A stretch of 64,000 nucleotides of DNA from Streptacidiphilus neutrinimicus (lineage in GTDB: Bacteria; Actinomycetota; Actinomycetes; Streptomycetales; Streptomycetaceae): the NCBI RefSeq assembly GCF_000787815.1, contig NZ_BBPO01000008.1:51062-115061 (forward strand). Reading direction: 5' to 3'. Below the pieces are notes generated by a model. The model saw nothing but the letters and a program-made list of their open reading frames with translations. It was not told the origin of the DNA and did not search any database. Below, piece by piece: positions 1 to 64,000 of the stretch. The position numbers and the translations under genes were made by a program. The number at the start of each line of letters is the position of its first letter. Positions within the stretch are counted from its first letter, which is position 1.

Positions 1-1
1 G

Positions 2-1033
2 TGGGCGATGACCGGCGCGGTCGCGGCCGCCTTCGGCCCGGCGGTGGGTGGCGGACTGGTCCAGATCTCCTGGCAGACCGCCTTCTGGATCAACGTGCCG
101 ATCGGACTGGCACTGACCTACGCCGCAGTCAAGGCCGTGCCCGACGTACGCCACAACGCCAACGCCTCGCGCCCCGACCTGCTCGGCGGCGCCGTGATCG
201 CCGTGGCCACGGGCGCGCTCGTGCTCGGCCTCGTCCAGGGCAACGACTGGGGCTGGACATCCGGTCGCGTGCTCGCCGCCTGGGGGGTGGCAGCCGCAGG
301 CGCGGCCCTCTTCGTCTGGCTGATCACCCACCACGACGCACCCGTGATCGACCCCGCGCTGCTGCGCATCCCGTCCTTCGCCTGGGCGAACATCGCCCAA
401 CTGCTGTTCAACGTCGCCTTCGGCATCGGCCTGCTCTCGCGCATCCTGTGGCTGCAGGAGCACTGGGGCTACTCCGCGGTGCGCACCGGGTTGGCCGTCG
501 CGGTCGGTCCCGCACTGGTGCCGATCACCTCACTGCTGGTCACCCGGCTCGCGCCGCGCGCCGCGCCGGGGCGCCTGATCGCGCTGGGCAGCGTGCTCTT
601 CGCCGCCGGCGGGCTCTGGCAGGCCACAGCGACCGGAGAGCAACCGGCCTACGCCACCCAGATGTTGGGCCCATGGATCGTCTCCGGCATCGCAGTCGGC
701 CTCGCCCTCCCGCAGCTCACCGCCGCCGCGACGGCAGCCTTGCCGCCCCACCAGGCCTCCACCGGCTCCGGGGTCATCAACATGGCGCGCCAACTCGGCA
801 TCGTGATCGGCACCTCGATCATGGTCGGCCTGCTCGGCACCGGCGTGGCCTCACTCACGCGCTTCCAGCACGTCTGGCTCTTCATGGCGGCCTCCTCGGT
901 GGCAGCCGCGATCGCGGCCCTCGTCATGGACGCCGTACGTGGTCCGGCGGCCCATTCGCCCCTCGGCTCGGAAGCCGTCCCTCCGGAGTCAAGCCCTGTG
1001 GCAGCACAGCCCACCGGCCGCCCCGCCGCATGA
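2..1033 (+). CDS. MFS drug exporter (DHA2/EmrB-QacA type), 5' truncated by window edge
   Basis: This is the C-terminal part (about 343 residues) of a proton-driven inner-membrane exporter; the reading frame is open through base 2, so the start lies outside the window. The visible part opens with AMTGAVAAAFGPAVGGGLVQ, the glycine/proline-rich motif C of helix 5 that marks antiporters, followed by FWINVPIGLAL, typical of the 14-helix DHA2 branch. At least eight further hydrophobic helices follow, and the protein ends with a short Pro/Ala-rich tail. It precedes the cluster's regulatory genes on the opposite strand, so a role in exporting the cluster product is possible but unproven. The substrate cannot be read from the sequence. 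Confidence 0.9.
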   Translation, partial: WAMTGAVAAAFGPAVGGGLVQISWQTAFWINVPIGLALTYAAVKAVPDVRHNANASRPDLLGGAVIAVATGALVLGLVQGNDWGWTSGRVLAAWGVAAAGAALFVWLITHHDAPVIDPALLRIPSFAWANIAQLLFNVAFGIGLLSRILWLQEHWGYSAVRTGLAVAVGPALVPITSLLVTRLAPRAAPGRLIALGSVLFAAGGLWQATATGEQPAYATQMLGPWIVSGIAVGLALPQLTAAATAALPPHQASTGSGVINMARQLGIVIGTSIMVGLLGTGVASLTRFQHVWLFMAASSVAAAIAALVMDAVRGPAAHSPLGSEAVPPESSPVAAQPTGRPAA

Positions 1034-1155
1034 GCATGCACGCCTCGCAGACCTGCTGAACCGCGGTCAAAGGTCATCCAGACCAGGCACGTCCCGTAGT
1101 TGCGTGCGGCTGGCAATGCCGAGCTTTGGCCTTGAACACACAGTGGAGTACCGCA

Positions 1156-1275
1156 ATGCCCATGATCGACGTCTACGCGACGCGCGGCACCTTCAGCAAC
1201 CCCCGACAGCTCGCCCAGGACCTGGCCGCCGCCGTCATGGCCGTCTAGCAGGTACCCGACATCCCCTGGACGGAT
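1156..1275 (+). pseudogene. tautomerase-like protein, decayed (in-frame TAG, 3' part lost)
   Basis: An ATG opens MPMIDVYATRGTF...RQLAQDLAAAVMAV, which resembles the N-terminus of the small actinobacterial 4-oxalocrotonate tautomerase-like family, including the Pro after the initiator Met that would be the catalytic base. The frame stops at TAG (1246-1248), where the family usually has Glu; the same frame then continues QVPDIP, also family-like, before similarity ends near 1265. One nonsense change plus loss of the 3' part is the simplest reading. The family assignment is from memory of the motif. Confidence 0.55.
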
Positions 1276-1467
1276 GACATTCTCGGCAGGCGCAGCGTGG
1301 CCGGTTCGGCCCTCCCGCCGTCCATTCGCTCTCCGGGTTCCCCCGTCGTGGCCGAAGCCTCCGCCACGACGAGAACCCTACAAGGTGCCGCTGCCGTGAA
1401 AGCGGCTACGCGGCTGGGCGGTTGGCGTCCGCGCTATCGGCGGAGGAGTCGCGTCTCCCTGGCCGTG

Positions 1468-1683
1468 TCAGCAGCACAGCGGAATGTCGTCCGTCGTGGC
1501 GGCTCCGGGGACGGACGTCGCCGGTGCTGCCTTGGGGGCTGTGTGGGCGGTGGGCAGGGCTGCCAGGAGAAGGGCGGCGGTGAGCATCAGTCCAGCGGCC
1601 GCTGCGGCGGCCGGGCGGTGTCTGGTGGTGTCCGGCTGCAGGCGCTGCGCGTGGGAGGCGGTGGCGCGGGGCACGATGTGCAT
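1468..1683 (-). CDS. small exported peptide downstream of the XRE-TPR regulator
   Basis: This 71-residue protein has an N-terminal Arg/His-rich stretch, a hydrophobic segment (GLMLTAALLLAALPTAHTA) consistent with a signal peptide or membrane anchor, and a short tail ending DDIPLCC. The start is supported by AGGAG six bases before ATG. It begins about 117 bases after the XRE-TPR regulator on the same strand, so co-transcription is plausible. Small secreted peptides beside TPR regulators act as signals in RRNPP systems of Firmicutes; that role here is only inference. A second small exported peptide lies past the neighbouring SARP gene. No homolog is recognised. Confidence 0.6.
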   Translation of the reverse strand: MHIVPRATASHAQRLQPDTTRHRPAAAAAAGLMLTAALLLAALPTAHTAPKAAPATSVPGAATTDDIPLCC

Positions 1684-1800
1684 GTGGAGCTCCTGGGTTC
1701 CTGATGGTACGGCCGGGCCGCCCGGCGTTGCCGCGGCGACCCACTGCCTGGGTTTTCAGGAGGTTAGGAGGAGCTCATCTATCCGGACTCTCCACCGGAT

Positions 1801-3186
1801 CTACGCGGTCCCCTCAGCCGATGCCGTGGCCTCGGCCGGGCGGGGCCGCCGGGCGGTGCGTCGGGCGAGGGAGGCGAGGTCACTGCGTTGGCCAAGGCAT
1901 CGCAGGCTCTGCTGGTAGGCATGGGCGGCGCGCTCGGCGTGGCCGGCCACCTGCATGATCTCGGCGAGGTCGTTCCAGGCTGAGGCGGCCTGCCGTCCGG
2001 CGTCGGATGCTTCGAGCAGCAGTGCGGCCCGCTCGGCGTCGGCCTCGGCCGCGTCGTCGCGGCCCAGATGGAACCGGGCGGCAGCCATGACCAGCAGGGC
2101 CCGTGCCGTCTGGAGCCGGTGGCCGTCGCCGAGGAGTTCCAGTGCTTGGCGGGCGTGCTCCAAGGCGGCCTCACCCTCCCCGTCGAGGAGCTCGGCCCGC
2201 GCCAGCGCCGTGTGGCAGTACGCCTGGTCGACGGTGCTGCCGTGGTCGGCCAGCAGTTCCGCGCTGCGGTTGAGCTGGTCCCTGGCGGCGCCGACGTCAG
2301 GGGTGTCGCTCTGCAGCAGGACGACCGCGTAGGCGTTGCGCAGTCGGGCAAGGGCGCGGGCGTCGTCCCCTTCGGCGTAGATGGCGAGGGCCCGTTCGAT
2401 CAGGGTGAGTGCGTCGCCGGTGTCGCCGCACCGGTGGGCCACGACGCTGGCGTTCCAGTAGGCGGCGCCCAGCGCCTTGCGGTCGCTGACGGCTTCGGCC
2501 TGCCCGATGGCGTTCCCGGCCAGGTATCCGGCGCGGTGCAGGTCGCCTCGCTCGCAGTGCAGTCCCACGAGCGTGGAGACGAGTTCGACGCCGAGGACCG
2601 TCGGGGCGAGCTGGAGGGCCTCCAGTTCGGCCAGGGCGGCAGTGCCCACGTCGATGGCGTGGGCGAGGTTGCCCAGCTCGCGGTAGCAGCGGCAGAGCGC
2701 GACGGTGATCTTCAGTCGGGGCACCAGCGTGGCACCGCGGCCGGCCCGGGCGAGCAGGGCCTCGTAGTGTCCGATGGCCTCCTCCAGGCGCCCGTCGTGC
2801 TCCAGGGCCTCGGCGACGCCGAGGTCCGCCGCCAGCCTGGTCGGGTCCTGGCTGTTCTCGGGGGCCCGGTCACGGACGGCGGTGTAGGCCTCCAGTGCGG
2901 CCTTGGGGTCGCCGTTGCGCAGGCTGATCTCCGCGTAGCGCAGGTCGATCTGGAGTCGCTCGGGATCGGGCTGGTCGGCCCGGAGGTGGCGTAGCAGCGC
3001 CTCGGGCTCGCAGCCGAGGCGTTCGGCGAGCTGGTGCAGGACCTCGTCCGAGGGGGTGCGCTTGCCGGCTTCCAGCAACGAGATGTAGCTGGGGGAAAGG
3101 TTGCCCCCGGCGAGGTCGATCTGGGACAGCCCGGCGGCGCGGCGCAGTTGGCGGATATGCGAGCCAAGGTGCTGGGGATCTGCCAC
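1801..3186 (-). CDS. XRE-family regulator with C-terminal TPR repeats
   Basis: This 461-residue cytoplasmic transcription factor starts at GTG. Residues about 9-63 form an XRE helix-turn-helix (IRQLRRAAGLSQIDLA, then SPSYISLLEAGKRTPS). From about residue 75 to 440 come repeated TPR-like helical pairs, for example GDPKAALEAYTAVRDRAPEN, DGRLEEAIGHYEALL and GDTGDALTLIERALAIY. In this architecture the TPR array usually senses a peptide or protein partner and controls DNA binding. It is divergent from the SARP gene across a 245-base region with GTCA repeats, and a small exported peptide follows it. It is probably a pathway-specific regulator of the adjacent cluster. The ligand is unknown. Confidence 0.88.
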   Translation of the reverse strand: MADPQHLGSHIRQLRRAAGLSQIDLAGGNLSPSYISLLEAGKRTPSDEVLHQLAERLGCEPEALLRHLRADQPDPERLQIDLRYAEISLRNGDPKAALEAYTAVRDRAPENSQDPTRLAADLGVAEALEHDGRLEEAIGHYEALLARAGRGATLVPRLKITVALCRCYRELGNLAHAIDVGTAALAELEALQLAPTVLGVELVSTLVGLHCERGDLHRAGYLAGNAIGQAEAVSDRKALGAAYWNASVVAHRCGDTGDALTLIERALAIYAEGDDARALARLRNAYAVVLLQSDTPDVGAARDQLNRSAELLADHGSTVDQAYCHTALARAELLDGEGEAALEHARQALELLGDGHRLQTARALLVMAAARFHLGRDDAAEADAERAALLLEASDAGRQAASAWNDLAEIMQVAGHAERAAHAYQQSLRCLGQRSDLASLARRTARRPRPAEATASAEGTA

Positions 3187-3215
3187 GGCGCCTGCCCTTC
3201 TGTGACCGGTCGGGG

Positions 3216-3243
3216 GTCACAGTATGTCAGAGCGTCTGTCAAG
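3216..3243. promoter_or_regulatory. GTCA repeats between the XRE-TPR and SARP genes
   Basis: Three GTCA-containing words, GTCACAG (3216-3222), GTCAGAG (3226-3232) and TGTCAAG (3237-3243), are spaced 10 and 12 bases apart, about one helical turn. On the minus strand the outermost word reads CTTGACA, a good -35 hexamer for the XRE-TPR gene, although no convincing -10 sits at the right distance. Related words occur upstream of three other cluster transcription units, as expected for a shared activator of the SARP type. Confidence 0.45.
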
Positions 3244-3431
3244 GGCCGTCCGGGTCCGGCGGAGGTGTGCGCGGCGGACCGCCCGTCGGGGACAGGCTGT
3301 GCGGGACAGCCGCTCGGGGGGCAGTTCCCGCCGACCGGCTGGTGCCGCGACGGCGGCTTAGGAAGATCGACGCACGTCCGCCTAGGATGCGCGAATCGAG
3401 CAGGGGTACTGGTCTGGACAGTGGGGGATCC

Positions 3432-6400
3432 ATGGATCCGGCGGAGGACGGGGCCGAAGTCTGCTTCCGGGTCCTCGGGCAGATGCACGGCACGCGGGAC
3501 GGGGCCGCGATCGCGACCGGGTCGCCCCAGCAGCAGGCCATGCTCGCTGTGCTGTTGCTGCGCGCCGGGCACGACGTGCCCGTGCAGGACCTGATCACCG
3601 CGGTCTGGGGGGAGGCGCCCCCGGACACGGCGCTGGCCACCATCCGCACCTACGCCTGGCGTTGGCGGCGGGCGTTGGGCGAGAGCCGAGAGCAGCCTCA
3701 CACGCTGTTGTCGGCCGGGGACGGGTACCGGCTGGTCCTGGAGCCCTGGCAGGTGGACGCCCTGCGGGCGGAGCGGCTGGCGACGCAGGCCTTCCAGGCA
3801 CGCGAGGCGGGTCGGCACGACCGAGCCGACGCGCTGGTGTGGCAGGCGCTGGAGCTGTGGAGGGGCGACCCGCTGACGGGGGTGCCGGGCCCGTTCGCCG
3901 AACAGCAGCGGCGCAGGCTGGGCGAGTTGCGGCTGTCCCTGCTGGAGGAGCACTTCGAGCTGCAAACCGTGTTGGGGCGTCACCTGCTGACGATTCCGGG
4001 GCTGAGTGCGTTCATCGACGAGAACCCGCTGCGGGAGCGGGCCTACGGCCTGTTGATGCGCGCCCTGTACGCGGGGGGTCGGCAGGTGGAGGCACTCGCC
4101 GTCTACGCGCGACTGCGGCGGCATCTCAACGAGGAGCTGGGCGTCGACCCGGGCCCGGCCGTCCGCCTCCTGCAGCGTCAGATCCTGGCCAACGACCCCG
4201 GACTGCTGGCTGCGGACCGCCCCGGCCCGGCCGACGGAAGCTCCCCCGAGGCCGGTGCCGCGGCCCGACGGGCGGGAGCGGCCGGGGCGGACGCCGGTCC
4301 GGGGCCCGGTACGGCGTCGGGCCGGATAGTCGTCCCGGCCCAGCTGCCGCCGGCGGCCGCCGACTTCACCGGCCGCGAGGACGTGCTGACACGGCTGTGC
4401 GCGGTCCTCGGCGGTGGGCGCCGCGAGGTGCTGCCGGTCGTCTCGGTCACCGGGATGGGCGGGGTCGGCAAGACGACCCTGGCCCTGCGTGCGGCGCACC
4501 GGGCCAAGGACCGCTTCCCCGACGGCCAGCTCTACACCGACCTGCGCGGCAGCGACCGAGACCCGCTGGACCCCGCCGCGGTACTGGCGGCTTTCCTGAC
4601 CGCGCTGGGCACGGAGGAGCGCCGGGTGCCCGCCGGCGTCGAGGAGCGCTCACGGCTGTTCCGCACCATGGTGGACGGCCGCCGGGTGCTGGTGGTCCTG
4701 GACAACGCACGCGACCTGGCGCAGATCGAGCCGCTGTTGCCGGGTGCGGCGAGCTGCGCGGTACTGGTGACGGGCCGGGCGAGGCTGGTCGGCCTGCCGG
4801 TGGACGAGCAGGTCGACCTGGCGGGCTTCCGGCCGGACGAGGCGCTGGAGCTGCTGGCAAGGATCGCGGGGCGGCCGCGCGTCGAGGAGGACCTGGCAGG
4901 TGCCCGCGAGGTGCTCCGGCTCTGCGGTCACCTGCCGCTGGCGGTGCGGATCGCGGCGGCGCGGCTGGCTGCGCGGCCGGGATGGTCGGTGGCCGAGCTG
5001 GCGCGTCGCCTCGCCGACGAGCGGCGGCGGATCGGCGAGCTGCGGGCCGGGGAGCTGGCCGTCGAGGCCGCCTTCGAGGTGGGCCACGAGCAGCTGACCG
5101 CGGCGCAGGCGCGGGCCTTTCGGCTCACCGCGGCGGTCGCCGACCCGGACATCGGTACCCCGGCGGCCGCGGCGGTGCTCGCCCTGGATCCGCACCGCGC
5201 GGAGGACCTGCTGGAGTCCTTGGTCGACGCCGCCATGCTGGAGAGCCCCGCCGGGGGACGCTACCGGTTCCACAGCCTGATGCGGGCGTTCGCACTCCAC
5301 CGGCCCGTGCCGCCGGGCGCGCCGGGCGCCGAGGGCGACCGGGAGACGGACGGCCCGGGGACGCGGCAGGGAGCAGAGGGTCCTGAGGGGGCGTTGGGCA
5401 GGCTGGTGGACTTCCTGCTGGCGACCGCCGCGGCGGCCTTCGCGGCGGTGGTGCCCGGGGATGCCGCGCGTGACACCTTCGCGTCGACCAGGGCCCGGGT
5501 CGAGCACTTCACCGACGCGGGCGCGGCCCGGGCATGGGCGGCCCAGGAGTTCCCCGGCGCGTGCTCGGCGGTGCTGGCCGCCGCCACGCGGACGGTGGCG
5601 CACCAGGCGTCCGGCGCGGGTGGCGGGGGCTCCCCGCCGGGGCCCGACGCGACGGTGCTGGGCCCGGCGGTCGACCTGCTGATCGCCTTCAGCGCGTTCG
5701 GCGCGGAGGTGCAACGCGAGCGGTTGGCGGCGGTGGCACTGGCGGCGGCGCGGTCGGCGGAGGCGGTCGGTGACCATCGGTCGGTCGGACGGGCACGGTT
5801 CCTGTGCGGGAACCTTGCGGTGCAGGGTGTTCGGCTGCAGGAGGCCTCCGCGCACCTGGACGCCGCCGCCGTCGCCTGCCGCCGGGCGGGCGATGTGGTG
5901 ATCCTGCGGCAGACCCTGAACGACCTGGGCCTGGTGGAGCAGTTCCAGCACCGGCACGAGGAGGCGATCCGCCACTTCGACGAGGCGATCACGCTGGCCC
6001 GGGAGCTCGGGCAGCGGTCGGGCGAGTGGGTGACGCGGGTCAACGCCGCCCTGGCCCGGCTGTCCGCAGGGCAGGCCGGGCAGGCGGTGCGCGCCTGCGA
6101 GGAGGCGCTGCCGGTGTTTCGGGGGCTGTCCGACACTACGGGTACCGCCTATGCCCTCTACGTGCTGGGCTTGGGCCTGCATCGCCTGGGCCGTGACGGG
6201 GAGGCGGAGGCTCGTCTGCGCGAGTGCCTCGGGGTCTGCCAGGCGGCAGGGCTGGACGGCCGCCAGGCGCAGGCCCGCTACCGGCTGGCGGACGTGCTGC
6301 GCGCGCTGGGGCGGTTGGACGACGCCGTGGCCGAGGCGGAGCGGTCTTTGGAGCTGTGTGTGGAGCTGCGGGCGGAGCGCGACCAGGGACTCGCGCTGAC

Positions 6401-6542
6401 CGTGCTCGGCCGGGCCTTGGCCGAGCACGGCCGGATCGAGGCGGCTCGCACGCACCTGTGGCAGGCCCGGAGCGTCTTCGAGCGCCTGGGCCTGCCGGAA
6501 GCGGCCTGGGTCGGACAGGAGTTGGCCCGCCTGGCCGGTTGA
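3432..6542 (+). CDS. SARP-family activator with NB-ARC and TPR domains (AfsR-like)
   Basis: This is a 1036-residue transcriptional activator. The ATG at 3432 is chosen because GGGGG lies just upstream and homology starts there. Residues about 10-105 form the winged-helix OmpR-like DNA-binding domain (CFRVLGQM...GSPQQQAMLAVLLL, then VWGEAPPDTALATIRTY). The bacterial activation domain follows to about 260 (ENPLRERAYGLLMRALY...VYARLRRHLNEELGVDPGP). An NB-ARC ATPase has its Walker A, TGMGGVGKTTLA, near residue 340, and TPR repeats occupy about 760-1036. SARPs bind direct heptamers and switch on antibiotic clusters; the repeated GTCA words in nearby promoters are plausible targets. This gene is the likely master activator of the adjoining biosynthetic genes. 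Confidence 0.93.
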   Translation: MDPAEDGAEVCFRVLGQMHGTRDGAAIATGSPQQQAMLAVLLLRAGHDVPVQDLITAVWGEAPPDTALATIRTYAWRWRRALGESREQPHTLLSAGDGYRLVLEPWQVDALRAERLATQAFQAREAGRHDRADALVWQALELWRGDPLTGVPGPFAEQQRRRLGELRLSLLEEHFELQTVLGRHLLTIPGLSAFIDENPLRERAYGLLMRALYAGGRQVEALAVYARLRRHLNEELGVDPGPAVRLLQRQILANDPGLLAADRPGPADGSSPEAGAAARRAGAAGADAGPGPGTASGRIVVPAQLPPAAADFTGREDVLTRLCAVLGGGRREVLPVVSVTGMGGVGKTTLALRAAHRAKDRFPDGQLYTDLRGSDRDPLDPAAVLAAFLTALGTEERRVPAGVEERSRLFRTMVDGRRVLVVLDNARDLAQIEPLLPGAASCAVLVTGRARLVGLPVDEQVDLAGFRPDEALELLARIAGRPRVEEDLAGAREVLRLCGHLPLAVRIAAARLAARPGWSVAELARRLADERRRIGELRAGELAVEAAFEVGHEQLTAAQARAFRLTAAVADPDIGTPAAAAVLALDPHRAEDLLESLVDAAMLESPAGGRYRFHSLMRAFALHRPVPPGAPGAEGDRETDGPGTRQGAEGPEGALGRLVDFLLATAAAAFAAVVPGDAARDTFASTRARVEHFTDAGAARAWAAQEFPGACSAVLAAATRTVAHQASGAGGGGSPPGPDATVLGPAVDLLIAFSAFGAEVQRERLAAVALAAARSAEAVGDHRSVGRARFLCGNLAVQGVRLQEASAHLDAAAVACRRAGDVVILRQTLNDLGLVEQFQHRHEEAIRHFDEAITLARELGQRSGEWVTRVNAALARLSAGQAGQAVRACEEALPVFRGLSDTTGTAYALYVLGLGLHRLGRDGEAEARLRECLGVCQAAGLDGRQAQARYRLADVLRALGRLDDAVAEAERSLELCVELRAERDQGLALTVLGRALAEHGRIEAARTHLWQARSVFERLGLPEAAWVGQELARLAG

Positions 6543-6680
6543 CGCCCGGTCGGCCCGCCATGCGTGCCGCCGTTGCGGGGCAGGTCACCGGGCGGGCGCG
6601 GCCGGGTGGGACTCGGCGGCAGCGGTGTGTGTCTCGGGGCGTCCGTCGAGCCCGCCCCCCGCCGTGCCCGCCCGGGCCGG

Positions 6681-6893
6681 CTACAGGCGGTCCATCACCG
6701 GCGGCGGCACGCAGGCCCCGGTGTTGTTCCAGTCGTCGGTGGCCGACCCCGCCTGCGCCGTTGCCGCAGCGGCGCAGGCGGCGCGGTGGGCGGTGGCGGC
6801 GGTGGCGTCCGCGTGTCCGATGCCGACGAAAACCGACAGAGCGGCGGTGAGGACGGCGAGGCGCAGGAGCGACGACTTCACGACGCGGGGCAT
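6681..6893 (-). CDS. small exported Cys-containing peptide
   Basis: This 70-residue protein has a clear Sec-type leader: basic start MPRVVKSSLLR, hydrophobic core LAVLTAALSVFVGIG, and a likely cleavage after HADA. The mature part is about 40 residues, with two cysteines that could form a disulfide and the tail NTGACVPPPVMDRL. GAAGGA nine bases before ATG supports the start. It lies 90 bases downstream of the GNAT/M16 genes on the same strand and is convergent with the SARP gene. It could be a signal, a small secreted effector or an unrelated peptide; nothing identifies its function. Confidence 0.6.
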   Translation of the reverse strand: MPRVVKSSLLRLAVLTAALSVFVGIGHADATAATAHRAACAAAATAQAGSATDDWNNTGACVPPPVMDRL

Positions 6894-6982
6894 GGCAGTG
6901 GTTCCTTCGTTCGGGAGCGGCAGTGCCCGGCCAGTGTGGCGCAGGGCGATCTACGTCCGATATATGGCTGCTTGGGCCCGTC

Positions 6983-7837
6983 TCAGGGCCGTTCGGCGTA
7001 CCGGTAGAGATGGGTCGGCCGCCAGCCGCCGGCCTGGAGGGCGGCGACGACGCGCGCGGCCGGGTCGGGACCGCCGGGGTGGTCGGGTCGGGGGTGGGAG
7101 ACGTTGCCGAGCAGGGGCAGGCCGAGCTCCGCGGCCAGCCCGGCGCAGGCATGGACCAGGGTGCCGGTGGCCGCCCTGGTCCTGCCGGGGCCGTCGAGCA
7201 GGATGTCCACGAGTTCGACGAACGCCGTGCCGGAGACGTCGTCGTATGCGTCCGTCAGCACCGTCGCGTGACCGAGCGGGACGCCGGTGTGCGGGTGTCG
7301 GACGATGCAGCTGCGACGGGAGGGGTCCGCCATCAGTCGGGCTGCCGCGTCGCGGGCCGCTGCGGGACCGGCGTCCTGGCCGCGGTCGCGGGCGGCGGTG
7401 GTCAGGGCCCGGGCGAGCCAGTCGGCGACCGACGCGTCATGGAGGCGCCCGTCGTCCCATCCGACGGGCGGCGCGTCGGCGGCCGGGGGCAGCTCGGCCG
7501 CGGGCGCGTAGCGAAGATAGGTCGTCAGCGGGCCGAGGGCGGGGTGCGATGGCGTGTCGGGCATGGTGCGCACGACAGCGGAGGTGCAGGCGGGCCGGAG
7601 GGAGAAGACCGCCGCGAGCAGGCGCGGCGGGTCGGCCAGCAGGGCGGGGTGGGCGTACTCCACCAGGCACTGCTGCTCTCCGGTGACCGGCTCGAGGTAG
7701 GCGTCGGCGACGTAGGTGCGGCCGTCGAGGGTGTGGGCCAGTCCGGCCTCGCGGGCGGCGTGGAGGTAGGCGGGGTCGACGTCGAACCCGGACTCGGGGG
7801 CGGAGGCGGGCGCGCCGGTGCCCGGTGCGGCGTTCAC
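6983..7837 (-). CDS. GNAT-like protein coupled to the M16 peptidase
   Basis: This 284-residue protein starts at GTG, which overlaps the stop of the upstream M16 gene (GTGA at 7834-7837), so the two are translationally coupled. The N-terminal half (FDVDPAYLHAAREAGLAHTLDGRTYVADAYLEPVTGEQQCLVEYAHP) is not recognised. The C-terminal half has a GNAT-like pattern: GVPLGHATVLTDAYDD, then FVELVDILLDGPGRTRAATGTLVHAC at the acetyl-CoA binding position, and the closing VVAALQAGGWRPTHLYRY. It may acylate a product or serve as a partner of the peptidase. The coupling argues that both act on the same substrate, plausibly the short peptide encoded just upstream. Confidence 0.65.
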   Translation of the reverse strand: MNAAPGTGAPASAPESGFDVDPAYLHAAREAGLAHTLDGRTYVADAYLEPVTGEQQCLVEYAHPALLADPPRLLAAVFSLRPACTSAVVRTMPDTPSHPALGPLTTYLRYAPAAELPPAADAPPVGWDDGRLHDASVADWLARALTTAARDRGQDAGPAAARDAAARLMADPSRRSCIVRHPHTGVPLGHATVLTDAYDDVSGTAFVELVDILLDGPGRTRAATGTLVHACAGLAAELGLPLLGNVSHPRPDHPGGPDPAARVVAALQAGGWRPTHLYRYAERP

Positions 7838-9063
7838 GCGGCCTGCGGCCGGACGACGCAGACGAGCCCGTCGGCCAGTTCGGCGGCGGCGGTGGTCACC
7901 TGCTGCGCGGTCACCTCGCACAGGGCCTCGATGTCCTGGTCCGGGTCCCAGGGGTGTTCCACGAGGACCCGCTGCGAGGCCAGGGACATGGCCAGGTCCA
8001 GCGGGGCCTCGGCCTCCAGCACGGTGTCCACGACGGCCTGGTGCACGGCGGCGGCGAGGGCCTCGTCGCTTGGCCCCTCGGCGGCGACCGTGTGCAGGAT
8101 CTCCTGGAACGCGTCGAGCAGGCGCGGGGCGTTGCCGGGCTCGGTGCCCGCCAGCATCCGCCAGGCGCCGGCGTCGCTGTAGTTGCGGGCCCAGGAGCGG
8201 AAGTCGTAGGCCAGCGCCTCCTTGTTGCGCAGCCGGGCGTAGAGGAGGGAGGCGGGGCTGGCGCCGAGGAGATGGGCGAGGACGTTGTAGGCGTGGCGGC
8301 GGGGGTCGCCCGCGCTGGGGGCGCGGCCGCCGGCCATCAGCCAGGTGAAGTCGTCGGGCCAGGCGGTGACGGTGGTCGGGTGCACGGGGCCGGGGGCGGC
8401 AGCCCCGGTGCCGGCGCCGCCGCCGAGCACGGTGGGTGCGGGCAGGGTGTCCAGGCCGGTGCGGGTCAGCGCGCGCTGCAGCGCGTCGGGGTCGGTGCCC
8501 CCGACGGCGGCGACGGCGACGGGGCTGGCGGCCATGGCGTCGGCGTGGGCGCGGTGGAGCCGGTCCAGGGTGATCGTGCCGACGCTGACCGGGTCGCCCG
8601 CGACCGGGGATCCGAGCGGGTGTCCGGCGAACAGGGCGGCCAGGAAGGCGTCCTGGACGGTGTCTGCGGGGTCGGCGACGGCCGCGGCGATCTCCTGGAG
8701 CACCACCTGACGTTCGCTGTCCAGGCAGTCCTGGGTCAGCTGGAAGTCGAGCAGGGCGCGGGACATCCACTCCAGGGTCTGCGGTGCGTCCTCGGCGAGC
8801 ACCTGGGCGTGGATGAGCAGTGTCTCGGGGCCGGTGCGGGCGTTGACCGACCCACCGGCGCGCTCGACGCGCTCGCACAGCGGCGCTCCGCCGTCCAGCG
8901 GCCGGGACATGACCAGATGCTCGAACAGGTGGGCGGTACCTTCGGCGCCTGGGGGGTCGTGGCGGCCGCCGAAGCCGAGCGCGAGGCAGAGGCTGGTGGT
9001 GCGGAGCCTGGGTTCGTGGCTGAGCAGGACCGGCACGTTTCCGGCGCGCAGTTGTTGGGTCAC
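7834..9063 (-). CDS. M16-family zinc metallopeptidase
   Basis: This 409-residue peptidase of the insulinase/PqqF-processing peptidase family has the inverted zinc motif HLFEH (HxxEH) near residue 45 and the later glutamate region SERQVVLQEIAAA. The length is that of an M16B subunit, roughly one half of a full clamshell, so it probably dimerises with itself or another protein. The GTG at 9063 is preferred because AGGAGG precedes it by six bases; an ATG at 9168 would place the perfect hairpin of 9121-9156 inside the coding region. M16B enzymes process precursor peptides in several RiPP pathways. It sits directly downstream of the 22-codon peptide gene, its most likely substrate. Confidence 0.85.
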   Translation of the reverse strand: MTQQLRAGNVPVLLSHEPRLRTTSLCLALGFGGRHDPPGAEGTAHLFEHLVMSRPLDGGAPLCERVERAGGSVNARTGPETLLIHAQVLAEDAPQTLEWMSRALLDFQLTQDCLDSERQVVLQEIAAAVADPADTVQDAFLAALFAGHPLGSPVAGDPVSVGTITLDRLHRAHADAMAASPVAVAAVGGTDPDALQRALTRTGLDTLPAPTVLGGGAGTGAAAPGPVHPTTVTAWPDDFTWLMAGGRAPSAGDPRRHAYNVLAHLLGASPASLLYARLRNKEALAYDFRSWARNYSDAGAWRMLAGTEPGNAPRLLDAFQEILHTVAAEGPSDEALAAAVHQAVVDTVLEAEAPLDLAMSLASQRVLVEHPWDPDQDIEALCEVTAQQVTTAAAELADGLVCVVRPQAA

Positions 9064-9120
9064 GGGAGGCCTCCTGGTGTCGGGACCGGCGGTGGCGGGG
9101 ACGGGGGCGGGACATGCGGA

Positions 9121-9156
9121 TGGGGTGCCGCCAGGCCACGGCCTGGCGGCACCCCA
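9121..9156 (-). terminator. perfect 16-bp hairpin between peptide gene and M16 gene
   Basis: The 15-base arms 9122-9136 (GGGGTGCCGCCAGGC) and 9141-9155 are exact reverse complements with a CACG loop, and an outer T-A pair extends the stem to 16 bp. It begins 17 bases after the peptide stop codon and has no strong T-run. Such structures after a short peptide gene often act as partial terminators or RNA stabilisers, giving more precursor than enzyme transcript. Confidence 0.75.
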
Positions 9157-9172
9157 TCGCTTGCTCATCGGC

Positions 9173-9241
9173 TCACTTGCCGGAGCGGACCTTGATCTTG
9201 TCCAGGCGCGGGCGCATGGCGGTGGCGTGGTTGCGGGTCAT
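9173..9241 (-). CDS. 22-residue peptide, candidate ribosomal precursor peptide
   Basis: This very short ORF encodes a basic peptide beginning MTRNHATAM and ending RLDKIKVRSGK, with no Cys and no hydrophobic segment. AGGAGG lies eight bases before ATG, one of the best ribosome binding sites in the window. A promoter-like sequence lies 170-200 bases upstream, and a perfect hairpin follows the stop. An M16 peptidase, a GNAT-like protein and an ABC exporter flank it. This arrangement is typical of RiPP precursors, but the sequence matches no class I know. It could instead be a leader peptide that controls the M16 gene. Confidence 0.7.
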   Translation of the reverse strand: MTRNHATAMRPRLDKIKVRSGK

Positions 9242-9407
9242 GGTGGGTTCCTCCTCTCGATGTGCTGTTGGTCCGTCAGGGGGGCTCAGGAGCGGGCGGA
9301 CCGGTCCGTTCCCTTCGAGGCCCCGGCGGGGCGCGGCGCGCCGGGCTGTGCCCGGTGCGCAGGTCCCGCGGTCTGCTCGGCGGGGTCTCCCCAGCGCCGT
9401 GACTCAT

Positions 9408-9450
9408 ATTCAACTCGATTGTGACTATGGAGTCAATCTCCGAAGTCACA
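9408..9450 (-). promoter_or_regulatory. promoter-like region with GTCA words upstream of the 22-codon peptide gene
   Basis: Reading the minus strand, TTGACT (9436-9431) and TTGAAT (9413-9408) are separated by exactly 17 bases, a fair sigma-70-like promoter, with a leader of roughly 160 bases before the peptide ATG. The -35 lies within ATTGACT, the complement of AGTCAAT, and another word TGTGACT (9450-9444) lies 13 bases upstream. The same AGTCAAT heptamer occurs at 17160, 17183 and 21562. Confidence 0.55.
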
Positions 9451-9466
9451 TTCATTTCCGATGGAC

Positions 9467-10270
9467 TCAGATCGCGAATGCGATGCTGCCGTCGCGGCGC
9501 CCGCGGTCCGCCATGGCACGCAGCAGCGCCACCGCGCCCGCCAGCCAGGCTGCGCCCACGGCCAGGCCCAGCAGGGCCTGCGGAGCCACCGAGGCGGCGC
9601 CACCGCCGTCCACGAGCGCCCGCAGCGCGTCGAGTTCGTGCGTCAACGGCATGGACCACGCCAGTACCCGCACGGGCAACGGCCAGAAGCCGACCGGGAC
9701 TTCGACACCGCAGACGGCCATCATCCCCAGGTAGGCGACATTGGACGCGACATTGCGCCACGAGCTCGCCCCCAGCACCAGCGCCGCCAGCAGCAGCCCG
9801 AAGCAGTACGTGCCGACCGCGCTGGCGGCCACCAGCACCGCCGCCACGGCGGCGGTGGCCGGGCTCCAGTCGACGCCGAAGAAGGGCCCGAGCCCCAGCA
9901 GCGCCGCCAGGGAGGTGGCGCAACCGCTGGGCAGCCACTGCAGACTGCGGCCCACGAAGATCCAGGACACGTCCGCGGGCGCGGCGACCAGCAGCGGCAA
10001 CGTCCCCGCGCGGCGCTCCCAGGCGCTGGAGGCGACCACCATCATCGACTCGATCGCACACAGCGTCAGCGCGTTGCCCAGGAACAGGAACCGCTGGTGC
10101 CCCGCCCCCGAGAAGGTCCGCCCGGCCAGGGTGAAGAACACCACCTGGCACAGCATCCGCAGGAGCCAGCCGAACAGCCAGGTCCTCCAGGTGTAGGTGG
10201 CCCGCAGGTCGGCCGCGGCGTTGGCGGCGCTGCACCGCACGATCCGCCACGCGGGCGTCCCGGTCCTCAT
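9467..10270 (-). CDS. ABC-2 type transporter permease
   Basis: This 267-residue integral membrane protein has about six hydrophobic helices, for example FLFLGNALTLCAIESMMVVASSAWERRAGTLPLLVAAP, YCFGLLLAALVLGASS and ALLGLAVGAAWLAGAVALL. WERRAGTLPLLVAAPADV is the usual conserved cytoplasmic loop of ABC-2 permeases. Its ATG overlaps the stop of the preceding permease (ATGA), so the two are coupled and probably form a heterodimer with the ATPase encoded upstream. The exporter gene order (ATPase, permease, permease) next to a short peptide gene suggests export of or immunity to the cluster product. Confidence 0.88.
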   Translation of the reverse strand: MRTGTPAWRIVRCSAANAAADLRATYTWRTWLFGWLLRMLCQVVFFTLAGRTFSGAGHQRFLFLGNALTLCAIESMMVVASSAWERRAGTLPLLVAAPADVSWIFVGRSLQWLPSGCATSLAALLGLGPFFGVDWSPATAAVAAVLVAASAVGTYCFGLLLAALVLGASSWRNVASNVAYLGMMAVCGVEVPVGFWPLPVRVLAWSMPLTHELDALRALVDGGGAASVAPQALLGLAVGAAWLAGAVALLRAMADRGRRDGSIAFAI

Positions 10271-11070
10271 GCCAGCCCCAGGGTGCCCGCGGCGCGCACC
10301 CGCGTCAGGATCCGCCGCATCAGCCACCCTCCGGCTGCGAAGCCCGCCAGGCCCAGTGCCGTGAGCGCCAGCAGCCTGCCGGGAAGGTCGGCGACCGCGG
10401 GCGTGGCGAGCGAGTCCCGCAGCAGCCCGCCGGACCAGGTGAGGAACACCAGCCGGCTGGCCGGGCGCAGCCACCCGGGCAGCGCGCTGACCGGCATCAG
10501 CACGCCACCCAGGAGGTAGACGGGGTAGCTGAGCGAGTTCTGGAAGATCCGCGCCGAGCGGCTGAGCACGAACGCGCAGGCCATCGCCGTCGCCGTGCCC
10601 GTCATCGCGAACGCGGTGGCCAACAGGCCCACGCCGAACGCCATCGGGTGCACGAGGGGGACGCGCAGTCCGAACACCCAACGGGCCACCGCCCAGGCCT
10701 CGGCCAGCGAGATCAGGCTCACCGCCGCGACCGCAGCCAGGCGGGCCGCGACGACCGTGAACAGCGGCACCGGGGCGGCCACGACCGCCTCGAGCCTGCC
10801 GGCCGACCGGTCCTGCGTGATCAGGTCGCCCGCCGCGAAGAGCATCATGCTCCATAGCGCGATCAGGCCCGGTGCCAGGACCGCGTAGGCGGTCAGCGAC
10901 CGGTCGCCGGACACCGCGGCGATCGCCAGGAAGATCAGCGCGTAGAGCGGCACCGTGAACAGGACCCGCAGGTCGCCGACCGAACGGCGGACCAGGAGCA
11001 GTTGCACCCGGAACGCGGCCGCCGCCGCCCTCGCGTCCCGCACGGCCCTCGGCGCGCCCGGTGGCCTCAT
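10267..11070 (-). CDS. ABC-2 type transporter permease
   Basis: This 267-residue protein is equal in length to its downstream neighbour, with about six membrane helices (LFTVPLYALIFLAIAAV, YAVLAPGLIALWSMMLFAAGDLI, FGVGLLATAFAMTGTATAMACAFVL and others). The loop QDRSAGRLEAVVAAPVPL is the characteristic ABC-2 permease segment. It overlaps both neighbours by ATGA (11067-11070 and 10267-10270), so stoichiometric production with the ATPase and second permease is likely. The family exports drugs, polysaccharides or peptides; a peptide or peptidyl-nucleoside cargo is inferred from context only. Confidence 0.9.
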   Translation of the reverse strand: MRPPGAPRAVRDARAAAAAFRVQLLLVRRSVGDLRVLFTVPLYALIFLAIAAVSGDRSLTAYAVLAPGLIALWSMMLFAAGDLITQDRSAGRLEAVVAAPVPLFTVVAARLAAVAAVSLISLAEAWAVARWVFGLRVPLVHPMAFGVGLLATAFAMTGTATAMACAFVLSRSARIFQNSLSYPVYLLGGVLMPVSALPGWLRPASRLVFLTWSGGLLRDSLATPAVADLPGRLLALTALGLAGFAAGGWLMRRILTRVRAAGTLGLA

Positions 11071-12134
11071 CGCGCCACCTCCATGCCGCGCCGCCCGATC
11101 AGCCGCAGATAGACCTCCTCGAGCCCCGGCCGGGACGTCGCCAGCTCCCGGACCCCCGCGTCGAGCAGCAGCCGTACCACCGCGGCCGCGTCCCCGCCTT
11201 CGCCCACCCGCAGCACGGTCCGTCCCTGCGCGTCGGGCGGTACGGCGGTGACGTGCGGCAGCGCGGACAGCTGCGTCAGCACCCCGGGCGGCACGTCGCG
11301 CGCGGTCACCCGTTCGCTCTCCGCCGCCCAGGCGCCGAGCTCGGCCGGGGTGGCGCTGGCCACGACCGCGCCGCGGTCGATCAGCGTGACCCGGTCGCAG
11401 ACCGCCTCCGCCTCGGCCATGTCGTGCGTCGTCACCAGGACGGTCCGCCCCTCGGCGCGCAGCGCGCGCACCAGGTCGCGGAACCCGTGCGCGGAGACCG
11501 GGTCCATGCCGGCCGTCGGCTCGTCCAGCAACACCACGGGCGGATCGTGGACCAGGCCCCGAGCCAGGTGCAGCCGCTGCTTCATGCCACGCGAGAACCG
11601 CTCCACCCGCTCGTCGGCATGGGCGCCCAGGCCGAGCTGCTCCAGCAGCTCCTCGCTTCGCTCGGCCAGACGGCGACCCGACATTCCGTACAGGCAGGCC
11701 CAGTAGAGCAGGTTCTGACGTGCGGTCAGTCTCTCGTAGAGCCCGCGCTCGCCGCCGAAGACGATGCCGATGAGCGGGCGCACGGCCGCCGGGCGGGCGG
11801 CCACGTCGTGGCCCAGCAGGTGCACGGTGCCGGAGCTGGGCAGCAGCACCGTGGAGAGGATCTTGCACAGCGTGGTCTTGCCCGCGCCGTTGGGCCCGAG
11901 CAGCCCGTGCACCTCGCCCGGGGCGATGTCGAGGTCGATCCCCCGCAGCGCGACCCGCTCGCCGGTGTCCTCGTCGCGGCGGCGGCCCCGAAGGCGACCG
12001 GTGAAGAGGCCCGAGCCGCGGCCCGTGGTCCGGAAGGTACGGCGCAGCGCCCGCACCGAGACGGCCGCCCGGGTGTCCGGGGCCGCGGTGGCGTCGGCCG
12101 CGTCGGCCGCGGCGGCCGCGGCGGCCCGCGTCAT
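11067..12134 (-). CDS. ABC transporter ATP-binding protein
   Basis: This 355-residue ATPase drives the two downstream permeases. It has Walker A GPNGAGKTT near residue 85, a signature FSRGMKQRLHLARGL, Walker B VVLLDEPTAGMD and the switch histidine in TTHDMAEAE. The extended N-terminal segment (GSGLFTGRLRGRRRDEDTGERVALRGIDLDI) resembles DrrA/NatA-like drug and polysaccharide exporters. The protein is cytoplasmic and docks on the ABC-2 permeases. It overlaps the upstream oxygenase gene by ATGA, which ties transport to biosynthesis in one operon. Confidence 0.95.
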   Translation of the reverse strand: MTRAAAAAAADAADATAAPDTRAAVSVRALRRTFRTTGRGSGLFTGRLRGRRRDEDTGERVALRGIDLDIAPGEVHGLLGPNGAGKTTLCKILSTVLLPSSGTVHLLGHDVAARPAAVRPLIGIVFGGERGLYERLTARQNLLYWACLYGMSGRRLAERSEELLEQLGLGAHADERVERFSRGMKQRLHLARGLVHDPPVVLLDEPTAGMDPVSAHGFRDLVRALRAEGRTVLVTTHDMAEAEAVCDRVTLIDRGAVVASATPAELGAWAAESERVTARDVPPGVLTQLSALPHVTAVPPDAQGRTVLRVGEGGDAAAVVRLLLDAGVRELATSRPGLEEVYLRLIGRRGMEVAR

Positions 12135-12784
12135 CGCCCGCCCGCCTCGGGCCGGACGAAGTGCAGGAGCAGCGTCAGCCGGTCCGGGGCGCCGGGGGCC
12201 ACGGGGGTGACGCAGTGCCAGGAGCGTGCGGAGGGCCGCATCAGCACCGAGGTGCCCAGCGTCGGACCGACCTCGGCCGCCACGTCCTGCGGGTCGGGCG
12301 AGCGAAGGACGCGCAGCGCGCCCGCCCATTCGGGCCGCCAGTGCGGGTTGAAGTACCAGATCTGGGTGACGGCCTTGTCCGCCCGGTCGGTGTGCGGGTC
12401 GATCCAGCCCTGCTGCGCGTAGCGGACGGCGCGCAGATGCGCGGTGCAGCCGTCGAGGTCGACGTCCATGACGTCGCCGAGCCGTGCCCGGTAGTCGTCG
12501 CCGAGCAGAGTGTCCACCAGGTCGCGCCATCGCGGGGCCAGCCGCCCCACCGCCGCGCCGGGCACGCCCCGGTCGGCCAGGGTCAGGTTGTGCGTGCTGT
12601 ATCCCTTGCCGCCGGTCCCGGCGTCCGCGGTGCGCAGGGTGTAGCCGGTGGCGGGGAAGTCCGCGGCCAGCTCGGCCGCGGTGCGCGGGTCGCCGAAGCA
12701 GTCGCGCAGCAGCGCCCAGTCGAAGGGGTCGCGGCGGACGTCGCAGCGCTCCAGCGCCCGCAGGTCGACCACGGGCGCGGTCAT
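12131..12784 (-). CDS. Fe(II)/2-oxoglutarate-dependent oxygenase (first of a pair)
   Basis: This 217-residue prolyl-4-hydroxylase-like double-stranded beta-helix enzyme carries the HxD metal ligands in GWIDPHTDRADK, the distal His in SARSWHCVTPV and the 2-oxoglutarate-binding Arg in APDRLTLLLHF. It presumably hydroxylates or oxidises a cluster intermediate. It overlaps the upstream oxygenase by ATGA (12781-12784) and the ATPase gene downstream. The two oxygenases share motifs but differ clearly, so they probably perform different steps. Octosyl-acid nucleoside pathways also use two 2OG oxygenases, which makes this pair suggestive. Confidence 0.85.
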   Translation of the reverse strand: MTAPVVDLRALERCDVRRDPFDWALLRDCFGDPRTAAELAADFPATGYTLRTADAGTGGKGYSTHNLTLADRGVPGAAVGRLAPRWRDLVDTLLGDDYRARLGDVMDVDLDGCTAHLRAVRYAQQGWIDPHTDRADKAVTQIWYFNPHWRPEWAGALRVLRSPDPQDVAAEVGPTLGTSVLMRPSARSWHCVTPVAPGAPDRLTLLLHFVRPEAGGR

Positions 12785-13392
12785 GCCCACAGCTCCACCT
12801 GGATCGTGCAGCGCAGCCGGGTGGCGTCCGCGCGGACCGGTTCCACCGCGTGCCAGGAGGACTCGGACCGGGCGAAGACCACCGAGCGGGGCGCCTGCGG
12901 CGACAGCGCGGCGTACGGGGCGTCGTCGTCGCCGTACACCTCGAAGGCGCCGCCGTCGTCCGCGCCCCAGTCCTCGTTGAGGTAGAGGACATGGCTGGCC
13001 AGCTTGCCGGCCTTGTCGGTGTGACGGCTGACGTAGTCGCCGGGGCCGAAGACGAACAGGCCGATCTCGGCGTGCCGTGCGGAGACGGGCACCTTCACGG
13101 CGCGCTCGACCCACTGCAGGTACGCGGGAGCGCGCAGGGCGTCGGCGAGGTCGCGCCAGACCGGGTCGAGCCGGTCCAGGACCTCGCAGTCCCCGCCGTC
13201 CTGTACCAGCGGCAGCACGTGCATGGCGTAGGCCTTGTCGCCGCCCCGTGCCCGCTCCTTGCGGTCGAACACCTCCGTCGGCGGCAGTGTGCCCCGCAGC
13301 CGTTCGAGCAGCGTCTGCGGCAGCAGGCCGTCGGCCTGCGCCCAGGTGTAGGGCGTCTCGTGCGCGGTGACGGGCGCGTCGAGGTCGAGCAT
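12781..13392 (-). CDS. Fe(II)/2-oxoglutarate-dependent oxygenase (second of a pair)
   Basis: This 203-residue oxygenase has the HxD motif in YVSRHTDKAGK, the distal His in SESSWHAVEPV and a basic residue in ATRLRCTIQVEL as the likely 2-oxoglutarate anchor. The ATG at 13392 is chosen because GGAGGAGACC precedes it; a longer frame to 13449 has no support. It heads a coupled run of oxygenase, oxygenase, ATPase and two permeases, with a 77-base gap from the SDR upstream. The substrate may be the 22-residue peptide or a nucleoside intermediate; the sequence does not decide between them. Confidence 0.85.
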   Translation of the reverse strand: MLDLDAPVTAHETPYTWAQADGLLPQTLLERLRGTLPPTEVFDRKERARGGDKAYAMHVLPLVQDGGDCEVLDRLDPVWRDLADALRAPAYLQWVERAVKVPVSARHAEIGLFVFGPGDYVSRHTDKAGKLASHVLYLNEDWGADDGGAFEVYGDDDAPYAALSPQAPRSVVFARSESSWHAVEPVRADATRLRCTIQVELWA

Positions 13393-13469
13393 GGTCTCCT
13401 CCGTGCGGTGGGGGGCGGGTTCACAGCCGCGGCGCCTCGGACAGCGCACGAGGCTGCGCCAGTGGCGGT

Positions 13470-14351
13470 TCAGGACGTGCGGGCGGGTTCCGGCAGCGGC
13501 AGGGCTTCCGGCAGCGGCAGGGCTTCCGGCAGCGTCGGCGGTTCGGGCGCCTGCGGGCCGGGAACGAGCCGGGGCGCGGCGCGTCCCGTGGCCGGATCGG
13601 TCTCACCGCGCAGCAGTTGGGCTTCGAGGAACCGCTGGTCGGGGCCGTCGGTGGGCGCGGGCCGGTCGACGAGCCGCCAGATCTCGGCGGCGACGTCGGC
13701 CGGGTCCATGAAGGCGGCCAGCTCGGCGGGTGTCAGGTCGAGGTCGTCGTGGAAGCCGGCCGTGGCCATGGCGCCGGGGTGGACCAGCGTCACCCGGTGG
13801 GACGGGTCGGCGGCCAGCAGTTCGGGCGCCAGGCCGCGGGTGAACGCGGCCTGGGCGGCCTTGAGCCCGCAGTACAGGCTCTGCTCCTCGCGGGCGCGCC
13901 ACGAGGACGACGAGGCGACCGTCACCAGGTGCAGCGGCCGGTGCGGCGCCGACGTCCACGGGTCCGCGAGCAGACGCCGCAGCAGGCGCACCGGGCCCAG
14001 CCAGAGTAGTGCGGTGAGGTGGTCGATCTCCTGCGGCGCGGTCAGGGCGAGCGGCCGCCGGAGGAACGCCCCGGCGACCCAGAACAGGTACAGCGGGCCG
14101 GGCCCCCGGAGTCCGTCCAGGTCGGCCGCGTCCACGGCGGCCGGGTCGGTGAGGTCGAGGACGCGCGCGCGGAACCGTTCCTGCTCGGGCGCGGCGTCGG
14201 CCGCGGTGGTCGTCGCCGCGGACCGCCCGTAGGCGACCACGTCGTGGCCGCGCCGCAGCCCCTGGGTGACCAGCTCACGGCCCAGCCCCCGGGTGCCGCC
14301 GACCACGGCCACGGTCCCTGGTGTCGCCTGCGCGGCTGCGGGACGGCTCAC
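13470..14351 (-). CDS. short-chain dehydrogenase/reductase (catalytic YxxxK present)
   Basis: This 293-residue NAD(P)-dependent oxidoreductase has the Rossmann motif VVGGTRGLGRELV at the N-terminus, the catalytic Ser region VASSSSWRA and YCGLK as the YxxxK motif. The C-terminus has a Pro/Glu/Leu tail with a repeated PEALPLPEALPLPEP segment. Its GTG start overlaps the stop of the HprK-like gene (GTGA at 14348-14351). A paralog at 17998-18819 is divergently transcribed and shares FWVAG and the whole active-site block but has YxxxR. The two may form a heteromeric reductase in the pathway. Confidence 0.85.
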   Translation of the reverse strand: MSRPAAAQATPGTVAVVGGTRGLGRELVTQGLRRGHDVVAYGRSAATTTAADAAPEQERFRARVLDLTDPAAVDAADLDGLRGPGPLYLFWVAGAFLRRPLALTAPQEIDHLTALLWLGPVRLLRRLLADPWTSAPHRPLHLVTVASSSSWRAREEQSLYCGLKAAQAAFTRGLAPELLAADPSHRVTLVHPGAMATAGFHDDLDLTPAELAAFMDPADVAAEIWRLVDRPAPTDGPDQRFLEAQLLRGETDPATGRAAPRLVPGPQAPEPPTLPEALPLPEALPLPEPARTS

Positions 14352-15583
14352 CGGAGGGCGCCGGGAAGGGACGCGGAGCGGGTCCGGGCGAGCGCGTCGG
14401 TCACCTCGTCCCAGAACCTGGGCACGTCGTCGAGCATGTCGCGCCCGTAGCGCACCCGGACCACGGGCAGGGCGTCGAGGGCCGTCCCGACGGCGGCGGC
14501 GTCGCCCGCGTCGGCGAGGGCCGGTCGCGGCACCAGCCCCAGGAAGTCGGTGACGTGCTTGAGTTGGCGGATGTTGGCGTCGAAGTCCGCGCGCCAGCGC
14601 AGGTCCTCCGGGTCCTCGACGGTGAGCTCCCAGCCGCGCCGGTCCCGTTCGGCGACCGGCACGACCACGCCGCGCGGCCGGACCGCCGCCGCGCCGCGGA
14701 CCTGGGCCGTCTGCAGGAACTCGTCGATGTCGCAGTAGACCCGGACCCGGTCGGCCCGGCTCCAGGGCCGGTCTGCGTCCACGTCGAGCGAGCCGAGCGG
14801 CTGGTCGTAGCGGCGCAGCCGGGCCTGCTCGAACCTCGCGCGGGCCGGATGCCCGCTGAGCGCGGCGACGCTGAGGCCGATGCGGTTGGACCAGCCGCTC
14901 ATCCGCGGAGCGCCGTCGGCGTCGCTCCAGGCGAAGACCAGGTCGTCGGAGACGAAGTCCCAACCGGCGCGCGTGGCGACGAGGAACATCAGTGAGGACT
15001 TTCCGCTGCCGCTCGGGCCGACGACCACGATGCCGTCGCCGTCGCTGGACACGGCCGAGCCGTGGAAGACGGGCAGGCCCGCGGCCGTCAGCTGCGCGCC
15101 GACCAGGAACTTCACCGTCCGGGCGACGGCGCGCAGCGCTGCGGGCGAGTCGTCGGGCACGGCCAGGTCGACCTCGCCGGCACCGGGACGTGCGGTCAGC
15201 AGCAGCTCGGTTGCGTCCTCCTCGGCGAGTTGGAGCACCGTCACCTGGTCCGGGGTGTGGACCAGGACCGCCTGGCGAGTGCCGTCCAGGAGCAGCGTGG
15301 GCATGCGGGTCAGGCCGTGGACGGTGGCCGCGGTCGGCTCCCCCCTGCCGCGCAGCCGCACGGTGAGCCGGAGCGGGGCGGTGCCGGCGTCGGCCTGGGT
15401 GGCCGTGGTGGCGGTGAACGCCGGGCCGAGGACGCGCTGGAGCAGGTCCCGCACGCCGGGGACGCGGGAGTCGACGTGGAGGCCGGCGAAGGCGTAGCCG
15501 AGCGCGAAGCGGTCCGGGGACGGCGTCGGCGCGACGGTGTGGGTCGCGCGCTCGATACGGCCGGGTGCGGTGGCAGAGGGCAA
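14348..15583 (-). CDS. HPr-kinase/phosphorylase-like ATPase
   Basis: This protein of about 411 residues has a C-terminal half resembling the HprK kinase domain: GLPVFHGSAVSSDGDGIVVVGPSGSGKSSL with a Walker A P-loop, then DFVSDDLVFAW at the catalytic Asp position. The N-terminal half is divergent. A TTG start at 15583, with GGAG eight bases upstream, is preferred, but a downstream GTG cannot be excluded. HprK-like proteins occur in RiPP clusters, where some phosphorylate peptide Ser residues, and frequently co-occur with NTP_transf_5 proteins, also present here at 24245. It may phosphorylate the peptide or a nucleoside. Confidence 0.75.
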   Translation of the reverse strand: MPSATAPGRIERATHTVAPTPSPDRFALGYAFAGLHVDSRVPGVRDLLQRVLGPAFTATTATQADAGTAPLRLTVRLRGRGEPTAATVHGLTRMPTLLLDGTRQAVLVHTPDQVTVLQLAEEDATELLLTARPGAGEVDLAVPDDSPAALRAVARTVKFLVGAQLTAAGLPVFHGSAVSSDGDGIVVVGPSGSGKSSLMFLVATRAGWDFVSDDLVFAWSDADGAPRMSGWSNRIGLSVAALSGHPARARFEQARLRRYDQPLGSLDVDADRPWSRADRVRVYCDIDEFLQTAQVRGAAAVRPRGVVVPVAERDRRGWELTVEDPEDLRWRADFDANIRQLKHVTDFLGLVPRPALADAGDAAAVGTALDALPVVRVRYGRDMLDDVPRFWDEVTDALARTRSASLPGALR

Positions 15584-15657
15584 GGGGTGACTCCAGGTGC
15601 TGTGGGGCCGTGCCGCGGGTGCGGGGTCGGGCGGTTCCGGGCGGGATCGGTGCGCGC

Positions 15658-17073
15658 TCAGCGCGCGGGAACCGGGCATGGCGTCAACTCGGCTCCGAGC
15701 GCGGCGAGTTTGCCGAGCATGTCGGCGTAGCCGCGGTGGACGTGGGCCAGGCCGCGTACCTCGGTGTGCTCGGGTGCGGCGAGTGCCGCGATCAGCGCGA
15801 CGGCGCCGGAACGGGTGTCGGCCGGGGTCAGCGGCGTCCGTGCCGGGCGCAGTTCGGTGCCGCCGACGACGGTGAGGCCCGCGCGGGTGGTGACGGTGGG
15901 GACGCCGACGCGGTCCAGGTGCTCGGCGTAGGCGTAGCGGCCCGGCCAGACCAGGTCGCTGACGCTGGAGCGGCCGGGCGCCCGCATCATGACGGCGGTG
16001 TAGAGCGGGAGGGCATCGGTGGACAGGGTGGCGTTGCGGGACACCAGGTCGGCCGGGCGCAGGGTGCGTGGATCGCCGGTGACGGTCAGTCCGTTGCCGT
16101 CCCAGTGGTGCTGGACCCCGAGTCGGGTGAGCGCCGCCAGTTCGTGGTGCATCAGCCGCCGCAGCCGGTCGGGGGCGTCGGTGCCGATCTCGACCGTACT
16201 GGCGGTCGCGGCGGCGCAGGCGGCCCAGGTCACGGTCTCCAGGACGTCGGGGGACAGGCGTCCGGCGGCCTCGCCGCCTGCGCGCCCGCGGCCGTGAACG
16301 GTGACCGCGCCGCCGTCCGCGTCCGGCACGACGCCGACGCCGGCCGCCGTGAGGAAGGACATCAGGTCGTGGGTGGACCACAGCAGCAGCGGGTGCCGCA
16401 GCCGACTGGTCGCGCCGGTCGCCGCGGCCAGCAGCAGGGCCGCCTTGGTCGCGCTCGACATGCGGGACCCGACGATGGCGTGCGGGTCGTCGGACCAGTC
16501 GAGCAGTTCGACGTCGGCGGCGACGTGCCGGTCGCGGCGGCCGTGCACGGAGCCGTCGGCGGAGACCTCGAAGCGGCAGCCGAAGCGCTCGAGCATCTCC
16601 AGCAGGTGCAGGAAGGGCCGTCCCTGGCCCAGCTCGAAGTCGCCGAGGTGGTCACCGCCCGCCCCGGGGAACTCCACCTCGCCGAATCGTGCCAGCATGG
16701 CGGGCAGCAGGTACAGGGAGCCGTGGATCTGGCGGGTCAGCCGGGCGCTGAGGGCGACGGGCCGCGCGGCGGTGGCGTCGAGGACGACCTCGTCGCCGTC
16801 GATCGACCAGGTACAGCCGAGCAGTTCCAACTGTTCGAGCAGCACGTCGCGTTCGGTGACCGCGGGGACGCCGGTGAGCGTGGCGCGCACTCCCAGCGCC
16901 AGGGTGGCGGCGAAGACCACGACCATCGAGTGCTTGTGCCCGGCGACCCGGACCCGGCCGCCGAGGCGGCCGCCTCCGCGGACGAGGACGGCGGGCGGAT
17001 GGGCCGCGGCCGGGGGTGCCACCACGGCGGCGGTTCGGGGAGAGGCCGGCACGGCCTGCGCGATGAGCACCAT
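15658..17073 (-). CDS. enolpyruvyl-transferase (MurA/EPSP-synthase family)
   Basis: This protein of about 471 residues has the inside-out alpha/beta barrel of EPT enzymes. The N-terminal signature GGGRLGGRVRVAGHKHS corresponds to the MurA GG-L-G-V-V-G-KN motif with His in place of Asn. SRMSSATKAALLLAAATGATSRLRHP matches the central conserved block. At the MurA catalytic-loop position it reads FPGAGGDHLG...GQGRPF, without the Cys. It probably transfers enolpyruvyl to a substrate other than UDP-GlcNAc; NikO/PolA do this to a uridine nucleotide in octosyl-acid biosynthesis. The start is uncertain: ATG at 17073 or 17085 follows AAGGAG; 17175 lies inside the repeat motif and is unlikely. Confidence 0.82.
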   Translation of the reverse strand: MVLIAQAVPASPRTAAVVAPPAAAHPPAVLVRGGGRLGGRVRVAGHKHSMVVVFAATLALGVRATLTGVPAVTERDVLLEQLELLGCTWSIDGDEVVLDATAARPVALSARLTRQIHGSLYLLPAMLARFGEVEFPGAGGDHLGDFELGQGRPFLHLLEMLERFGCRFEVSADGSVHGRRDRHVAADVELLDWSDDPHAIVGSRMSSATKAALLLAAATGATSRLRHPLLLWSTHDLMSFLTAAGVGVVPDADGGAVTVHGRGRAGGEAAGRLSPDVLETVTWAACAAATASTVEIGTDAPDRLRRLMHHELAALTRLGVQHHWDGNGLTVTGDPRTLRPADLVSRNATLSTDALPLYTAVMMRAPGRSSVSDLVWPGRYAYAEHLDRVGVPTVTTRAGLTVVGGTELRPARTPLTPADTRSGAVALIAALAAPEHTEVRGLAHVHRGYADMLGKLAALGAELTPCPVPAR

Positions 17074-17148
17074 TTCGGACGCCATCTCCTTCGGCCCTCG
17101 CAGCGCTCGGGAGAGTCGGCTGAAAGGGAGGTGTTCTGAGTGACAGGA

Positions 17149-17189
17149 AGTCAAGTCGCAGTCAATCAGAGTCATTGCAGTCAGTCAAT
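17149..17189. promoter_or_regulatory. array of AGTCA heptamers in the divergent EPT/phosphatase promoter
   Basis: The five words are AGTCAAG (17149), AGTCAAT (17160), AGTCATT (17170), AGTCAGT (17179) and AGTCAAT (17183). The first two are exactly 11 bases apart and the third 10 bases further on. SARP regulators bind direct heptamers at 11-base spacing near the -35 region. The array lies between the minus-strand EPT operon and the plus-strand phosphatase operon and could control both. Confidence 0.6.
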
Positions 17190-17257
17190 AAACTGTGGAA
17201 TGCTGCGGTCGAGTTGCGAGAGAAACCGAAGGAACTTCCGGAAACGAGGTCACCGCG

Positions 17258-18001
17258 ATGGCAGGCTCCGCCGCCCTGCAGACCCTGGGCATCAACTTCC
17301 GCCCCGTCCACTGCCCGCACCTGCGCCCCGGCCTCCTGCACCGGGCCGCCGACCTGCGCGGCCTCAGCGCGGACGAGTGCCGCAGGCTCTCCACCGACCA
17401 CGGCGTGCGCGCCGTCCTCGACCTGCGCAGCGCCGCCGAGCGCGAGCGCGACGGGCTGCCCGCCACCGCCGCCCCAGGGCTCGGCCTGACGGACCACCAC
17501 GTGCCGATCACCGGCTACCCGCACGACCCGATCGCCACCCCGCGCCCGGGCGCCGGCGACTACGCCCGCTACTACACGGGCATGGTGGAGCGCAGCGACG
17601 CCGGGCAACTGCGCACGCTCTTCGCCACGGTGGCCGCCGTGGCCCACCGACCGTTCCTGCTGGCCTGCTACTGCGGCAAGGACCGCACCGGCGTGGTCAC
17701 CGCGGCACTGATGACCCTGGCGGGCTGCGACGACGTGTGCGTGGCCGTCGAGTACGGGCGCACCGCCGACGCCCTCCTGCCCCATGTCGACCACTTCTCC
17801 CGGCTGTGGACCGGCTACGGCCACACCCGCGAGGACTTCGTCGCCCGTCTGCAGCAGACCCGCCAGGAGACCATGCTGCTGTTCCTGGACGCCATGCGCC
17901 GCGAACACGGCGGACTGGTCCCCGCGCTGCTCGCCCGCGGTGTGTCCGGCACCGACCTGGACCGCATCCGCGTCCTGCTCGCCGCCGGGGCGACCGCGTG
18001 A
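17258..18001 (+). CDS. tyrosine/dual-specificity-like phosphatase
   Basis: This 247-residue cytoplasmic phosphatase has the CX5R signature CYCGKDRTGV near residue 140, matching the HCxxGKDRTG loop of actinobacterial tyrosine phosphatases, and the upstream general-acid region RSAAERERDG. The ATG at 17258 follows GAGG by eight bases; a longer in-frame start at 17195 is not needed. Such phosphatases act on phosphotyrosine, phosphoinositides or, in the polyoxin/nikkomycin pathways (PolJ/NikL), on octosyl-acid 5'-phosphate. With the EPT, radical SAM and aminotransferase genes nearby, the last role is attractive. It is translationally coupled to the next SDR gene by GTGA. Confidence 0.85.
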   Translation: MAGSAALQTLGINFRPVHCPHLRPGLLHRAADLRGLSADECRRLSTDHGVRAVLDLRSAAERERDGLPATAAPGLGLTDHHVPITGYPHDPIATPRPGAGDYARYYTGMVERSDAGQLRTLFATVAAVAHRPFLLACYCGKDRTGVVTAALMTLAGCDDVCVAVEYGRTADALLPHVDHFSRLWTGYGHTREDFVARLQQTRQETMLLFLDAMRREHGGLVPALLARGVSGTDLDRIRVLLAAGATA

Positions 18002-18819
18002 GGGCCACCACGGCGGACCGCGCGCCGGCTCCCCGTGTGGCCGCCGTTATCGGTGAAGCCGGCGGGCTCGGCCGTGCGCTGACCGCGCTCGCCCTGCGCA
18101 GGGGCCTGCACGCCGTCCGCTTCGGCAGCGCCGAGGACTGCGCGGGCGGCCCGCAGGAGGCCGAGCTGCGCCTGACGGACCTCGCCGATGCCGCACAGCC
18201 CTGGAGCGTCGATCCCGCGCTGCCCGGGCCGGCCCTGGTGTTCTGGGTCGCCGGGCGCTTCCTGCAGCAGCCCTTCGCCGAGCTGAACCCCACCGACGCC
18301 GAGGCCCTGACGCGCCAGAGCCTGACCGGCCCCGCCGCACTGCTCGCCCGGATCCTCGCCGCGACGCCGCACCCGGTGCACCTGGTCACCGCCGGCTCGG
18401 TCTCCGCCTGGCGCCCCCGGCAGCACCAGGCGTACTACTGCGCGTTGCGCGCCGGGCAGTCGGCGCTCACCCGCAACCTGCTCCCCGAACTGCTCGAGCA
18501 CTCCCCGCACGGCCGGGTGACGCTGGTCGAACTGGGCGGCCTGGCCGTCCCGGCCCTGCCGGGCCACCCCACCCCGGACTTCGGCGCCATGCTCGACCCC
18601 GCGCAGGTCGCCGACCTGGTCTGGGACGTGGCGCACGAGCAGACCGGACCGCTGGCCCACGCCGTGGTGCAGCGGGACAAACGCCCCGGCGCCGAAGGCG
18701 TCCCGCTGCTCTCCTTCCACGACGCCGTTCCCGAACCGCCCGTACGCGCCGACCCGGATACGCTCGCACATACGGACCGGCACCCGGTCGGTCCCGAACC
18801 GGAGCCTTTCCGCGCATGA
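17998..18819 (+). CDS. short-chain dehydrogenase/reductase paralog (YxxxR variant)
   Basis: This 273-residue SDR-fold protein has the nucleotide-binding motif VIGEAGGLGRAL. Its active-site block, VTAGSVSAWRPRQHQAYYCALRAGQ, aligns with that of the SDR at 13470-14351, but the catalytic Lys is Arg (YCALR). Activity may be altered, or it may be a structural partner of its paralog. The GTG start overlaps the phosphatase stop (17998-18001), and its own stop overlaps the GrpB start by ATGA (18816-18819), so the three genes form a coupled set. Confidence 0.83.
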   Translation: MRATTADRAPAPRVAAVIGEAGGLGRALTALALRRGLHAVRFGSAEDCAGGPQEAELRLTDLADAAQPWSVDPALPGPALVFWVAGRFLQQPFAELNPTDAEALTRQSLTGPAALLARILAATPHPVHLVTAGSVSAWRPRQHQAYYCALRAGQSALTRNLLPELLEHSPHGRVTLVELGGLAVPALPGHPTPDFGAMLDPAQVADLVWDVAHEQTGPLAHAVVQRDKRPGAEGVPLLSFHDAVPEPPVRADPDTLAHTDRHPVGPEPEPFRA

Positions 18820-19364
18820 GCAGCCACCCCGTCGTCATCGCCGACTACGACCCCACCTGGCCACAGGCGTTCGCCGCCGAGGCGGCGCGGATCGTCTCCG
18901 TGTGCCCGACCGACGCGGCCGTCGAACACATCGGCTCCACCGCCGTACCGGGCCTGGCCGCCAAGCCCGTGCTCGACGTACTGGTGGGCGTGCGGGCTCT
19001 GGAGCCCGAAGGGGCCGCGTGCGTGCGCGGGCTCGTCGCGGCCGGCTACCGCTACCGGCCGGACTTCGAAGCGGTCATGCCCCACCGCCGCTACCTCACT
19101 CGCGACGCCGCCGACGGAACCCGGATCGCCAACATCCACCTAGTACGCCATGGCGACCCGATGTGGTCCGCGACCCTGGCCTTCCGCGACGCCCTGCGCA
19201 CGGACCCGTTCCTGCGCGCGGGTTACGAGGCTGCCAAACGGTCCGCGGCCGCGACGGCCCCCAACGACGTCCACGCCTACAACGACGCCAAAGGCCCCTT
19301 CATCGCCGAGGCCCTGGCGGTGCTGGGGATGCCCCCCGCCTCGCCCGGACCCGGGCGACGCTGA
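18816..19364 (+). CDS. GrpB/UPF0157-family nucleotidyltransferase-like protein
   Basis: This 182-residue protein of the GrpB (UPF0157) family has the typical features: DYDPTWPQAFAAEAARI at the N-terminus, VEHIGSTAVPGLAAKPVLDVLVGV in the nucleotidyltransferase-like core, then HRRYLTR and NIHLV, and the C-terminal YNDAKGPFI helix. It is full length for the family. The fold is that of nucleotidyltransferases and the biochemical role is mostly uncharacterised. It could add or transfer a nucleotidyl group to a pathway intermediate. Translation is coupled to the upstream SDR through ATGA, so it belongs to the same operon. Confidence 0.9.
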   Translation: MSSHPVVIADYDPTWPQAFAAEAARIVSVCPTDAAVEHIGSTAVPGLAAKPVLDVLVGVRALEPEGAACVRGLVAAGYRYRPDFEAVMPHRRYLTRDAADGTRIANIHLVRHGDPMWSATLAFRDALRTDPFLRAGYEAAKRSAAATAPNDVHAYNDAKGPFIAEALAVLGMPPASPGPGRR

Positions 19365-19542
19365 CGCGCGACGCACTCGACCCAGCCGGGGCAGCCGTCG
19401 CCCCACCGGCCCGCCGGGCCGACACGGACGCGGGCGGTCCACCCCAGGACTCCGCCTCCGCACCCCGGCGCAGGCCCGGCTCCGGCTGAGGCGGCAGCCC
19501 CGGGGCGGCCATGCCGCGCCCGAGCCCGAACGACGCAGGCTC

Positions 19543-19580
19543 ACACCGGCGCTCCCGGTGTCGCCCGGACGGAGGGCGAC
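19543..19580. terminator. two overlapping hairpins between convergent genes
   Basis: ACACCGG (19543-19549) pairs with CCGGTGT (19555-19561), and GTCGCCC (19560-19566) pairs with GGGCGAC (19574-19580), both exact 7-bp stems. They lie in the 288-base space between the convergent GrpB and kinase genes, where a bidirectional terminator is expected. No T-run is present. Confidence 0.4.
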
Positions 19581-19652
19581 GACACGAGTACCGCGAGCCC
19601 GGGGACGCGGGCGCCCGCGCGCTGCCCGGGCGGGAGCCCTTCTGACGCAGGG

Positions 19653-20321
19653 TCAACCCCCAGGCGTGCCCGATCGTCCCGCCGGACCGCGCCGTGCCGG
19701 GGACGCCGGGGGCACCGCCGTCGGCAGCCGTTCCGCCAGGGCGGCCAGGAGGCCCGGCACCTGGTGGCGTCCGGTGAGGCGCAGCACCGCGCATCCCGTG
19801 CCCTGCCGGGCCAGCAGTTCCGCCAAGGCCGGGCGGCGGTGGCGTCGGAAGGTGAGGATGAAGCGAAGGAACGACGGTGCGTCGGGCGGGAGCCGGACCG
19901 AGCCGTCCGCGGCCGAGGCATAGCCCGGCGCCCGGCCCGTCAGCCGCCAGCGGGCGGTGCGGCGCAGATAGCCGAGGACGCAGACGTGGGTGGGGTAGTC
20001 CAGCCACACCACGGCCTCGGCCCGGTTCAGGCGCTCGGGCAGGGTCGTGCTGTGCAGACCGTCCATGACCCACGCGGCGTCCTGCGCCAGCGCGTCGTGG
20101 TCGGCCTGCCACTGCTCCGGCGAGCAGCGGATCTGCCAGCCCCGGTCGAAGTAGTGGTCGTCCAGGCCGACATAGGGCAGGCCCGACGAGGCCGCCAGGC
20201 GGGTCGCGAGCCACGTCTTGCCGCTGCCCGGGCAGCCGATCACGGCGACCCGCCTGGCGCGGGTCAGCTCCTCGACGGCGGCCGTCCACTCGCCCCGCCC
20301 GCCCGCGCGGGTCGCCCTCAC
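19653..20321 (-). CDS. P-loop kinase-like ATPase
   Basis: This 222-residue protein of the adenylate-kinase/topology-modulation type has Walker A GCPGSGKTW near residue 27, then YVGLDDHYFDRGWQ and a Walker B-like AEAVVWLDYP. RRTARWRLTGR resembles the lid region of small-molecule kinases in this group, which phosphorylate nucleosides, shikimate or similar substrates. The GTG start overlaps the aminotransferase stop by GTGA (20318-20321), so it is the coupled second gene of that operon. A nucleoside or sugar kinase role in the pathway is inferred. Confidence 0.8.
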   Translation of the reverse strand: MRATRAGGRGEWTAAVEELTRARRVAVIGCPGSGKTWLATRLAASSGLPYVGLDDHYFDRGWQIRCSPEQWQADHDALAQDAAWVMDGLHSTTLPERLNRAEAVVWLDYPTHVCVLGYLRRTARWRLTGRAPGYASAADGSVRLPPDAPSFLRFILTFRRHRRPALAELLARQGTGCAVLRLTGRHQVPGLLAALAERLPTAVPPASPARRGPAGRSGTPGG

Positions 20322-21487
20322 CCGCGCCCCGCCTCGCCCCGCACGACCTGCGCACCCTCGACGCCTTCCGCGGCCCGGGACAGTGCGGCGACCACGCGGT
20401 GCAGCACCGGCCGCTGGGCCATGCCCACCCGCAGCACCGCTCCCATGACGTGCAGCGGCCGCAGGTCCCGGACCGCGATCCGGTCTTCGGCGAGCGTGTC
20501 CAGGGCGCGCTGCACGAGCGCGTCGGTGCGGGCGCGCACAGCGACGAAGTTGCCCTGGGAGGGCAGCGCGGTGAGGCCGGGCAGCGGCCGCACCGCCGCG
20601 GTGAACCAGGCGCGGTCGGCGGCGACCTCGCGGTGCACGGCGGTGATCTTGTCGCCGTTGCGCAGCAGGTGTTCGGCCAGGCGCAGGGCGGGGGCGGAGA
20701 CCGGCCCCCGGGTGTTCCAGCGGGCCAGATAGGCGATCAGCTCGGGGTGGCCGTGCAGGTAGCCCAGGCGGGCGCCGGCCAGGCCGTAGCCCTTGGAGAA
20801 GGAGCGGATGCGGACCAGGTGACGGTGCCGCCCGGTATGCGCGGGGCCGGACCAGCGCGGACCGTCCTGGAAGTGGCGGTACACCTCGTCGACGACGAGC
20901 AGGTTGCCCGCGGCCGCCACCGATGCGCAGAGTCGGTCCAGCTCCTCGGGCGTGTGCACCGCGCCGGTGGGGCCGTTGGGATTGGACAGCCACACCACGG
21001 CCCGGCCGGGGCGCGCGGCCTGAAGCCGGATCAGCTCCTCGGTGTCGAAGGCGTGCTGTTCCGGCAGGTAGGGGGCGGCCACCAGCTCCAGGCCCCGCAG
21101 CCGCGCATAGTCCGGCAGCGACTGGTAGTTGAGCTCCTGCGTGACGGCGGTGGCACCGACGGCGGGGCCGAAGGCCTCGGTGAGCAGCCGGTAGGCGTCG
21201 TCCGATCCGGCCACCGGCAGCAGCGAGCGGGGGTCGACCCGCAGGCGGTCGGCCAGCATCTGGACGAAGGCGGTGTCCGAGGGGTAGCCCGCGACGTCCG
21301 CGCCGGGCAGTGCGGCCAGGGCCTCATCGGCCAACCGCTCCAGTGCGGGGTGGCGCAGTTCGTTGCTGGCCAGGTTGACGGCGCCGGGGATCCGGCGGCG
21401 TCGATAGGGCTGCAGGGCGTGCACCGGGGAGGCGGCGAGCACCTCCAGCAGCGTCCTGTGCGTCCTCATGGCGCTTGCAGCCTCCAC
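20318..21487 (-). CDS. PLP-dependent class I/II aminotransferase (HisC-like)
   Basis: This 389-residue fold-type I aminotransferase has SNPNGPTG, the Asp-containing LLVVDEVYRHF and the Schiff-base lysine in RIRSFSKGYGLAGARLGY, all typical of histidinol-phosphate-aminotransferase-like enzymes. The GTG at 21487 follows AGGAGGAAGG; ATG at 21469 is an alternative. In nikkomycin/polyoxin biosynthesis a HisC-like aminotransferase (NikK/PolI) installs the 5'-amino group, and the same role is plausible here. It is divergent from the radical SAM gene across a region with GTCA words and coupled to the downstream kinase. Confidence 0.92.
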   Translation of the reverse strand: MEAASAMRTHRTLLEVLAASPVHALQPYRRRRIPGAVNLASNELRHPALERLADEALAALPGADVAGYPSDTAFVQMLADRLRVDPRSLLPVAGSDDAYRLLTEAFGPAVGATAVTQELNYQSLPDYARLRGLELVAAPYLPEQHAFDTEELIRLQAARPGRAVVWLSNPNGPTGAVHTPEELDRLCASVAAAGNLLVVDEVYRHFQDGPRWSGPAHTGRHRHLVRIRSFSKGYGLAGARLGYLHGHPELIAYLARWNTRGPVSAPALRLAEHLLRNGDKITAVHREVAADRAWFTAAVRPLPGLTALPSQGNFVAVRARTDALVQRALDTLAEDRIAVRDLRPLHVMGAVLRVGMAQRPVLHRVVAALSRAAEGVEGAQVVRGEAGRG

Positions 21488-21551
21488 GGGCGGCCTTCCT
21501 CCTGTTCGGCGCGCACGGGGGATCGGCGCACGGCAGCACGCTAGCCAGACC

Positions 21552-21630
21552 TGTCAAGCATAGTCAATATTGCCTGTCACATTTGCCTCTCACTTGCTTG
21601 ACTGCGGCTTGTGAAATGGTGTCACATAAT
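21552..21630. promoter_or_regulatory. GTCA words in the aminotransferase/radical SAM divergent promoter
   Basis: TGTCAAG (21552-21558), AGTCAAT (21562-21568), TGTCACA (21575-21581) and GTCACAT (21621-21627) occur in the 177-base divergent region. AGTCAAT is identical to words in the EPT/phosphatase and 22-codon-peptide promoters, and TGTCAAG to the one upstream of the SARP. CATAAT (21625-21630) is a possible -10 for the radical SAM gene. Confidence 0.5.
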
Positions 21631-21664
21631 CTGGTCGTGACCCGTCGAGCCGCGAGGCGAGCTG

Positions 21665-22999
21665 ATGTCGAAAATCCTGGTGGTCTGGCCACCGCACGTG
21701 CCCGGCTACTTCAACGCCGGACACCACACCCCGCTCTTCGAGGTCGCTGCGCACCTGCGTCGCCGCCCCGGTGTCGAGCACGTCGACGCGCTCGACGGAG
21801 GTGCGCTGAACGTCAACTGGAAGGACCTCGGAGCCACGCTGCACCAGGGGCGCTACGACGTCATCGCGATGATGAACGACTACGACGCCGTCGACGGCTT
21901 CGAGCGCTTCCTGAGCTACACCCGCGAGCTGTGCCCCGGCGCCAAGGTGGTCACCTTCGGCCGCTTGTCCGCCCTCAACCCCGGGCACTTCGTGCGCTAC
22001 GACCTCGACGCCGTCGTCCGCTCCGGAGACCCGGAGTGCGGGGTGGGCGACTACGTGGAGGCCGTGCTCGCCGGGGACCCCGAACGCCCGTTGCCGGGCG
22101 TCCAGGTGCGCACCGCCGAGGGATGGACCGCGCCCACCGGTCCGGGCCGCACCCTGGAGCCGGACCAGTGGGCCCTGCCCGACGTCCGCGAGATCCCCTA
22201 CGACGCGTACGAGCGCCTGTACGCCCGAGACGAACGCAAGTTCTGCGGGATCCCCTTCCGCCGCGAGCTGGTCGTGCCGACTGCCCGGGGGTGCCCCGTC
22301 GGCTGCTCCTACTGCGACGTGCACGAGATCTTCGGCCTGCGCGAGCGACGCCTGTCCGTCGACACGGTGCTGGAGTACATCGCCGCCGCGCGGCAGGCCG
22401 AGCCCTCGTTCGAGTACGTCTCCTTCTACGCCCCGACCTTCACTCTCGACCGTCCCTGGACCAGGGAGCTGTGCCACCGCCTGCTCGACCTGCCCGACCG
22501 GCTCCCGTGGAAGTGCACCACCACCGTGCCGCACCTGGAGGAGGAACTGGTGCGGCTGATGGGCGCGGCCGGATGCGTGCGCATCTCCGTCGGTCTGGAG
22601 ACCCTGGACCCCGACGGCCACAGTTCCCTGCCTCGCTCCAAGCGGGTGCACCAGGACAAGTTCGAGCGTCTCGCGCGCTGGTGCGCCGACTCCGGCATCG
22701 AACTCAACGCCTTCGTGATGGTCGGCCTGCCCGGAACCTCCCCGGAGGGGACCGACGCCACCGTCGCCTTCGCCCGCTCGCTCGACGTGCGGGTGCGCCC
22801 CACGCTCTACACGCCCCTGCACGACCTGCGGCCCACCATGACCACAGCCGAGGTCAGCCGCTACAACCGGCACACCCTGACCACGCCCACCGCACCGGAC
22901 CTGGCGGAACGTCACTACGAGCACATCTTCGGCCCCGAGCCCCGCGTGACCAGGGTCCACGAGCGCGTTCCCCGCGCCGCCGCGGCGGCGCCCGCGTGA
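21665..22999 (+). CDS. radical SAM enzyme with B12-binding-like N-terminal domain
   Basis: This 444-residue enzyme has an N-terminal Rossmann-like domain (MSKILVVWPPHVPGYFNAGHHTPLFEVAAHL, about 1-150) of the cobalamin-binding type but without an obvious DxHxxG motif. The radical SAM core has RGCPVGCSYC (CxxxCxxC) near residue 215 to bind the 4Fe-4S cluster, and a SAM-contacting strand VRISVGLETLDP. It generates a 5'-deoxyadenosyl radical. PolH/NikJ are radical SAM enzymes that cyclise enolpyruvyl-UMP to the octosyl skeleton; with the EPT gene nearby, this is the likely counterpart, though a peptide-modifying role is possible. Translation is coupled to the next gene (GTGA). Confidence 0.9.
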   Translation: MSKILVVWPPHVPGYFNAGHHTPLFEVAAHLRRRPGVEHVDALDGGALNVNWKDLGATLHQGRYDVIAMMNDYDAVDGFERFLSYTRELCPGAKVVTFGRLSALNPGHFVRYDLDAVVRSGDPECGVGDYVEAVLAGDPERPLPGVQVRTAEGWTAPTGPGRTLEPDQWALPDVREIPYDAYERLYARDERKFCGIPFRRELVVPTARGCPVGCSYCDVHEIFGLRERRLSVDTVLEYIAAARQAEPSFEYVSFYAPTFTLDRPWTRELCHRLLDLPDRLPWKCTTTVPHLEEELVRLMGAAGCVRISVGLETLDPDGHSSLPRSKRVHQDKFERLARWCADSGIELNAFVMVGLPGTSPEGTDATVAFARSLDVRVRPTLYTPLHDLRPTMTTAEVSRYNRHTLTTPTAPDLAERHYEHIFGPEPRVTRVHERVPRAAAAAPA

Positions 23000-24216
23000 G
23001 CACCGTGCCCGAGACCGCCCCGCTGTCGCGTGCGGAGTGGGAACAGGCCCTACGGCAGGACGCGCAGGCGCTTCCCACACAGACCCCCGGGTGGCTCGAA
23101 GCGATCTGCGCCCAGGGCGAGTGGGTCGAGGCCGGACGCCGGTACCGGTGGGACGACGGCACCCGGATCGTGCTTCCGCTGGTCCGGCGCACCGGGCCGC
23201 CCGAGGCCGGGCTTTCCCAGCCCGGCCCGACCGAGCCCGGCCCGACCGAGCCCGGCCCGCCTGAGCCCGGGCAGCACGGCCTCGGGGAGGGCGCCTTCAG
23301 GCGCACCGGGTTCGAGCAGGCGGAATCCGGGCGAACCGGAACCGGGCGAACCGCTCGCGCCCAGTCCGCCTTCGACCAGTCCGCCTTCGACCAGTCCGCC
23401 TTCGACCAGTCCACCTTCGGCCAGGCCGCTTTCGGGCAGACCGACTTCGCCTCCTGGCCCGCCGAGTGGGGCGTGGGTGGGCCGCTGTGCCCGGACGGCC
23501 CGCCGACGCCGGCTCAGACTGCCGCCGTCCTCGCGGACCTGGCCCGGCTGCCGGGCGGGGTCAGGCTGCGGGTCGGCCCGCTCACCGCGCGGCCGTGGGC
23601 CGCCGCCGTACCGTCCCGGTCCCCATGCACCCCGCGCACCACCCATGTCGTCGACCTCACCGGCCCGGACGGCTCATGGCGGCAGCGACTTCAACCGGCC
23701 GCCCGGCGCTCGATGCGCAAGGCCGCCCGTTCCGGTCTGGACGTGACCCGTGGCCGCACGCGGGGGGATCTGGAGGTGTTCTACGCCCTCTACCAGGAGT
23801 CCATGGAGCGCTGGGCCGCGCAGTCCGGCGAGCCGACGGACCGGGTGCGCCACCGGATCGAGTCCCGGGATCCGCTGCACAGGCTCGTCACCGTCGCCGA
23901 GCGTCTCGGCGAGGCCTGCTCGGTGTGGACGGCCTGGTACCGCGGCGAACCCGCCGCCTCGGTGATCCTGCTGCGCCAGGGCCCGCAGCAGAAGTACTGG
24001 CGCGGCGCCATGTCGCGGCCGCTGGCCGCGCCCACCCGGGCCAACCACCTGCTGCACGAACTGGCGCTCCAGGAGGCCGCCGACGCGGGCTGCACCCACT
24101 ACCACATGGGCGACTCGCATCCGGGCGGCGTCGCGCGCTTCAAGGAGTCGCTGGGCGCCCGCCCCCACCCCACACCCGCCTACGTGCTGCCGTCAGCAGG
24201 CGGGGCGGTCCGCTGA
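22996..24216 (+). CDS. FemAB/GNAT-like transferase with a low-complexity insert
   Basis: This 406-residue protein has a C-terminal part (from about residue 235) with features of the acetyltransferase_6/FemAB superfamily: RQRLQPAARRSMRKAARSGLDVTRG, FYALYQESMERWAAQ, and HLLHELALQEAADAGCTHYHMGDSHPGGVARFKESLGA. FemAB-like enzymes transfer amino acids from aminoacyl-tRNA, including in some peptidyl-nucleoside pathways. An insert of about 80 residues contains repeated PGPTE units and five-residue SAFDQ-like repeats. It could attach an amino acid to the nucleoside or peptide. GTG overlaps the radical SAM stop. Confidence 0.75.
   Translation: MSTVPETAPLSRAEWEQALRQDAQALPTQTPGWLEAICAQGEWVEAGRRYRWDDGTRIVLPLVRRTGPPEAGLSQPGPTEPGPTEPGPPEPGQHGLGEGAFRRTGFEQAESGRTGTGRTARAQSAFDQSAFDQSAFDQSTFGQAAFGQTDFASWPAEWGVGGPLCPDGPPTPAQTAAVLADLARLPGGVRLRVGPLTARPWAAAVPSRSPCTPRTTHVVDLTGPDGSWRQRLQPAARRSMRKAARSGLDVTRGRTRGDLEVFYALYQESMERWAAQSGEPTDRVRHRIESRDPLHRLVTVAERLGEACSVWTAWYRGEPAASVILLRQGPQQKYWRGAMSRPLAAPTRANHLLHELALQEAADAGCTHYHMGDSHPGGVARFKESLGARPHPTPAYVLPSAGGAVR
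23218..23440 (+). repeat. short in-frame tandem repeats inside the FemAB-like gene
   Basis: Two arrays of 15-base, in-frame repeats interrupt the gene. Around 23218-23265 the unit encodes PGPTE/PGPPE, and around 23365-23440 it encodes SAFDQ three times, then STFGQ and AAFGQ. The second array follows the pentapeptide-repeat pattern of a central Phe or Leu every five residues but is too short for a stable helix. Copy number probably varies between strains. Confidence 0.7.
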
Positions 24217-24244
24217 CCGCGCACGCACGACACGGAGCCAACAG

Positions 24245-25468
24245 ATGAGCACCTCACAGCCGTTCGTCGAATCCCAGGCGAACGCCCCTACGCAGGCCGG
24301 CAGCCCGCGCGCGGACGCCCAGCACCCGGCCGCGCGCATCGTGCAAGCCACCCGCGACTACTACAAGCTGGACCTGGACAGGCCCGACCGCCTGCTGCAC
24401 CGCGTGGAGCGCGCGGACCCCAAGTTCCGCCTCACCCTGCTGAGCGCCTACGACCACGCGCACCCCGGCGCCCTGGCCGCCTCACGCCTCAACGAACTCC
24501 ACGAGGCCCGTGCCCGGATCCAGGCATACGCCGCCGTCAGGGACAGTCTGGTGAGCTTGGTCCCGGGACTGCGCCCGGTCAAGGGGCTGGCCATCTCCGC
24601 CTGTTATCCCGCCCCGCTCCTGCGGCACCAAGGTGACCTCGACCTGCACGCTCCCGACGAAGCCGGGCTGTGGCGCGCGGCGCAGGCGCTGATCGCCGAC
24701 GGCTGGCAGCTCACCGACCTCGGCGTCCGCCAGGTCGAGCGCGCTCCCGCCCACCTGCTGACGTTCTGCCTTCCCCACGGCGACGACCTGGCCCGCCCGA
24801 TCTACGTGGAGTTGACCGACGTCGCCTGGCTCGGGGACGGCCGCCGCAGCACACCCAGGCGCTCCCTGCCCGCCTCCCCCTCGGACGGGGCGGTGACCAG
24901 CCTGCTCTTCCTTTCCCTCGAGGCCTTCGAGCGCCCCCTCGGTCTACGGGACGCCGTCGATTCCTGGCTGCTGGCGGCGCGGTTGACCGAGCACGACCGC
25001 GCCCTCCTGGTCGGCCTCGTCGGCCGCCTCCGGCTGCACGACGCGTACCGCCGCCTGCTCGCGACGGTGGAGCGTGGGGGGCTGCTCGCCGAATCCGGGC
25101 TGCCGGACGTACCCAGTCCGTCCCGCCGCCGGCCCGCCCTGTGCCGTCCGGACGCGGCCGCACTGCGCTGGCTCCAATGGGCCGGCTTCTACCGCGGTCC
25201 GTCCCGCCTGCGCGACGCCGCGTGGGAGCGGCTCGCCATGCGTGTGGACGCGCCTCGTGCACTCCGTTTCGGCCTGTGGACCTTCGGTGTCCCCGCCGAG
25301 GCACTCGGCGTCCACGACCAGCCGCAAGCCGACGGCACCGCCGCCGCAGTCCCCCAGGACAAGGCCGTGCTTCGGGGCCGCCGCAGGCTCGCCACCCCCG
25401 TCGGCGACTTCTTCCTCGTCGCAGGGCCGCAAGTGCCCGCGGACATCCTCGTCGACGCGACCGGCTGA
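24245..25468 (+). CDS. NTP_transf_5-type nucleotidyltransferase
   Basis: This 407-residue protein resembles the nucleotidyltransferase_5 family. The core motif is KGLAISACYPAPLLRHQGDLDLHAPDEA, in which RHQGDLDL supplies the Asp pair for metal-dependent nucleotidyl transfer. FCLPHGDD, IYVELTDVAWL and the helical C-terminal domain follow. Members are frequent beside HprK-like genes in RiPP and polysaccharide clusters, but their chemistry is poorly known. Both partners are present here. It starts 28 bases after the FemAB-like gene and is the last recognisable gene of the biosynthetic cluster before insertion-sequence debris begins. Confidence 0.8.
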   Translation: MSTSQPFVESQANAPTQAGSPRADAQHPAARIVQATRDYYKLDLDRPDRLLHRVERADPKFRLTLLSAYDHAHPGALAASRLNELHEARARIQAYAAVRDSLVSLVPGLRPVKGLAISACYPAPLLRHQGDLDLHAPDEAGLWRAAQALIADGWQLTDLGVRQVERAPAHLLTFCLPHGDDLARPIYVELTDVAWLGDGRRSTPRRSLPASPSDGAVTSLLFLSLEAFERPLGLRDAVDSWLLAARLTEHDRALLVGLVGRLRLHDAYRRLLATVERGGLLAESGLPDVPSPSRRRPALCRPDAAALRWLQWAGFYRGPSRLRDAAWERLAMRVDAPRALRFGLWTFGVPAEALGVHDQPQADGTAAAVPQDKAVLRGRRRLATPVGDFFLVAGPQVPADILVDATG

Positions 25469-25506
25469 CTCTCCTCGGCGGCGGAGCGCGCTTCGCTGAC
25501 GGACCC

Positions 25507-25741
25507 TGATCCGGAACGAGAGCCGCTTGTGCCGGGCGCTACGCGAGTTCGAGCAGCATCACAACGCCCACCGGCCCCACCGAGCCATGAACCAAGCGGC
25601 ACCACTACGCCCAGTGCCCGAACCGCTCGAATCGGGGCAGATCGCCTGCCTGGACATACGGCGGAGAGACCGCCTCGGCGACGTCATCCCCGAGTACCGA
25701 CATGCTGCTTGAGCTGCGCGGATGAGGCTGTCGGCAGGCGC
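25507..25741 (+). mobile_element. IS3-type transposase C-terminal fragment
   Basis: The frame reads ALREFEQHHNAHRPHRAMNQAAPLRPVPEPLES...LDIRRRDRLGDV, ending YRHAA, the C-terminus of an IS3-family DDE integrase after the catalytic Glu region. No transposase N-terminus is present. The DNA from about 25,535 to 25,741 is nearly identical to 41,197-41,405, so both are debris of one element. It marks the right border of the biosynthetic cluster. Confidence 0.8.
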
Positions 25742-25916
25742 AGAGTTCGCACGTGAGGTCCGGGACCCCGGCCCGGAACGCGGTGGACGCGAACGCGGGG
25801 CCGGCGATGCCCTGCGGACGTCCGGGTGGAAGGATGTTGTCGACGAAGCCGGTGTCGACCGCGGATTCCAGGTACTTCTGCTCGCCGGTGCCCCAGAAGG
25901 TGGCGGCTGCGGACAT
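25742..25916 (-). pseudogene. 5' fragment of an unknown gene, truncated by IS3 debris
   Basis: Downstream of the Ser/Thr kinase on the same strand, an ATG opens MSAAATFWGTGEQKYLES, AVDTGFVDNILPPGRP and GIAGPAFASTAFRAGVPDLT, which then runs into the IS3 fragment. The coding bias is good and the kinase stop is only 15 bases upstream, so this was probably the next gene of the kinase operon. The family is not recognised. Confidence 0.4.
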
Positions 25917-25931
25917 CTCGTGTGCCCCCAC

Positions 25932-27227
25932 TCATTTCGAGAACGCCCCACCCGTGAAGCCCGTCCCAACCTGCCGTGGTCGAAACACCTGGGCTCTGTG
26001 GTCGTTGCGGCCGTGCTTCTTGCCTTTGCCTGCGTGGTTGCCCTTGCCGTGATCGTGAGGCGCAGGAGCTCTGGTGTCCAAGGGGGCAGGTGCTGCGACC
26101 GGGCGTACAGTGGGGGCAGTCGCTGCCTTCACGGGCTCGGTGTGAGCGGCTGTCGGCCCGGCGGTTGAGGCCGGGCGCTGTGTGGTGGCAGTCGGGGGCG
26201 CGGTGTTTGCCTGTGGACCGGTCGCCGGGGCGTGCAGGCTGGGGTGGGTGAGCGTGAAGGTCAGGCAGCCACCGACCGCGACCACGGCTGCGGCTGTGGC
26301 TGTGGCGGCCAGCGTGCCCGCGCGTCGTCGGGACACGGGGGGCGCGAGCCGTGGAGTTCGCGGCCGGGGCGGACGGGGGCGGGGGAGCGGGGGTAGTCCA
26401 GTTGACGGGGTGTCGGGCGAGGCCTCGGGATTCGTAGACGCGAACCACTGTGCCACGTGCTCTGTCGTGGGGCGGTGCTGTGGGTCCTTGGCCAGCATCG
26501 CCAAGAGGAGCTCCTCGAAGGCCGGCGGGAGGCCGGACCTGGCGAGCTGGGGCGGTGCGGGGTCAGCCTCCAGGTGCTGCAGCAGCGTGGCCACCGACGT
26601 CTCGCAGCGGAACGGCGGTTCACCAGTGAGCAGTTCGTAGAGCACACATCCCAGGGCGTAGACGTCCGAGGCCGGTTGCGCATGGTGGCCCAGTATCCGC
26701 TCGGGAGCGATGTAGAGGCAGGTCCCCATGATCTGGCCGGTGCTCGTCAGGCCCGCTGAAGGGTCGTCGGTGATGCGGGCGATGCCGAAGTCGCCGACTT
26801 TCACCTGGCCCTGCGTCGTGGTGAACAAGTTGGCTGGTTTGATGTCGCGGTGCACGATGCCCCGGTGGTGAGCCGCCGCCAGCCCTGCGGCGACGTCCGC
26901 GGCGATTCTTGCCACGCGCTCTACCGTGAGCACCCCCGAGCGTTGCAACTCCTGTGCCAGGGATGGGCCGTGAACCAGTTCCATGACCAAGAACAGGCAG
27001 TCTTCGTGCTCGCCGAAGTCGAAGACGGCAACGACGTTGGGATGGCTGAGTGAGGCGGCGCTGCGCGCCTCGATCTGAAACCGGGTGCCGGCCACGCTGT
27101 CGGGTGAAACCGGGGCCAGCTTGACGGCGACTTCACGCCCCAGCAGCACGTCCATCCCCCGCCACACGTCGCCCATGCCACCGTGGCCGAGCCTGGCCGC
27201 GAGTTCGTAGCGCTCAGCCACCAGCAT
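25932..27227 (-). CDS. membrane-anchored Ser/Thr protein kinase (PknB type)
   Basis: This 431-residue protein has a kinase domain in residues about 8-265: ATP loop LGHGGMGDVW, lysine AVKLAP, catalytic loop HRDIKPANL, DFGIAR, and the APERI segment before helix F (SDVYALGCVLYELLTG). A Pro-rich linker and one transmembrane segment (TLAATATAAAVVAVGGCLTFTLT) follow, then an extracellular tail rich in Pro, Thr and His/Lys without recognisable PASTA domains. ATG at 27227 matches the usual family start. It phosphorylates proteins in response to an external or envelope signal; the partner gene downstream is truncated. Confidence 0.93.
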   Translation of the reverse strand: MLVAERYELAARLGHGGMGDVWRGMDVLLGREVAVKLAPVSPDSVAGTRFQIEARSAASLSHPNVVAVFDFGEHEDCLFLVMELVHGPSLAQELQRSGVLTVERVARIAADVAAGLAAAHHRGIVHRDIKPANLFTTTQGQVKVGDFGIARITDDPSAGLTSTGQIMGTCLYIAPERILGHHAQPASDVYALGCVLYELLTGEPPFRCETSVATLLQHLEADPAPPQLARSGLPPAFEELLLAMLAKDPQHRPTTEHVAQWFASTNPEASPDTPSTGLPPLPRPRPPRPRTPRLAPPVSRRRAGTLAATATAAAVVAVGGCLTFTLTHPSLHAPATGPQANTAPPTATTQRPASTAGPTAAHTEPVKAATAPTVRPVAAPAPLDTRAPAPHDHGKGNHAGKGKKHGRNDHRAQVFRPRQVGTGFTGGAFSK

Positions 27228-28082
27228 TGTGTGATCACCCCATCTTCTACGGCCCGGGCTGTGGGCGTGTACCCGCATACCTCACTGCCAAGCGTGCCCT
27301 TGCGCTGCCTCAGGTGATGCGCTGCGGCAGCGCGCCCCGGGCCCGTGGACATATGTCTGAGCTACGGCGGACATGTCAGCGGGGGCCGCGTGGCGGCAGC
27401 CGTTGTTCGGTGAGGTTGGCAGTGGGTGGGCGGGGCTTTCGGTGGAAGGGGCAATGCGGTTGGTGGCGGGGGGCAGAACGCCGGGGTGTGCCCGGGCTGG
27501 TGGTCGGCGGTAGACCGAGGCTGGACAGGGCGTCGGAGGTGAGGGGGCCGCGTAGAGGGCTTCGGTTTCCAGCGAGCTGAGGGGTCGCGCCGTGGAGCTC
27601 AGCAGGCCGCAGCCTCCTCGAACCGCCGCCTGGCCGGGGGCGTCAAAGAATCGGACGGGGTCCGGTCGGCGCTCCCTCGCTGGCCGAAGCGCCAGCCGAC
27701 CTACCGTCACCAGCCACCGGAGGCAGTACTGACGCTTTCAGCGGAACGGACAACCAGTGTCCGGCCTGCGCGACAGCACGGCCCGAACGCCCTGACGAGG
27801 CGGACTCGCCTGGAGAGGCCCTGGCCAACTGACCGGTCGCAGGGACGAGCGGCGAGGCGCTCGGGCATCTCCGTGCTCTGTGAGCTCTGTGGGTTCGTTT
27901 TCCTGTGGTGAGGAGCGGCTTTCGGCGTGCTGCTCGGTTCGGGGCGGTGTTCCTCCTGCTCGGCGATGTGGTCCAGGGCGCGCCGGTCGGCCTTGGTCAG
28001 TGGTGTCGGCGGGAGCGCGCGCGGCCACAGGCGCTGCTTGAGGACGACATTGCTCTCCGGTATTGCTCTCCGGTCGCGTCGC
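27228..28082. other. 855-base region without a supportable gene
   Basis: Between the kinase and NOS genes all open frames are short or have poor codon bias and no recognisable domains. It may contain decayed coding DNA (for example minus-strand 27,800-28,060, reading PLTKADRRALDHIAEQEE), but no family could be assigned. The kinase promoter should lie at its left edge. Confidence 0.5.
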
Positions 28083-29201
28083 TCAGGCGCCGGTGACCGG
28101 GCAGCGGTCGGGCTGGGAGGGCGCCCAGGGTGTGGGTCGGTGTAGGAAGGCCGGCCGGGTCAGTGGGTCGGGTGGGTCGTAGTAGCGGTGGAAGACCGCG
28201 GTGGCCGAGCCGGAGAGCGGGGGGACGATCCAGCTCCAGTCGGCGGGTACGACGCGGCCGTGCCGTTGTTCTCTGGCGATGTGCGTGAGGAAGCGGGTGG
28301 ATTCGGTGTGGTGGTCGGCGATCGTCACGCCGGCTCGGGCGTAGGAGTGCAGGACGGCAAGGTTGAGTTCGACCAGGGCGCGATCGCGCCACAGCGTGCG
28401 CTCGCTGGATGTGTCCAGGCCGAACAGCGCTGCTACGGATTCCAGTTGGTCGTATCGGTCGGGGTCCGCGAGGTTGCGTGAGCCGATCTCGGTGCCCATG
28501 TACCAGCCGTTGAAGGGCGCGGCCGGGTAGCTGATGCCGCCTATCTCCAAGGTCATGTCGGCGACGGCGGGGACGGCGTACCAGCGCAGGCCCAGGGACC
28601 GGAAGCCGCGATGGTGAGGGTGTGTCAGGGGTATTTCTAGGACGGCGTCCTCGGGGACTTCGTAGAACTCCGGGGCCTGGTCGGGTGCCGCCTGGATCAG
28701 TAGCGGCAGGATCTCGAACGGCTCCTGGCCGCCCTTCCATCCTGCTTCCTTGGCGAGGGTGCGGCGCTTGGCGCTGCTCGGGTCGTCGGCGTAGCGCACC
28801 AGTTGTTCGCCCAGGATGCGGGCTGCGGGACGGCCGGGGGTGTCCGCGGCGAAGATACTGATGACGGGCCGTATCCGGCCGTTGTTGGTGGCAATGCGCA
28901 GATGCTCGAAGCATTCGCGGGCGATGTCGTCGGGGTGGGTGAGGTGCCGCAGGTCACGCACCGTCAGGCTGTTCCAGTACAGCCGTCCGATGCAGCGCGC
29001 GGCGTTGCGCCAGGCCACCCGGGCACCGTAGGTGAGCTCCATGGGTGTGTGCGCATAGGTGCCGCGTGCGGCTACCGAGGCGGCGATCTCCCGCAGGCGG
29101 GCGCCGGGGTCGACGGCCCCGGGGTGCTCGCGGGCGAAATCCTGCACGAAGCGCTCGGCAGCGGCGAACAGCCGCGCGGCTGTTGATTCACGTGTCGTCA
29201 T
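28083..29201 (-). CDS. nos: bacterial nitric oxide synthase oxygenase
   Basis: This 372-residue bNOS oxygenase is full length for the family. The heme-ligating Cys is in WRNAARCIGRLYW (residue 70), the arginine-binding Glu in FNGWYMGTEIG, and the pterin/heme region in DWSWIVPPLSGSATAVFHRYYDPP. The enzyme oxidises L-arginine to citrulline and NO using electrons from an external reductase. Its start overlaps the stop of the upstream flavohemoglobin (ATGA at 29198-29201), so the two are made together. In Streptomyces, NOS proteins supply NO for nitration chemistry (TxtD) or signalling; no nitrating P450 is visible here. Confidence 0.96.
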   Translation of the reverse strand: MTTRESTAARLFAAAERFVQDFAREHPGAVDPGARLREIAASVAARGTYAHTPMELTYGARVAWRNAARCIGRLYWNSLTVRDLRHLTHPDDIARECFEHLRIATNNGRIRPVISIFAADTPGRPAARILGEQLVRYADDPSSAKRRTLAKEAGWKGGQEPFEILPLLIQAAPDQAPEFYEVPEDAVLEIPLTHPHHRGFRSLGLRWYAVPAVADMTLEIGGISYPAAPFNGWYMGTEIGSRNLADPDRYDQLESVAALFGLDTSSERTLWRDRALVELNLAVLHSYARAGVTIADHHTESTRFLTHIAREQRHGRVVPADWSWIVPPLSGSATAVFHRYYDPPDPLTRPAFLHRPTPWAPSQPDRCPVTGA

Positions 29202-30496
29202 CGGTCGGCCTGCTCACGCATCCTGCTGGGAAGCAGCACAGCCTCCAGGAGGGGAACGTCGAACGGGTCGTAGTGGATGTTGTGCTCGGGCACTCCCTGG
29301 TGCAGAAGCACACGGGTCGCGCTGGTGACCATCGCGACCGGGCCGGACAGGAACACCTCGCGGCCGTAGAACGGGCCGAACTCCTTGAGCGCCTCGGGCA
29401 GCGATCCGCGCCAGCCGGGCACCGCCTGGTCCGAGAGGACGCCGCGGACCTTGAGCCAGTGGTTGTGTTGTGCCACGCGCAGCATGTCGTCCAGTCCGTA
29501 GAGTTCGTCGGCGGTGCGGGCTCCGATGAAGACGTCGACGAATCGCTTGCCGCCTTCCTTGGCGGTCTGCTCGACCAGGGCCTGTATCGGGGCCAGACCG
29601 GTGCCTCCGCCTACGCAGAGCAGATCGCGTTCGTGTCGGGGGTCGAGGACCATATCGCCCTGAGCCGGACCCAACGTGACCTGGTCGCCGGGGCGTGCCT
29701 TGAAGACCAGGCCGGGGCTGACCAGACCGTCTTGGACGGCGCGCACGTGCAGGGTCACGGTGCCGTCCTCACGCGGGGCGTTCGCGAGTGAGTAGTAGCG
29801 CCAGGCGCGGGGCTGCCAAGGCGTCTCCACGGTTGCGTACTGGCCCGCCCGGTAGGGGTAGGCGCTGTGCGGCCGTAGCGTGATCTCCGCGATGCCCGGT
29901 CCGCGCAGGCTGTGGCCGATGACGTCGGCCTTCCAGACGGCCGGATACAGCGCCGCGTCCTCTTCGGCGGCGCGGATCATCACCTCTGACACGAGACCGT
30001 AGGCGCGTGCCCACACGTCGGCGAGCCGAGGCGTCCAGGCGTCTCCGGCGAACCGGGCGAGGGAGTCGAGCAACGCGGCGCCGACGGCGGGGTAGTGGCC
30101 GTTCAGCGCGCCGAACTTGCGGTGATCGCGCCCCAGACGGCTGCAGAAGTAAATCAGGCTGGCCGGGTCGTCGACCAGGTCGACGACCCGCAGCAGTCCC
30201 CGGAGCAGCCGGTCGCGCTGCACGTCCATGTTGGCGGGGAAGAGCTGGCGCACCTCGGGATGCTGCTGGAAGAGGATCGCGTAGAAGTACACCGTCAGAT
30301 CGGGTGCGAGCGGCCCGACCAAGGCCACACTCGCCCGCAGCAGAGCAATCTCCTCCGCATCGAGCGCGGCCGGCGAAGGCGCGGCCTGCGAAGGGATGGC
30401 CGGCGCCTCGTCTTCCGCCTGGTCGGTCAGGACGAGGGAGTCTGTCCCCGCAGCGGTTGCCGGCCTCGAGGCGGCGTGTCGGCGTCCGAACTTCAT
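29198..30496 (-). CDS. hmp: flavohemoglobin (globin-FAD-NAD reductase fusion)
   Basis: This 432-residue protein begins with a 60-residue Ala/Pro-rich extension. The globin domain spans about 65-195, with YFYAILFQQHPEVRQLFP and the proximal His in LGRDHRKFGALNGHYPAVG. The FAD domain (about 200-305) has RYYSLAN, and the NAD domain VGGGTGLAPIQALV, ending near the FAD-closing motif HNIHYDPFDVP. Hmp-type proteins convert NO to nitrate, and their reductase can pass electrons to other hemes. ATG at 30496 follows GAGG by six bases. Translation is coupled to NOS, so it either reduces NOS or limits free NO; I infer one of these roles. Confidence 0.94.
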   Translation of the reverse strand: MKFGRRHAASRPATAAGTDSLVLTDQAEDEAPAIPSQAAPSPAALDAEEIALLRASVALVGPLAPDLTVYFYAILFQQHPEVRQLFPANMDVQRDRLLRGLLRVVDLVDDPASLIYFCSRLGRDHRKFGALNGHYPAVGAALLDSLARFAGDAWTPRLADVWARAYGLVSEVMIRAAEEDAALYPAVWKADVIGHSLRGPGIAEITLRPHSAYPYRAGQYATVETPWQPRAWRYYSLANAPREDGTVTLHVRAVQDGLVSPGLVFKARPGDQVTLGPAQGDMVLDPRHERDLLCVGGGTGLAPIQALVEQTAKEGGKRFVDVFIGARTADELYGLDDMLRVAQHNHWLKVRGVLSDQAVPGWRGSLPEALKEFGPFYGREVFLSGPVAMVTSATRVLLHQGVPEHNIHYDPFDVPLLEAVLLPSRMREQADR

Positions 30497-30885
30497 CGGC
30501 CGCCTCGATTGCCGCCCGACAAGGGGAGTTTCACTCGGCGTCCGATCCTCGGGGGCAGGAACACGGCTGCGGCCGTTCCAACTCCCCCGACAGGGAGGTT
30601 GAGTCGGCGCGCCAGCCGTGCACGCTAGCGGTGAGGAAGGTGTGCGAACAACCGGAGGCGGAGGTCCCGTGCAGATCCCCGCAAGCGTGCCGGACGAGCC
30701 GGACTGCCAGGTCGCCAGCCCGGAACCGGAGTGGTTGGTGTGCAACCAGCCTCGATCGAAGCACCCGTCTCTTGCCGAAACCTTACCTTACTGGCCGGTA
30801 GGCTTGATGGGCGTGGGCGGCGCGCCCCGCTCCTGCGCCATGGCGACTCTCGCGCTCCGCGCCCGACGGCCTCTCACTTCGACCG

Positions 30886-30990
30886 GGCCCCCATCTGGAA
30901 CGAGACCCACCAGGGACGAGTTCTGCGGATCTACGAGCGGCACTACAACCAGCATCGTCCACATCGGGCCTTGGCCGGTGCCGCGCCTTA
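30886..30990 (+). mobile_element. IS3 integrase remnant, left half split by the IS5-type unit
   Basis: The frame reads IWNETHQGRVLRIYERHYNQ, then HRPHRALAGAAP, an IS3 integrase C-terminal segment. It stops exactly at the TTA that precedes the inverted repeat at 30991. Removing 30991-33056 joins it in frame (through a TAG) to the second half at 33057. The upstream part, 30,497-30,885, holds the flavohemoglobin promoter region and no gene. Confidence 0.7.
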
Positions 30991-31058
30991 CTGATCGTTT
31001 CAAAATGAGTTGAGCCAGAGGTCTTGCACGGGTCGATCTTGGTCGGCAGGGTGTCCAT

Positions 31059-31463
31059 GTGCGTGTTGATCTTGTTCCAGACGATCTGTGGAAGCGGGTG
31101 GCCCCCCTGCTGCCGCCCGCTCCCGAGCGGCGTCACCGTTTCCCCGGGCGGTTGCGTGTTTCTGATCGGGCTGCACTCGCTGGCGTCATGTACGTGCTGC
31201 GAACTGGTGTCGCTTGGCGCGATGTCCCCGCAGAGACTGTGGGCTGCTCCGGGGTGACGGCATGGCGCAGGCTGCGGGACTGGACCGAGGCCGGTGTGTG
31301 GTCCCGCCTGCACGCCGCTCTACTGACAGAACTGCGCCGGGCCGAGCTCCTGGATCTGGATGACTGCGCCGTGGATGGGTCGCACGTCCGGGCCCTCAAA
31401 GGGGGGATCACGTCGGCCCCTCGCCCGTTGACCGCGCTCGTCCCGGGTCCAAGCACCATGTGA
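31059..31463 (+). CDS. IS5-family transposase, ORF A
   Basis: This is the N-terminal half (134 residues) of a DDE transposase of the IS5 type found in actinobacteria: DLWKRVAPLLPPAPERRHRFPGR, then MYVLRTGVAWRDVPAETVGCSGVTAWRRLRDWTEAGVW, and the first catalytic Asp in DDCAVDGSHVRALKGG. The frame ends shortly after a run CTCAAAGGGGGG near 31396. A -1 shift there reads DHVGPSPVDRARPGSKHH and joins ORF B in frame. Full transposase probably depends on programmed frameshifting at this run. The element looks intact. Confidence 0.88.
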   Translation: MRVDLVPDDLWKRVAPLLPPAPERRHRFPGRLRVSDRAALAGVMYVLRTGVAWRDVPAETVGCSGVTAWRRLRDWTEAGVWSRLHAALLTELRRAELLDLDDCAVDGSHVRALKGGITSAPRPLTALVPGPSTM

Positions 31464-31867
31464 TCGTCGACCGTTACGGAACCCCGCTCGCCGTCACGCT
31501 CACCGGCGGGAACCGGCACGACGTCACCCAGCTCCTGCCACTGCTGGACGCGGTCCCATCAATCCGCGGACTTCGGGGGCGCCCCCGCCGCAAACCGAGG
31601 CGCCTGTACGCGGACCGGGGTTACGACTGCGACAAGTACCGCCGCCTGCTGTGGAAGCGCGGCATCAAACCCGTGATCGCGCGACGCGGCGTCGCTCACG
31701 GGTCAGGACTAGGCAAGATCCGCTGGGTGGTCGAGCGCGCCTTCGCCTGGCTGCACCAGTTCAAACGGCTCCGCATCCGGTACGAGCGACGCGCCGACCT
31801 CCACGTGGGCCTGCTGGAACTGGCCTGCAGCCTGATCTGCCTCCGCCGCCTGCGTACATCATGGTGA
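31460..31867 (+). CDS. IS5-family transposase, ORF B
   Basis: This 135-residue C-terminal half contains the second catalytic Asp in ADRGYDCDKYRRLL and the Glu in WVVERAFAWLHQFKRLRIRYERR, the usual IS5 DDE signature, after IVDRYGTPLAVTLTGGNRHD. It overlaps the ORF A stop by four bases (ATGA), but the -1 relation between frames and the upstream slippery run make a fused product likely. The stop lies 89 bases before the internal right inverted repeat at 31956-31966. Both halves appear complete, so the insertion sequence may still be active. Confidence 0.88.
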   Translation: MIVDRYGTPLAVTLTGGNRHDVTQLLPLLDAVPSIRGLRGRPRRKPRRLYADRGYDCDKYRRLLWKRGIKPVIARRGVAHGSGLGKIRWVVERAFAWLHQFKRLRIRYERRADLHVGLLELACSLICLRRLRTSW

Positions 31868-31955
31868 AGCGATCAAGGGCGCAAGCAGAGCAACCGGTTT
31901 CGTGGCTTCACGAATGCGCAGCGCCGCCAGGCGATCGAGATCAAGTTCTCAGCCC

Positions 31956-31966
31956 GAAACGATCAG
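31956..31966. repeat. internal copy of the IS5-type right inverted repeat
   Basis: GAAACGATCAG here is identical to the terminal copy at 33043-33053 and is the reverse complement of the left end at 30991-31001. The inner flanks of all three share a TGAG-like word four bases further in. It marks the ordinary end of the insertion sequence. Confidence 0.8.
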
Positions 31967-32045
31967 TGGCTTTGATGACCCGCCAGCTGGGCAGCTGCGG
32001 GCATGGCGGGGCGGCGGTCAGGACCGCTCCGGTCAGCGGCTGATC

Positions 32046-32897
32046 TCAGAAGTTCTCAGTGATCGCGGCCCGGACCCGGTCACCCAGCTGCGCTTGTCCT
32101 GGGAAGCTCAGGCGGCGCGCAACCTCACGGGATGCCGCTTCGAAGAGATCCATGCTCGCCTGGTGTGCGGTCATGACGTCCTCGGCGTCCAGGCGGCCAA
32201 ATGTCCCGGCGACGCGCCTCCAGTAGTCCTCGGGGAGCCACTCCTTCATGTGGTGACCTATGTGCCAGGTTTCGCGGGGATCGTCCGGATCAGTCTGCGC
32301 GAACCACTCCAGCATCCGCAGAAGCATCTCGCGCATGGTGTTCTGCCGGAATTGGGCGACCCACAGATCGTCGCGTGCCACGTATACCGGCACCTGAGAC
32401 GCCTCGAACCAGAACTCCGTCACCGTTCGCCGGTACTCCTCCTCCCGGGGCAGCGGGTGCACCGGAGGAGCCACACGCGCGGGCGGCAGGCGGCGAAGAA
32501 GCTCGGTCTTGTCGCAGTGCACGATGAACCCGTGGTCGTAGAGCGGATCGAGGCCCCCCGAGATCATCCGGGTGATGCGCTCTTCGCCGGCCACGGTGAA
32601 GTCCACCTTTCGCCCGCCCGCGTAGACAACCAGACGGGTCGGCCACGACGGGTCCGCGTCAGGCGAACCGTCGGACTCAAACGGCAGGGCCACCATCACG
32701 TCGCCCAACACATGGAACCACGAGTCCTCGGCGGCCAACTCCTTCCAACCCGGGCCGATCAACTCGATGTCCAGGTCTGAGTACTGGTCCACGCGAAGGC
32801 CACGGGCGCGGGAGCCGGTCTGCACAACACCAGTGACCCGGGGGTCCTTGCCCACCCACTTCAGGATCTTTGCCAGCAACGCATCGGGATCTTCCAC
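32046..32897 (-). CDS. aminoglycoside 6-adenylyltransferase-like protein (AadK type)
   Basis: This 283-residue nucleotidyltransferase has the N-terminal signature VVQTGSRARGLRVDQYSDLDIELI with the catalytic Asp pair in SDLD, then VMVALPFESDG, and DFTVAGEERI with the third Asp. The later helical half (WFEASQVPVYVARDDLW, MLLRMLEWFAQ, WHIGHHMKEWLPEDYW) is that of ANT(6)/AadK proteins, which adenylylate streptomycin. The start is GTG without a strong ribosome binding site. It lies inside the IS5-type unit between the internal and outer right repeats, so it appears to be a mobile passenger. Resistance activity is not proven by sequence. Confidence 0.85.
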   Translation of the reverse strand: MEDPDALLAKILKWVGKDPRVTGVVQTGSRARGLRVDQYSDLDIELIGPGWKELAAEDSWFHVLGDVMVALPFESDGSPDADPSWPTRLVVYAGGRKVDFTVAGEERITRMISGGLDPLYDHGFIVHCDKTELLRRLPPARVAPPVHPLPREEEYRRTVTEFWFEASQVPVYVARDDLWVAQFRQNTMREMLLRMLEWFAQTDPDDPRETWHIGHHMKEWLPEDYWRRVAGTFGRLDAEDVMTAHQASMDLFEAASREVARRLSFPGQAQLGDRVRAAITENF

Positions 32898-33053
32898 AGC
32901 TGCACGCTATCGAACCCGATGAGCCAGTCCGCTGGCCGTCCCGCCCCGAAGCTCAGCCTGCAAATCCTCGGGGTTTCAGAACCGGTACTTGCTGGTGGCA
33001 CGGACACGCCAGCCCGGCAGCCCTGGACCAAGATCTCTTTCTGAAACGATCAG

Positions 33054-33172
33054 TTAGCGAGCCCTGCCCACACGACTCGAACGGCACCAGGTCGAGCGCC
33101 TGGACACACGCCGAGACCAACTCGGCGGAGTCCTCCACGAGTACCGACATGCCGCTTGGCCTGCGCGGATAG
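33054..33172 (+). mobile_element. IS3 integrase remnant, right half
   Basis: After the TTA duplication the frame continues RALPTRLERHQVERLDTRRD, then QLGGVLHEYRHAAWPARIG, the very C-terminus of an IS3 integrase. It joins in frame with the left half at 30886-30990 once the IS5-type unit is removed; the joint codon is TAG, so this remnant was already dead or was killed at that site. Confidence 0.7.
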
Positions 33173-33224
33173 GGATTTCGGCACTCACAGCGTCCGCGCA
33201 CGGTCGTCTCGGTCCGCCGCCTGG

Positions 33225-33326
33225 TCCTGCGGCTGGCGCGTCAACCTGTTCGACCTCGGCAAAGTCCCGGTCACCCGGTACTCCTACCGAGGCACCAAGA
33301 TCCCCAAGCCCTGGCCGCTGAGCTGA
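33225..33326 (+). pseudogene. C-terminal fragment of an unrecognised gene
   Basis: An open frame ends WRVNLFDLGKVPVTRYSY then RGTKIPKPWPLS and a stop. It has coding-like composition and a discrete end but no start or upstream domain. It sits between the IS3 debris and the convergent secreted-protein gene. I cannot assign a family. Confidence 0.3.
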
Positions 33327-33461
33327 CGAACCCCACCCAACGACAGGGTCCGTGGAGAGCCCGTTGCGCTGAGAGGCGCACGGCGGGTTCGGAGGGCGGG
33401 CCGGGGAAACGGACTGACGGCCACGCCAGCACCGTGCCCCGGTCCGACCCTACGCGTGTGG

Positions 33462-35732
33462 TCACGGGTGGGGTCGGACCGTGAAGTACTGCCAGTTGCC
33501 CCAGGTGTCGATGTTGCCGGTGTCGGTGCTGTCGTGGGTGTATTCCACGATGACGCGGTAGAGGGTGTAGTCGGCCAGGTGGGCCCAGGGGAGCGGGATG
33601 TCGACGCCGCTGTGGCTCTTGAGGCGGTAGCTGTTGTCGGTGCTGACGGTGTGCCAGCTGCCTGCCGCGTAGCGCTGGAGGAGGACGGCGAGGCCCTGCC
33701 CGGAGTGGTCGGGGGCGACGGTGGTCTGCAGGAGCGGTTGGAGGGTGGTGTCGCGCATGTAGAGCTGGTAGACGGTGCCGTTGATGCGGGTGGTGCCGAC
33801 GTGTTGCAGCAGGGTGTCGGTGACCACTGCGTGGGTGTAGGCGGTGGTGGTCCCGTTGGTGGGGTTGTAGCGGTAGTCGCCGGTGAAGGCGGCACTGAAG
33901 GTCGTATTGCGGGTGAGCTTGTACCAGGCCGTGAGGTTGCCGTTCGCGTCGACGGTGCCGGTCTTCAGGGTAGTGGGGGTGCCGCCGGCGGGGTAGGCGG
34001 TCAGGGTGAGGGTGCGACCGTTGTAGGTGGTGCCGAGGTGGGCGGTGACCTTGGCCCAACCGTCGTAGTTGTAGACGGACTTGTCGGTGCGGACGGTGAC
34101 GGTGGTATTGGCACGGGTGACCTGGACCGTGGCGGACTCGGTGACGGGGAGGTAGGTGGTGCCGCCGTCGTAGGTGAAGCTGTACGTGTTCGTGCCGCCG
34201 ATGCCGGGCGCATCGTGGACGGTGAACGTGCCGTCTGCGCCGACGGGTACGGTGCCGATGCCGTAGCCGTGCGGGTGGGCCAGATCGGTTCGCGTGACGT
34301 GCAGGCTTCCGGTGTCCACGTGGGCATGGGGCCAGGTGAGCCGGCCCGTCACGGCCAGGGCGGCGCCCCGGGCTGCGGCGGCCGGCGCGTGAAGGGTGAG
34401 CGTGGGCGCGTAGGCGGCGAGGGGAACGGTGACGCTCAGGGTGGCCGGTGCGTGATGGGGACCGCCTGCGTAGTCGAAGCGGTAGCTGAGCGGCCCGTGG
34501 GTGGGGGCGGTGTCGTGGAGGGTCGGCCAGCCGTTGCCCGGAGCCATGGACAGACTCGGCAGGGCGACGCCCTGGGGGTGGTCGGCGTCGAAGCGGGTGA
34601 CGGTCAGGGCGTCGCCAGGGTGAAAGGGGACACCGCCGTTGTCGGCGATCATCAGGGTGATCGGCTCGCCCGGGGCGTAGGTTCCCGTCGGGAAGTAGCC
34701 GAGGTTGGTCGAGGCGACCTCGGGCTGGGTCTGGATCTGCAGAGCCGGGCTGTCGCCGGAGTCGTCGGTGGTGACTGCGAAGAGACGGCTTTCGTCGCTG
34801 GCCCATGCGAGGCCGTGCGGGGCGACGCGGCGGTCAGGGCCGGTGAAGTAGCCGTTGTAGATGCCGCTGCCGTCGGCGGCGGTGACGCGGATGTTGCGGA
34901 TGTTGTTGGTCACGGCCACGGTGCCGTCGCCGGCTATGGAGAGCATGGTGCCGGGGAGCCCGGCGAAGTAGTTGCTGTCGGCGGTGAGGTCGCTGGTGCG
35001 GTAGCGGCCGCCGTTGACGGTGGCGAAGGAGCCGACGGCGATGTCCTTGCCGTCAGGGGTGAGCGCGAAGTCGCTGAGGTCGCTGACGCCAAGGGATGTG
35101 TGGGCCGTGCGGGTCAGGCCGGTTGCGTCGGCGGTGTAGACGGAGAAGGGCGCGGTGCCGGTGTTCCAGTCCTCGGTGCCGGCGACCAGCAGGCCCGGTG
35201 CGCCGTTTGTGGTGGCGAGGGTCGGAGCGTAGGGCCAGTCCTGCGTGTCGCGGTCGAGGGCGACGGTCCCGTCCGCGGCGAGGGAGCCGATGTTGCCGTG
35301 GCCTTCGGGACCGTAGCCGAACCAGATCCTGCCGTCGGAGGTGGCCAGGGAGTCGGGGCGGGTGCCGGTACCGGTGGGGTAGGTGGCCTTCTGCGTCAGC
35401 GTGGTGGTGTCGATCGCCGTGATGGTGTCGCTGTCCGGCAGCGCCGCGTACACGGTCGCGCCGTCGGGCGAGAGGGCGAGGCCCGTGGCGCCGCTGGGCA
35501 CGGGGATGCTGGAGACGGTCGCGCCCTGGAAATCGGTGACCAGGATCGAAGTGGTGCCGCTGCCGCCGCTGATGAAGAGGTGGCCGTGGGTCTGGTCGAC
35601 GACCAGGTGGGAGAAGTGGGCGATCGGCAGTGCGGTCTCCGCTGACGCCGGTGAGGCAGTGGCGAGGGTGAGCGGGGCCAGGCCGAGCAGGACGGCGGTG
35701 GCTGCCGCGAGTGCGCGGCGAGATGGCTTCAC
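33462..35732 (-). CDS. secreted beta-propeller and Ig-like repeat protein (copy A)
   Basis: This 756-residue exported protein has a signal peptide, MKPSRRALAAATAVLLGLAPL ending in ASA. Residues about 32-310 carry YncE-like propeller repeats (HLVVDQTHGHLFISG, GLALSPDGATVYAALPDSDTITAIDT, DFALTPDGKDIAVGSF). From about 340 on come Ig-like beta-sandwich repeats, such as TNTYSFTYDGGTTYLPVTESATVQVTR, followed by YNGRTLTLTAY. The last 290 residues closely match the protein at 56381-57727. It is probably a surface or matrix adhesion/scaffold protein; no catalytic motif is seen. The start is GTG with GGAG eight bases upstream. Confidence 0.85.
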   Translation of the reverse strand: MKPSRRALAAATAVLLGLAPLTLATASPASAETALPIAHFSHLVVDQTHGHLFISGGSGTTSILVTDFQGATVSSIPVPSGATGLALSPDGATVYAALPDSDTITAIDTTTLTQKATYPTGTGTRPDSLATSDGRIWFGYGPEGHGNIGSLAADGTVALDRDTQDWPYAPTLATTNGAPGLLVAGTEDWNTGTAPFSVYTADATGLTRTAHTSLGVSDLSDFALTPDGKDIAVGSFATVNGGRYRTSDLTADSNYFAGLPGTMLSIAGDGTVAVTNNIRNIRVTAADGSGIYNGYFTGPDRRVAPHGLAWASDESRLFAVTTDDSGDSPALQIQTQPEVASTNLGYFPTGTYAPGEPITLMIADNGGVPFHPGDALTVTRFDADHPQGVALPSLSMAPGNGWPTLHDTAPTHGPLSYRFDYAGGPHHAPATLSVTVPLAAYAPTLTLHAPAAAARGAALAVTGRLTWPHAHVDTGSLHVTRTDLAHPHGYGIGTVPVGADGTFTVHDAPGIGGTNTYSFTYDGGTTYLPVTESATVQVTRANTTVTVRTDKSVYNYDGWAKVTAHLGTTYNGRTLTLTAYPAGGTPTTLKTGTVDANGNLTAWYKLTRNTTFSAAFTGDYRYNPTNGTTTAYTHAVVTDTLLQHVGTTRINGTVYQLYMRDTTLQPLLQTTVAPDHSGQGLAVLLQRYAAGSWHTVSTDNSYRLKSHSGVDIPLPWAHLADYTLYRVIVEYTHDSTDTGNIDTWGNWQYFTVRPHP

Positions 35733-35845
35733 GAGGAGAACTCCGGTGAATGGGTGCAGGCGGGAGAGAGCGCGGCGGTGCCGCGGGATGGGACGGGGTC
35801 CGTGGGCCGGTCTTGCGGCCCACGGACCCCGTCGGCAGGAGACAG

Positions 35846-35953
35846 CTACTTGGTGTCGGACCAGAGCTGGGGGACCTGGTCGGGCGTCAGCGCCTGGGAG
35901 AAGATGCTGACACCACTGACCTGACCGTTGACCGGGTTGTGGAGCGTGCCGCC
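35846..35953 (-). pseudogene. LamG-domain protein, C-terminal fragment
   Basis: The frame ends GGTLHNPVNGQVSGVSIF then SQALTPDQVPQLWSDTK and a stop, the typical end of a LamG/concanavalin-like domain protein. It begins abruptly one base from the lectin gene's stop. The complementary upstream portion of such a protein lies on the same strand at about 57,790-58,050. Both fragments are followed by a copy of the Ig-like secreted protein, which points to a duplicated and broken LamG-Ig gene pair. Confidence 0.55.
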
Positions 35954-35954
35954 G

Positions 35955-38663
35955 CTACTTCGCGCTGGTGCCGGAGGCCCAGAGCGCGCCACCGCTGGTC
36001 GGGCCGCCGCCGGAGCGGTAGACGACGAAGTTGCCGTCGTTCTGCACGATCGCGTGGGCGCCGGGGTGGTTGTTGGTGCGGGTGGACCACAGGGCCGCTC
36101 CACCCGGGCGGTGGACGACGAGGTTGCCGTCGGGCTGCATCACCGCGTAGGCGCCGGGGTGGCCGTAGGTCTGGCTCGACCACAGCACCTTGTTGTCGAC
36201 GGTGCGGTACAGGACGAGGTTGCCGTCAGCCTGCACGGCCAGGTAGGTGGTCTGGGCCTGGGTCCACCACCCCGGCTTCATGACCGTGCCGACGGGGATC
36301 TGCTGCCCGCGGACGTTCGTGCCCGTGGACCACAGAGCGGAGCCGTTCGCCGCGTAGAGGACGAGGTTGCTGTCGTGCTGCAGGGTGATGTACGCGCCCG
36401 GGTGGCCGTTGGTGTGGCTCGACCAGAGGGCGGCACCGGACGTGGAGTAGACGACCAGGTTGCCGTCGGGCTGCATGACGGCGTGGGCGCCGGGGTGGCC
36501 GGAGGTGTTGCTCGACCAGATGGCCGGGCCGCGCTGATTACCGCTGATCTGCAGGAACAGCACCAGGTTGCCGTCGGGCTGCATGACCAGCGCGGTGTCG
36601 TAGCCGGTGATCACGCCGCCCGGGGCCAGCTGTTGGCCGGCCTGGAGGGTGGTGCTGACCGTCGGCTGCGTCGGGGAGGCCGGGACCTGCGGATTGACCA
36701 GGTGGATGCCGCTCTGTGCGTCCACGTAGGCGACGCCGCCACCGCTGGACCTGTCCACGGTCCAGGTGGTGTTCCGGTCGTCGGCGACCGCGCCCGCGGG
36801 GAGGGGGGCCAGGTCGGAGGTGACGGGGGTGTCGGTGTGGAGGTCGGTGAGGACGAGTTCGCCGCGCGTCTCGTCGTGGGTGACCACGTAGCCGTCGCCG
36901 AGCTCGGCATAGCCGGAGGGGACGGTGACGTCCTGGTGGGTCGTCAGGTCGTAGACACCGGCGGGGCCGGAGACTCCGCAGGACCAGTAGATCCAGCGGT
37001 CAGCCGCGGTCTGCAGCTCGCTCGGGACGCAGGGGGCACCGGTCTGCACGGTCTGCTGGGTCGCCTTGCGGGCCAGGTCGATCAGGCCGACCGAGCCCGG
37101 AGTGGTGCCCGCAGCCCACTCGTAGGAGCCGTCCGTCAGGGCGGCGGCGCCCGCCGGACGTGTCCACAGGACGTCCTCGGACAGCCCCGGGACGGTGTTG
37201 GTGCCGATGTACTGCGTGCCGTTGGAGCCGTTGTAGACCACCCAGTTGCCGTTCGCGTCCACCAGGGTGCCGCCGCTGGTGCCCGGGTAGACGCTGTAGC
37301 CGGCGCCCGTCACCTGGATCGCGTCGTAGGGCGCGCTGCCGTTCCGTGCGAGCTGCGCGACACCCCACGGGTTGGCGATCGGTGGCGCGCACGTGGGCGC
37401 GGCGGAGCAGTCCGTGGACACCGGCGGCAAGGCGAACGACGGGGACCCGTATGTGGGTGCGGTGCCGCCCCACTGGACGGTGCGGCTCGACAGTCGTTCG
37501 TCCTGGGCGTCGACGCCCGTGATGACCTCGATACTGCCGTTGTCGGCGGAGAGCCCGCGGACGGCGTACGGTGCCTGAGCGTCGGAGTACACCAGCGCGG
37601 AGGCGACCGAACCGTCGGCGGCTGCGGTGAACCGGTGCACGCCCCAGTCGGAGGCCGAGGACCCGCCGAGCACCACTGCTCCGCTGGACAGCGCGTCCAT
37701 CTGGCCGCGCGAGATCTGCGCCATCAGCGGCGTCGGCGTGCCGCCGGTCAGGGGCATCTGGTATAGCGTGTCCTGCGTGGTCGAAGGGGTGCCGGACTGG
37801 TAGGCGTACCCCAGGAGCAGGTTGCCGCCCGCGACCGCGATCCCGCCCAGGGCGATGCCCGTGGCTCCGGATATCTGCGGCTTGGGGATCGACACGGTCG
37901 ACTCCGTGGCGCCGGGGTCGGCGCGGGGCACGAAGTGCAGAACCGGCGTGGCGCCGTAGGAGTGCCAGCCGACGTACTGGTCCGTGAGAACCGTGCCGAA
38001 CTGGCTCGTGGGAAGATCGCTGAACACGGAGGTGACCTGTCCGCTGCTCAGATCGATCAGCGCCAGGCCTTCCTGAGAGCCCTGCATGTAGGTCATCAGG
38101 GCGTCACTGGCGTCCCCGCCCACCACCCAGCCGATACGGGAACCGCTCGGCCAGCCGGTGGCTGTCGTCATCGTCTGCTGGCCGCCCGCCGAGCTGAAGA
38201 TGTGCAGGGCGGCCGGGGTGGAGCCGGACGCCGGCGCGAGGCTGACGAGGCGCGAGCCGAAGGCGCCCTGGGAAATCTCGCCGGCGGGAAGGGTGAACCA
38301 GGTGTCCGCCCCGGAGTTCATGTCCTGCAGCAGGAAGCGCTGGCCGGTCGGGTTTGCCACCAGGACATCGGCCCCGTGGGCGACGGTGGCGTTGGTGAAC
38401 AGTGCCGAGAGCAGGGTGTCCTTCCCCGAGTCGGACGACCACACACGGTTCCGGTCGCCCTCAGGGGCGTGCAGGAAACCGCTGGGCCCTGCGTTGACGA
38501 GCGTGTCCGCGCGCGGGCTGCTGGTCGTGGCCGGCGGAATGACCGTGTCCGGCGCCGTGTGCGCGGCCGGCGTCGCGGCGAGGGCCGTCGGGCCGTACCC
38601 GAGGGCGGTGGTACCGAGGACGGCCACGGTGGCCGTGAGGCGGAGCAGGGAAGAGCGGTTCAC
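35955..38663 (-). CDS. secreted protein with C-terminal bulb-type mannose lectin repeats
   Basis: This 902-residue exported protein has a signal peptide, MNRSSLLRLTATVAVLGTTALGY ending near ALAA. A large N-terminal region to about 640 has propeller-like character but no clear motif. The C-terminal 230 residues contain two B-lectin domains with six QxDxNxVxY-type sites: MQPDGNLVLF, MQPDGNLVVY, LQHDSNLVLY, VQADGNLVLY, MQPDGNLVVH and VQNDGNFVVY. These sites usually bind mannose and give cell-surface or inter-microbial recognition. The start is GTG. The 3' end abuts a LamG fragment, which suggests past recombination at this point. Confidence 0.88.
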   Translation of the reverse strand: MNRSSLLRLTATVAVLGTTALGYGPTALAATPAAHTAPDTVIPPATTSSPRADTLVNAGPSGFLHAPEGDRNRVWSSDSGKDTLLSALFTNATVAHGADVLVANPTGQRFLLQDMNSGADTWFTLPAGEISQGAFGSRLVSLAPASGSTPAALHIFSSAGGQQTMTTATGWPSGSRIGWVVGGDASDALMTYMQGSQEGLALIDLSSGQVTSVFSDLPTSQFGTVLTDQYVGWHSYGATPVLHFVPRADPGATESTVSIPKPQISGATGIALGGIAVAGGNLLLGYAYQSGTPSTTQDTLYQMPLTGGTPTPLMAQISRGQMDALSSGAVVLGGSSASDWGVHRFTAAADGSVASALVYSDAQAPYAVRGLSADNGSIEVITGVDAQDERLSSRTVQWGGTAPTYGSPSFALPPVSTDCSAAPTCAPPIANPWGVAQLARNGSAPYDAIQVTGAGYSVYPGTSGGTLVDANGNWVVYNGSNGTQYIGTNTVPGLSEDVLWTRPAGAAALTDGSYEWAAGTTPGSVGLIDLARKATQQTVQTGAPCVPSELQTAADRWIYWSCGVSGPAGVYDLTTHQDVTVPSGYAELGDGYVVTHDETRGELVLTDLHTDTPVTSDLAPLPAGAVADDRNTTWTVDRSSGGGVAYVDAQSGIHLVNPQVPASPTQPTVSTTLQAGQQLAPGGVITGYDTALVMQPDGNLVLFLQISGNQRGPAIWSSNTSGHPGAHAVMQPDGNLVVYSTSGAALWSSHTNGHPGAYITLQHDSNLVLYAANGSALWSTGTNVRGQQIPVGTVMKPGWWTQAQTTYLAVQADGNLVLYRTVDNKVLWSSQTYGHPGAYAVMQPDGNLVVHRPGGAALWSTRTNNHPGAHAIVQNDGNFVVYRSGGGPTSGGALWASGTSAK

Positions 38664-39192
38664 GCACGTCTCCCGTAGGAAAAGGTCCGAGGTGGGTGGT
38701 CACGACCGACAGGCGGGAAAAGGCCTCTGCGCGAGTCCGGAAGCCCCCCAGCAACGACATCCCATGATCCCCACGAGTTGCGGGGGAAGGTTAGCGCACT
38801 GTCGCAAGCCCGAGAACAGCACGGCCCCGTCGAATCACTGACGGGCCCTTGATGATTCTCGGTATGGTGACCGCAGCGCGCGGCACCGCCTCAAGCGCCT
38901 GTTCGGCCGTCGGGAGCGAGAAGCCGCAGATGGTTGCTTCCGTTGGCCCTGACACTGAGGACTTGCTGCGTATCGACGGCGAGTGGGCTTGGCTTTGCTC
39001 GAGTGATGTGCTCTTCGAATGAGGCCGTCGAGTCAGGGCGTCCGTTCAGGACGCAGCTCGTGTTCGAAGCGAGGGGTGGATGCCCTTCTCATGCGACGCG
39101 AGTCTGGCCGTATGATCGGCGGCGCTGTCAGTGGTTCGAATGCGGTCGATGCGCTCAGACGTGGGGGCCCGGCCGTCGGAGGGGATCGTCCG
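38664..39192. other. 529-base divergent intergenic region, no gene seen
   Basis: This lies between the minus-strand lectin gene and the plus-strand FG-GAP gene. It should contain both promoters. Open frames here have poor bias and no homology that I recognise; the composition is lower in GC around 38,840-38,870 than in the flanking genes. Confidence 0.5.
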
Positions 39193-40931
39193 ATGCGTGT
39201 ACATCCGTTCGTTCCGCGCCTGTTGGCTGCGGGATCGGCGTGTTTGCTCTGTCTTGCTCCCGTCCCTCCCGCCGCGGCGGATCAGGTGTCGCCTGGGATC
39301 ACGTTGCAGGCGCCTCGTTGGACAACGGGATCGATCCGTACCATGTGACGGCGACGGTGGGCGCGGCTCCGGTGACGTCGGCTGACGTGGTGTTGGTGTT
39401 CCACTCGGCGGACCCGAAGCTGTCGGTGAGCACCTACCAGTATTCGGTTCTGGACCAGACCACGACGGTGACGGACGCGCAGGGGACCACCCAGACGATC
39501 ACGTTGTTCAACGAGTACCAGCCGGTCAGCGCCGGGCAGGCGTTCATCCGTCAGGTCGGCTGGTACGAGCAGAACCCGAACCTGCCCCTCACGGTCACGG
39601 CGGAGGTCGTGGACCGAGCCTCCGGCCGGGTCGAGTCGAGTAGCGCTCCCACGACGGTGTCGGCGGTCTCCTACAGCGGGTCCGACGACTGGACGTCGGC
39701 CTCCGGGGTGCGGGGCGACGACCGGACCACCATGCCGTTGCTCCAGCAGACCCGGGACAGGTACGAGCTGTCCTACCAGTCCAGCATCGGCCCGGCGCTG
39801 CCCGCGGCCTACCCGACCATCACGCTGAGCGCCGCCCGGCTGAAGGCGGCGGGCTGGACCGCGCAGCAGTTCGCCTCGGCCGTCCGGCTCGAGGCCGGGG
39901 CCGGGTGGGGCAATGTGCCGCAGCCCGTGGTGACGCCGACGATCGGCGCGGACGGGTCGCTGACCTGGGTCCTGCCCGCGGTCGACATGCCCTCGGAGCT
40001 CCAGGCGGGCTCGTCCGCCCAGCGGCTGTGGCAGTTGGAGTTCTACGCCACCTGCGCGATCCACCCGGGCACGATCAGCGCCGCGTTCCAACTCCACGCC
40101 TCCGACGGCACGGTCGTCTCCCCGACCACCAACCAGGCCATCGCCGTGCAGCGCCACGCCTGCCTGACGCACGATTTCACCGGCGACGGCAAGGCCGATC
40201 TGCTGGCCCGCGACCACTCCGGCGCCCTGTGGCTCTACCCCGGCACCGGCCGCGCCGCGGCTCCGTACGGCACCCGTATCAGGGTCGGCGGCGGCTGGAA
40301 CGCCTACACGAACCTCGTCGCCGCCGGCGACCTGACCGGCGACGGCCGCGACGACCTGGTCGCCCGCGACACCGCCGGGCGGTTGTGGCTGTACAGGGGC
40401 ACCGGTCAGGCCACGCGACCGTTCCTGCCGCGCGTGTTGATACCGATGCACGGCTACCACCCGTCGGCTCGGCTCGTCACCGCCGGGGCACTCAGCGGGG
40501 ACGGTCAGGCCGACATGGTGGACATCGGCAACGACATGGTGTTCCACGGAACCGGCAGTGCGGCCGACCCGCTCGGCTCGTCGGTGTGGCAGGGGCTGCC
40601 GCTCGCCTCCTACAACGCCGTCGCCGGGGCGGGGATCGTCGACTGGATGCCGTGGTTCGCGGCCCGTGACCGTTCCGGCGTGCTGTGGCTGGTGGGCGAC
40701 CCGTACCTCGGCGCGCCGGCCCCCGCCCGGGTCCGCGTGGGCGGCGGTTGGCAGATCTACAACACGATCCTGGAGTCCGGCGACACCTCGGCCGTCGGTC
40801 ACACCGACCTCGTCGCCCGTGACGCCGCGGGCCGGCTGTGGCTCTACACCGGGACCGGCACCACCGATCACGCCTTCCAGCCGCGCACCCTCATCAGCGT
40901 CGGCTGGCAGGCCTACGACCTCCTCGCCTGA
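39193..40931 (+). pseudogene. secreted FG-GAP/VCBS repeat protein, frameshifted after the signal peptide
   Basis: An ATG at 39193 opens a good signal peptide (MRVHPFVPRLLAAGSACLLC, then APVPPAAADQVSPGITLQAP), but this frame stops at about 39,346. The mature protein continues in the -1 frame from about 39,310 (LDNGIDPYHVTATVGAAPV) to 40931. It ends with integrin-like FG-GAP repeats: TGDGKADLLARDHSGALWLY, TGDGRDDLVARDTAGRLWLY and HTDLVARDAAGRLWLYTGTG, which form a calcium-binding propeller. A one-base loss or two-base gain near 39,280-39,318 would separate the halves. The coding bias after the shift is intact, so the change is recent or a sequencing error. A related fragment lies at the right edge of the window. 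Confidence 0.75.
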
Positions 40932-41000
40932 AGCCGGCCCCACCACGCAAGAGGGTGGCCCGAAGCGCCATGCCCCGGGCCACCGTTCTCAGGGTCCTGG

Positions 41001-41410
41001 GTGCCCTCAGATGTTGGTCGCGACGGTGCGCCTGCCGAGAATGGCATCCGCCCAGCTCAGAGGCTGCTTGGGTTTACGGAGGTCGTGCTCACCGGCGTCC
41101 GTGTGCCGCGCATGAACTCCCTGATGGAGCGATGGGTGCAGACCTGTCGTCACGAACTCCTTGACCGGACACTGACCTGGAACGAGAGCCATCTGCCCCG
41201 GGCGCTACGCGAGTTCGAGCAGCATCACAACGCCCACCGGCCCCACCAAGCCTTGAACCAGGCGGCACCACTACGGGCAGTGCCTGAACCGCTCGATCCC
41301 GGGCAGATCGCACGCCTGGACATACGTCGGAGAGACCGCCTCGGCGCCATCCACGAGTACCGACATGCCGCCTGAGCTGCGCGGATGAGGTTGTCGGCAG
41401 GCGCAGGGCC
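41001..41410 (+). mobile_element. IS3 integrase C-terminal fragment (second copy)
   Basis: The open frame to 41375 reads VVLTGVRVPRMNSLMERW, then VQTCRHELLDRTLTWNESHL and REFEQHHNAHRPHQALNQAA, ending EYRHAA. It includes the region around the catalytic Glu (MERW) of the DDE integrase, so it retains more than the copy at 25,507. The last 210 bases plus 35 bases after the stop are nearly identical to that copy. There is no N-terminal part or ORF A. Confidence 0.82.
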
Positions 41411-41508
41411 GAGCCCGGTCGCCGAGGAGGGCACCGTGGGGGGCTCCCCGCGTGTCCCTGGCCCGGGTCAGGATGAGGATGCGGGTCCGGGGCCGCATGC
41501 TTGCGGTA

Positions 41509-41730
41509 ATGACACGATCTGATGGACCTCGACGCCCCCTGTCCGCCAGCCCGTTCAGGCGTCCCACGGCACCAGCCCCCGAACAGTTCGCCGTCGGCGA
41601 CCGGGTGACTCACGACAAGCACGGCCTGGGCCGCGTGGTCGCGGTGGAGGACGACCTCTCGGTGATCGTCGACTTCGGCGCGGCCCCCCAGCGCGTCTCC
41701 CCGCCCTTCTCCTCGACGACCAGACTCTGA
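41509..41730 (+). CDS. small CarD/UvrD-C-like SH3-fold protein
   Basis: This 73-residue protein has the conserved segment FAVGDRVTHDKHGLGRVVAVEDD then LSVIVDFGAAPQRVSPPFS, typical of small actinobacterial proteins with a Tudor/SH3-like fold related to CarD_TRCF or the UvrD C-terminal domain. Such domains bind RNA polymerase or nucleic-acid partners. The N-terminal 25 residues are basic and disordered. ATG at 41509 gives the usual family length. It stands alone between IS debris and the DUF5994 region; no partner is evident. Confidence 0.75.
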   Translation: MTRSDGPRRPLSASPFRRPTAPAPEQFAVGDRVTHDKHGLGRVVAVEDDLSVIVDFGAAPQRVSPPFSSTTRL

Positions 41731-41788
41731 GACCGCCGGCAACGCGCCCCTTGAAGCCTGTGGGGCTCGCTGCGCCGTCGCATCGGTC

Positions 41789-41977
41789 TCAGCGCAGGCA
41801 CGCGGGGCAAGGGTGGCCGTGGGCCAGGGCCTCGCCGAGCGGGACCCGGACGACGTCGCAAGGCCCGCCGTCGTCCGCGCACGCGATGTCCTGGGCTGCC
41901 AGGAAGACCGTGCAGTCCTCGCGGGAGTGATACGTGTCGCTCGCCTTACTGGTGATGACGACGTCCGGGGTGGACAT
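41789..41977 (-). CDS. small zinc-ribbon-like protein
   Basis: This 62-residue protein has a pattern VVITSKASDTYHSREDCTVF...LGEALAHGHPCPACL, resembling the small metal-binding module (YHxxxC ... GxxPCxxC) found in Ada-like N-termini and some nuclease-associated domains. One His and three or four Cys could bind zinc. The ATG follows GGAG by nine bases. It is the last gene of the minus-strand DUF5994 run, separated from it by about 60 bases. The function is unknown. Confidence 0.65.
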   Translation of the reverse strand: MSTPDVVITSKASDTYHSREDCTVFLAAQDIACADDGGPCDVVRVPLGEALAHGHPCPACLR

Positions 41978-42038
41978 GGCGGGGTACTCCTCGCAGTCGT
42001 TGCGTCAGACCAGGTAGAGCGGCACGCGGGAGGCACGC

Positions 42039-42560
42039 TCAGCCATCGGCACCGGTGGTGGGCGTGTGCCGGGTGCGGATGTGGATGTGACCGCGAGGCG
42101 CCGTCGCCAGGGGGCGTGTGGGACCGTCGGCGACGAGCGCCCGGGCAGTCTGCTGGTTACCGGGACGGGCTGCCGCGGCCATGAGCTGCTTCGCCCGCCA
42201 GGGGGCGCTCTCCGGTGGCACGACGAGCAGTTCCCACTCCCTGATGCGATAGGAGGAGACGGTGATCGCGTGAGGATCGTGGCCCGGGTCGTACCAGTTC
42301 ACCCGCACGTCGTGGGTTCCGGCCGAGAGGCTGTGGCGCAGCTCGGTCCAGGCGGTGTCGTGGACGGCGGCCCGGGTGATGCGACCCCATAGTCCGTCCA
42401 ACTCGGCAATCAAGTGGGGGAGTTGCTCGAAGAGGTCGCGTGAGTACGGCCACCAGGCGCCGTCGAGTAGGGCTCGGGACCCGTCGGGGGTCAACGACAA
42501 CCGCAGCGGAGGGCGAGCCAGGGGGACGGGTGTGGGTGCGGGGGCGGTGTCGGTGCTCAT
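42039..42560 (-). CDS. DUF5994-type protein (paralog 1)
   Basis: This 173-residue cytoplasmic protein carries the family signature LLDGAWWPYSRDLFEQLPHLIAELD near residue 32, then RVNWYDPGHDPHAITVSS, and WELLVVPPESAPWRAKQLMAAAA. Four paralogs occur within 9 kb here (also 42838, 44169 and 50066). Their role is unknown; such genes commonly lie among osmotic or oxidative stress genes in Streptomyces. No catalytic motif is seen, but the conserved DGAWWPRS segment suggests a binding surface. The ribosome binding site is weak. Confidence 0.85.
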   Translation of the reverse strand: MSTDTAPAPTPVPLARPPLRLSLTPDGSRALLDGAWWPYSRDLFEQLPHLIAELDGLWGRITRAAVHDTAWTELRHSLSAGTHDVRVNWYDPGHDPHAITVSSYRIREWELLVVPPESAPWRAKQLMAAAARPGNQQTARALVADGPTRPLATAPRGHIHIRTRHTPTTGADG

Positions 42561-42664
42561 GAGGGTGAGGGCCTCTCGGTCGCGGATCGGTGGTCAAGCG
42601 GCGTCGGAGCTCAGCCGTGCGGCACGTTCACCGGTCGCGCCGACGGTCTGTCGCCGACGGCCTG

Positions 42665-42841
42665 TCAGGGAAGATGTCCTGTGTGCCGGACGGTACTGCC
42701 GCGCCACTGGGAGTGCCGGCGGTGCGCCGCGGTCCTCGTTGCCGCGGCGTGCCGGGCGTTGGCGAACTGGATCAGCAGGGCGCAGGCTCCGATCATGGCG
42801 GCGATGACCAGCACGGTGAGGAGCGTTGTCATCACTCTCAC
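42665..42841 (-). CDS. small single-pass membrane protein
   Basis: This protein of about 58 residues has one transmembrane helix (MTTLLTVLVIAAMIGACALLIQF) and a basic cytoplasmic tail (ATRTAAHRRHSQWRGSTVRHTG). The GTG at 42841 overlaps the upstream DUF5994 stop (GTGA), and an in-frame ATG at 42832 is an alternative. Coupling suggests it acts with that DUF5994 protein, perhaps anchoring it at the membrane. It is too short for a family assignment. Confidence 0.6.
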   Translation of the reverse strand: MRVMTTLLTVLVIAAMIGACALLIQFANARHAAATRTAAHRRHSQWRGSTVRHTGHLP

Positions 42842-43446
42842 CGTTCCTCGGACACGTGCACCCGGCCGAGCGGCATGGTCAGCGGAGGTGCCGGGGCTGC
42901 GCCGCCTTCGGACTCCCAGGCGGCCTCCGCGCCGGCCTCGCGGGGCGAGGTTTCCGTGTCCCGGTGGTAGCTCTCCTCGGCGGTGATCAGGGCGCTCGCG
43001 GAGGCTGCGCCGCCCGGATCGGCGGCAGCGGCCATCAGCCGCGCGGCGGACTCCGGGCTGGTGTGCGGCGGTATGACGAGCAGGTCCCAGCGGCCGGTGC
43101 GGTAGGAGAGGAGCAGGAGTTTGTGCGGGTCCTGCTCGGTGGTGAACCAGCCGACCTTGACCACGTGTCCGGTGGCCTGGACCTCGCGCGGCAGGGGCTG
43201 CCAGTGGGTCGGGTTGACGGCGACGCGGGTGATGCGTCCCCACTCCCGGTCCAACGCGGCGACAAGAGAAGGAAGTTCGCGAAGAAGGTCGTCCGAGCGG
43301 GGCCACCAGGCGCCGTCCAGGGCTCCGACGGGGAGCCCGCCGGCGGCGGCGGCCGGCCGAAGCGCGAGGCGCAGCGAGGGAGACTCCGCCTCCGTGCGGG
43401 GCGGGGGAAGGGCGACCGAAGGCGCTCGAACAGGTGACACGGACAT
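42838..43446 (-). CDS. DUF5994-type protein (paralog 2)
   Basis: This 202-residue protein has the signature GALDGAWWPRSDDLLRELPSLVAALDREWGRITRVAVN followed by VKVGWFTTEQDPHKLLLLSYRTG and WDLLVIPPHTSPESAARLMAAAA. It is longer than its paralogs because of a C-terminal acidic Glu/Ala-rich extension. ATG at 43446 is chosen over the longer frame to 43551, which has no family similarity. A small membrane protein is translationally coupled downstream. The function is unknown. Confidence 0.85.
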   Translation of the reverse strand: MSVSPVRAPSVALPPPRTEAESPSLRLALRPAAAAGGLPVGALDGAWWPRSDDLLRELPSLVAALDREWGRITRVAVNPTHWQPLPREVQATGHVVKVGWFTTEQDPHKLLLLSYRTGRWDLLVIPPHTSPESAARLMAAAADPGGAASASALITAEESYHRDTETSPREAGAEAAWESEGGAAPAPPLTMPLGRVHVSEER

Positions 43447-43627
43447 GGTGGGCGTCCCGTCTCCGGGCCTGCGCGCAGACCCGATGTCGGCGTTCGCCGA
43501 GAACGACAGGGGCACTGCAGCCGGTGTTCGGAAAACCCTCGGTGCTTTCACCCTACTCTGCGGGCGGCCGTAAGGGACTGATCCTGAGCCGCCGATTCCG
43601 GCGCGGTCCGGGCAGGCCGTGCTTGCC

Positions 43628-43886
43628 TCAGACTTCGCCGGGGCGCGGGTGATCGCCGCCGGAGGAACGTCCGGGGGGCGGACCCGGCGACCTGGGGACG
43701 CGTGTGGTGTCCACGGTCAGGTGAAGCCTCGTCCCGGTCCCGTCCGGACCCGCCGGACAGCTGCGCTGCTCGGTGCTGAACGAACGCGCTGCGCAGCAGG
43801 AGCGCGACCTGGCGCGCGGCGTCCGGTGTGGCCGCGATGATGCGGACGTCGGCGTGCCCGAGGGGCGGCAACGGTTCGTCCTGCAC
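43628..43886 (-). pseudogene. small conserved protein, frameshifted
   Basis: From ATG 43886 the frame reads DVRIIAATPDAARQVALLLRSAF. The similarity then continues in another frame as FSTEQRSCPAGPDGTGTRLH then LTVDTTRVP, which runs to a stop at 43628. Together they resemble a short actinobacterial alpha/beta protein with paralogs near stress genes. A frameshift near 43,775 breaks it. The remaining 43,447-43,627 and 43,887-44,168 contain no other gene I can support. Confidence 0.45.
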
Positions 43887-44168
43887 AGTTGCTCAGCTCC
43901 CGGGGACGGGCGACACGATGCGGGCCGGTCGGTGGCCCACCGGTCGGTGGGGATGCCGGGCCCGCCCATCCGGGGACACCCTGGAGACGGAAACGGTGGG
44001 AGGCCGCGGGATCCTGTCGTTGGCCCGGCGCGGGCGACAGCAGCCACGCTACCCCGGCCGCACCGGAGTAGCGTGGAAGCGGCTCCGAAGCGGCTGGGCG
44101 CGTCGACCTTGGTGCGGGCCGACGCAGGCCATCACGCGCGGTGCGTCGCGGCGGACAGGCGGTGTTCC

Positions 44169-44648
44169 ATGAGTGTCGACCCTTCCACTCCGGCAGCGGG
44201 AAGGCTGCTGCCGGACACGAGCGAGTGGCCGCAGGCGCCCGGCGCGGTGGTTCTGCGGCTGGAGACGACCGCCTCCCGGCTGGGTGCCCACGACGGCGCC
44301 TGGTGGCCGCGCTCACGCGACCTGGCCGCGGAGCTTCCGCCACTGATCACGGCGGTGGCAGAGCACGTGGGGCCCGTCGAGCGGGTCGGCCTGGACGCCG
44401 ACGCGTGGGACGAGGTTCCGGGACGGATCACCGTCGGCGACCGGGTGGTGCACATCGACTGGTCCCCGGTCGGCGACGACACGGTGATGCTCACCCGCGG
44501 CGCCCACGACCACTTCCTGCTTCTGGTCGTCCCTCCCGACGCGGACCCCGAGGCCGCCCACGCCGCCATGGCCGCGGCGGTGCTGGCCGGCGCCTCGGAC
44601 TCGGCGAAGCAGATCTTCGTCAAGACCGGCATCACACCTGCCGCGTGA
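44169..44648 (+). CDS. DUF5994-type protein (paralog 3)
   Basis: This 159-residue protein has the signature GAHDGAWWPRSRDLAAELPPLITAVAEHVGPVERVGLDADAWDEVP, then VVHIDWSPVGDDTVMLTRGAHDHFLLLVVPPDADPEAA. It is closest to the copy at 50066-50551: both share the DHFLLLVVPP block and lack the RIREWEL/RTGRWDL segment of paralogs 1 and 2. It is transcribed opposite to those two. The ATG start has a weak GGTG upstream. The function is unknown. Confidence 0.85.
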   Translation: MSVDPSTPAAGRLLPDTSEWPQAPGAVVLRLETTASRLGAHDGAWWPRSRDLAAELPPLITAVAEHVGPVERVGLDADAWDEVPGRITVGDRVVHIDWSPVGDDTVMLTRGAHDHFLLLVVPPDADPEAAHAAMAAAVLAGASDSAKQIFVKTGITPAA

Positions 44649-45015
44649 CCTGTGGACCGGCAGCCGTCGTCCTCCGTTCGCCGACGACACGATCCGGTAC
44701 GGCCGGAGCTGAGGGTGCGGTCGAGGTGCGAGGCGGTTGCCGGGGTCTGTGCGGCCGATCTCGCCGCGTCGGCCGAGTCGGCGAAGAACATGCCCGCGCC
44801 ACACCGCGTCCGTACGCCTTCGGGTGCACGATGGAAGGGACACACCCCTGATCTCCGAATCGGCATGCGCTCCCTCGTGGATTCCCCTTCGGCCCGGGGC
44901 GACGTCGCGCCGAGGTCCACTGGTGGCCCCGGAAGCGTCCGGCGCCCGGAGGAGCGGGTCGCCACCGGTGGCCCGATCGGATCCCGAGGGGGCGCTGTCG
45001 ACCGAGGAGATGACC
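44649..45015. other. 367-base intergenic region upstream of the SPFH gene
   Basis: No supportable gene. In-frame extension of the SPFH ORF through this region lacks family similarity, and a GAGGAG at 45004-45009 fits a start at 45016. The promoter of the SPFH gene is expected here. Confidence 0.5.
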
Positions 45016-46155
45016 ATGTTCGGTTATCGTGTGCCGGCTCCGGACCAGGCGATGTTGATATCCGGGGGCCGACGCGGCATGGGGGCGGCGCCGTTCCGGG
45101 TCGTCACTGGCCACGGCGCGTTCGTGCTGCCGGTCTTGCGCAAGACGCGGTTCCTGACGCTGGCGATGTGCGAGGCGGAGGTCGACGAGAACTGTGTCAC
45201 CCACCAGGGCATCGCGCTGACCGTGCGCGCCGTGATCGCGTTCAAGGTGGGCAACGACAACGAGAGCATCGTCAACGCCGGCCAGCGGTTCCTGTCGGAC
45301 CAGGACCAGATGTCGGTGCTGACGGGCAGGATTTTCGCCGGTCACCTGCGTGCGATCATCGGGTCGATGACGGTCGAGGAGATCGTGACCGAGCGTCAGA
45401 AGCTGGCGACGGAGGTGCTGGAGACCTCGAAGGCGGAGATGGGCAAGATCGGTCTGATCGTCGACTCGCTGCAGATCCAGTCGATCGACGACGGGCAGAC
45501 CGGTTACATCGCGGCGATGGCCGCCCCGCATCAGGCCGCGATCCAACGGCAGGCGAAGATCGCCCAGGCCCAGGCGACCCAGGCGGCAGCCGAGGCCGAG
45601 CAGGCCGCCGCCCGCAACCAGGCCGAGTACGCCCGGCAGACGGCGGTCGTCAAGGCCCAGTACACGGCCGAGGTCGACCGCGCCCAGGCGCAGGCCGCGC
45701 AGGCCGGTCCGCTGGCCGCCGCCCACGCTCAGCAGGAGGTGCTGACGGCCCAAACCGGGCTGGCCCAGCGGGCGGCCGAGCTGCGTCAGCAGCAGCTGGT
45801 CGCGGAGGTGGTGCGCCCCGCCGAGGCGGAGGCGGAGCGGATCCGGGTGCTGGCGCTGGCCGACGCCGAGCGGATGAGGATCCAGGCGGAGGCGGCGGCG
45901 TCCAACGACCGGGTCGCGTTGGACCGGATGCTGATCGACCAGCTGCCGCTGATCGTCAAGGAGGCGGCGGGCGGCCTGGCCGGCGCCAACGTCAACGTGC
46001 TGAACGGTGCGGACGGCCTCGGGGAGATCGCCGCGGGGTTGGTGGGGCAGGGTCTGACCATCCTGGACTCGGTCCGGCAGAACCTCACCGCGACCCGGAC
46101 CGGGGCCGACGGCGACGGGGCGGCACGCACCCGGCACCTGGGCCCGGTGGACTGA
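45016..46155 (+). CDS. SPFH/flotillin-family membrane scaffold protein
   Basis: This 379-residue protein has an SPFH (band 7) domain in residues about 5-185: GYRVPAPDQAMLISGG, HGAFVLPVLRKTRFLTLAMCEAEVDE, and SMTVEEIVTERQKLATEVLE. A long Ala/Gln/Glu-rich coiled coil with EAEQAAARNQAEYARQ and EAERIRVLALADAERMRIQAEA repeats follows, then a short C-terminal tail. Flotillins form oligomeric membrane microdomains that organise signalling or cell-wall enzymes. No N-terminal transmembrane helix is obvious, so membrane contact would be through hairpin insertion or acylation. It lies among stress regulators. Confidence 0.9.
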   Translation: MFGYRVPAPDQAMLISGGRRGMGAAPFRVVTGHGAFVLPVLRKTRFLTLAMCEAEVDENCVTHQGIALTVRAVIAFKVGNDNESIVNAGQRFLSDQDQMSVLTGRIFAGHLRAIIGSMTVEEIVTERQKLATEVLETSKAEMGKIGLIVDSLQIQSIDDGQTGYIAAMAAPHQAAIQRQAKIAQAQATQAAAEAEQAAARNQAEYARQTAVVKAQYTAEVDRAQAQAAQAGPLAAAHAQQEVLTAQTGLAQRAAELRQQQLVAEVVRPAEAEAERIRVLALADAERMRIQAEAAASNDRVALDRMLIDQLPLIVKEAAGGLAGANVNVLNGADGLGEIAAGLVGQGLTILDSVRQNLTATRTGADGDGAARTRHLGPVD

Positions 46156-46454
46156 CAACCCGCCGGAGTCGGAGAGGCGCGGGAGCGGGGAGAGGCCCCT
46201 CGGCGGCGACACTCCGGGGGGCGGCCGCGGCCGCGGTCGTGGATGCCTCGCGGCTGCGGTCGGACCATGGCCCGTTGCTCGGCCGTACCGCAGCGGCACC
46301 CTGGCCCTCGAGGGTTTGCCGGTGAGCGAGGTCCGCGTCACCTACGCCAAGTCGCAAGGGAAGGGCTGCCACGCGCTCGTGGTGGACCACGTGACGCCAC
46401 ACGGCGGCTCCATGACCAACTGGGACCGGGGGACTCAACCGGAGCGAGTGCGGT

Positions 46455-47702
46455 TCAGCCCTTGTGCCGGTCGGGCTGCGGTCGGCCGCCGCGGTGGACT
46501 TCCGTCGTCGCGTCGGGTTGTCCGACGGCGTCTCCGTGCCACTCCACCAGGAAGAGGCTCGCGTCGTCCGTCGTGGCACCGCCTCGCTCCTGCATGAGGG
46601 CGTCGGAGAGGCTGCGCACCATCTCCCGGACGCTTCCGCCGCGGGGGCCGACGCGCTCGACGGTGGCGATCAGCCGTTGTTCCCCGAACAGCTCACCGCC
46701 CGCTCGGTGCTCCTCGACGAGGCCGTCGGTGTAGAACAGCACCCGGTCGCCGCGCCGCAGGTGCCGTCGGCTGATCTGCGGTGTGTCTCCGCCGAAGCCG
46801 ACCGGAAGGGTTCCGGGGCTGTCCAGTGCCTGGAGCACGTGGTGGCCGCGGATCAGCAGCGGTGCCGGGTGGCCGGCGTTGACCCATTCCAGGGTTCCCG
46901 TTGCGATGTTCAGGCGCATCATCTGGGCGGTGACGAAATGGTCGGGCCCGAACTGCTGGTCGATGGCGGCATCCATGTATGCGTACAGTTCGGCGAGTCC
47001 CACGGTGGCGCGCCGGGCGTGCCGGTAGGCGCCGATGGCGACCGTCGCCAGAACGGCGGCGTTCAGACCGTGGCCCATGGCGTCGATCATGGCCAGATGC
47101 AGGATGTCGTCGTCGAGCGCGTAGTCGAGGCTGTCACCGGCGATGTCGTAGGCCGGTTCCAGGATTCCGGCGACGGAGACCTGCGGTGTGCTCATCGCCA
47201 GCGGAGGCAGCAGCGACCACTGGATCTCCGCTGCCAGGCTCATCGGCGCCTGACGGCGGGCTCGGGCGAACTGGTCCGTGTAGCCGTTCTTGGCGGTCAG
47301 GATGTCCGCGACCAGTGCCGCCAGTCGGCGGAGCAGTCTGCGGTCCTCGTCGTTCACGTCGGCCAGGGTGACCGCGAGCACGCCGCCGTGGTCACCGTCC
47401 GGCAGGGGCACGAACATCCGGATGCCTGCGGCCTGCGGGCACTCGACGGTGGTCGTCCCCAGGAAGGCTTCACCGGCCGGGGAGCCGCCGATGGGCACGG
47501 GGGCTCCGACGACGAGTCCCCGGCCCGGCAGGGGCACCAGCGTGACCTGGCCGTAGTCGGGCAGGAGGATGGAGACTTCCTGGCCGCCGACCGCCCGCGC
47601 CGCTTCGGCCACCAGGGGGGCGACGAGCTGCGGCGGCATTCCTCGCGCCCGGTCCAGCAGCTGTCCCAGCAGGCCCTCGCCGAATCCTTCGGATCGGTCC
47701 AT
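46455..47702 (-). CDS. SpoIIE/RsbU-type PP2C phosphatase
   Basis: This 415-residue protein has an N-terminal GAF-like sensor region (residues about 1-165: GGQEVSILLPDYGQVTLVPLPG, IRMFVPLPDGDHGGVLAVTL) and a SpoIIE PP2C domain after the linker MSLAAEIQWSLLPP. It has metal-binding positions in AYDIAGDSLDYAL and MIDAMGHGLNAA, then HPAPLLIRG and DRVLFYTDGLVEEHR. Such enzymes dephosphorylate STAS anti-anti-sigma factors and so activate alternative sigma factors. The region also encodes a STAS protein (53395) and a HATPase (53865), possible partners. Confidence 0.92.
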   Translation of the reverse strand: MDRSEGFGEGLLGQLLDRARGMPPQLVAPLVAEAARAVGGQEVSILLPDYGQVTLVPLPGRGLVVGAPVPIGGSPAGEAFLGTTTVECPQAAGIRMFVPLPDGDHGGVLAVTLADVNDEDRRLLRRLAALVADILTAKNGYTDQFARARRQAPMSLAAEIQWSLLPPLAMSTPQVSVAGILEPAYDIAGDSLDYALDDDILHLAMIDAMGHGLNAAVLATVAIGAYRHARRATVGLAELYAYMDAAIDQQFGPDHFVTAQMMRLNIATGTLEWVNAGHPAPLLIRGHHVLQALDSPGTLPVGFGGDTPQISRRHLRRGDRVLFYTDGLVEEHRAGGELFGEQRLIATVERVGPRGGSVREMVRSLSDALMQERGGATTDDASLFLVEWHGDAVGQPDATTEVHRGGRPQPDRHKG

Positions 47703-47927
47703 CGCAGCCCTGTCGCTCTTCCTCTGCGGGCTTCACGGTGAGTGCGCGGTTCGCCGCCCGACTTCCTCGCCCCGCTCCGTCGCGGACCCGCGTACGCTCT
47801 GCGGTGCCCTCCTTCGTCCCAGCATCGCATCGGCTCGCGCACTCGACACTCCGGCCGGGAGCGTGCAGGCGAGCAGCTGCTTGCGACCCGAGATCCGCAG
47901 CTCGCTTCCCGAGGCACCGAGGTTCTG

Positions 47928-48200
47928 CTACTCGACCGTGGGTCGTGTCTCCCTCAGCTGTTCCTGGAGCCACTTCAGCGTGTCCGGGGTGGCTCCGTTC
48001 GCCTTCGCGTAGTCGAGCAGCCGCTCGGCCTGGCCGTCGAGGAGAAGCCGGACATCCTGCTGCTGCGCGACCGTGAATCCGGCTGCCATGCCCTTCATCC
48101 CCCAGGCGGACAGGGCCCGCTCCACGGCCGCTCGATCGCCCCGGCGGACGTCGTCCATGATCCGGTCGGTCAGGGCCTCCAGGTCGGTGTCCATCGTCAT
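47928..48200 (-). CDS. small hypothetical helical protein
   Basis: This 90-residue, mainly helical soluble protein has no recognised domain: LEALTDRIMDDVRRGDRAAV, then GMKGMAAGFTVAQQQDVRLLLDGQAERLLDYAKANGATPD. The first or third codon (ATG at 48200 or 48194) follows GAGG. The coding bias is strong. It lies between the PP2C phosphatase and a divergent small gene; there is no functional clue beyond the stress neighbourhood. The 225 bases separating it from the phosphatase gene hold no gene. Confidence 0.65.
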   Translation of the reverse strand: MTMDTDLEALTDRIMDDVRRGDRAAVERALSAWGMKGMAAGFTVAQQQDVRLLLDGQAERLLDYAKANGATPDTLKWLQEQLRETRPTVE

Positions 48201-48321
48201 GAACCTCAGCCTGCGCGGCTCTCCCCGGACGCGCGAGGTGGCTCGCCCATCCAGGTCCCCGGGGTGCGACCCGCCATGCCCAGCGGCACTCTGGACCGGG
48301 GGCCCACGTCAGGAGAACGGG

Positions 48322-48708
48322 ATGGGTACGACGGCAGACCAGGTGGAGACGCGGATCTCCGTGCGGGAGGACAGTTCCGGGGTCCACACGGTCCTGGACG
48401 TCCGGATCACCGCGGACGCCGCGACCGCCGGACGGATCGCGGCCCTGGTCCGCGAGGCCTACGCTTCGGTCCTGCTCGGCGGTGGCCCCGCCGCAGCCCG
48501 GGAACACGAGGAGACCAGGGCCCGGCAGTCCTCGGACGGCGTCGCCCGGCTCGAACTCGTATCCCAGGACCTGGCGCTGCTCGACGTGATCCGGAAGCAC
48601 GTCGGCACCGTGTACCCGACCTCGCCGGACAGCGACCGCGCGTCCGCACACGGCACCGTGCGCCTGGTGGTCCTGCGTGAGACCGACGGTTCGGCCGACG
48701 ACGACTGA
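48322..48708 (+). CDS. small hypothetical alpha/beta protein
   Basis: This 128-residue protein starts at ATG seven bases after GGAG. The sequence TRISVREDSSGVHTVLDVRITADAATAGRIAALVREAYASVL alternates strand and helix, and the last third (VARLELVSQDLALLDVIRKHVGTVYPTSPD) is again alpha/beta, ending in an acidic tail. No family is recognised. It may be distantly related to the frameshifted small gene at 43628-43886, which has a similar strand-helix opening. Confidence 0.65.
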   Translation: MGTTADQVETRISVREDSSGVHTVLDVRITADAATAGRIAALVREAYASVLLGGGPAAAREHEETRARQSSDGVARLELVSQDLALLDVIRKHVGTVYPTSPDSDRASAHGTVRLVVLRETDGSADDD

Positions 48709-48907
48709 CACCTGATCCTCATGGCGGGTCCCTCGGGCCGTGCCCGGCTGCGCGGCCTCAACGGTCGCTGCCGTGCGGCAGGCGTTCGGGGCCCCGCTGC
48801 TCGCCGACGCCCAGCAGGAGCCGCAGCGTCCCGGCCGGCATCGGCGGGAGGGGGCCGGTGACGAGCAGACGGTGGAGCGGAAGCTGACGGCACCGTCGCC
48901 CCGTCGG

Positions 48908-49309
48908 TCAGCTGCCGCTGCCCAGTTGCTCGGCGGTGATGACGCCCAGGGCGAAGCCATCGGCGTCGATGACCGGCCAGACGTGTGCGTCGTGTTCCCG
49001 CATGGCCTTGGCGACGGCGTCGATCGGGGTGTCGGGGTGCGCGAAGGGTTCGATCGGGCGCGCGACGTCGCGCAGCCGGGCGTGCTGGCTGTACCAGGGC
49101 TGGGACAGGTAGCCGCTGAGGTCGTCCCTGGTGACGAGGCCGACGCAGTGGCCGTCGTCGCCCCGGACGAGCAGGTGTTCCACGTGGGCGCTGTGCAGGA
49201 TGTCCAGGGCCTTGTCCACGGCGGTGTGGTCGCTGACCTGCAGGTCGGCGGGGACCATCACGTCGGCTGCGCGGCGGTGGTCTGCGGATGTGTCGAGGGT
49301 GGACGCCAT
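48908..49309 (-). CDS. CBS-domain pair protein
   Basis: This 133-residue protein consists of two tandem CBS domains: VMVPADLQVSDHTAVDKALDILHSAHVEHLLVRGDDGHCVGLVTRDDL, and PIEPFAHPDTPIDAVAKAMREHDAHVWPVIDADGFALGVITAEQL. CBS pairs bind adenosine nucleotides and act as energy or stress sensors on partner proteins. It is stand-alone with no catalytic domain, as is its plus-strand paralog at 50807-51232. Both flank a DUF5994 gene, and all three lie in the stress-regulator neighbourhood. Confidence 0.93.
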   Translation of the reverse strand: MASTLDTSADHRRAADVMVPADLQVSDHTAVDKALDILHSAHVEHLLVRGDDGHCVGLVTRDDLSGYLSQPWYSQHARLRDVARPIEPFAHPDTPIDAVAKAMREHDAHVWPVIDADGFALGVITAEQLGSGS

Positions 49310-49654
49310 TGAGGTCTCCCTTGGCGCTCGGGGTCGCTCCGGGCTTCGACGCTTTCAAGCGTGCCCTGGCCGGAGGCCGAGGCCGGGGTCAGGGCTCGCG
49401 GGCTGTGCGTCGACGTCCGGGCGGAGGGATCCAGCAGGGATGGGCGGGTGGCGCGACCTGACGTGCCGACGGGCGAGGCGGACATCGCACCGCGGCTGCC
49501 GCCGCATGCACAGTCCCCTCGCCTTCATGCTAACCGTGCGGTGGAGGCAGCGGCTGTGGTGTGCCTGTGCTCCCCGGGTGCGCGCAGTAGCGCGGAGAAG
49601 CGCAGGGAGCCTCCCGCCTCGGACTTCCACCCACGCCGACGGCAGGAGCGGGAC
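49310..49654. other. 345-base region without a gene
   Basis: Upstream of the minus-strand CBS gene and of the decayed plus-strand pyrophosphatase. It likely carries both promoters. No coding potential that I can support. Confidence 0.5.
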
Positions 49655-50031
49655 ATGGACTTCGGCCTCGTGGAGATCCCCCGGGGATCCCGCAACAACT
49701 ACGCGATGGACCAAGGCCTGGGACGCATCCGGTGGGACCGGATGCTTTTCACCTCCACCCACTGCCCGGCCGACCTTCGGCTACGTCGAGGGCACTCTCG
49801 GACTGGACGGCGATCTTATCTTCCGGGGGGGCCTGGTCCGCTGCCGTGCGCTCGGCGCGTTCCGTATCAAACGCCGGGCGAGGACATCGGCACCGGTCTC
49901 GACGCATCGGCCGTTCCCTCGCCGCGCACCGCACTCTGCCTCCAGAGCTACTCGCCGACGCCCTCCTGCTCGATCTCCTCCCCATTCCGAGGGCCACCGA
50001 CGACACCGCCCTGGTCGTCCTGCGCCTGTGA
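49655..50031 (+). pseudogene. chimeric debris: pyrophosphatase start fused to PP2C phosphatase end
   Basis: ATG 49655 after CAGGAG opens MDFGLVEIPRGSRNNYAMDQ then GRIRWDRMLFTSTHCPAD, a clear inorganic pyrophosphatase N-terminus. After about 49,770 the similarity moves to another frame (FGYVEGTLGLDGDLI) and ends near 49,820. From about 49,890 a third segment reads SLAAHRTLPPELLADALLLD then LLPIPRATDDTALVVLRL and a stop, the C-terminus of a SpoIIE-type PP2C phosphatase. Two unrelated broken genes therefore abut here. Confidence 0.65.
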
Positions 50032-50065
50032 CGTCCAGGCGGGCGACGGCTGATCTGATCGGCCG

Positions 50066-50551
50066 TCAATCCTGGGAAGCCACGCGGCCTCCGGCCGAGT
50101 GCACCGGGGCGAGCAGTTGGGCGGAGGTCCTGTGATTGCGCTGCGTGGAGGCTCCGGCCATCGCGGCCGACGCCGTGGCCGCGTCGGTAGCCGGTGGGAC
50201 GACCAGGAGCAGGAAGTGGTCCTGGAAGCCCCGGGTGAGACTGATGGTCCAGTCGCAGCCGGGGAACCAGTTGATCCGGATCACCCGGCCGTCCACGGTC
50301 ACCGTGCGGGGGACCTCGTCCCAGGCCACGGTATCGAGGCCGATCCGCAGGACACTGCCCAGGTGGGCGGTGAGCGCGGTGACCAGGTCGGGCAGTTCGG
50401 CCTGGACGTGGCGCGAGCGCGGCCACCACGCGCCGTCGAACATCCCGGTCCGCGACATCGTCGCTTCGAGCAGCAGCCGGGGCAGGAGCGGCGCGCCGAG
50501 CGCGTCCACCCGCAGCGGAGGGGGATAGGAGGAGAGGTCCATCGGCGCCAT
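50066..50551 (-). CDS. DUF5994-type protein (paralog 4)
   Basis: This 161-residue protein has the signature GMFDGAWWPRSRHVQAELPDLVTALTAHLGSVLRIGLDTVAWDEVP, then VIRINWFPGCDWTISLTRGFQDHFLLLVVPPATDAATASAAMAGA. It is most similar to paralog 3 (44169-44648). The ATG at 50551 or the in-frame ATG three codons later could be the start. It lies divergently from the CBS-pair gene at 50807 across 255 bases, which suggests joint stress control. The function is unknown. Confidence 0.85.
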   Translation of the reverse strand: MAPMDLSSYPPPLRVDALGAPLLPRLLLEATMSRTGMFDGAWWPRSRHVQAELPDLVTALTAHLGSVLRIGLDTVAWDEVPRTVTVDGRVIRINWFPGCDWTISLTRGFQDHFLLLVVPPATDAATASAAMAGASTQRNHRTSAQLLAPVHSAGGRVASQD

Positions 50552-50806
50552 GTGAGGTCGCCTGTCCGGTCCGCGAGCGGACCTGTCATGACCCAGGGCG
50601 GCACCAGCGCGAATGTTGGTGGGGAGGCGCTTCCTCGGCTACCTTCACCCTACTCCGTCGGCGGTCCGCCGCCGGTGCCGCTCCCCGGCGGAGTAGGCTT
50701 GAGCCGTCCAGGGCATCTCGTATCCGGTACACGTTCCGGCATCGTCCTGGGTTTACAACACCGCCGGGCCGTCCATGGCCGCCCGGAGACAGGCGCAGGT
50801 GCCACC

Positions 50807-51232
50807 GTGGCCAGCCGACTTCCCGCCCCCGCGCGCGCCCGCCTGACCGTGGCCGACGCCATGGAACCGCACGAGCACCAGATCGCCGACGACACCACCA
50901 TCGACCGGGCCAACGACCTCTTCGACGACAACCCCGGCATGCCCTACCTGCTCGTACGCGACGCCGCAGGACGCTGCGAGGGCCTGGTCACCAGGTCGGC
51001 GCTGCTCGTCTTCCTGGCCCGCTCGTGGTACACCGAGCACACCCTCGTCCGCGACACTACCCATCAGCGCGGCCCCTTCGCCCGGCCGGCCATGAAACTC
51101 GAGTTCGCCGCAGAAACCATGCGGAACAAGCACCTGCGGGTATGGCCTGTCGTCGACTACGAGGGGCTTCTCCTGGGTGTACTGACCATGCGTCGCGTCA
51201 ACGACATGACACCCGCCCCGCAACCGTCCTGA
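50807..51232 (+). CDS. CBS-domain pair protein (paralog)
   Basis: This 141-residue protein has two CBS domains: TVADAMEPHEHQIADDTTIDRANDLFDDNPGMPYLLVRDAAGRCEGLVTRSAL and FARPAMKLEFAAETMRNKHLRVWPVVDYEGLLLGVLTMRRV. It parallels the protein at 48908-49309, including the ARSWYTEHTLVRD linker equivalent to QPWYSQHARLRD. The GTG at 50807 is the most economical start; the ORF extends further upstream without similarity. Nucleotide sensing and regulation of a partner are the family role. Confidence 0.88.
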   Translation: MASRLPAPARARLTVADAMEPHEHQIADDTTIDRANDLFDDNPGMPYLLVRDAAGRCEGLVTRSALLVFLARSWYTEHTLVRDTTHQRGPFARPAMKLEFAAETMRNKHLRVWPVVDYEGLLLGVLTMRRVNDMTPAPQPS

Positions 51233-51284
51233 GGGCCGTGTGACCGCGGTCCGGCGACTGAGCCCCCGGTCCTCGCCGTTCGCC

Positions 51285-51488
51285 TCAGTGCTCCCAGTGC
51301 ACCCCGGCCACCGCATGCACGGGCAGGGAGTACTGCGGGGCCGCCGCGCCGGGAACGCGGACATGGATCCACGTGTCCTGGAGCCGGACGTCCAGACGCA
51401 TGTTGCCGCTGAACGTTCGCCCGTTCACCTCCACATCCCCCGCGAAGCGGACGACGGCGGGCCGGTACGGGTCATCCTGCGGTTGCAT
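51285..51488 (-). CDS. small conserved hypothetical protein
   Basis: This 67-residue, beta-rich protein contains PYRPAVVRFAGDVEVNGRTFSGNMRLDVRLQDTWIHVRVPG then PQYSLPVHAVAGVHWEH. The alternating hydrophobic pattern suggests a small beta-sandwich or barrel. The coding bias is strong. It is convergent with the CBS gene, whose stop is 53 bases away. The family is not recognised and there is no functional clue. Confidence 0.6.
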   Translation of the reverse strand: MQPQDDPYRPAVVRFAGDVEVNGRTFSGNMRLDVRLQDTWIHVRVPGAAAPQYSLPVHAVAGVHWEH

Positions 51489-51968
51489 AGGTCCAGCTTC
51501 CCGCGGCCGCGGGAGCACCGCACGTCGGTGGCGTCGCCGACCGCGGCGATCTTCGCCGCTGACCCGACCGGGGACTCGGCGTCGTCATGTGGCGTCCTGT
51601 TCGTGACGAGTTGTCTGCTCGGCCCAGACCTGCGTCGGCGGGCCGCTTACTCGGATCCGGCGGCTTCCCGGGCGCAGACGAGGGCGGCCGGCGGCGGACG
51701 GCGCTGCTCCCGAAGCCGCCGGTGAGGGTGTGGTGCAGGGCGTGCACGCCACGGTTGGGTGGACGGTGGTCGGGTGGGCCTCCACGCACTGCTGCCGATC
51801 TTCGGCTGCACCGATCGACCTGGCCCGCGCGGGCCCCTGGCCTTCGGCCGTCGGCTGGTGTCCGCCGGATACGTCGGGCGTGACGCACCGGCGACCGGGG
51901 GCCCATCGAAGCGCGCGATGGGGCGCCTTTTCGCGGGTGAAACGCGCCGGAGTGGTGAGACGCGGTGT
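51489..51968. other. 480-base region without a supportable gene
   Basis: Open frames on both strands have irregular codon bias and no family features. It separates two small divergent genes and probably holds their promoters. Confidence 0.5.
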
Positions 51969-52367
51969 ATGGCAGTCGCCACCAGAATCGAGCTGGTCAT
52001 CCACTCCGTCGAGCAGGGACGGCGGGCCGGCCGTTGGAGGCTGACCATCCACGACTACGAGGTGGTGTGCGAGCTGCTCGGCAAACTAGAACGGCCCCGC
52101 CCCGCCGGGCCTCCCATGGTCCGCTCCCTGGCCGAACGCACCGTCCGGCTGCGAAACGCCGCAGCGGATCTGGCCTGCGCGGCCATGACGACCCACGGTG
52201 AGCTGGCCTGGATGCTCTCCGAGTGCGCCACCGCCCTGTCCCCTCTCACCGACGGCGCCATCCACCCTTACCGGCTCAGTCCCGCGGAGGCATCCGACGC
52301 CGAGACCGCCCTCGACCAGATCCAGGCCTTCCTCGACAGCGCCGAGCGCCACAGCGGCCGCCCTTGA
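51969..52367 (+). CDS. hypothetical helical protein
   Basis: This 132-residue soluble protein has RIELVIHSVEQGRRAGRWRL at the N-terminus and a helical body with repeated Ala-rich heptads (SLAERTVRLRNAAADLACAAMTTHGELAWMLSECATAL; EASDAETALDQIQAFLDSA). ATG at 51969 is chosen because upstream extension lacks good codon bias. No domain is recognised. It is convergent with the winged-helix regulator gene. Confidence 0.6.
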   Translation: MAVATRIELVIHSVEQGRRAGRWRLTIHDYEVVCELLGKLERPRPAGPPMVRSLAERTVRLRNAAADLACAAMTTHGELAWMLSECATALSPLTDGAIHPYRLSPAEASDAETALDQIQAFLDSAERHSGRP

Positions 52368-52438
52368 ACGGACACGTTCACTGCGCGCCGTGAACGGCAC
52401 CGGGCGAGCAACCACGAGCCGCCGACCGGCCCGGCGCT

Positions 52439-52759
52439 TCACCCGCCGGTGGGCTCGGCAGGGAGTGAGGTGAGCGCGGCCAGGAGCTCGGCGACGGTGG
52501 GGCCGGCGTCGGCGGGGTGCCGCAGCTTGGTGCCGGGCACGAGACGGTAGCGGTTGCTACGTCCGGACCGGGTGTGGGCGAGGTAGTCGGCCGCTTCCAG
52601 GTCGGCGATGACCCGCATGACCGCCCGCTCCGTCAGGCGGCAGCGCACCGCTATGTCCCGTACCCGGATCCCGGGATCCCGGGCAATCTGGACGAGCACC
52701 CGGGCGTGGTTGGGCAGGAACGTCCACTGCGTGGCCCTGGGAGCGGGGACCTGCTGCAT
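52439..52759 (-). CDS. winged-helix transcriptional regulator
   Basis: This 106-residue protein of the MarR/ArsR-like winged-helix type has PNHARVLVQIARDPGIRVRDIAVRCRLTERAVMRVIADLEAADYLAHTRSGRSNRYRL, covering the helix-turn-helix, recognition helix and beta wing. The ATG at 52759 is preferred over 52816 because the conserved part starts soon after it and GGAGG is upstream. It is divergent from a small gene at 52909. The target is unknown; self- and neighbour-regulation is likely. Confidence 0.8.
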   Translation of the reverse strand: MQQVPAPRATQWTFLPNHARVLVQIARDPGIRVRDIAVRCRLTERAVMRVIADLEAADYLAHTRSGRSNRYRLVPGTKLRHPADAGPTVAELLAALTSLPAEPTGG

Positions 52760-52908
52760 GCACCCAGGATCCTCCGGAACACCTGCTATCGCAAACATGA
52801 CATGAGTTTCATGCAACTGTTGACACTCCTTGAGCCCAGGAGTGAACCTGGTGGGGCACCACGGGCGGACCTGCCCGCCGAGGTGGCCGGATGCAGCGGA
52901 GGTGCGCT

Positions 52909-53202
52909 GTGACCAGGGACGAACTGAACGCGTTGGCCTCGCGGCTGCGTGAGCACGGGACCGTGCCCCACGCCGTCGACCAGGCTCTGAAGGCCGTCGA
53001 CGCCTACCTCGCGCTGGCCGATCGCCACCCCGATGCCCCCGCGCTGACGTTCGAGCGCCGCCGCGCGCTCGAACTGTGGCGGGCTCTGCAGGACACCGCC
53101 GCGGCGCTCGCCGCGCAGGGGGCCCGATCCAGGCGGAGGGTGCGCCGTGAACGGTCGTCGTCGACCTCGCCCGGGTTCCTCGCTCAAGCTACGCCGCCCT
53201 GA
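52909..53202 (+). CDS. small hypothetical protein
   Basis: This 97-residue, mainly helical protein has TRDELNALASRLREHGTVPH and AVDQALKAVDAYLALADRHPDAPALTFERRRALELWRALQDTAAALAA, followed by a basic tail (RSRRRVRRERSSSTS). The GTG at 52909 is preferred because GGAGG lies six bases upstream; ATG 52891 would put that site inside the gene. No family is recognised. Confidence 0.55.
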   Translation: MTRDELNALASRLREHGTVPHAVDQALKAVDAYLALADRHPDAPALTFERRRALELWRALQDTAAALAAQGARSRRRVRRERSSSTSPGFLAQATPP

Positions 53203-53394
53203 ACGCCCCGCTCGTGCTCCGGCTGGGCGTGGGGTTCCGAGTGCGGCATGACCCGGCACGTCGTCGCGTCCGCGCCAGTCGCGCATCGCGCGCACCTTCC
53301 GCGCGGACCAGTCCTACGCCGGACTGCGGTGCCGAGCACAGCCTGGTCGCGGAAGCGATGTCTTCTTCGCACGCTTTGGATTTCGGAGTGGACG

Positions 53395-53781
53395 ATGAGC
53401 ACAGTCGATCCCCGGGCGGCTTCTTTTCCCCGGCCCCCGCTGAAGGTGGAGTGCAGTCCGGTGCCGGGTGGGCAGGTGTGCTCGCTGATCGGCGACCTCG
53501 ACCCGGACACCTGCGTGGATGCGACCGCGGTGCTCGGTCGGGCGGTCGAAGCGCGGCCGGGGGTGGTCTGCGTGGACATGCGCGAAGTGCAGTCCTGCGG
53601 CTCGGCCGCGTTGAACATGCTGCTGGGGCTGCGCGCGCTCGCCGAACAGGAGCGGGTGCCGCTGGCCGTGGTCGCCCCCAGCCGACGCGTGGAGCGGCTG
53701 CTGGAGCTGACCGACGCACGGCGGCTGTTCCGCATCTACCCGGACTACGAACCGGCCGTGGACGTCCTTGGTTCTCCCTGA
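53395..53781 (+). CDS. STAS-domain anti-anti-sigma factor
   Basis: This 128-residue RsbV/SpoIIAA-like protein has LKVECSPVPGGQVCSLIGDLDPDTC at the N-terminal strands, VCVDMREVQSCGSAALNMLLGLRALAEQ with the phosphorylatable position near SCGSAAL, then LAVVAPSRRVERLLELTDARRLFRIYPD. STAS proteins bind HATPase anti-sigma factors when dephosphorylated. A HATPase gene follows 83 bases downstream, and a PP2C phosphatase that could dephosphorylate it is at 46455-47702. The three could form one partner-switching module. Confidence 0.9.
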   Translation: MSTVDPRAASFPRPPLKVECSPVPGGQVCSLIGDLDPDTCVDATAVLGRAVEARPGVVCVDMREVQSCGSAALNMLLGLRALAEQERVPLAVVAPSRRVERLLELTDARRLFRIYPDYEPAVDVLGSP

Positions 53782-53864
53782 CCTGGCGGTCGTCCGGCAG
53801 GTGTGTGCCGGGGCGAGGCGGGAAGGCGCGCAGCGTCCTACCGGCCCACCCTCTGGACTCGGCC

Positions 53865-54341
53865 ATGATCAACAGTTCGGCCCTGTATCCGCCGTCGTTC
53901 TTCCATCGTCGGATCGGCTTCCGTCGCGGCGGTGACCGCGTGACGCCGGTGAGCGAGGGAATCGAGTTCGTCCGCCAGTCGCTCGCCGAGTGGCATCTGG
54001 GCTCGCCCGAGGTGGGCGGCGACGAGGAACGCGCCTACGAAGCCCTGTTGGTGGCAGCCGAACTCCTCGCCAACGCCGAACAGCACGGCGGCGGCGCGCG
54101 CCGGCTCCGCCTCGACCTCGACCCCGCCGGACAACAACTGCGCATCGCCGTCTCCGACAGCGACCCACACCACCGCCCCCGTCCGGTCCGGCCCCACCGC
54201 GCCGACCGCCCGCACGGCCACGGCCTGCACATCCTGTCCCGGCTGTCGATCTGGGGCACCACGGACGATGGCCGGGCTGGCAAGACCGTGTGGGCCCAAG
54301 TCCCCGTCCGCACACCCCACTACGGCCACCCGCGCCGGTGA
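53865..54341 (+). CDS. HATPase-type anti-sigma factor (RsbW-like)
   Basis: This 158-residue protein contains the N box EALLVAAELLANAEQHGGG (Asn of the Bergerat fold), then RLDLDPAGQQLRIAVSDSDP and GHGLHILSRLSIWG (G boxes) and the final KTVWAQVPV. It is cytoplasmic and binds ATP, a sigma factor and the STAS antagonist. ATG at 53865 gives an N-terminal extension (YPPSFFHRRIGFRRGGDRVTP); GTG at 53940 is an alternative. It pairs with the STAS gene upstream. The cognate sigma factor is not in the window. Confidence 0.9.
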   Translation: MINSSALYPPSFFHRRIGFRRGGDRVTPVSEGIEFVRQSLAEWHLGSPEVGGDEERAYEALLVAAELLANAEQHGGGARRLRLDLDPAGQQLRIAVSDSDPHHRPRPVRPHRADRPHGHGLHILSRLSIWGTTDDGRAGKTVWAQVPVRTPHYGHPRR

Positions 54342-54844
54342 GAGCCTGCATCGATGCGGCTGCGGGTCCTCGGACGCGTCACCCCGGCAGCCCCGGTGAC
54401 CAAGCCGGCCCCCCGTTCGAGGGCCTCGACGAGATCGGGCCAGCACAACTCGCGTGTGAGACAGGAAAGCTGTCGACGCGCGTGGAGCGAACGTCAGACG
54501 CGTGGTCGCCGACAGCCGGCACCACTGGCTGCCGCGGCACCGGCGCGAGCATCATCGACGAGCCGCGGCTCCCGTCCACCATGTGCTTTTCCTGGCTGGG
54601 CACGTTCGCACCGGAACCGGACTCCGGGCGGGGCACGTCTGGCGTCGTCCAGCCGAACCCCGCCCTGGGCCATCCCGGTGCTCCTCTGGCGCGCCTGGCG
54701 GGCGATTCAAGGGATCCGCCCTGGTCAGGTGGCGTTCAGCAGATTAGTGGTCGGGTTGTGATCGTCGCTCCACCCGAGCTCCACCTACCGAAACCAGGAT
54801 GAAGAGGGCATGGCGTTCCAAGAGCTTGTGAGAAGGTGATCGCT
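54342..54844. other. 503-base region without a supportable gene
   Basis: Between the HATPase gene and the integrase gene. Frames are irregular and no domain or RNA gene is seen. It may mark the boundary between the stress neighbourhood and the integrase-containing element. Confidence 0.5.
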
Positions 54845-56125
54845 ATGCGCGCCCACGCCCGCCCGGGGCGCGTGGACCGCCGCTGCGGCTGCCGCGACCA
54901 TGACGGCCGCCAGCTTGGCGCCCACTGCCCCCGCCTCACCAGCGACGCGGCCCACGGGAGCTGGACGTTCGCCGTCGACGTCCCCAGCTCCGAACCCGGC
55001 ACCCGTCACCGCACCGTGCGCCGCTGCGGCTTCGCGACCGAGGACGACGCCCGTACCGCGCTCCACCGCTACCTCGACGGCCGTCTCCTCGGGGTCAGCG
55101 CCGACCCCAACCAGACCGTGGGGGAGTACCTGGCCGTCTGGCTGGCCGGGAAACGGCTGCGGCTCAAGGCCACGACCTGGGTCCGCTACCGCGACTACGT
55201 CCAGGACGATCTGATCCCCGCGTTCGGCCCGATCCGCCTGGACGACCTCGCCTACGCGCACTTGCACCACTTCGTCCAGGCCCAGCTCGCCGCGGGCCGC
55301 GGCCGGCAGACCGTCTGGCACATCCTCGCCACCCTCTCCAGCGCGCTGGGCGACGCGGTCCGCACTCACCGCCTCCTCGTCAACGTGGCCAAGCCATCGG
55401 TCCTGCCCCGTCCCACCCCGGACGAGCGCACCGTGTGGACCCCGGCCCAGGCGATCCGCTTCCTGCGCTACACCCGCGTCCACGACCCCGACTTCGCCGA
55501 CCTGGTCGAACTCCTCATCTGCACCGGCCTGCGCAAGGGCGAGGCCCTCGGCCTGCACTGGGACGACGTCCACCTCAACCGGCACGTCCTCTACGTGCGC
55601 TGGACGCTGTCCGCGATCGACAACAACCGGCTCGACCTCACCCCACCGAAGACCCGCAAGAGCCGCGACTGGGTCGCCCTGTCACCCCGCGCCTTCACGA
55701 TCCTGGCCCGCCGCAAGGACGCGCGCGTACCCGCCGACCTGGCCCGCCCACACGGCGGCTACGTCTTCCACCGTGACGACGGCGAGCCGCTACACCCCGA
55801 GTACGTCCTCAACCACTTCCACCACCTCGCCCGCCAGGCGGGCGTCCCCAAGATCCACGTCCACGACCTGCGCCACCTGGCCGCGACCCTCGCCCTCACC
55901 CGCGGCATCGAGCTGACCATCGTCTCCAAGACGCTGCGCCACTCCACCGTGTCCACCACAGCCAACATCTACGAGCACCTGACCCGGCCCGCCGCCCGTC
56001 AGGCCGTCAACGCCATCGCCGCCGAACTCGACCACGCCGAACGCCGCCACGACCACCAGCCGACCACCCAGCCCGGCCGCCACCACCGTGAAGCCGGCAC
56101 CGGCCAGTACGGGCCCGCCGCCTGA
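54845..56125 (+). CDS. int: tyrosine recombinase (phage/AICE-type integrase)
   Basis: This 426-residue site-specific recombinase has an N-terminal arm and zinc-like Cys cluster (RRCGCRDHDG...HCPRL), a SAM-like core-binding domain near 95-190 (TVGEYLAVWLAGKRLRLKATTW) and a catalytic domain with Arg in CTGLRKGEALGL, HDLRH and the final RHSTVSTTANIYEH carrying His and the nucleophilic Tyr. It cuts at an att site; a tRNA-Pro 3' fragment lies 117 bases downstream and is the likely core. No xis, rep or transfer gene is visible, so the element is probably reduced. ATG at 54845 or GTG at 54836 could be the start. Confidence 0.93.
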   Translation: MRAHARPGRVDRRCGCRDHDGRQLGAHCPRLTSDAAHGSWTFAVDVPSSEPGTRHRTVRRCGFATEDDARTALHRYLDGRLLGVSADPNQTVGEYLAVWLAGKRLRLKATTWVRYRDYVQDDLIPAFGPIRLDDLAYAHLHHFVQAQLAAGRGRQTVWHILATLSSALGDAVRTHRLLVNVAKPSVLPRPTPDERTVWTPAQAIRFLRYTRVHDPDFADLVELLICTGLRKGEALGLHWDDVHLNRHVLYVRWTLSAIDNNRLDLTPPKTRKSRDWVALSPRAFTILARRKDARVPADLARPHGGYVFHRDDGEPLHPEYVLNHFHHLARQAGVPKIHVHDLRHLAATLALTRGIELTIVSKTLRHSTVSTTANIYEHLTRPAARQAVNAIAAELDHAERRHDHQPTTQPGRHHREAGTGQYGPAA

Positions 56126-56192
56126 AATGCCGTCAGTGAGATTCGTCAGCCGAGCCGAATAATGACGACCACAACACGACCACCAACGGAAA

Positions 56193-56224
56193 AGGCCGCT
56201 CCCACCCTTCGGTGGAAACGGCCT
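56193..56224 (-). terminator. hairpin with minus-strand T-run beside the tRNA fragment
   Basis: AGGCCG (56193-56198) pairs with CGGCCT (56219-56224), and inside it CCACC (56202-56206) pairs with GGTGG (56211-56215), with a CTTC loop and a 3x3 internal loop. On the minus strand the stem is followed by TTTT, so it terminates minus-strand transcripts; it may originally have been the tRNA terminator. It also lies just after the integrase gene. Confidence 0.65.
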
Positions 56225-56241
56225 CCGACCTGCGAAAACGC

Positions 56242-56285
56242 GGTCGGGACGACAGGATTTGAACCTGCGACCCCTTGACCCCCAG
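56242..56285 (-). tRNA. tRNA-Pro(GGG) 3' fragment, likely attachment site
   Basis: On the minus strand the sequence begins CTGGGGGTCAAGG (anticodon loop and 3' anticodon stem, anticodon GGG) and continues through the T arm (GTCGCAGGTTCAAATCCTG) and 3' acceptor strand (TCGTCCCGACC). The 5' half (acceptor strand, D arm, 5' anticodon stem) is absent: upstream sequence does not continue with CTTGA. An isolated tRNA 3' end near an integrase is the usual attL/attR core of Streptomyces integrative elements. It is not a functional tRNA. Confidence 0.75.
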
Positions 56286-56380
56286 CGTCATGCCAGCTTC
56301 ATTCCCGTGGCAGTCCGGTGCGATTCGCCGAGCGCTCCCAAAGGAATGGACGTAGTTCCAGCATTTTCAGGGGGGCCTGG

Positions 56381-57727
56381 TTACGGATGGGGGTGGATGG
56401 TGAAGTAGGCCCAATTGCCCCAGGTGTCGATGTTGCCAGTGTCGGCGCCGTTGTGGGTGTACTCGGTTGTGATGCGGTAGAGGGTGCCGTCGGCGAGGTG
56501 AGTCCAGGAGATGGGCGTGTTGATGCCGCTGTGGCTCTTGAGGTCAGTTGTCCACGTGGTGACGGCGTGCCAGGCGCCGTTGTCGTAGCGCTGGAGGGTG
56601 ACCAGGAGGGGCTGGCCGGAGTGGTCGGGGGTGACGCGGGTGGACAGGAGCGGCTGGAGGTGGGCGTCGCGGTAGTAGACGGCGTAGGTGGTGCCGTTGA
56701 TGCGGGTGGTGGCGGTTTGCTGCAGGAGCGTGTTGGTGACGATGGCGTGGGTGTAGGCGGTGGTGGTGGCGCTGGTGGGGTTGTAGCGGTAGTCGCCGGT
56801 GAAGGCGGCGCTGAAGGTGGTGTTGCGGGTGAGCTTGTACCAGGCGGTGAGGTTTCCGCTCGCGTCCACGGTGCCGGTCTTCAGGGCGGTGGCACTGCCG
56901 CCGGCGGGGTGGGCGGTCAGGGTGAGGGTGCGACCGTTGTAGGTGGTCCCCAGGTGGGCGGTGATCTTGGCCCAGCCGTCGTAGTTGTAGACGGACTTGT
57001 CGGTGCGGACGGTGACGGTCGTGGTGGCGCGCGTGACCTGGACCGTGACGGACTGGGCGAAGGGGAGGTAGCTGCTGCCGCCGTCGTAGGTGAAGCTGTA
57101 AGTGTTGGTGCCACCGGTGTCAGGGGCGTCGCGAAGGCTGAACGTGCCGTCCTTGGCGACTGTGAGGGTGCCAAGCGGGACGCCGCCGGGGTGGGCCGGG
57201 TCGGTGCGGACGGCGTGGATCTGGCCGGTCGGAACGTAGTAGGGAGTGGGCCAGATGACGACGCCCTGGATGGTCATCGCGGTGGCGCGGGGTGAGCTGG
57301 CGGGGGCGGTGAGGCCCATGCGGGGAGCGTACTTGGCCACTTGCATGGCGAAGGTGGCGGTGGCGGGCTGGTTCTGGGCGTCGCCGGGATAGTCGATCCG
57401 GTAACTGAGCCCGCCGGTCATGGGTGCTGTGTCGTCGAAGGTGACCGCATTCGCGCCCCAGACGGTGGCGTCGGGCAGGGTCTCACCTGATGGGTCAGCG
57501 GCGTCGAAGCGGGTGATGTGGACGCCTTCGCCGTCGAGGTTCGTGGCGGCCTGGATGGTGAAGCGGGTGCCGAATCCTTCGCCTGGGGCCATGGTGGCGG
57601 TGCCGGTCAAGGTGATCGTGGTGGGTGCGGGCGTGTCGGCGTAGGCGGCGTTCGCGGTCAGGGTGAGGGGTGTCAGGCCGAGCAGGCCGGTGATGGTCGC
57701 GGCCAGGAGGCGGCGGGATGGGGTCAC
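56381..57727 (-). CDS. secreted Ig-like repeat protein (copy B)
   Basis: This 448-residue exported protein has a signal peptide, TPSRRLLAATITGLLGLTPL ending near AYA. It lacks the propeller of copy A (33462-35732) but matches its last 290 or so residues closely, for example TNTYSFTYDGGSSYLPF, TTVTVRTDKSVYNYDGWAK, TFSAAFTGDYRYNPT and the terminal TGNIDTWGNWAYFTIHPHP. The blocks are also nearly identical at DNA level, so the duplication is fairly recent. It is probably a surface or matrix protein. The start is GTG with a weak ribosome binding site. Confidence 0.85.
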   Translation of the reverse strand: MTPSRRLLAATITGLLGLTPLTLTANAAYADTPAPTTITLTGTATMAPGEGFGTRFTIQAATNLDGEGVHITRFDAADPSGETLPDATVWGANAVTFDDTAPMTGGLSYRIDYPGDAQNQPATATFAMQVAKYAPRMGLTAPASSPRATAMTIQGVVIWPTPYYVPTGQIHAVRTDPAHPGGVPLGTLTVAKDGTFSLRDAPDTGGTNTYSFTYDGGSSYLPFAQSVTVQVTRATTTVTVRTDKSVYNYDGWAKITAHLGTTYNGRTLTLTAHPAGGSATALKTGTVDASGNLTAWYKLTRNTTFSAAFTGDYRYNPTSATTTAYTHAIVTNTLLQQTATTRINGTTYAVYYRDAHLQPLLSTRVTPDHSGQPLLVTLQRYDNGAWHAVTTWTTDLKSHSGINTPISWTHLADGTLYRITTEYTHNGADTGNIDTWGNWAYFTIHPHP

Positions 57728-57784
57728 ATCGGTCTCTTCACTGGTGATTGGGCGGCCTGCGACCTGGTGGCGGCAGACGCTGGT

Positions 57785-58060
57785 GGGTGGGCGGTGGCGT
57801 TGTAGACGCCGACCAGGTGGTACCAGTTGGCGGTAGTGGCAGGTGCACCGGATCTTCCGGCGAAGTACCAGGTGGCGTTTGATTCTGCGTCGTGGGTGAC
57901 CGAGAAGGCGAAGCCGCCGAGGGAGTGGTTGTAGTTGAGGTAGATCGCTTGCAGTGCGGTGTGGACGGGCGCATGCATCAGTGCCGGGACGGAGTCGGGA
58001 GAGCCGCTGGAAGCGGAGGTGCGAGCGAGCGAGAAGCTGTGGACCTGGCCGATGGCGCGT
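57785..58060 (-). pseudogene. LamG-domain protein, internal fragment
   Basis: The minus-strand frame reads IYLNYNHSLGGFAFSVTHDA then WYFAGRSGAPATTANWYHLVGVYNATA, a LamG/concanavalin-like domain core (the WYHLVGVYN motif), then breaks down before the Ig-like copy B gene. There is no start, signal peptide or domain end. The missing end resembles the fragment at 35846-35953 on the same strand. It may be half of an original LamG gene split or duplicated during rearrangement. Confidence 0.5.
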
Positions 58061-58316
58061 CTCCAACGGACCTTCAAATCCTGCCTCACCGCGCGTAACT
58101 GGTGCAGGGCGCGCATATTATCGATCACCCGCCAGGTCGTGATCACCACCCCTGCCGCGGGCACCAGAGCATGACGGCGGACCACGAGAGCCGTACCAGC
58201 CTGTCCGGACGGCACAGCAAGCTGGGCCCGGCCAGGGAGAGTTGGCCTGTGAGCTGCTTGGTAGCGTGCTACTGACGCGTTGTGGGGGCAGGCGGACGGG
58301 GGGGCGGGGCGCTGCG

Positions 58317-61300
58317 ATGGGTGAGATAGCCAAGGCTTTCCAGGAGACGGCACAGAAGGCCGGTAAGGGCCTGGCGGAGGACTTCGCGAATGCCTACCAC
58401 GGCATCTTGAAGGACACTGAGCATGGCACGACCCGCGCTGCGGAGAACGCCGCGGAGAACGAAGCCAACACCGTCAAGGATCTGGCTCGGTCGGCGGAGA
58501 AGGACGCTCATGCTCCGCGTGTGGGGGACCCGGCCCGGCCGGAGGCAGAGGGTGGTCACGAGCCGGGGGCAGGGCTGCGCGGTGGTTCGGGGCCGGGGGA
58601 CGAAGGGGAGCCGGGCCTGGGGGCCGGGAACTCGGAGCCCGGGCAGCCGTCGGAGGGCAACGGCGGCTGCACCACAGGCGGAGACCCGGTGGACGTGGTG
58701 TCCGGCCAGATGATCACCTCTGCGACTGATCTGCACCTGCCGGGCCTGCTGCCGCTGGTCCTGCGTCGCGCCTACGCCTCCGGCTATGCCGGCGGTCGGC
58801 TGCTGGGCCCCGGCTGGTCGAGCACGCTGGACCAGCGCCTCCAGGTCGATGCCGACGGGATTCGCTACGCGGGCGACGACGCACAGACGCTGCACTACCC
58901 GCTGCCGACCCCGGACCGCCCCCGCGTGTTGCCGGTGAGAGGTGCGCGCTGGCCGCTCACCTGGGACGGCCCGGACGGAACCATCCGGATAGAGGACCCG
59001 GACACCGGCTGGACACGGCACTTCGACGCGCCGCCCACAGCGCCGAATACGCGCCTGCGTCCGCTGACTGCGATGACGGACCGCAACGGGCACCGCATCG
59101 AGCACATGTACGTCGACGGCTTGCCGGCGGAGGTGCGCCACTCGGGCGGCTACCGGATCGCCGTCGACACGGCCATCACGGTCGGTGGGGCGCGCATCAC
59201 CGGACTCCGGCTGATCGACGGCAGCGGCGATGGTCGCGGTACCACCCTGATCGGCTACGACTGGGACGGGCGCGGACGGCTCGTCGGGGTGGTGAACTCC
59301 TCCGGCCAGCCTTTGTCGTACACCTGGGACGAGCGCGACAGGATCACCGGATGGACGGACCGCAATGGGCACTGGTACGCGTACGAGTACGGTCCAGACG
59401 GCCGGGTGTCACGCGGCTACGGCACGGACGGGATCCTGGATGCCGACTTCGCCTACGACCTTGACGCCCGCAGCACCACGGTCACCGACAGCCTCGGGCA
59501 CAGCACCGTCTACGCCTACGACGCCCACGGCCACCTCACCACCGTCACCGACCCGCTCGGCCACACCGTCTGCACTGAGCACGACCGGTACGGTGGGCTG
59601 CTGGCCCGCACCGACGAGCTGGGCCGCACCACCCGCTACACCCTGGACGAGCACGGTGACCCCGTCGTCATCACCGCCCCCGACGGCAGTGCTACCGCAC
59701 TGACGTACACCTCCCTGCGCCGTCTGGCATCGGTGACTCAAGCCGGCATCCGGACGGCCGCGTTCGAGTACGACGAGCGAGGCAACCTCCTCAGCGCCAC
59801 CGACGCCTCGGGAGCGCGGACGGTCCGCAGCTACGACGACCTCGGTCGCCTCACCCAGGTGACCGATCCGCTGGGGCAGAATCGTTCCTTCACCAGTAAC
59901 CCGGCCGGCCTGGTGACCACCGTGACCGATCCTCTGGGCAACACGGCGCACGCGCACTATGACGCCTTCGGCCGTCTGCAGACGTTCAGCGATCCGATGG
60001 GCGGAACGCTTCGCCTGCGACGCCGGACCGAGGGCGAGGTGACCGAGCGGATCCATCCGGACGGCAGCCGCGAGACCTGGGAGTACGACCGCGACGGAAA
60101 CGTGGTGGAGCACCGCGACCAGGCGGGAGCGGTCACCCGGTTCACCATCGGCCCCTTCGGGCGTCTGGACGCGAGGTTGCTGCCGGACGGCGAGCTGATC
60201 CGGTTCCGCTACGACACCGAACTCCAGCTCACCGAGGCCGGCGGCGAGGGAGCGAGCTGGAGCTACGCGTACGACGACGCCGGCCACTTGATCAGTGAGA
60301 CCGACCTGAACGGCCGTACGCTGACCTACCGCAACGACGGCGCAGACCAACTACTGGAGATCGCCGACGACGCGGGCCACACCACCGCGTTCTCTTACAA
60401 CCTCATGGGGGAGCTGGTCGAGCGGCGCGACGACCACGGCACGGTGACAACGCTCGATTACGACGCGCGCGGCCTGCTCAGTCGCATCACCGGCCCGGAC
60501 AGCACGGTCGCATACGTCTACGACGCGTGCGGCCGCGTGCTGGCCGAGACCGTCGACGGACGCACCACCTCTTACGGGTACGACGCGGTCGGTCGGCGGG
60601 TGCGCCGCACCACCCCGTCCGGCATCGCATCCACCTGGTCCTATGACGCGAACGGCCTGACGACGGGCTGGAGCAACGGGTATGGCACCCTGACCTTCGA
60701 ACGCGACGCCAACGGGCGAGAGACCACCCGCGGGCTCAGTCCTCTCGCCGTGCTCACCCAGTCCTGGGACGCCTGCCATCGGCTCGTAGGCCAGGCCATC
60801 TGGGCCGCGTCGGCCGACCACTCGATCCCCGACGCCGCAACCGGCTTCCGCGCCGTGCAGCAGCGCGCCTACGGATACCGCGCCGACGGCATCCCGCAAA
60901 CGATCGTGGACCAGCTCCGGGGCCGCCGGGACTTCGCGCTCACCCCCGCAGGACGCGTCACCCGGGTCATCGCCGAAACCTGGACCGAGACCTACGCCTA
61001 CGACCGCCACGGCGGCATCGTCCATGCCCTGGACTCCCGCCGCCCCAGGGCGGCGGGACAAGGCGAACGCCACCTGACCGGGTCCCTCCTGCGCGCGGCC
61101 GGGCGCACCCGGTACGAGTACGACGAACGCGAACGTCTCGTCCGCAAGACCGTGCGAACCCTGTCCGGGCAGCAGCGCGACTGGCGGTACACGTGGGGCG
61201 CGCAGGACCAGCTCGTCCGGGTCGACACGCCTCAGGGAGAGTTCTGGACCTACACCTACGATCCTGTGGGCCGCCGCACCGCCAAACAGCGCCATGCCAC

Positions 61301-62294
61301 CGGGGCGAACGGCACCGCCCCGATCGAGCAGGTCACGTACGCGTGGGACGGCACCCAGTTGGCCGAGGAGACCACTCTGCACGACGGTGTCGCAGTGCGG
61401 ACGCGCGCGTGGGAGTGGAACCCTGACGGCCTGTCGCCTATGGCCCAAACCGACCTCGTCCAGCCCCCGACTGCAGCAGGCAGGACCGAGTCGGACGAGG
61501 GAACGACGGCGAACACGACCGACACCGGAACCGACGACGCCCGGTTCTGGGCCGTCGTCGCCGATCTGTCAGGCACTCCCAGCGAGCTCGTCGCCCCGGA
61601 CGGCACGGTCGTCTGGGCGCCGACCACGGACCTGTGGGGCCGCCCCCTCCGGCCCCGCAGCGGACCTGTGTTCTGCCCACTGGGCCGACCCGGTCAGTAC
61701 CACGACGACGAGACCGGACTCGCCTACAACTACTTCCGCTACTACGACCCGTCCACAGGCCGGTACCTCAGCCCCGACCCCCTCGGCCAGGCAGCAGGCC
61801 CGGACCCACACGCCTACGTGCCCAACCCCCTCTACTGGGTCGACCCGCTGGGCCTGGCGAAGAAGCAACCGTCCGGCATGGGCGGTTGGTACAACAAGCT
61901 CCTCCCCGCGAACTGGACCGACGGCAGCGACCCCACCCCCTACGAGGTCAACCACGTCCCGGCCAAGGACGCGTACCTGAACCTCGGCCTCCCCACCGAT
62001 CTCAAGGAGTCCACCGGTCCGGCGATCAGAATGGAGTACGACGATCACCGCAACTTCATCAGCACCGGATCGGGCCGGGACTCCATCGCCTGGCGGGCCA
62101 AGCAGCGAAGCCTGATCAAACAGGGCAAGATCGACGTCGCCATGAAGATGGACATCGGCAAGATCCGCAAGGAGTACGGCACCAAGTACGACGCCGCCAT
62201 CAAGGAGATGGTCGACTCCCTGCCCAACAACCGGAAGTTCCAGAAGTACCTCAAGGACAACGGCTGGAAGCTGAGGACCTGCCTCCTACAATGA
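58317..62294 (+). CDS. Rhs-repeat polymorphic toxin
   Basis: This is a 1325-residue protein. Residues 1-70 are helical (GEIAKAFQETAQKAGKGLAE), then a disordered Gly/Pro/Glu region, then the DUF6531 entry motif DPVDVVSGQMITSATDLHLPGLLPLVLRRAYASGYAGG. About 900 residues of YD/RHS repeats follow (YDAHGHLTTVTDPLGH, YDDLGRLTQVTDPLGQ and similar), building the shell that encloses the toxin. The core ends with YNYFRYYDPSTGRYLSPDPLGQAAG and NPLYWVDPLGLA. The C-terminal about 135 residues are the variable toxin: YEVNHVPAKDAYLNLGLP, MEYDDHRNFISTGSG, AAIKEMVDSL; this resembles HNH-type nuclease toxins. No signal peptide is seen; export route unknown. Confidence 0.9.
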   Translation: MGEIAKAFQETAQKAGKGLAEDFANAYHGILKDTEHGTTRAAENAAENEANTVKDLARSAEKDAHAPRVGDPARPEAEGGHEPGAGLRGGSGPGDEGEPGLGAGNSEPGQPSEGNGGCTTGGDPVDVVSGQMITSATDLHLPGLLPLVLRRAYASGYAGGRLLGPGWSSTLDQRLQVDADGIRYAGDDAQTLHYPLPTPDRPRVLPVRGARWPLTWDGPDGTIRIEDPDTGWTRHFDAPPTAPNTRLRPLTAMTDRNGHRIEHMYVDGLPAEVRHSGGYRIAVDTAITVGGARITGLRLIDGSGDGRGTTLIGYDWDGRGRLVGVVNSSGQPLSYTWDERDRITGWTDRNGHWYAYEYGPDGRVSRGYGTDGILDADFAYDLDARSTTVTDSLGHSTVYAYDAHGHLTTVTDPLGHTVCTEHDRYGGLLARTDELGRTTRYTLDEHGDPVVITAPDGSATALTYTSLRRLASVTQAGIRTAAFEYDERGNLLSATDASGARTVRSYDDLGRLTQVTDPLGQNRSFTSNPAGLVTTVTDPLGNTAHAHYDAFGRLQTFSDPMGGTLRLRRRTEGEVTERIHPDGSRETWEYDRDGNVVEHRDQAGAVTRFTIGPFGRLDARLLPDGELIRFRYDTELQLTEAGGEGASWSYAYDDAGHLISETDLNGRTLTYRNDGADQLLEIADDAGHTTAFSYNLMGELVERRDDHGTVTTLDYDARGLLSRITGPDSTVAYVYDACGRVLAETVDGRTTSYGYDAVGRRVRRTTPSGIASTWSYDANGLTTGWSNGYGTLTFERDANGRETTRGLSPLAVLTQSWDACHRLVGQAIWAASADHSIPDAATGFRAVQQRAYGYRADGIPQTIVDQLRGRRDFALTPAGRVTRVIAETWTETYAYDRHGGIVHALDSRRPRAAGQGERHLTGSLLRAAGRTRYEYDERERLVRKTVRTLSGQQRDWRYTWGAQDQLVRVDTPQGEFWTYTYDPVGRRTAKQRHATGANGTAPIEQVTYAWDGTQLAEETTLHDGVAVRTRAWEWNPDGLSPMAQTDLVQPPTAAGRTESDEGTTANTTDTGTDDARFWAVVADLSGTPSELVAPDGTVVWAPTTDLWGRPLRPRSGPVFCPLGRPGQYHDDETGLAYNYFRYYDPSTGRYLSPDPLGQAAGPDPHAYVPNPLYWVDPLGLAKKQPSGMGGWYNKLLPANWTDGSDPTPYEVNHVPAKDAYLNLGLPTDLKESTGPAIRMEYDDHRNFISTGSGRDSIAWRAKQRSLIKQGKIDVAMKMDIGKIRKEYGTKYDAAIKEMVDSLPNNRKFQKYLKDNGWKLRTCLLQ

Positions 62295-62797
62295 CCCGCA
62301 TGGAGATCGATCTCGACCCGCCGAACGGCATCACCGGCTTCCCGCTCGGCATGCCGGCGGAGAACGTCAAAACCGCGGCAGCTGCACTGGGCCGGGTACA
62401 GGTGCGCAACGAGGGGTCGGGCCGCCAGTTCGGCTACATGAAGGTGACCCTCCTGCACGAGCAGTTCGAGATCGTGTTCCACCTGGAGGACGGGAAGACG
62501 CTCACCGCGGCAGAGGTATGGATCCCGCGCCCCGGCCCCCAGGACGTCACCGTGCGATTCCGGGGCATCGACGTCTTCCGCACGCCCGCCCTCGCACTGC
62601 TGGACCGGCTCACGGCAGAAGGCCTGACCACCCGTCACGATGAGCCGAGCTACTGGACGGTGCCCGGTCTGTCCCTCGGCCTCACCCGCACCGCCGGCCA
62701 CGAGGTCCCGCTCGATACGGACGGCGAACCGCTGTACTTCCAGGCAGTGCTGGTCGGACCGGCGGACTACTACGACGACCTTCTGACCTCGGGCTGA
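62291..62797 (+). CDS. candidate immunity protein for the Rhs toxin
   Basis: This 168-residue soluble protein starts at ATG, which overlaps the Rhs stop (ATGA at 62291-62294), so it is translated together with the toxin. The sequence has alternating strands and helices: GFPLGMPAENVKTAAAALG, YMKVTLLHEQFEIVFHLEDG, LTAAEVWIPRPGPQDVTVRFRGIDVF, LSLGLTRTAG and DYYDDLLTSG. No family is recognised with certainty. Position, coupling and size are typical of immunity proteins of polymorphic toxins, which bind and block the C-terminal toxin domain. That function is inferred from context. Confidence 0.7.
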   Translation: MTRMEIDLDPPNGITGFPLGMPAENVKTAAAALGRVQVRNEGSGRQFGYMKVTLLHEQFEIVFHLEDGKTLTAAEVWIPRPGPQDVTVRFRGIDVFRTPALALLDRLTAEGLTTRHDEPSYWTVPGLSLGLTRTAGHEVPLDTDGEPLYFQAVLVGPADYYDDLLTSG

Positions 62798-62901
62798 CGC
62801 CCTTTGCCTTCGCTCGATGCCGCCTGTGGCGCCCGTAGAGCCATCACTGCAGGTGGGGACCCGCGTGAGAGGCGTTCGCCGGCGGTTGGGATGCTGCGCT
62901 G

Positions 62902-63330
62902 GTGATCATCTCGATCCTGTACCGCGTCCCCCGAGCCTTGCTGTCTGTGCCGGGAGTTCTGCACCGCCGGGACACGGCGAAGGACGCCGAACTGCTGGTG
63001 CTGCGTCGGCAACTTCGGGGCACGGGCCGTTACGAGCCCCCCCGGGGACCGGTTCTGGTTGGCCGCGCTGTCGTCGCTGATACCGCTCACGCGACTGGAG
63101 GCGGGTTTCCCAGTCACCGCGGGGACGTTGCTGGTGTGGCACCGCAGGCGGATCAGGAAGCGGTGGGACTACGCCCACCGACGTCGACGCGTGCCGCGCA
63201 TGAACTCCGCCATGGAGCGCTGGGTGCAGACCTGCCGTCACGAAATCCTGGACCAGACCGCCAGACCAGACCAGACCGGGCCTTGATCTGGAACGAGAAC
63301 GACCTGCGCCGCGGGCCCAACTCCTGGAAG
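62902..63330 (+). mobile_element. degenerate IS3-like integrase/transposase
   Basis: GTG 62902 opens VIISILYRVPRALLSVPGVL then DTAKDAELLVLRRQL, the N-terminus of actinobacterial integrase-core transposases (usually ILYRxxRALxxL...AKxxELLVLRHQ). Frameshifts follow. Further on, SSLIPLTRLEAGFPVTAGTL with LVWHRRRIRKRWDY is the next conserved block, and then RRVPRMNSAMERWVQTCRHEIL, the catalytic Glu region, with LIWNENDLRR before all similarity ends. The middle section is deleted. It is inactive. Confidence 0.72.
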
Positions 63331-63820
63331 CCAAGTCCACCCTTCAGCGGGTGCTGGTCTCCATCCAGATCCGGGCTGAGCGATCAGTACCAAGTTCAGG
63401 CGACGTCTTCCGGGCGGGCACCACGACGGATTTTCCCGGCCGCGGGGCGGGATCGACAGGGCCCGGGGGGTGACTTGGCTGGGCGATGTCGGTCCCGTTC
63501 GCCTGACAGGTGGGTATCGGCACCCGTAGCCCTGGGACGTGAGGACGCGCAGGGCGGCGGGCTGACCGATCCCGAGAGACCAGTCCGCGGTGCTGAGTGC
63601 GCCCCCATGGCCGGGGCAGGGCCGCAGTCGCCGGACCATGCGATGGGAGCGCACTGCGGGCTTTCGACATTGCCTTCGACGGCCGACTCTCCATCGGCCG
63701 CTGTCAACTCACACCCCAAAACGAGTCACACCGTTGGGGGAGAGCCCCACTTCGAGTCCCGGCTGGCAGGTCAGCAGGCGGTTGTCTGGGGGCGAGTTCG
63801 GACCACTCGCCCCCGCCCTG
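63331..63820. other. 490-base region without a supportable gene
   Basis: Frames here are short with no recognisable domains. The region lies between the degenerate transposase and the 3' end of the minus-strand FG-GAP gene. Nothing further can be assigned. Confidence 0.5.
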
Positions 63821-64000
63821 TCAGACCAGCGTGGTGTACACGTTCCAGCCGGCGCCGATGCGGATGCGGGGCAGGAAGGGTGACGCGGGATTGGCGGTTC
63901 CTTGGTACAGCCAGAGCACGCCTGACGCGTCTCGGGCGACGAGGTCCGGCAGCCCGTCATCCGTCACGTCGGGGACCGTCGTCATGGTGGTGTAGGTGTT
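63821..64000 (-). CDS. FG-GAP/VCBS repeat protein, C-terminal end (truncated by window edge)
   Basis: The last 59 residues and stop codon of a protein whose start lies beyond the window. The frame reads TTVPDVTDDGLPDLVARDAS, GVLWLYQGTA and PRIRIGAGWNVYTTLV, a complete integrin-like FG-GAP repeat with calcium-binding Asp positions in DVTDDGLPD. It closely resembles the repeats of the frameshifted secreted protein at 39193-40931 (DLVARDAAGRLWLYTGTG...GWQAYDLL). It is probably an exported protein with a seven-bladed propeller. Confidence 0.85.
   Translation of the reverse strand, partial: NTYTTMTTVPDVTDDGLPDLVARDASGVLWLYQGTANPASPFLPRIRIGAGWNVYTTLV

Follow-up and report, generated by a model that had tools for sequence, protein, structure and literature searches.

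The DNA analysed here, a 64,000-nucleotide stretch from Streptacidiphilus neutrinimicus (the window), contains two modules, the genes of which are interleaved. The octosyl-nucleoside module comprises an enolpyruvyl transferase (EPT), a radical SAM enzyme, a phosphatase, two Fe/2OG oxygenases, an aminotransferase, a small kinase, SDRs, an HprK-like protein, and a FemAB-like protein. The second module, the "peptide core", is formed by a 22-residue peptide, an M16 peptidase, a GNAT-like protein, an NTP_transf_5 protein, and an ABC-2 exporter. The gene types that a sequence-only reading of this DNA had named, from the EPT to the exporter, were all located close to where it had placed them by gene calls, translations, Pfam, and NCBIfam. 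The start codons are those chosen by the gene finder. The counts below refer to 20 loci with a related M16 gene (core loci), which originate from 17 genomes of the window's family, Streptomyces sp. Ru62, and two of eight plasmid records.

1801..3186, minus strand: HTH_3/TPR regulator (Pfam); family present in 5 of the 20 core loci
3432..6542, plus strand: BTAD/NB-ARC/TPR regulator (Pfam); family in 11 of 20
6983..7837, minus strand: GNAT-like protein, the start of which overlaps the M16 end by 4 bases; in 18 of 20
7834..9036, minus strand: M16 (pitrilysin/PqqF-type) metallopeptidase with an HLFEH motif (PF00675, PF05193); a longer start is possible at 9168
9103..9172, minus strand: predicted GC-rich hairpin immediately following the stop codon of the peptide gene (-47.5 kcal/mol, z -6.7, 100 shuffles)
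9173..9241, minus strand: 22-residue peptide gene (MTRNHATAMRPRLDKIKVRSGK); relatives in 17 of 20, window included
9467..10270, minus strand: ABC-2 permease (PF01061); in 16 of 20, or 17 with the distal Ru62 genes
10267..11043, minus strand: ABC-2 permease (PF01061), with a 4-base overlap between the two permease genes; in 17 of 20, or 18 with the distal Ru62 genes
11067..12134, minus strand: ABC exporter ATPase (PF00005); in 17 of 20, or 18 with the distal Ru62 genes
12131..12784, minus strand: 2OG-Fe(II) oxygenase 1 of the nucleoside module (Pfam, locus comparison)
12781..13392, minus strand: 2OG-Fe(II) oxygenase 2 of the nucleoside module (Pfam, locus comparison)
13470..14312, minus strand: SDR 1 of the nucleoside module (Pfam, locus comparison)
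14348..15583, minus strand: HprK-like P-loop protein with conserved GK and SDD (Pfam, NCBIfam, alignment); in 6 of 20
15658..17073, minus strand: NikO-like EPT (Pfam, bit scores against solved structures)
17258..18001, plus strand: CX5R (Y_phosphatase3) phosphatase (Pfam, motif check)
18037..18819, plus strand: SDR 2, a weak assignment (adh_short 25.8 bits, cut-off 26.6)
18816..19364, plus strand: GrpB-family protein (PF04229)
19653..20321, minus strand: small P-loop kinase (Pfam); in all four loci that combine octosyl genes with the core
20318..21469, minus strand: HisC-like aminotransferase (Pfam, NCBIfam)
21665..22999, plus strand: radical SAM enzyme of the octosyl set, CxxxCxxC (Pfam, motif check, tree)
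22996..24216, plus strand: FemAB/GNAT-like transferase (Pfam)
24245..25468, plus strand: NTP_transf_5 protein of the peptide core (Pfam), 28 bases after the FemAB-like gene

Octosyl genes form runs with the genes of the exporter and the NTP_transf_5 protein. Overlaps of 4 bases connect the ABC ATPase gene with oxygenase 1, oxygenase 1 with oxygenase 2, and the radical SAM gene with the FemAB-like gene. The GrpB gene, the P-loop kinase, and the two left-hand regulators (HTH/TPR and BTAD/NB-ARC) were absent from the earlier gene list.

The EPT is of the NikO/PolA kind rather than MurA, as had been proposed: it scores 187.8 bits against NikO (PDB: 4fqd) and 105.4 against the best MurA. Its GG(C/D) loop contains Asp, unlike that of NikO, which has Cys. 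The host genome encodes five other EPSP-family matches elsewhere, and a first EPT scan of genome contigs found no relative. The radical SAM enzyme, a candidate for the PolH/NikJ kind, has an intact CxxxCxxC motif and is 52-61% identical to enzymes encoded beside NikO-like EPTs in four other genomes. The phosphatase, two 2OG oxygenases, and PLP aminotransferase of the Nik/Pol/Mal pathway are present at the family level. The small kinase had no match in the PDB, and PDB ids 9EI6 and 9BLQ led only to unrelated papers in the literature. Together, the nucleoside module is predicted to make an unusual nucleoside with an eight-carbon (octosyl-type) sugar.

The HprK-like and FemAB-like proteins had been read as parts of a peptide toolkit; both instead track the nucleoside module. 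The octosyl cluster of Sinosporangium album, the genome of which contains no match to this M16 at E<=1e-45, includes both, an HprK-like gene also occurs in the second locus of genome G153, an octosyl locus devoid of M16, and a FemAB gene is located at the edge of the octosyl cluster of Longimycelium. The Sinosporangium and Longimycelium clusters also speak against the two proteins as enzymes bridging nucleoside and peptide. The GK residues are present in 13 of 13 aligned HprK-like sequences, and a search of 14 genomes of the window's genus found HprK in the window only.

The peptide gene is preceded by an AGGAGG-type ribosome-binding site. Its relatives at the 17 loci represent 15 different sequences with a consensus like xRNHxxxLRPRLDKIx, in which H, P, R, L, and K are invariant and the Asn preceding His is kept in 16. 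No Ser, Thr, Tyr, or Cys is conserved, four loci are without any Ser, Thr, or Tyr, and the C-terminal residues are K, R, A, G, T, E, or H. Counting the window, 14 of the 17 family genomes have a relative no more than 1.5 kb upstream of this M16; in HUAS 15-9, the ORF is about 6 kb from M16 on the opposite strand. A tblastn search of 72,556 plasmid records (E<=10) matched eight, identical to the eight that hold the M16 (seven at E 3e-5, the eighth at E 5, which is meaningless on its own). None of the eight matches coincides with an annotated feature in the gene table, which is incomplete. Because of the position upstream of M16 and the co-occurrence on plasmids, the short ORF, the conservation of which had been in question, is more than a chance reading frame; it has the character of a genomically encoded precursor peptide, as expected of a RiPP. 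The invariant P, R, and L are each encoded by two or three codons, and all pairs of the 17 sequences differ in an 11-codon core by 332 synonymous and 449 non-synonymous codons, the latter in variable columns. In the loci compared, the peptide sequence follows the M16: the window and ADI95-16 peptides are 91% identical despite different other genes, and those of the window and Ru62 are 52% identical.

A hairpin is predicted within 70 bases of the peptide stop codon at all 17 peptide loci (z -2.1 to -7.3). That of the window is likely a terminator or attenuator ahead of M16, and the recurrence is as expected if a strongly expressed precursor gene is set apart from its helper genes.

Peptidases matching the window M16 at E<=1e-30 are present in 384 of 394 genomes of the family, whereas the distinct clade (E<=1e-78) occurs in 17, with a clear gap to the rest. 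When 394 genomes were drawn from the whole class, only three had the M16 (E<=1e-60): the window's own and two further genomes of the same family. A protein search identified relatives in Salinispora, Lentzea, Amycolatopsis, and other genera, among the best 120 of 131 matches at E<=1e-60. Streptomyces M16 genes beside gyrA/ptsH and thyX/pnp are described in the accessible part of a published study (PMC13118837). The HxxEH motif is kept in 18 of the 20 M16s; it was confirmed in the DNA of G153, G242, and G377, where the genes were called short and entered the trees in that form. In the sequences compared, peptide and protease go together, since both M16s that have lost the motif (G036 and G148) are also without peptide, GNAT, NTP_transf_5, and ABC genes in their contigs of 15 kb, of which just 1.2-1.4 kb precedes M16. 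G206, the remaining locus lacking a peptide, is uninformative: upstream of M16, its contig has only 145 bases.

In the stretches first read, the NTP_transf_5 gene accompanies M16 at 17 of 20 loci; in Ru62, it and three ABC genes are present further out. The GNAT-like protein has a predicted fold of two GNAT domains (model pLDDT 87), and its profile matched only a designed binder in a sequence search of the PDB. The NTP_transf_5 profile had no match in the same kind of search; its fold match is weak, and further relatives may exist beyond the fold matches listed. Residues D131, D133, and E189 are invariant in 17 NTP_transf_5 sequences. The neighbours of the core vary. Octosyl genes adjoin it at four loci (the window, Ru62, G162, and G170), and none were seen at the other 16. 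The core is next to YcaO/TfuA genes in G045 and to genes for sugar-type enzymes in both G028 and G172; at some loci, aminoacyl-tRNA-synthetase genes are neighbours. Few biosynthetic-looking neighbours surround it in G153, and likewise in G377, the neighbours of which were read without annotation; Pfam annotation of the variable genes was partial, leaving out G377, G206, G049, G162, and G229. The proposed hybrid has partial support in that octosyl and peptide sets share loci; the toolkit is not special to octosyl chemistry, since the core adjoins many other gene sets. Because exporter and helper genes are retained beside differing neighbours, their products probably act on what is constant, namely the peptide.

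Co-occurrence of the two sets in other genomes, named as a check by the sequence-only reading, is seen in Ru62, G162, and G170. The M16 tree rejects the grouping of the M16s of the four octosyl loci in one clade (p 3.1e-7), and with it a single origin of the pairing; grouping of the window M16 with the second Ru62 M16 is also rejected (p 9e-6). The pairing thus maps to at least two M16 lineages in this tree. The best tree of first copies contains three pairings, and when the second Ru62 M16, which may belong with G162/G170 (support 66/19), is added, well-supported branches force only two. The radical SAM tree weakly rejects one clade (p 0.0196). Most octosyl clusters are without the core: none of 18 octosyl-only genomes has a match to this M16 at E<=1e-45, a count covering all but one (L027) of the 19 octosyl-only loci. 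With the window left out, the core is present in 3 of 7 octosyl genomes and at most 13 of 337 others (p 0.0026), a rough table because the family draw comprised 394 genomes for M16 and 345 for radical SAM. The co-occurrence is modest when G162 and G170 are counted once (p 0.024).

The octosyl-nucleoside pathways to polyoxin, nikkomycin, and malayamycin employ PolA/NikO/MalO, PolH/NikJ/MalJ, PolJ/NikL/MalL, PolD/K, NikI/M, MalI/M, and PolI/NikK/MalK. The window shares with these pathways a NikO-related EPT, a radical SAM enzyme, a phosphatase, two 2OG oxygenases, and an aminotransferase, and a TruD-like pseudouridine synthase occurs in G170, as in the malayamycin pathway (PMC8724604, PMC5365060). 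The window differs from all three in its built-in conserved ribosomal peptide core with an exporter. Phosphorylated lasso peptide clusters (PadeK, PsmK/PsmN) combine an HprK-like kinase with a nucleotidyltransferase homolog, according to the accessible part of PMC9266682, as does the window. However, none of 20 window proteins matches a lasso cyclase in Pfam, and the 17 peptides have no conserved or C-terminal Ser. Microcin C-type peptide-nucleotide antibiotics are encoded by a very short precursor gene with exporter, GNAT-type, and peptidase genes and nucleotide-handling enzymes, all of which have counterparts in the window. In contrast to them, no ThiF/MccB adenylyltransferase match was found among the 20 window proteins (Pfam), and Asn is the C-terminal residue of none of the 17 precursors.

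It is likely, judging from comparative genomics, that the peptide serves antibiotic-like compounds as a reusable carrier, because its gene is found again, along with those for protease, exporter, and helpers, next to many dissimilar small-molecule gene sets. For the window, we tentatively favour, at somewhat less than an even chance, that the octosyl module makes a nucleoside and that the ribosomal peptide, with its own core, is the carrier to which it is joined before export. By analogy with Nik/Pol/Mal chemistry, the EPT would add enolpyruvate to a uridine nucleotide, the radical SAM enzyme would close the bicycle, and the phosphatase, oxygenases, and aminotransferase would convert the product to an amino-uronic or octosyl nucleoside, the amine of which the FemAB-like protein may acylate. 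The ends or the invariant Lys are candidate sites at which the nucleoside would then be attached to the peptide, given the lack of a conserved Ser, Thr, Tyr, or Cys. The same absence, together with the four loci without Ser, Thr, or Tyr, speaks against a phosphoserine link to a sugar or nucleoside as in PsmK/PsmN. M16 would trim the peptide, and the GNAT-like and NTP_transf_5 proteins and the exporter would act on or recognise the shared part of the conjugate. Peptide conservation, the peptide-protease link, the constant core, the shared gene runs, the repeated pairing, the peptide following M16, and the octosyl set speak for the carrier. Against it count the separation of the modules by about 6.7 Mb in G153, the octosyl clusters without a core, and the modest co-occurrence; cores near non-nucleoside genes or with few biosynthetic neighbours may have a product of their own. 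The analysis found no obvious ligase for coupling the nucleoside to the peptide.

Such a product is the essence of a rather unlikely alternative, in which the core makes a small secreted peptide (a bacteriocin, signal, or immunity factor) and merely shares secondary-metabolism islands. The sparse neighbourhoods of G153 and G377, the mixed ones elsewhere, and the distant octosyl set of G153 fit this, whereas exporter and NTP_transf_5 genes inside overlapping octosyl runs, and octosyl genes on at least two M16 lineages, do not. The pairing in the window could also be an ordinary octosyl cluster beside an unrelated M16 operon, given how common M16 proteins are; the narrow distribution of this clade, the further octosyl-plus-core loci, and the gene overlaps between the modules already disfavour this and make it very improbable. 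An attenuator formed by the short ORF and hairpin, controlling M16 and its neighbours while the peptide is inert, is consistent with the hairpin at every peptide locus. It is nevertheless improbable, as amino acids are kept while codons change, the peptide has no run of a single amino acid, and the HUAS 15-9 ORF is far from M16 on the other strand.

The peptide might instead be a discarded scaffold, with chemistry on one of its residues or on an added amino acid, and M16 freeing a small product in which one or a few residues at most remain; by analogy, we give this an appreciable chance while holding it unlikely. The model is PQQ biosynthesis, in which PqqA is processed with PqqF/M16 and PqqE, and which resembles the window in its peptide of about 22 residues and M16 peptidase. 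However, the window M16 scores 30.7 bits against a PqqF cut-off of 320 (NCBIfam), and its radical SAM enzyme has no SPASM match (Pfam). Where core loci have aminoacyl-tRNA-synthetase genes, these enzymes would provide the charged tRNA used by the GNAT-like and FemAB-like proteins. PEARL (peptide aminoacyl-tRNA ligase) pathways likewise employ a small scaffold peptide and a protease, and the window has possible tRNA-dependent enzymes, but none of its 20 proteins matches a lantibiotic dehydratase (LanB-like, Pfam).

No description of octosyl genes joined to a ribosomal peptide core was found in the literature searched. To our knowledge, no ribosomal peptide module has previously been seen to move as a unit among dissimilar small-molecule pathways, nor have octosyl nucleosides been linked to such a peptide; the carrier, if real, would be the first case of both. 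A bolder and doubtful extension of the carrier reading, with some chance of being correct, is a plug-in system of Actinobacteria, in which the conserved cationic peptide and fixed protease, GNAT, nucleotidyltransferase, and exporter would be coupled to interchangeable warheads (octosyl nucleosides here, other nucleotide- or amino-acid-like compounds elsewhere) as Trojan-horse conjugates, and extra aminoacyl-tRNA synthetases would shield the target in the producer itself. Were the peptide a carrier, export and delivery of octosyl nucleosides would become addressable through the peptide gene, and this one short gene would be a handle for finding many unrecognised antibiotic clusters. The peptide motif and the distinct M16 clade are easy to search.

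Gene calls, translations, and Pfam and NCBIfam matches recovered all the gene types that the sequence-only reading had listed for positions 6983–25468, in a genome of 8.4 Mb. They can be divided into a nucleoside (octosyl) module and a peptide core, which comprises a 22-residue peptide, an M16 peptidase, GNAT-like and NTP_transf_5 proteins, and an ABC-2 exporter.

Features of the window:
15658–17073, minus strand: EPT, start of the minus-strand run
9173–9241, minus strand: peptide
9103–9172, minus strand: predicted hairpin after the peptide gene
25932–27278, minus strand: Ser/Thr protein kinase, immediate right neighbour of the NTP_transf_5 gene and convergent with it
28083–29042, minus strand: nitric oxide synthase oxygenase domain, just to the right of the cluster
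29198–30328, minus strand: globin/FAD/NAD flavohaemoglobin-type protein, beside the preceding gene
54845–56125, plus strand: phage-type integrase, right part of the window
58689–62294, plus strand: large RHS-repeat protein, right part of the window

The part of the window with the integrase and RHS-repeat genes is likely a mobile region. From EPT, the minus-strand run continues through an HprK-like gene, an SDR, two 2OG oxygenases, and an ABC ATPase to two permeases, ending at 9467. With the start codons chosen by the gene finder, on which all overlaps and gaps in the window depend, 4-base overlaps connect oxygenase 2 to oxygenase 1, oxygenase 1 to the ABC ATPase at 12131–12134, and the two permeases to each other; a 225-base gap past the permeases precedes the peptide, M16, and GNAT genes; and on the plus strand, the radical SAM (rSAM) and FemAB genes overlap by 4 bases at 22996–22999, with FemAB ending at 24216 and NTP_transf_5 starting at 24245, 28 bases further on. 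Because both runs mix genes of the two modules, the modules are interleaved.

The relatives of the M16 peptidase form two groups. The upper group, scoring at least 264 bits (E ≤ 1e-78), occurs in 17 of 394 genomes drawn from the family, including that of the window, whereas the lower group reaches at most 147 bits among the matches listed; some match at E ≤ 1e-30 is present in 384 of the 394 genomes. A short ORF of the peptide kind is located within 1.5 kb upstream of M16 in 14 of the 17 family genomes, and Streptomyces sp. Ru62 and two plasmids supply three further cases, so that the peptide was found in 17 of the 20 loci examined. In one of the core loci, HUAS 15-9, the peptide gene is about 6 kb from M16, on the opposite strand. 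The peptides (n = 17) have lengths of 19–23 residues and share the motif R-N-H-x-x-x-[LMV]-[RS]-P-R-L-[DEQ]-K-[IVL], with the exceptions of one K-N-H and one R-K-H. The H, P, R, L, and K are invariant in all peptides, and the variable tail has four to seven residues. Since the contig of one family genome (G206) stops 145 bases upstream of M16 and is too short, and the M16 proteins of two others, G036 and G148, have lost the HxxEH motif (HLLER, HLLAR), the HxxEH-bearing M16 and the peptide co-occur in every informative locus. Peptide identity tracks M16 identity (Spearman 0.387, a value reached in 0 of 2000 permutations). A scan of 72,556 plasmid records yielded peptide matches in eight, the same eight that contain M16, seven at E 3e-5 and one at E 5; none of the eight matches coincides with an annotated feature.

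The M16 of G036 and G148 is a derived, probably non-proteolytic form. GNAT, NTP_transf_5, and ABC genes were not found in the 15-kb contigs of these genomes, which start 1.2–1.4 kb before M16. In both (loci L082 and L085), M16 adjoins an NDK-like gene, identified by Pfam in G036 and belonging to the same gene family in G148, and the peptide is absent from the contigs read.

The neighbours of the core differ from locus to locus.

Core neighbours by locus (G numbers are family genomes):
G142: two thymidylate-kinase-like proteins, NUDIX, glycosyltransferases
G242: SPASM and B12-type rSAM, TauD, NDK
ADI95-16: hisS, NDK, adenylate-forming enzyme
HUAS 15-9: guanylate kinase, ahcY
G048: Met-type tRNA synthetase, HAD/PRK, class III aminotransferase
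G118: P450, two dCTP-deaminase-like proteins
G028: sugar-type enzymes, AdoMet synthetase
G045: YcaO, TfuA (L077:3042–5494), Pro-type tRNA synthetase
G172: APH-type and glycosyltransferase proteins
G153: oxidoreductases, a hydrolase

Nucleotide enzymes are frequent near the core, not universal. A constant exporter with its helpers beside changing neighbours is best explained by the exported compounds having a common part. The peptide is the only small candidate for such a part that we can see, and we therefore favour its being a carrier, to which the nucleoside would be joined before export. No residue with a hydroxyl side chain is conserved in the peptides, which excludes attachment to such a residue by an ester or phosphodiester as the common rule. 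We recognised no description of a peptide system of this kind in our searches of the open PubMed Central set; an earlier one in subscription papers is possible. Three unlike core loci contain aminoacyl-tRNA synthetase genes, of His-type (L044, 1772–3073), Pro-type (L077, 5563–7275), and Met-type (L088, 6048–7619), which may either act as resistance copies or supply charged tRNA.

The EPT of the window matches NikO (PDB: 4fqd) with 187.8 bits, compared with 105.4 bits for the best MurA. In the loop that carries the cysteine in MurA, the window EPT has GGD and NikO has GGC; some MurA enzymes are active with aspartate at this position. Five of the 394 family genomes, the window's among them, have an EPT relative at E ≤ 1e-50, and in all four others rSAM, aminotransferase, and a 2OG oxygenase gene adjoin EPT. 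Streptomyces sp. WP-1, HF10, and S. incarnatus contain, in that order, an EPT, an HprK, and an M16 with 82–85% identity to those of the window. The polyoxin and malayamycin gene sets, according to PMC5365060 and PMC8724604, contain genes for an EPT, an rSAM enzyme, a phosphatase, two oxygenases, and an aminotransferase.

Octosyl genes accompany the core in four loci: the window, Ru62, G162, and G170, the last with an extra TruD-like pseudouridine synthase gene. The M16 tree rejects a single clade of these four (p 3.1e-7), and places the window with ADI95-16, G045, and G049, Ru62 with HUAS 15-9 and G153, and G162/G170 with G118, G048, and G229. The rSAM tree rejects a single clade of octosyl-plus-core loci more weakly (p 0.0196). 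The window is 53% identical to Ru62 in EPT, 56% in aminotransferase, and 57% in kinase, all lower against G162 or G170, and its M16 is 42% identical to the first Ru62 M16. The trees and identities together indicate that parts were exchanged and that the octosyl–core pairing arose more than once. Two results count against this picture: M16 was found at E ≤ 1e-45 in none of the 18 octosyl-only genomes searched, and G153 contains both the octosyl set and the core, unlinked.

Ru62 encodes a second M16, of the same clade as the first and bearing HLFEH, at L114:10131–15071. Accompanied by NTP_transf_5 and ABC genes, it lies some 20 kb away from the first M16, and the 20 kb read contained no further peptide with the motif searched for. 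When this copy is added to the M16 tree, it may join G162/G170 (support 66/19), the window stays separate, and pairing the window with the second copy is rejected (p 9e-6); the well-supported branches then require only two pairings.

Sixteen named loci were found by rSAM alignment. The octosyl loci of G153 (L123–L124) and Sinosporangium album (L115–L116) are similar, with HprK adjoining the phosphatase, and the stretches of them read contain no M16 match. Octosyl-type EPT, rSAM, and aminotransferase genes also occur far outside Actinomycetota, in Magnetococcales and Pseudoalteromonas (L034, L029).
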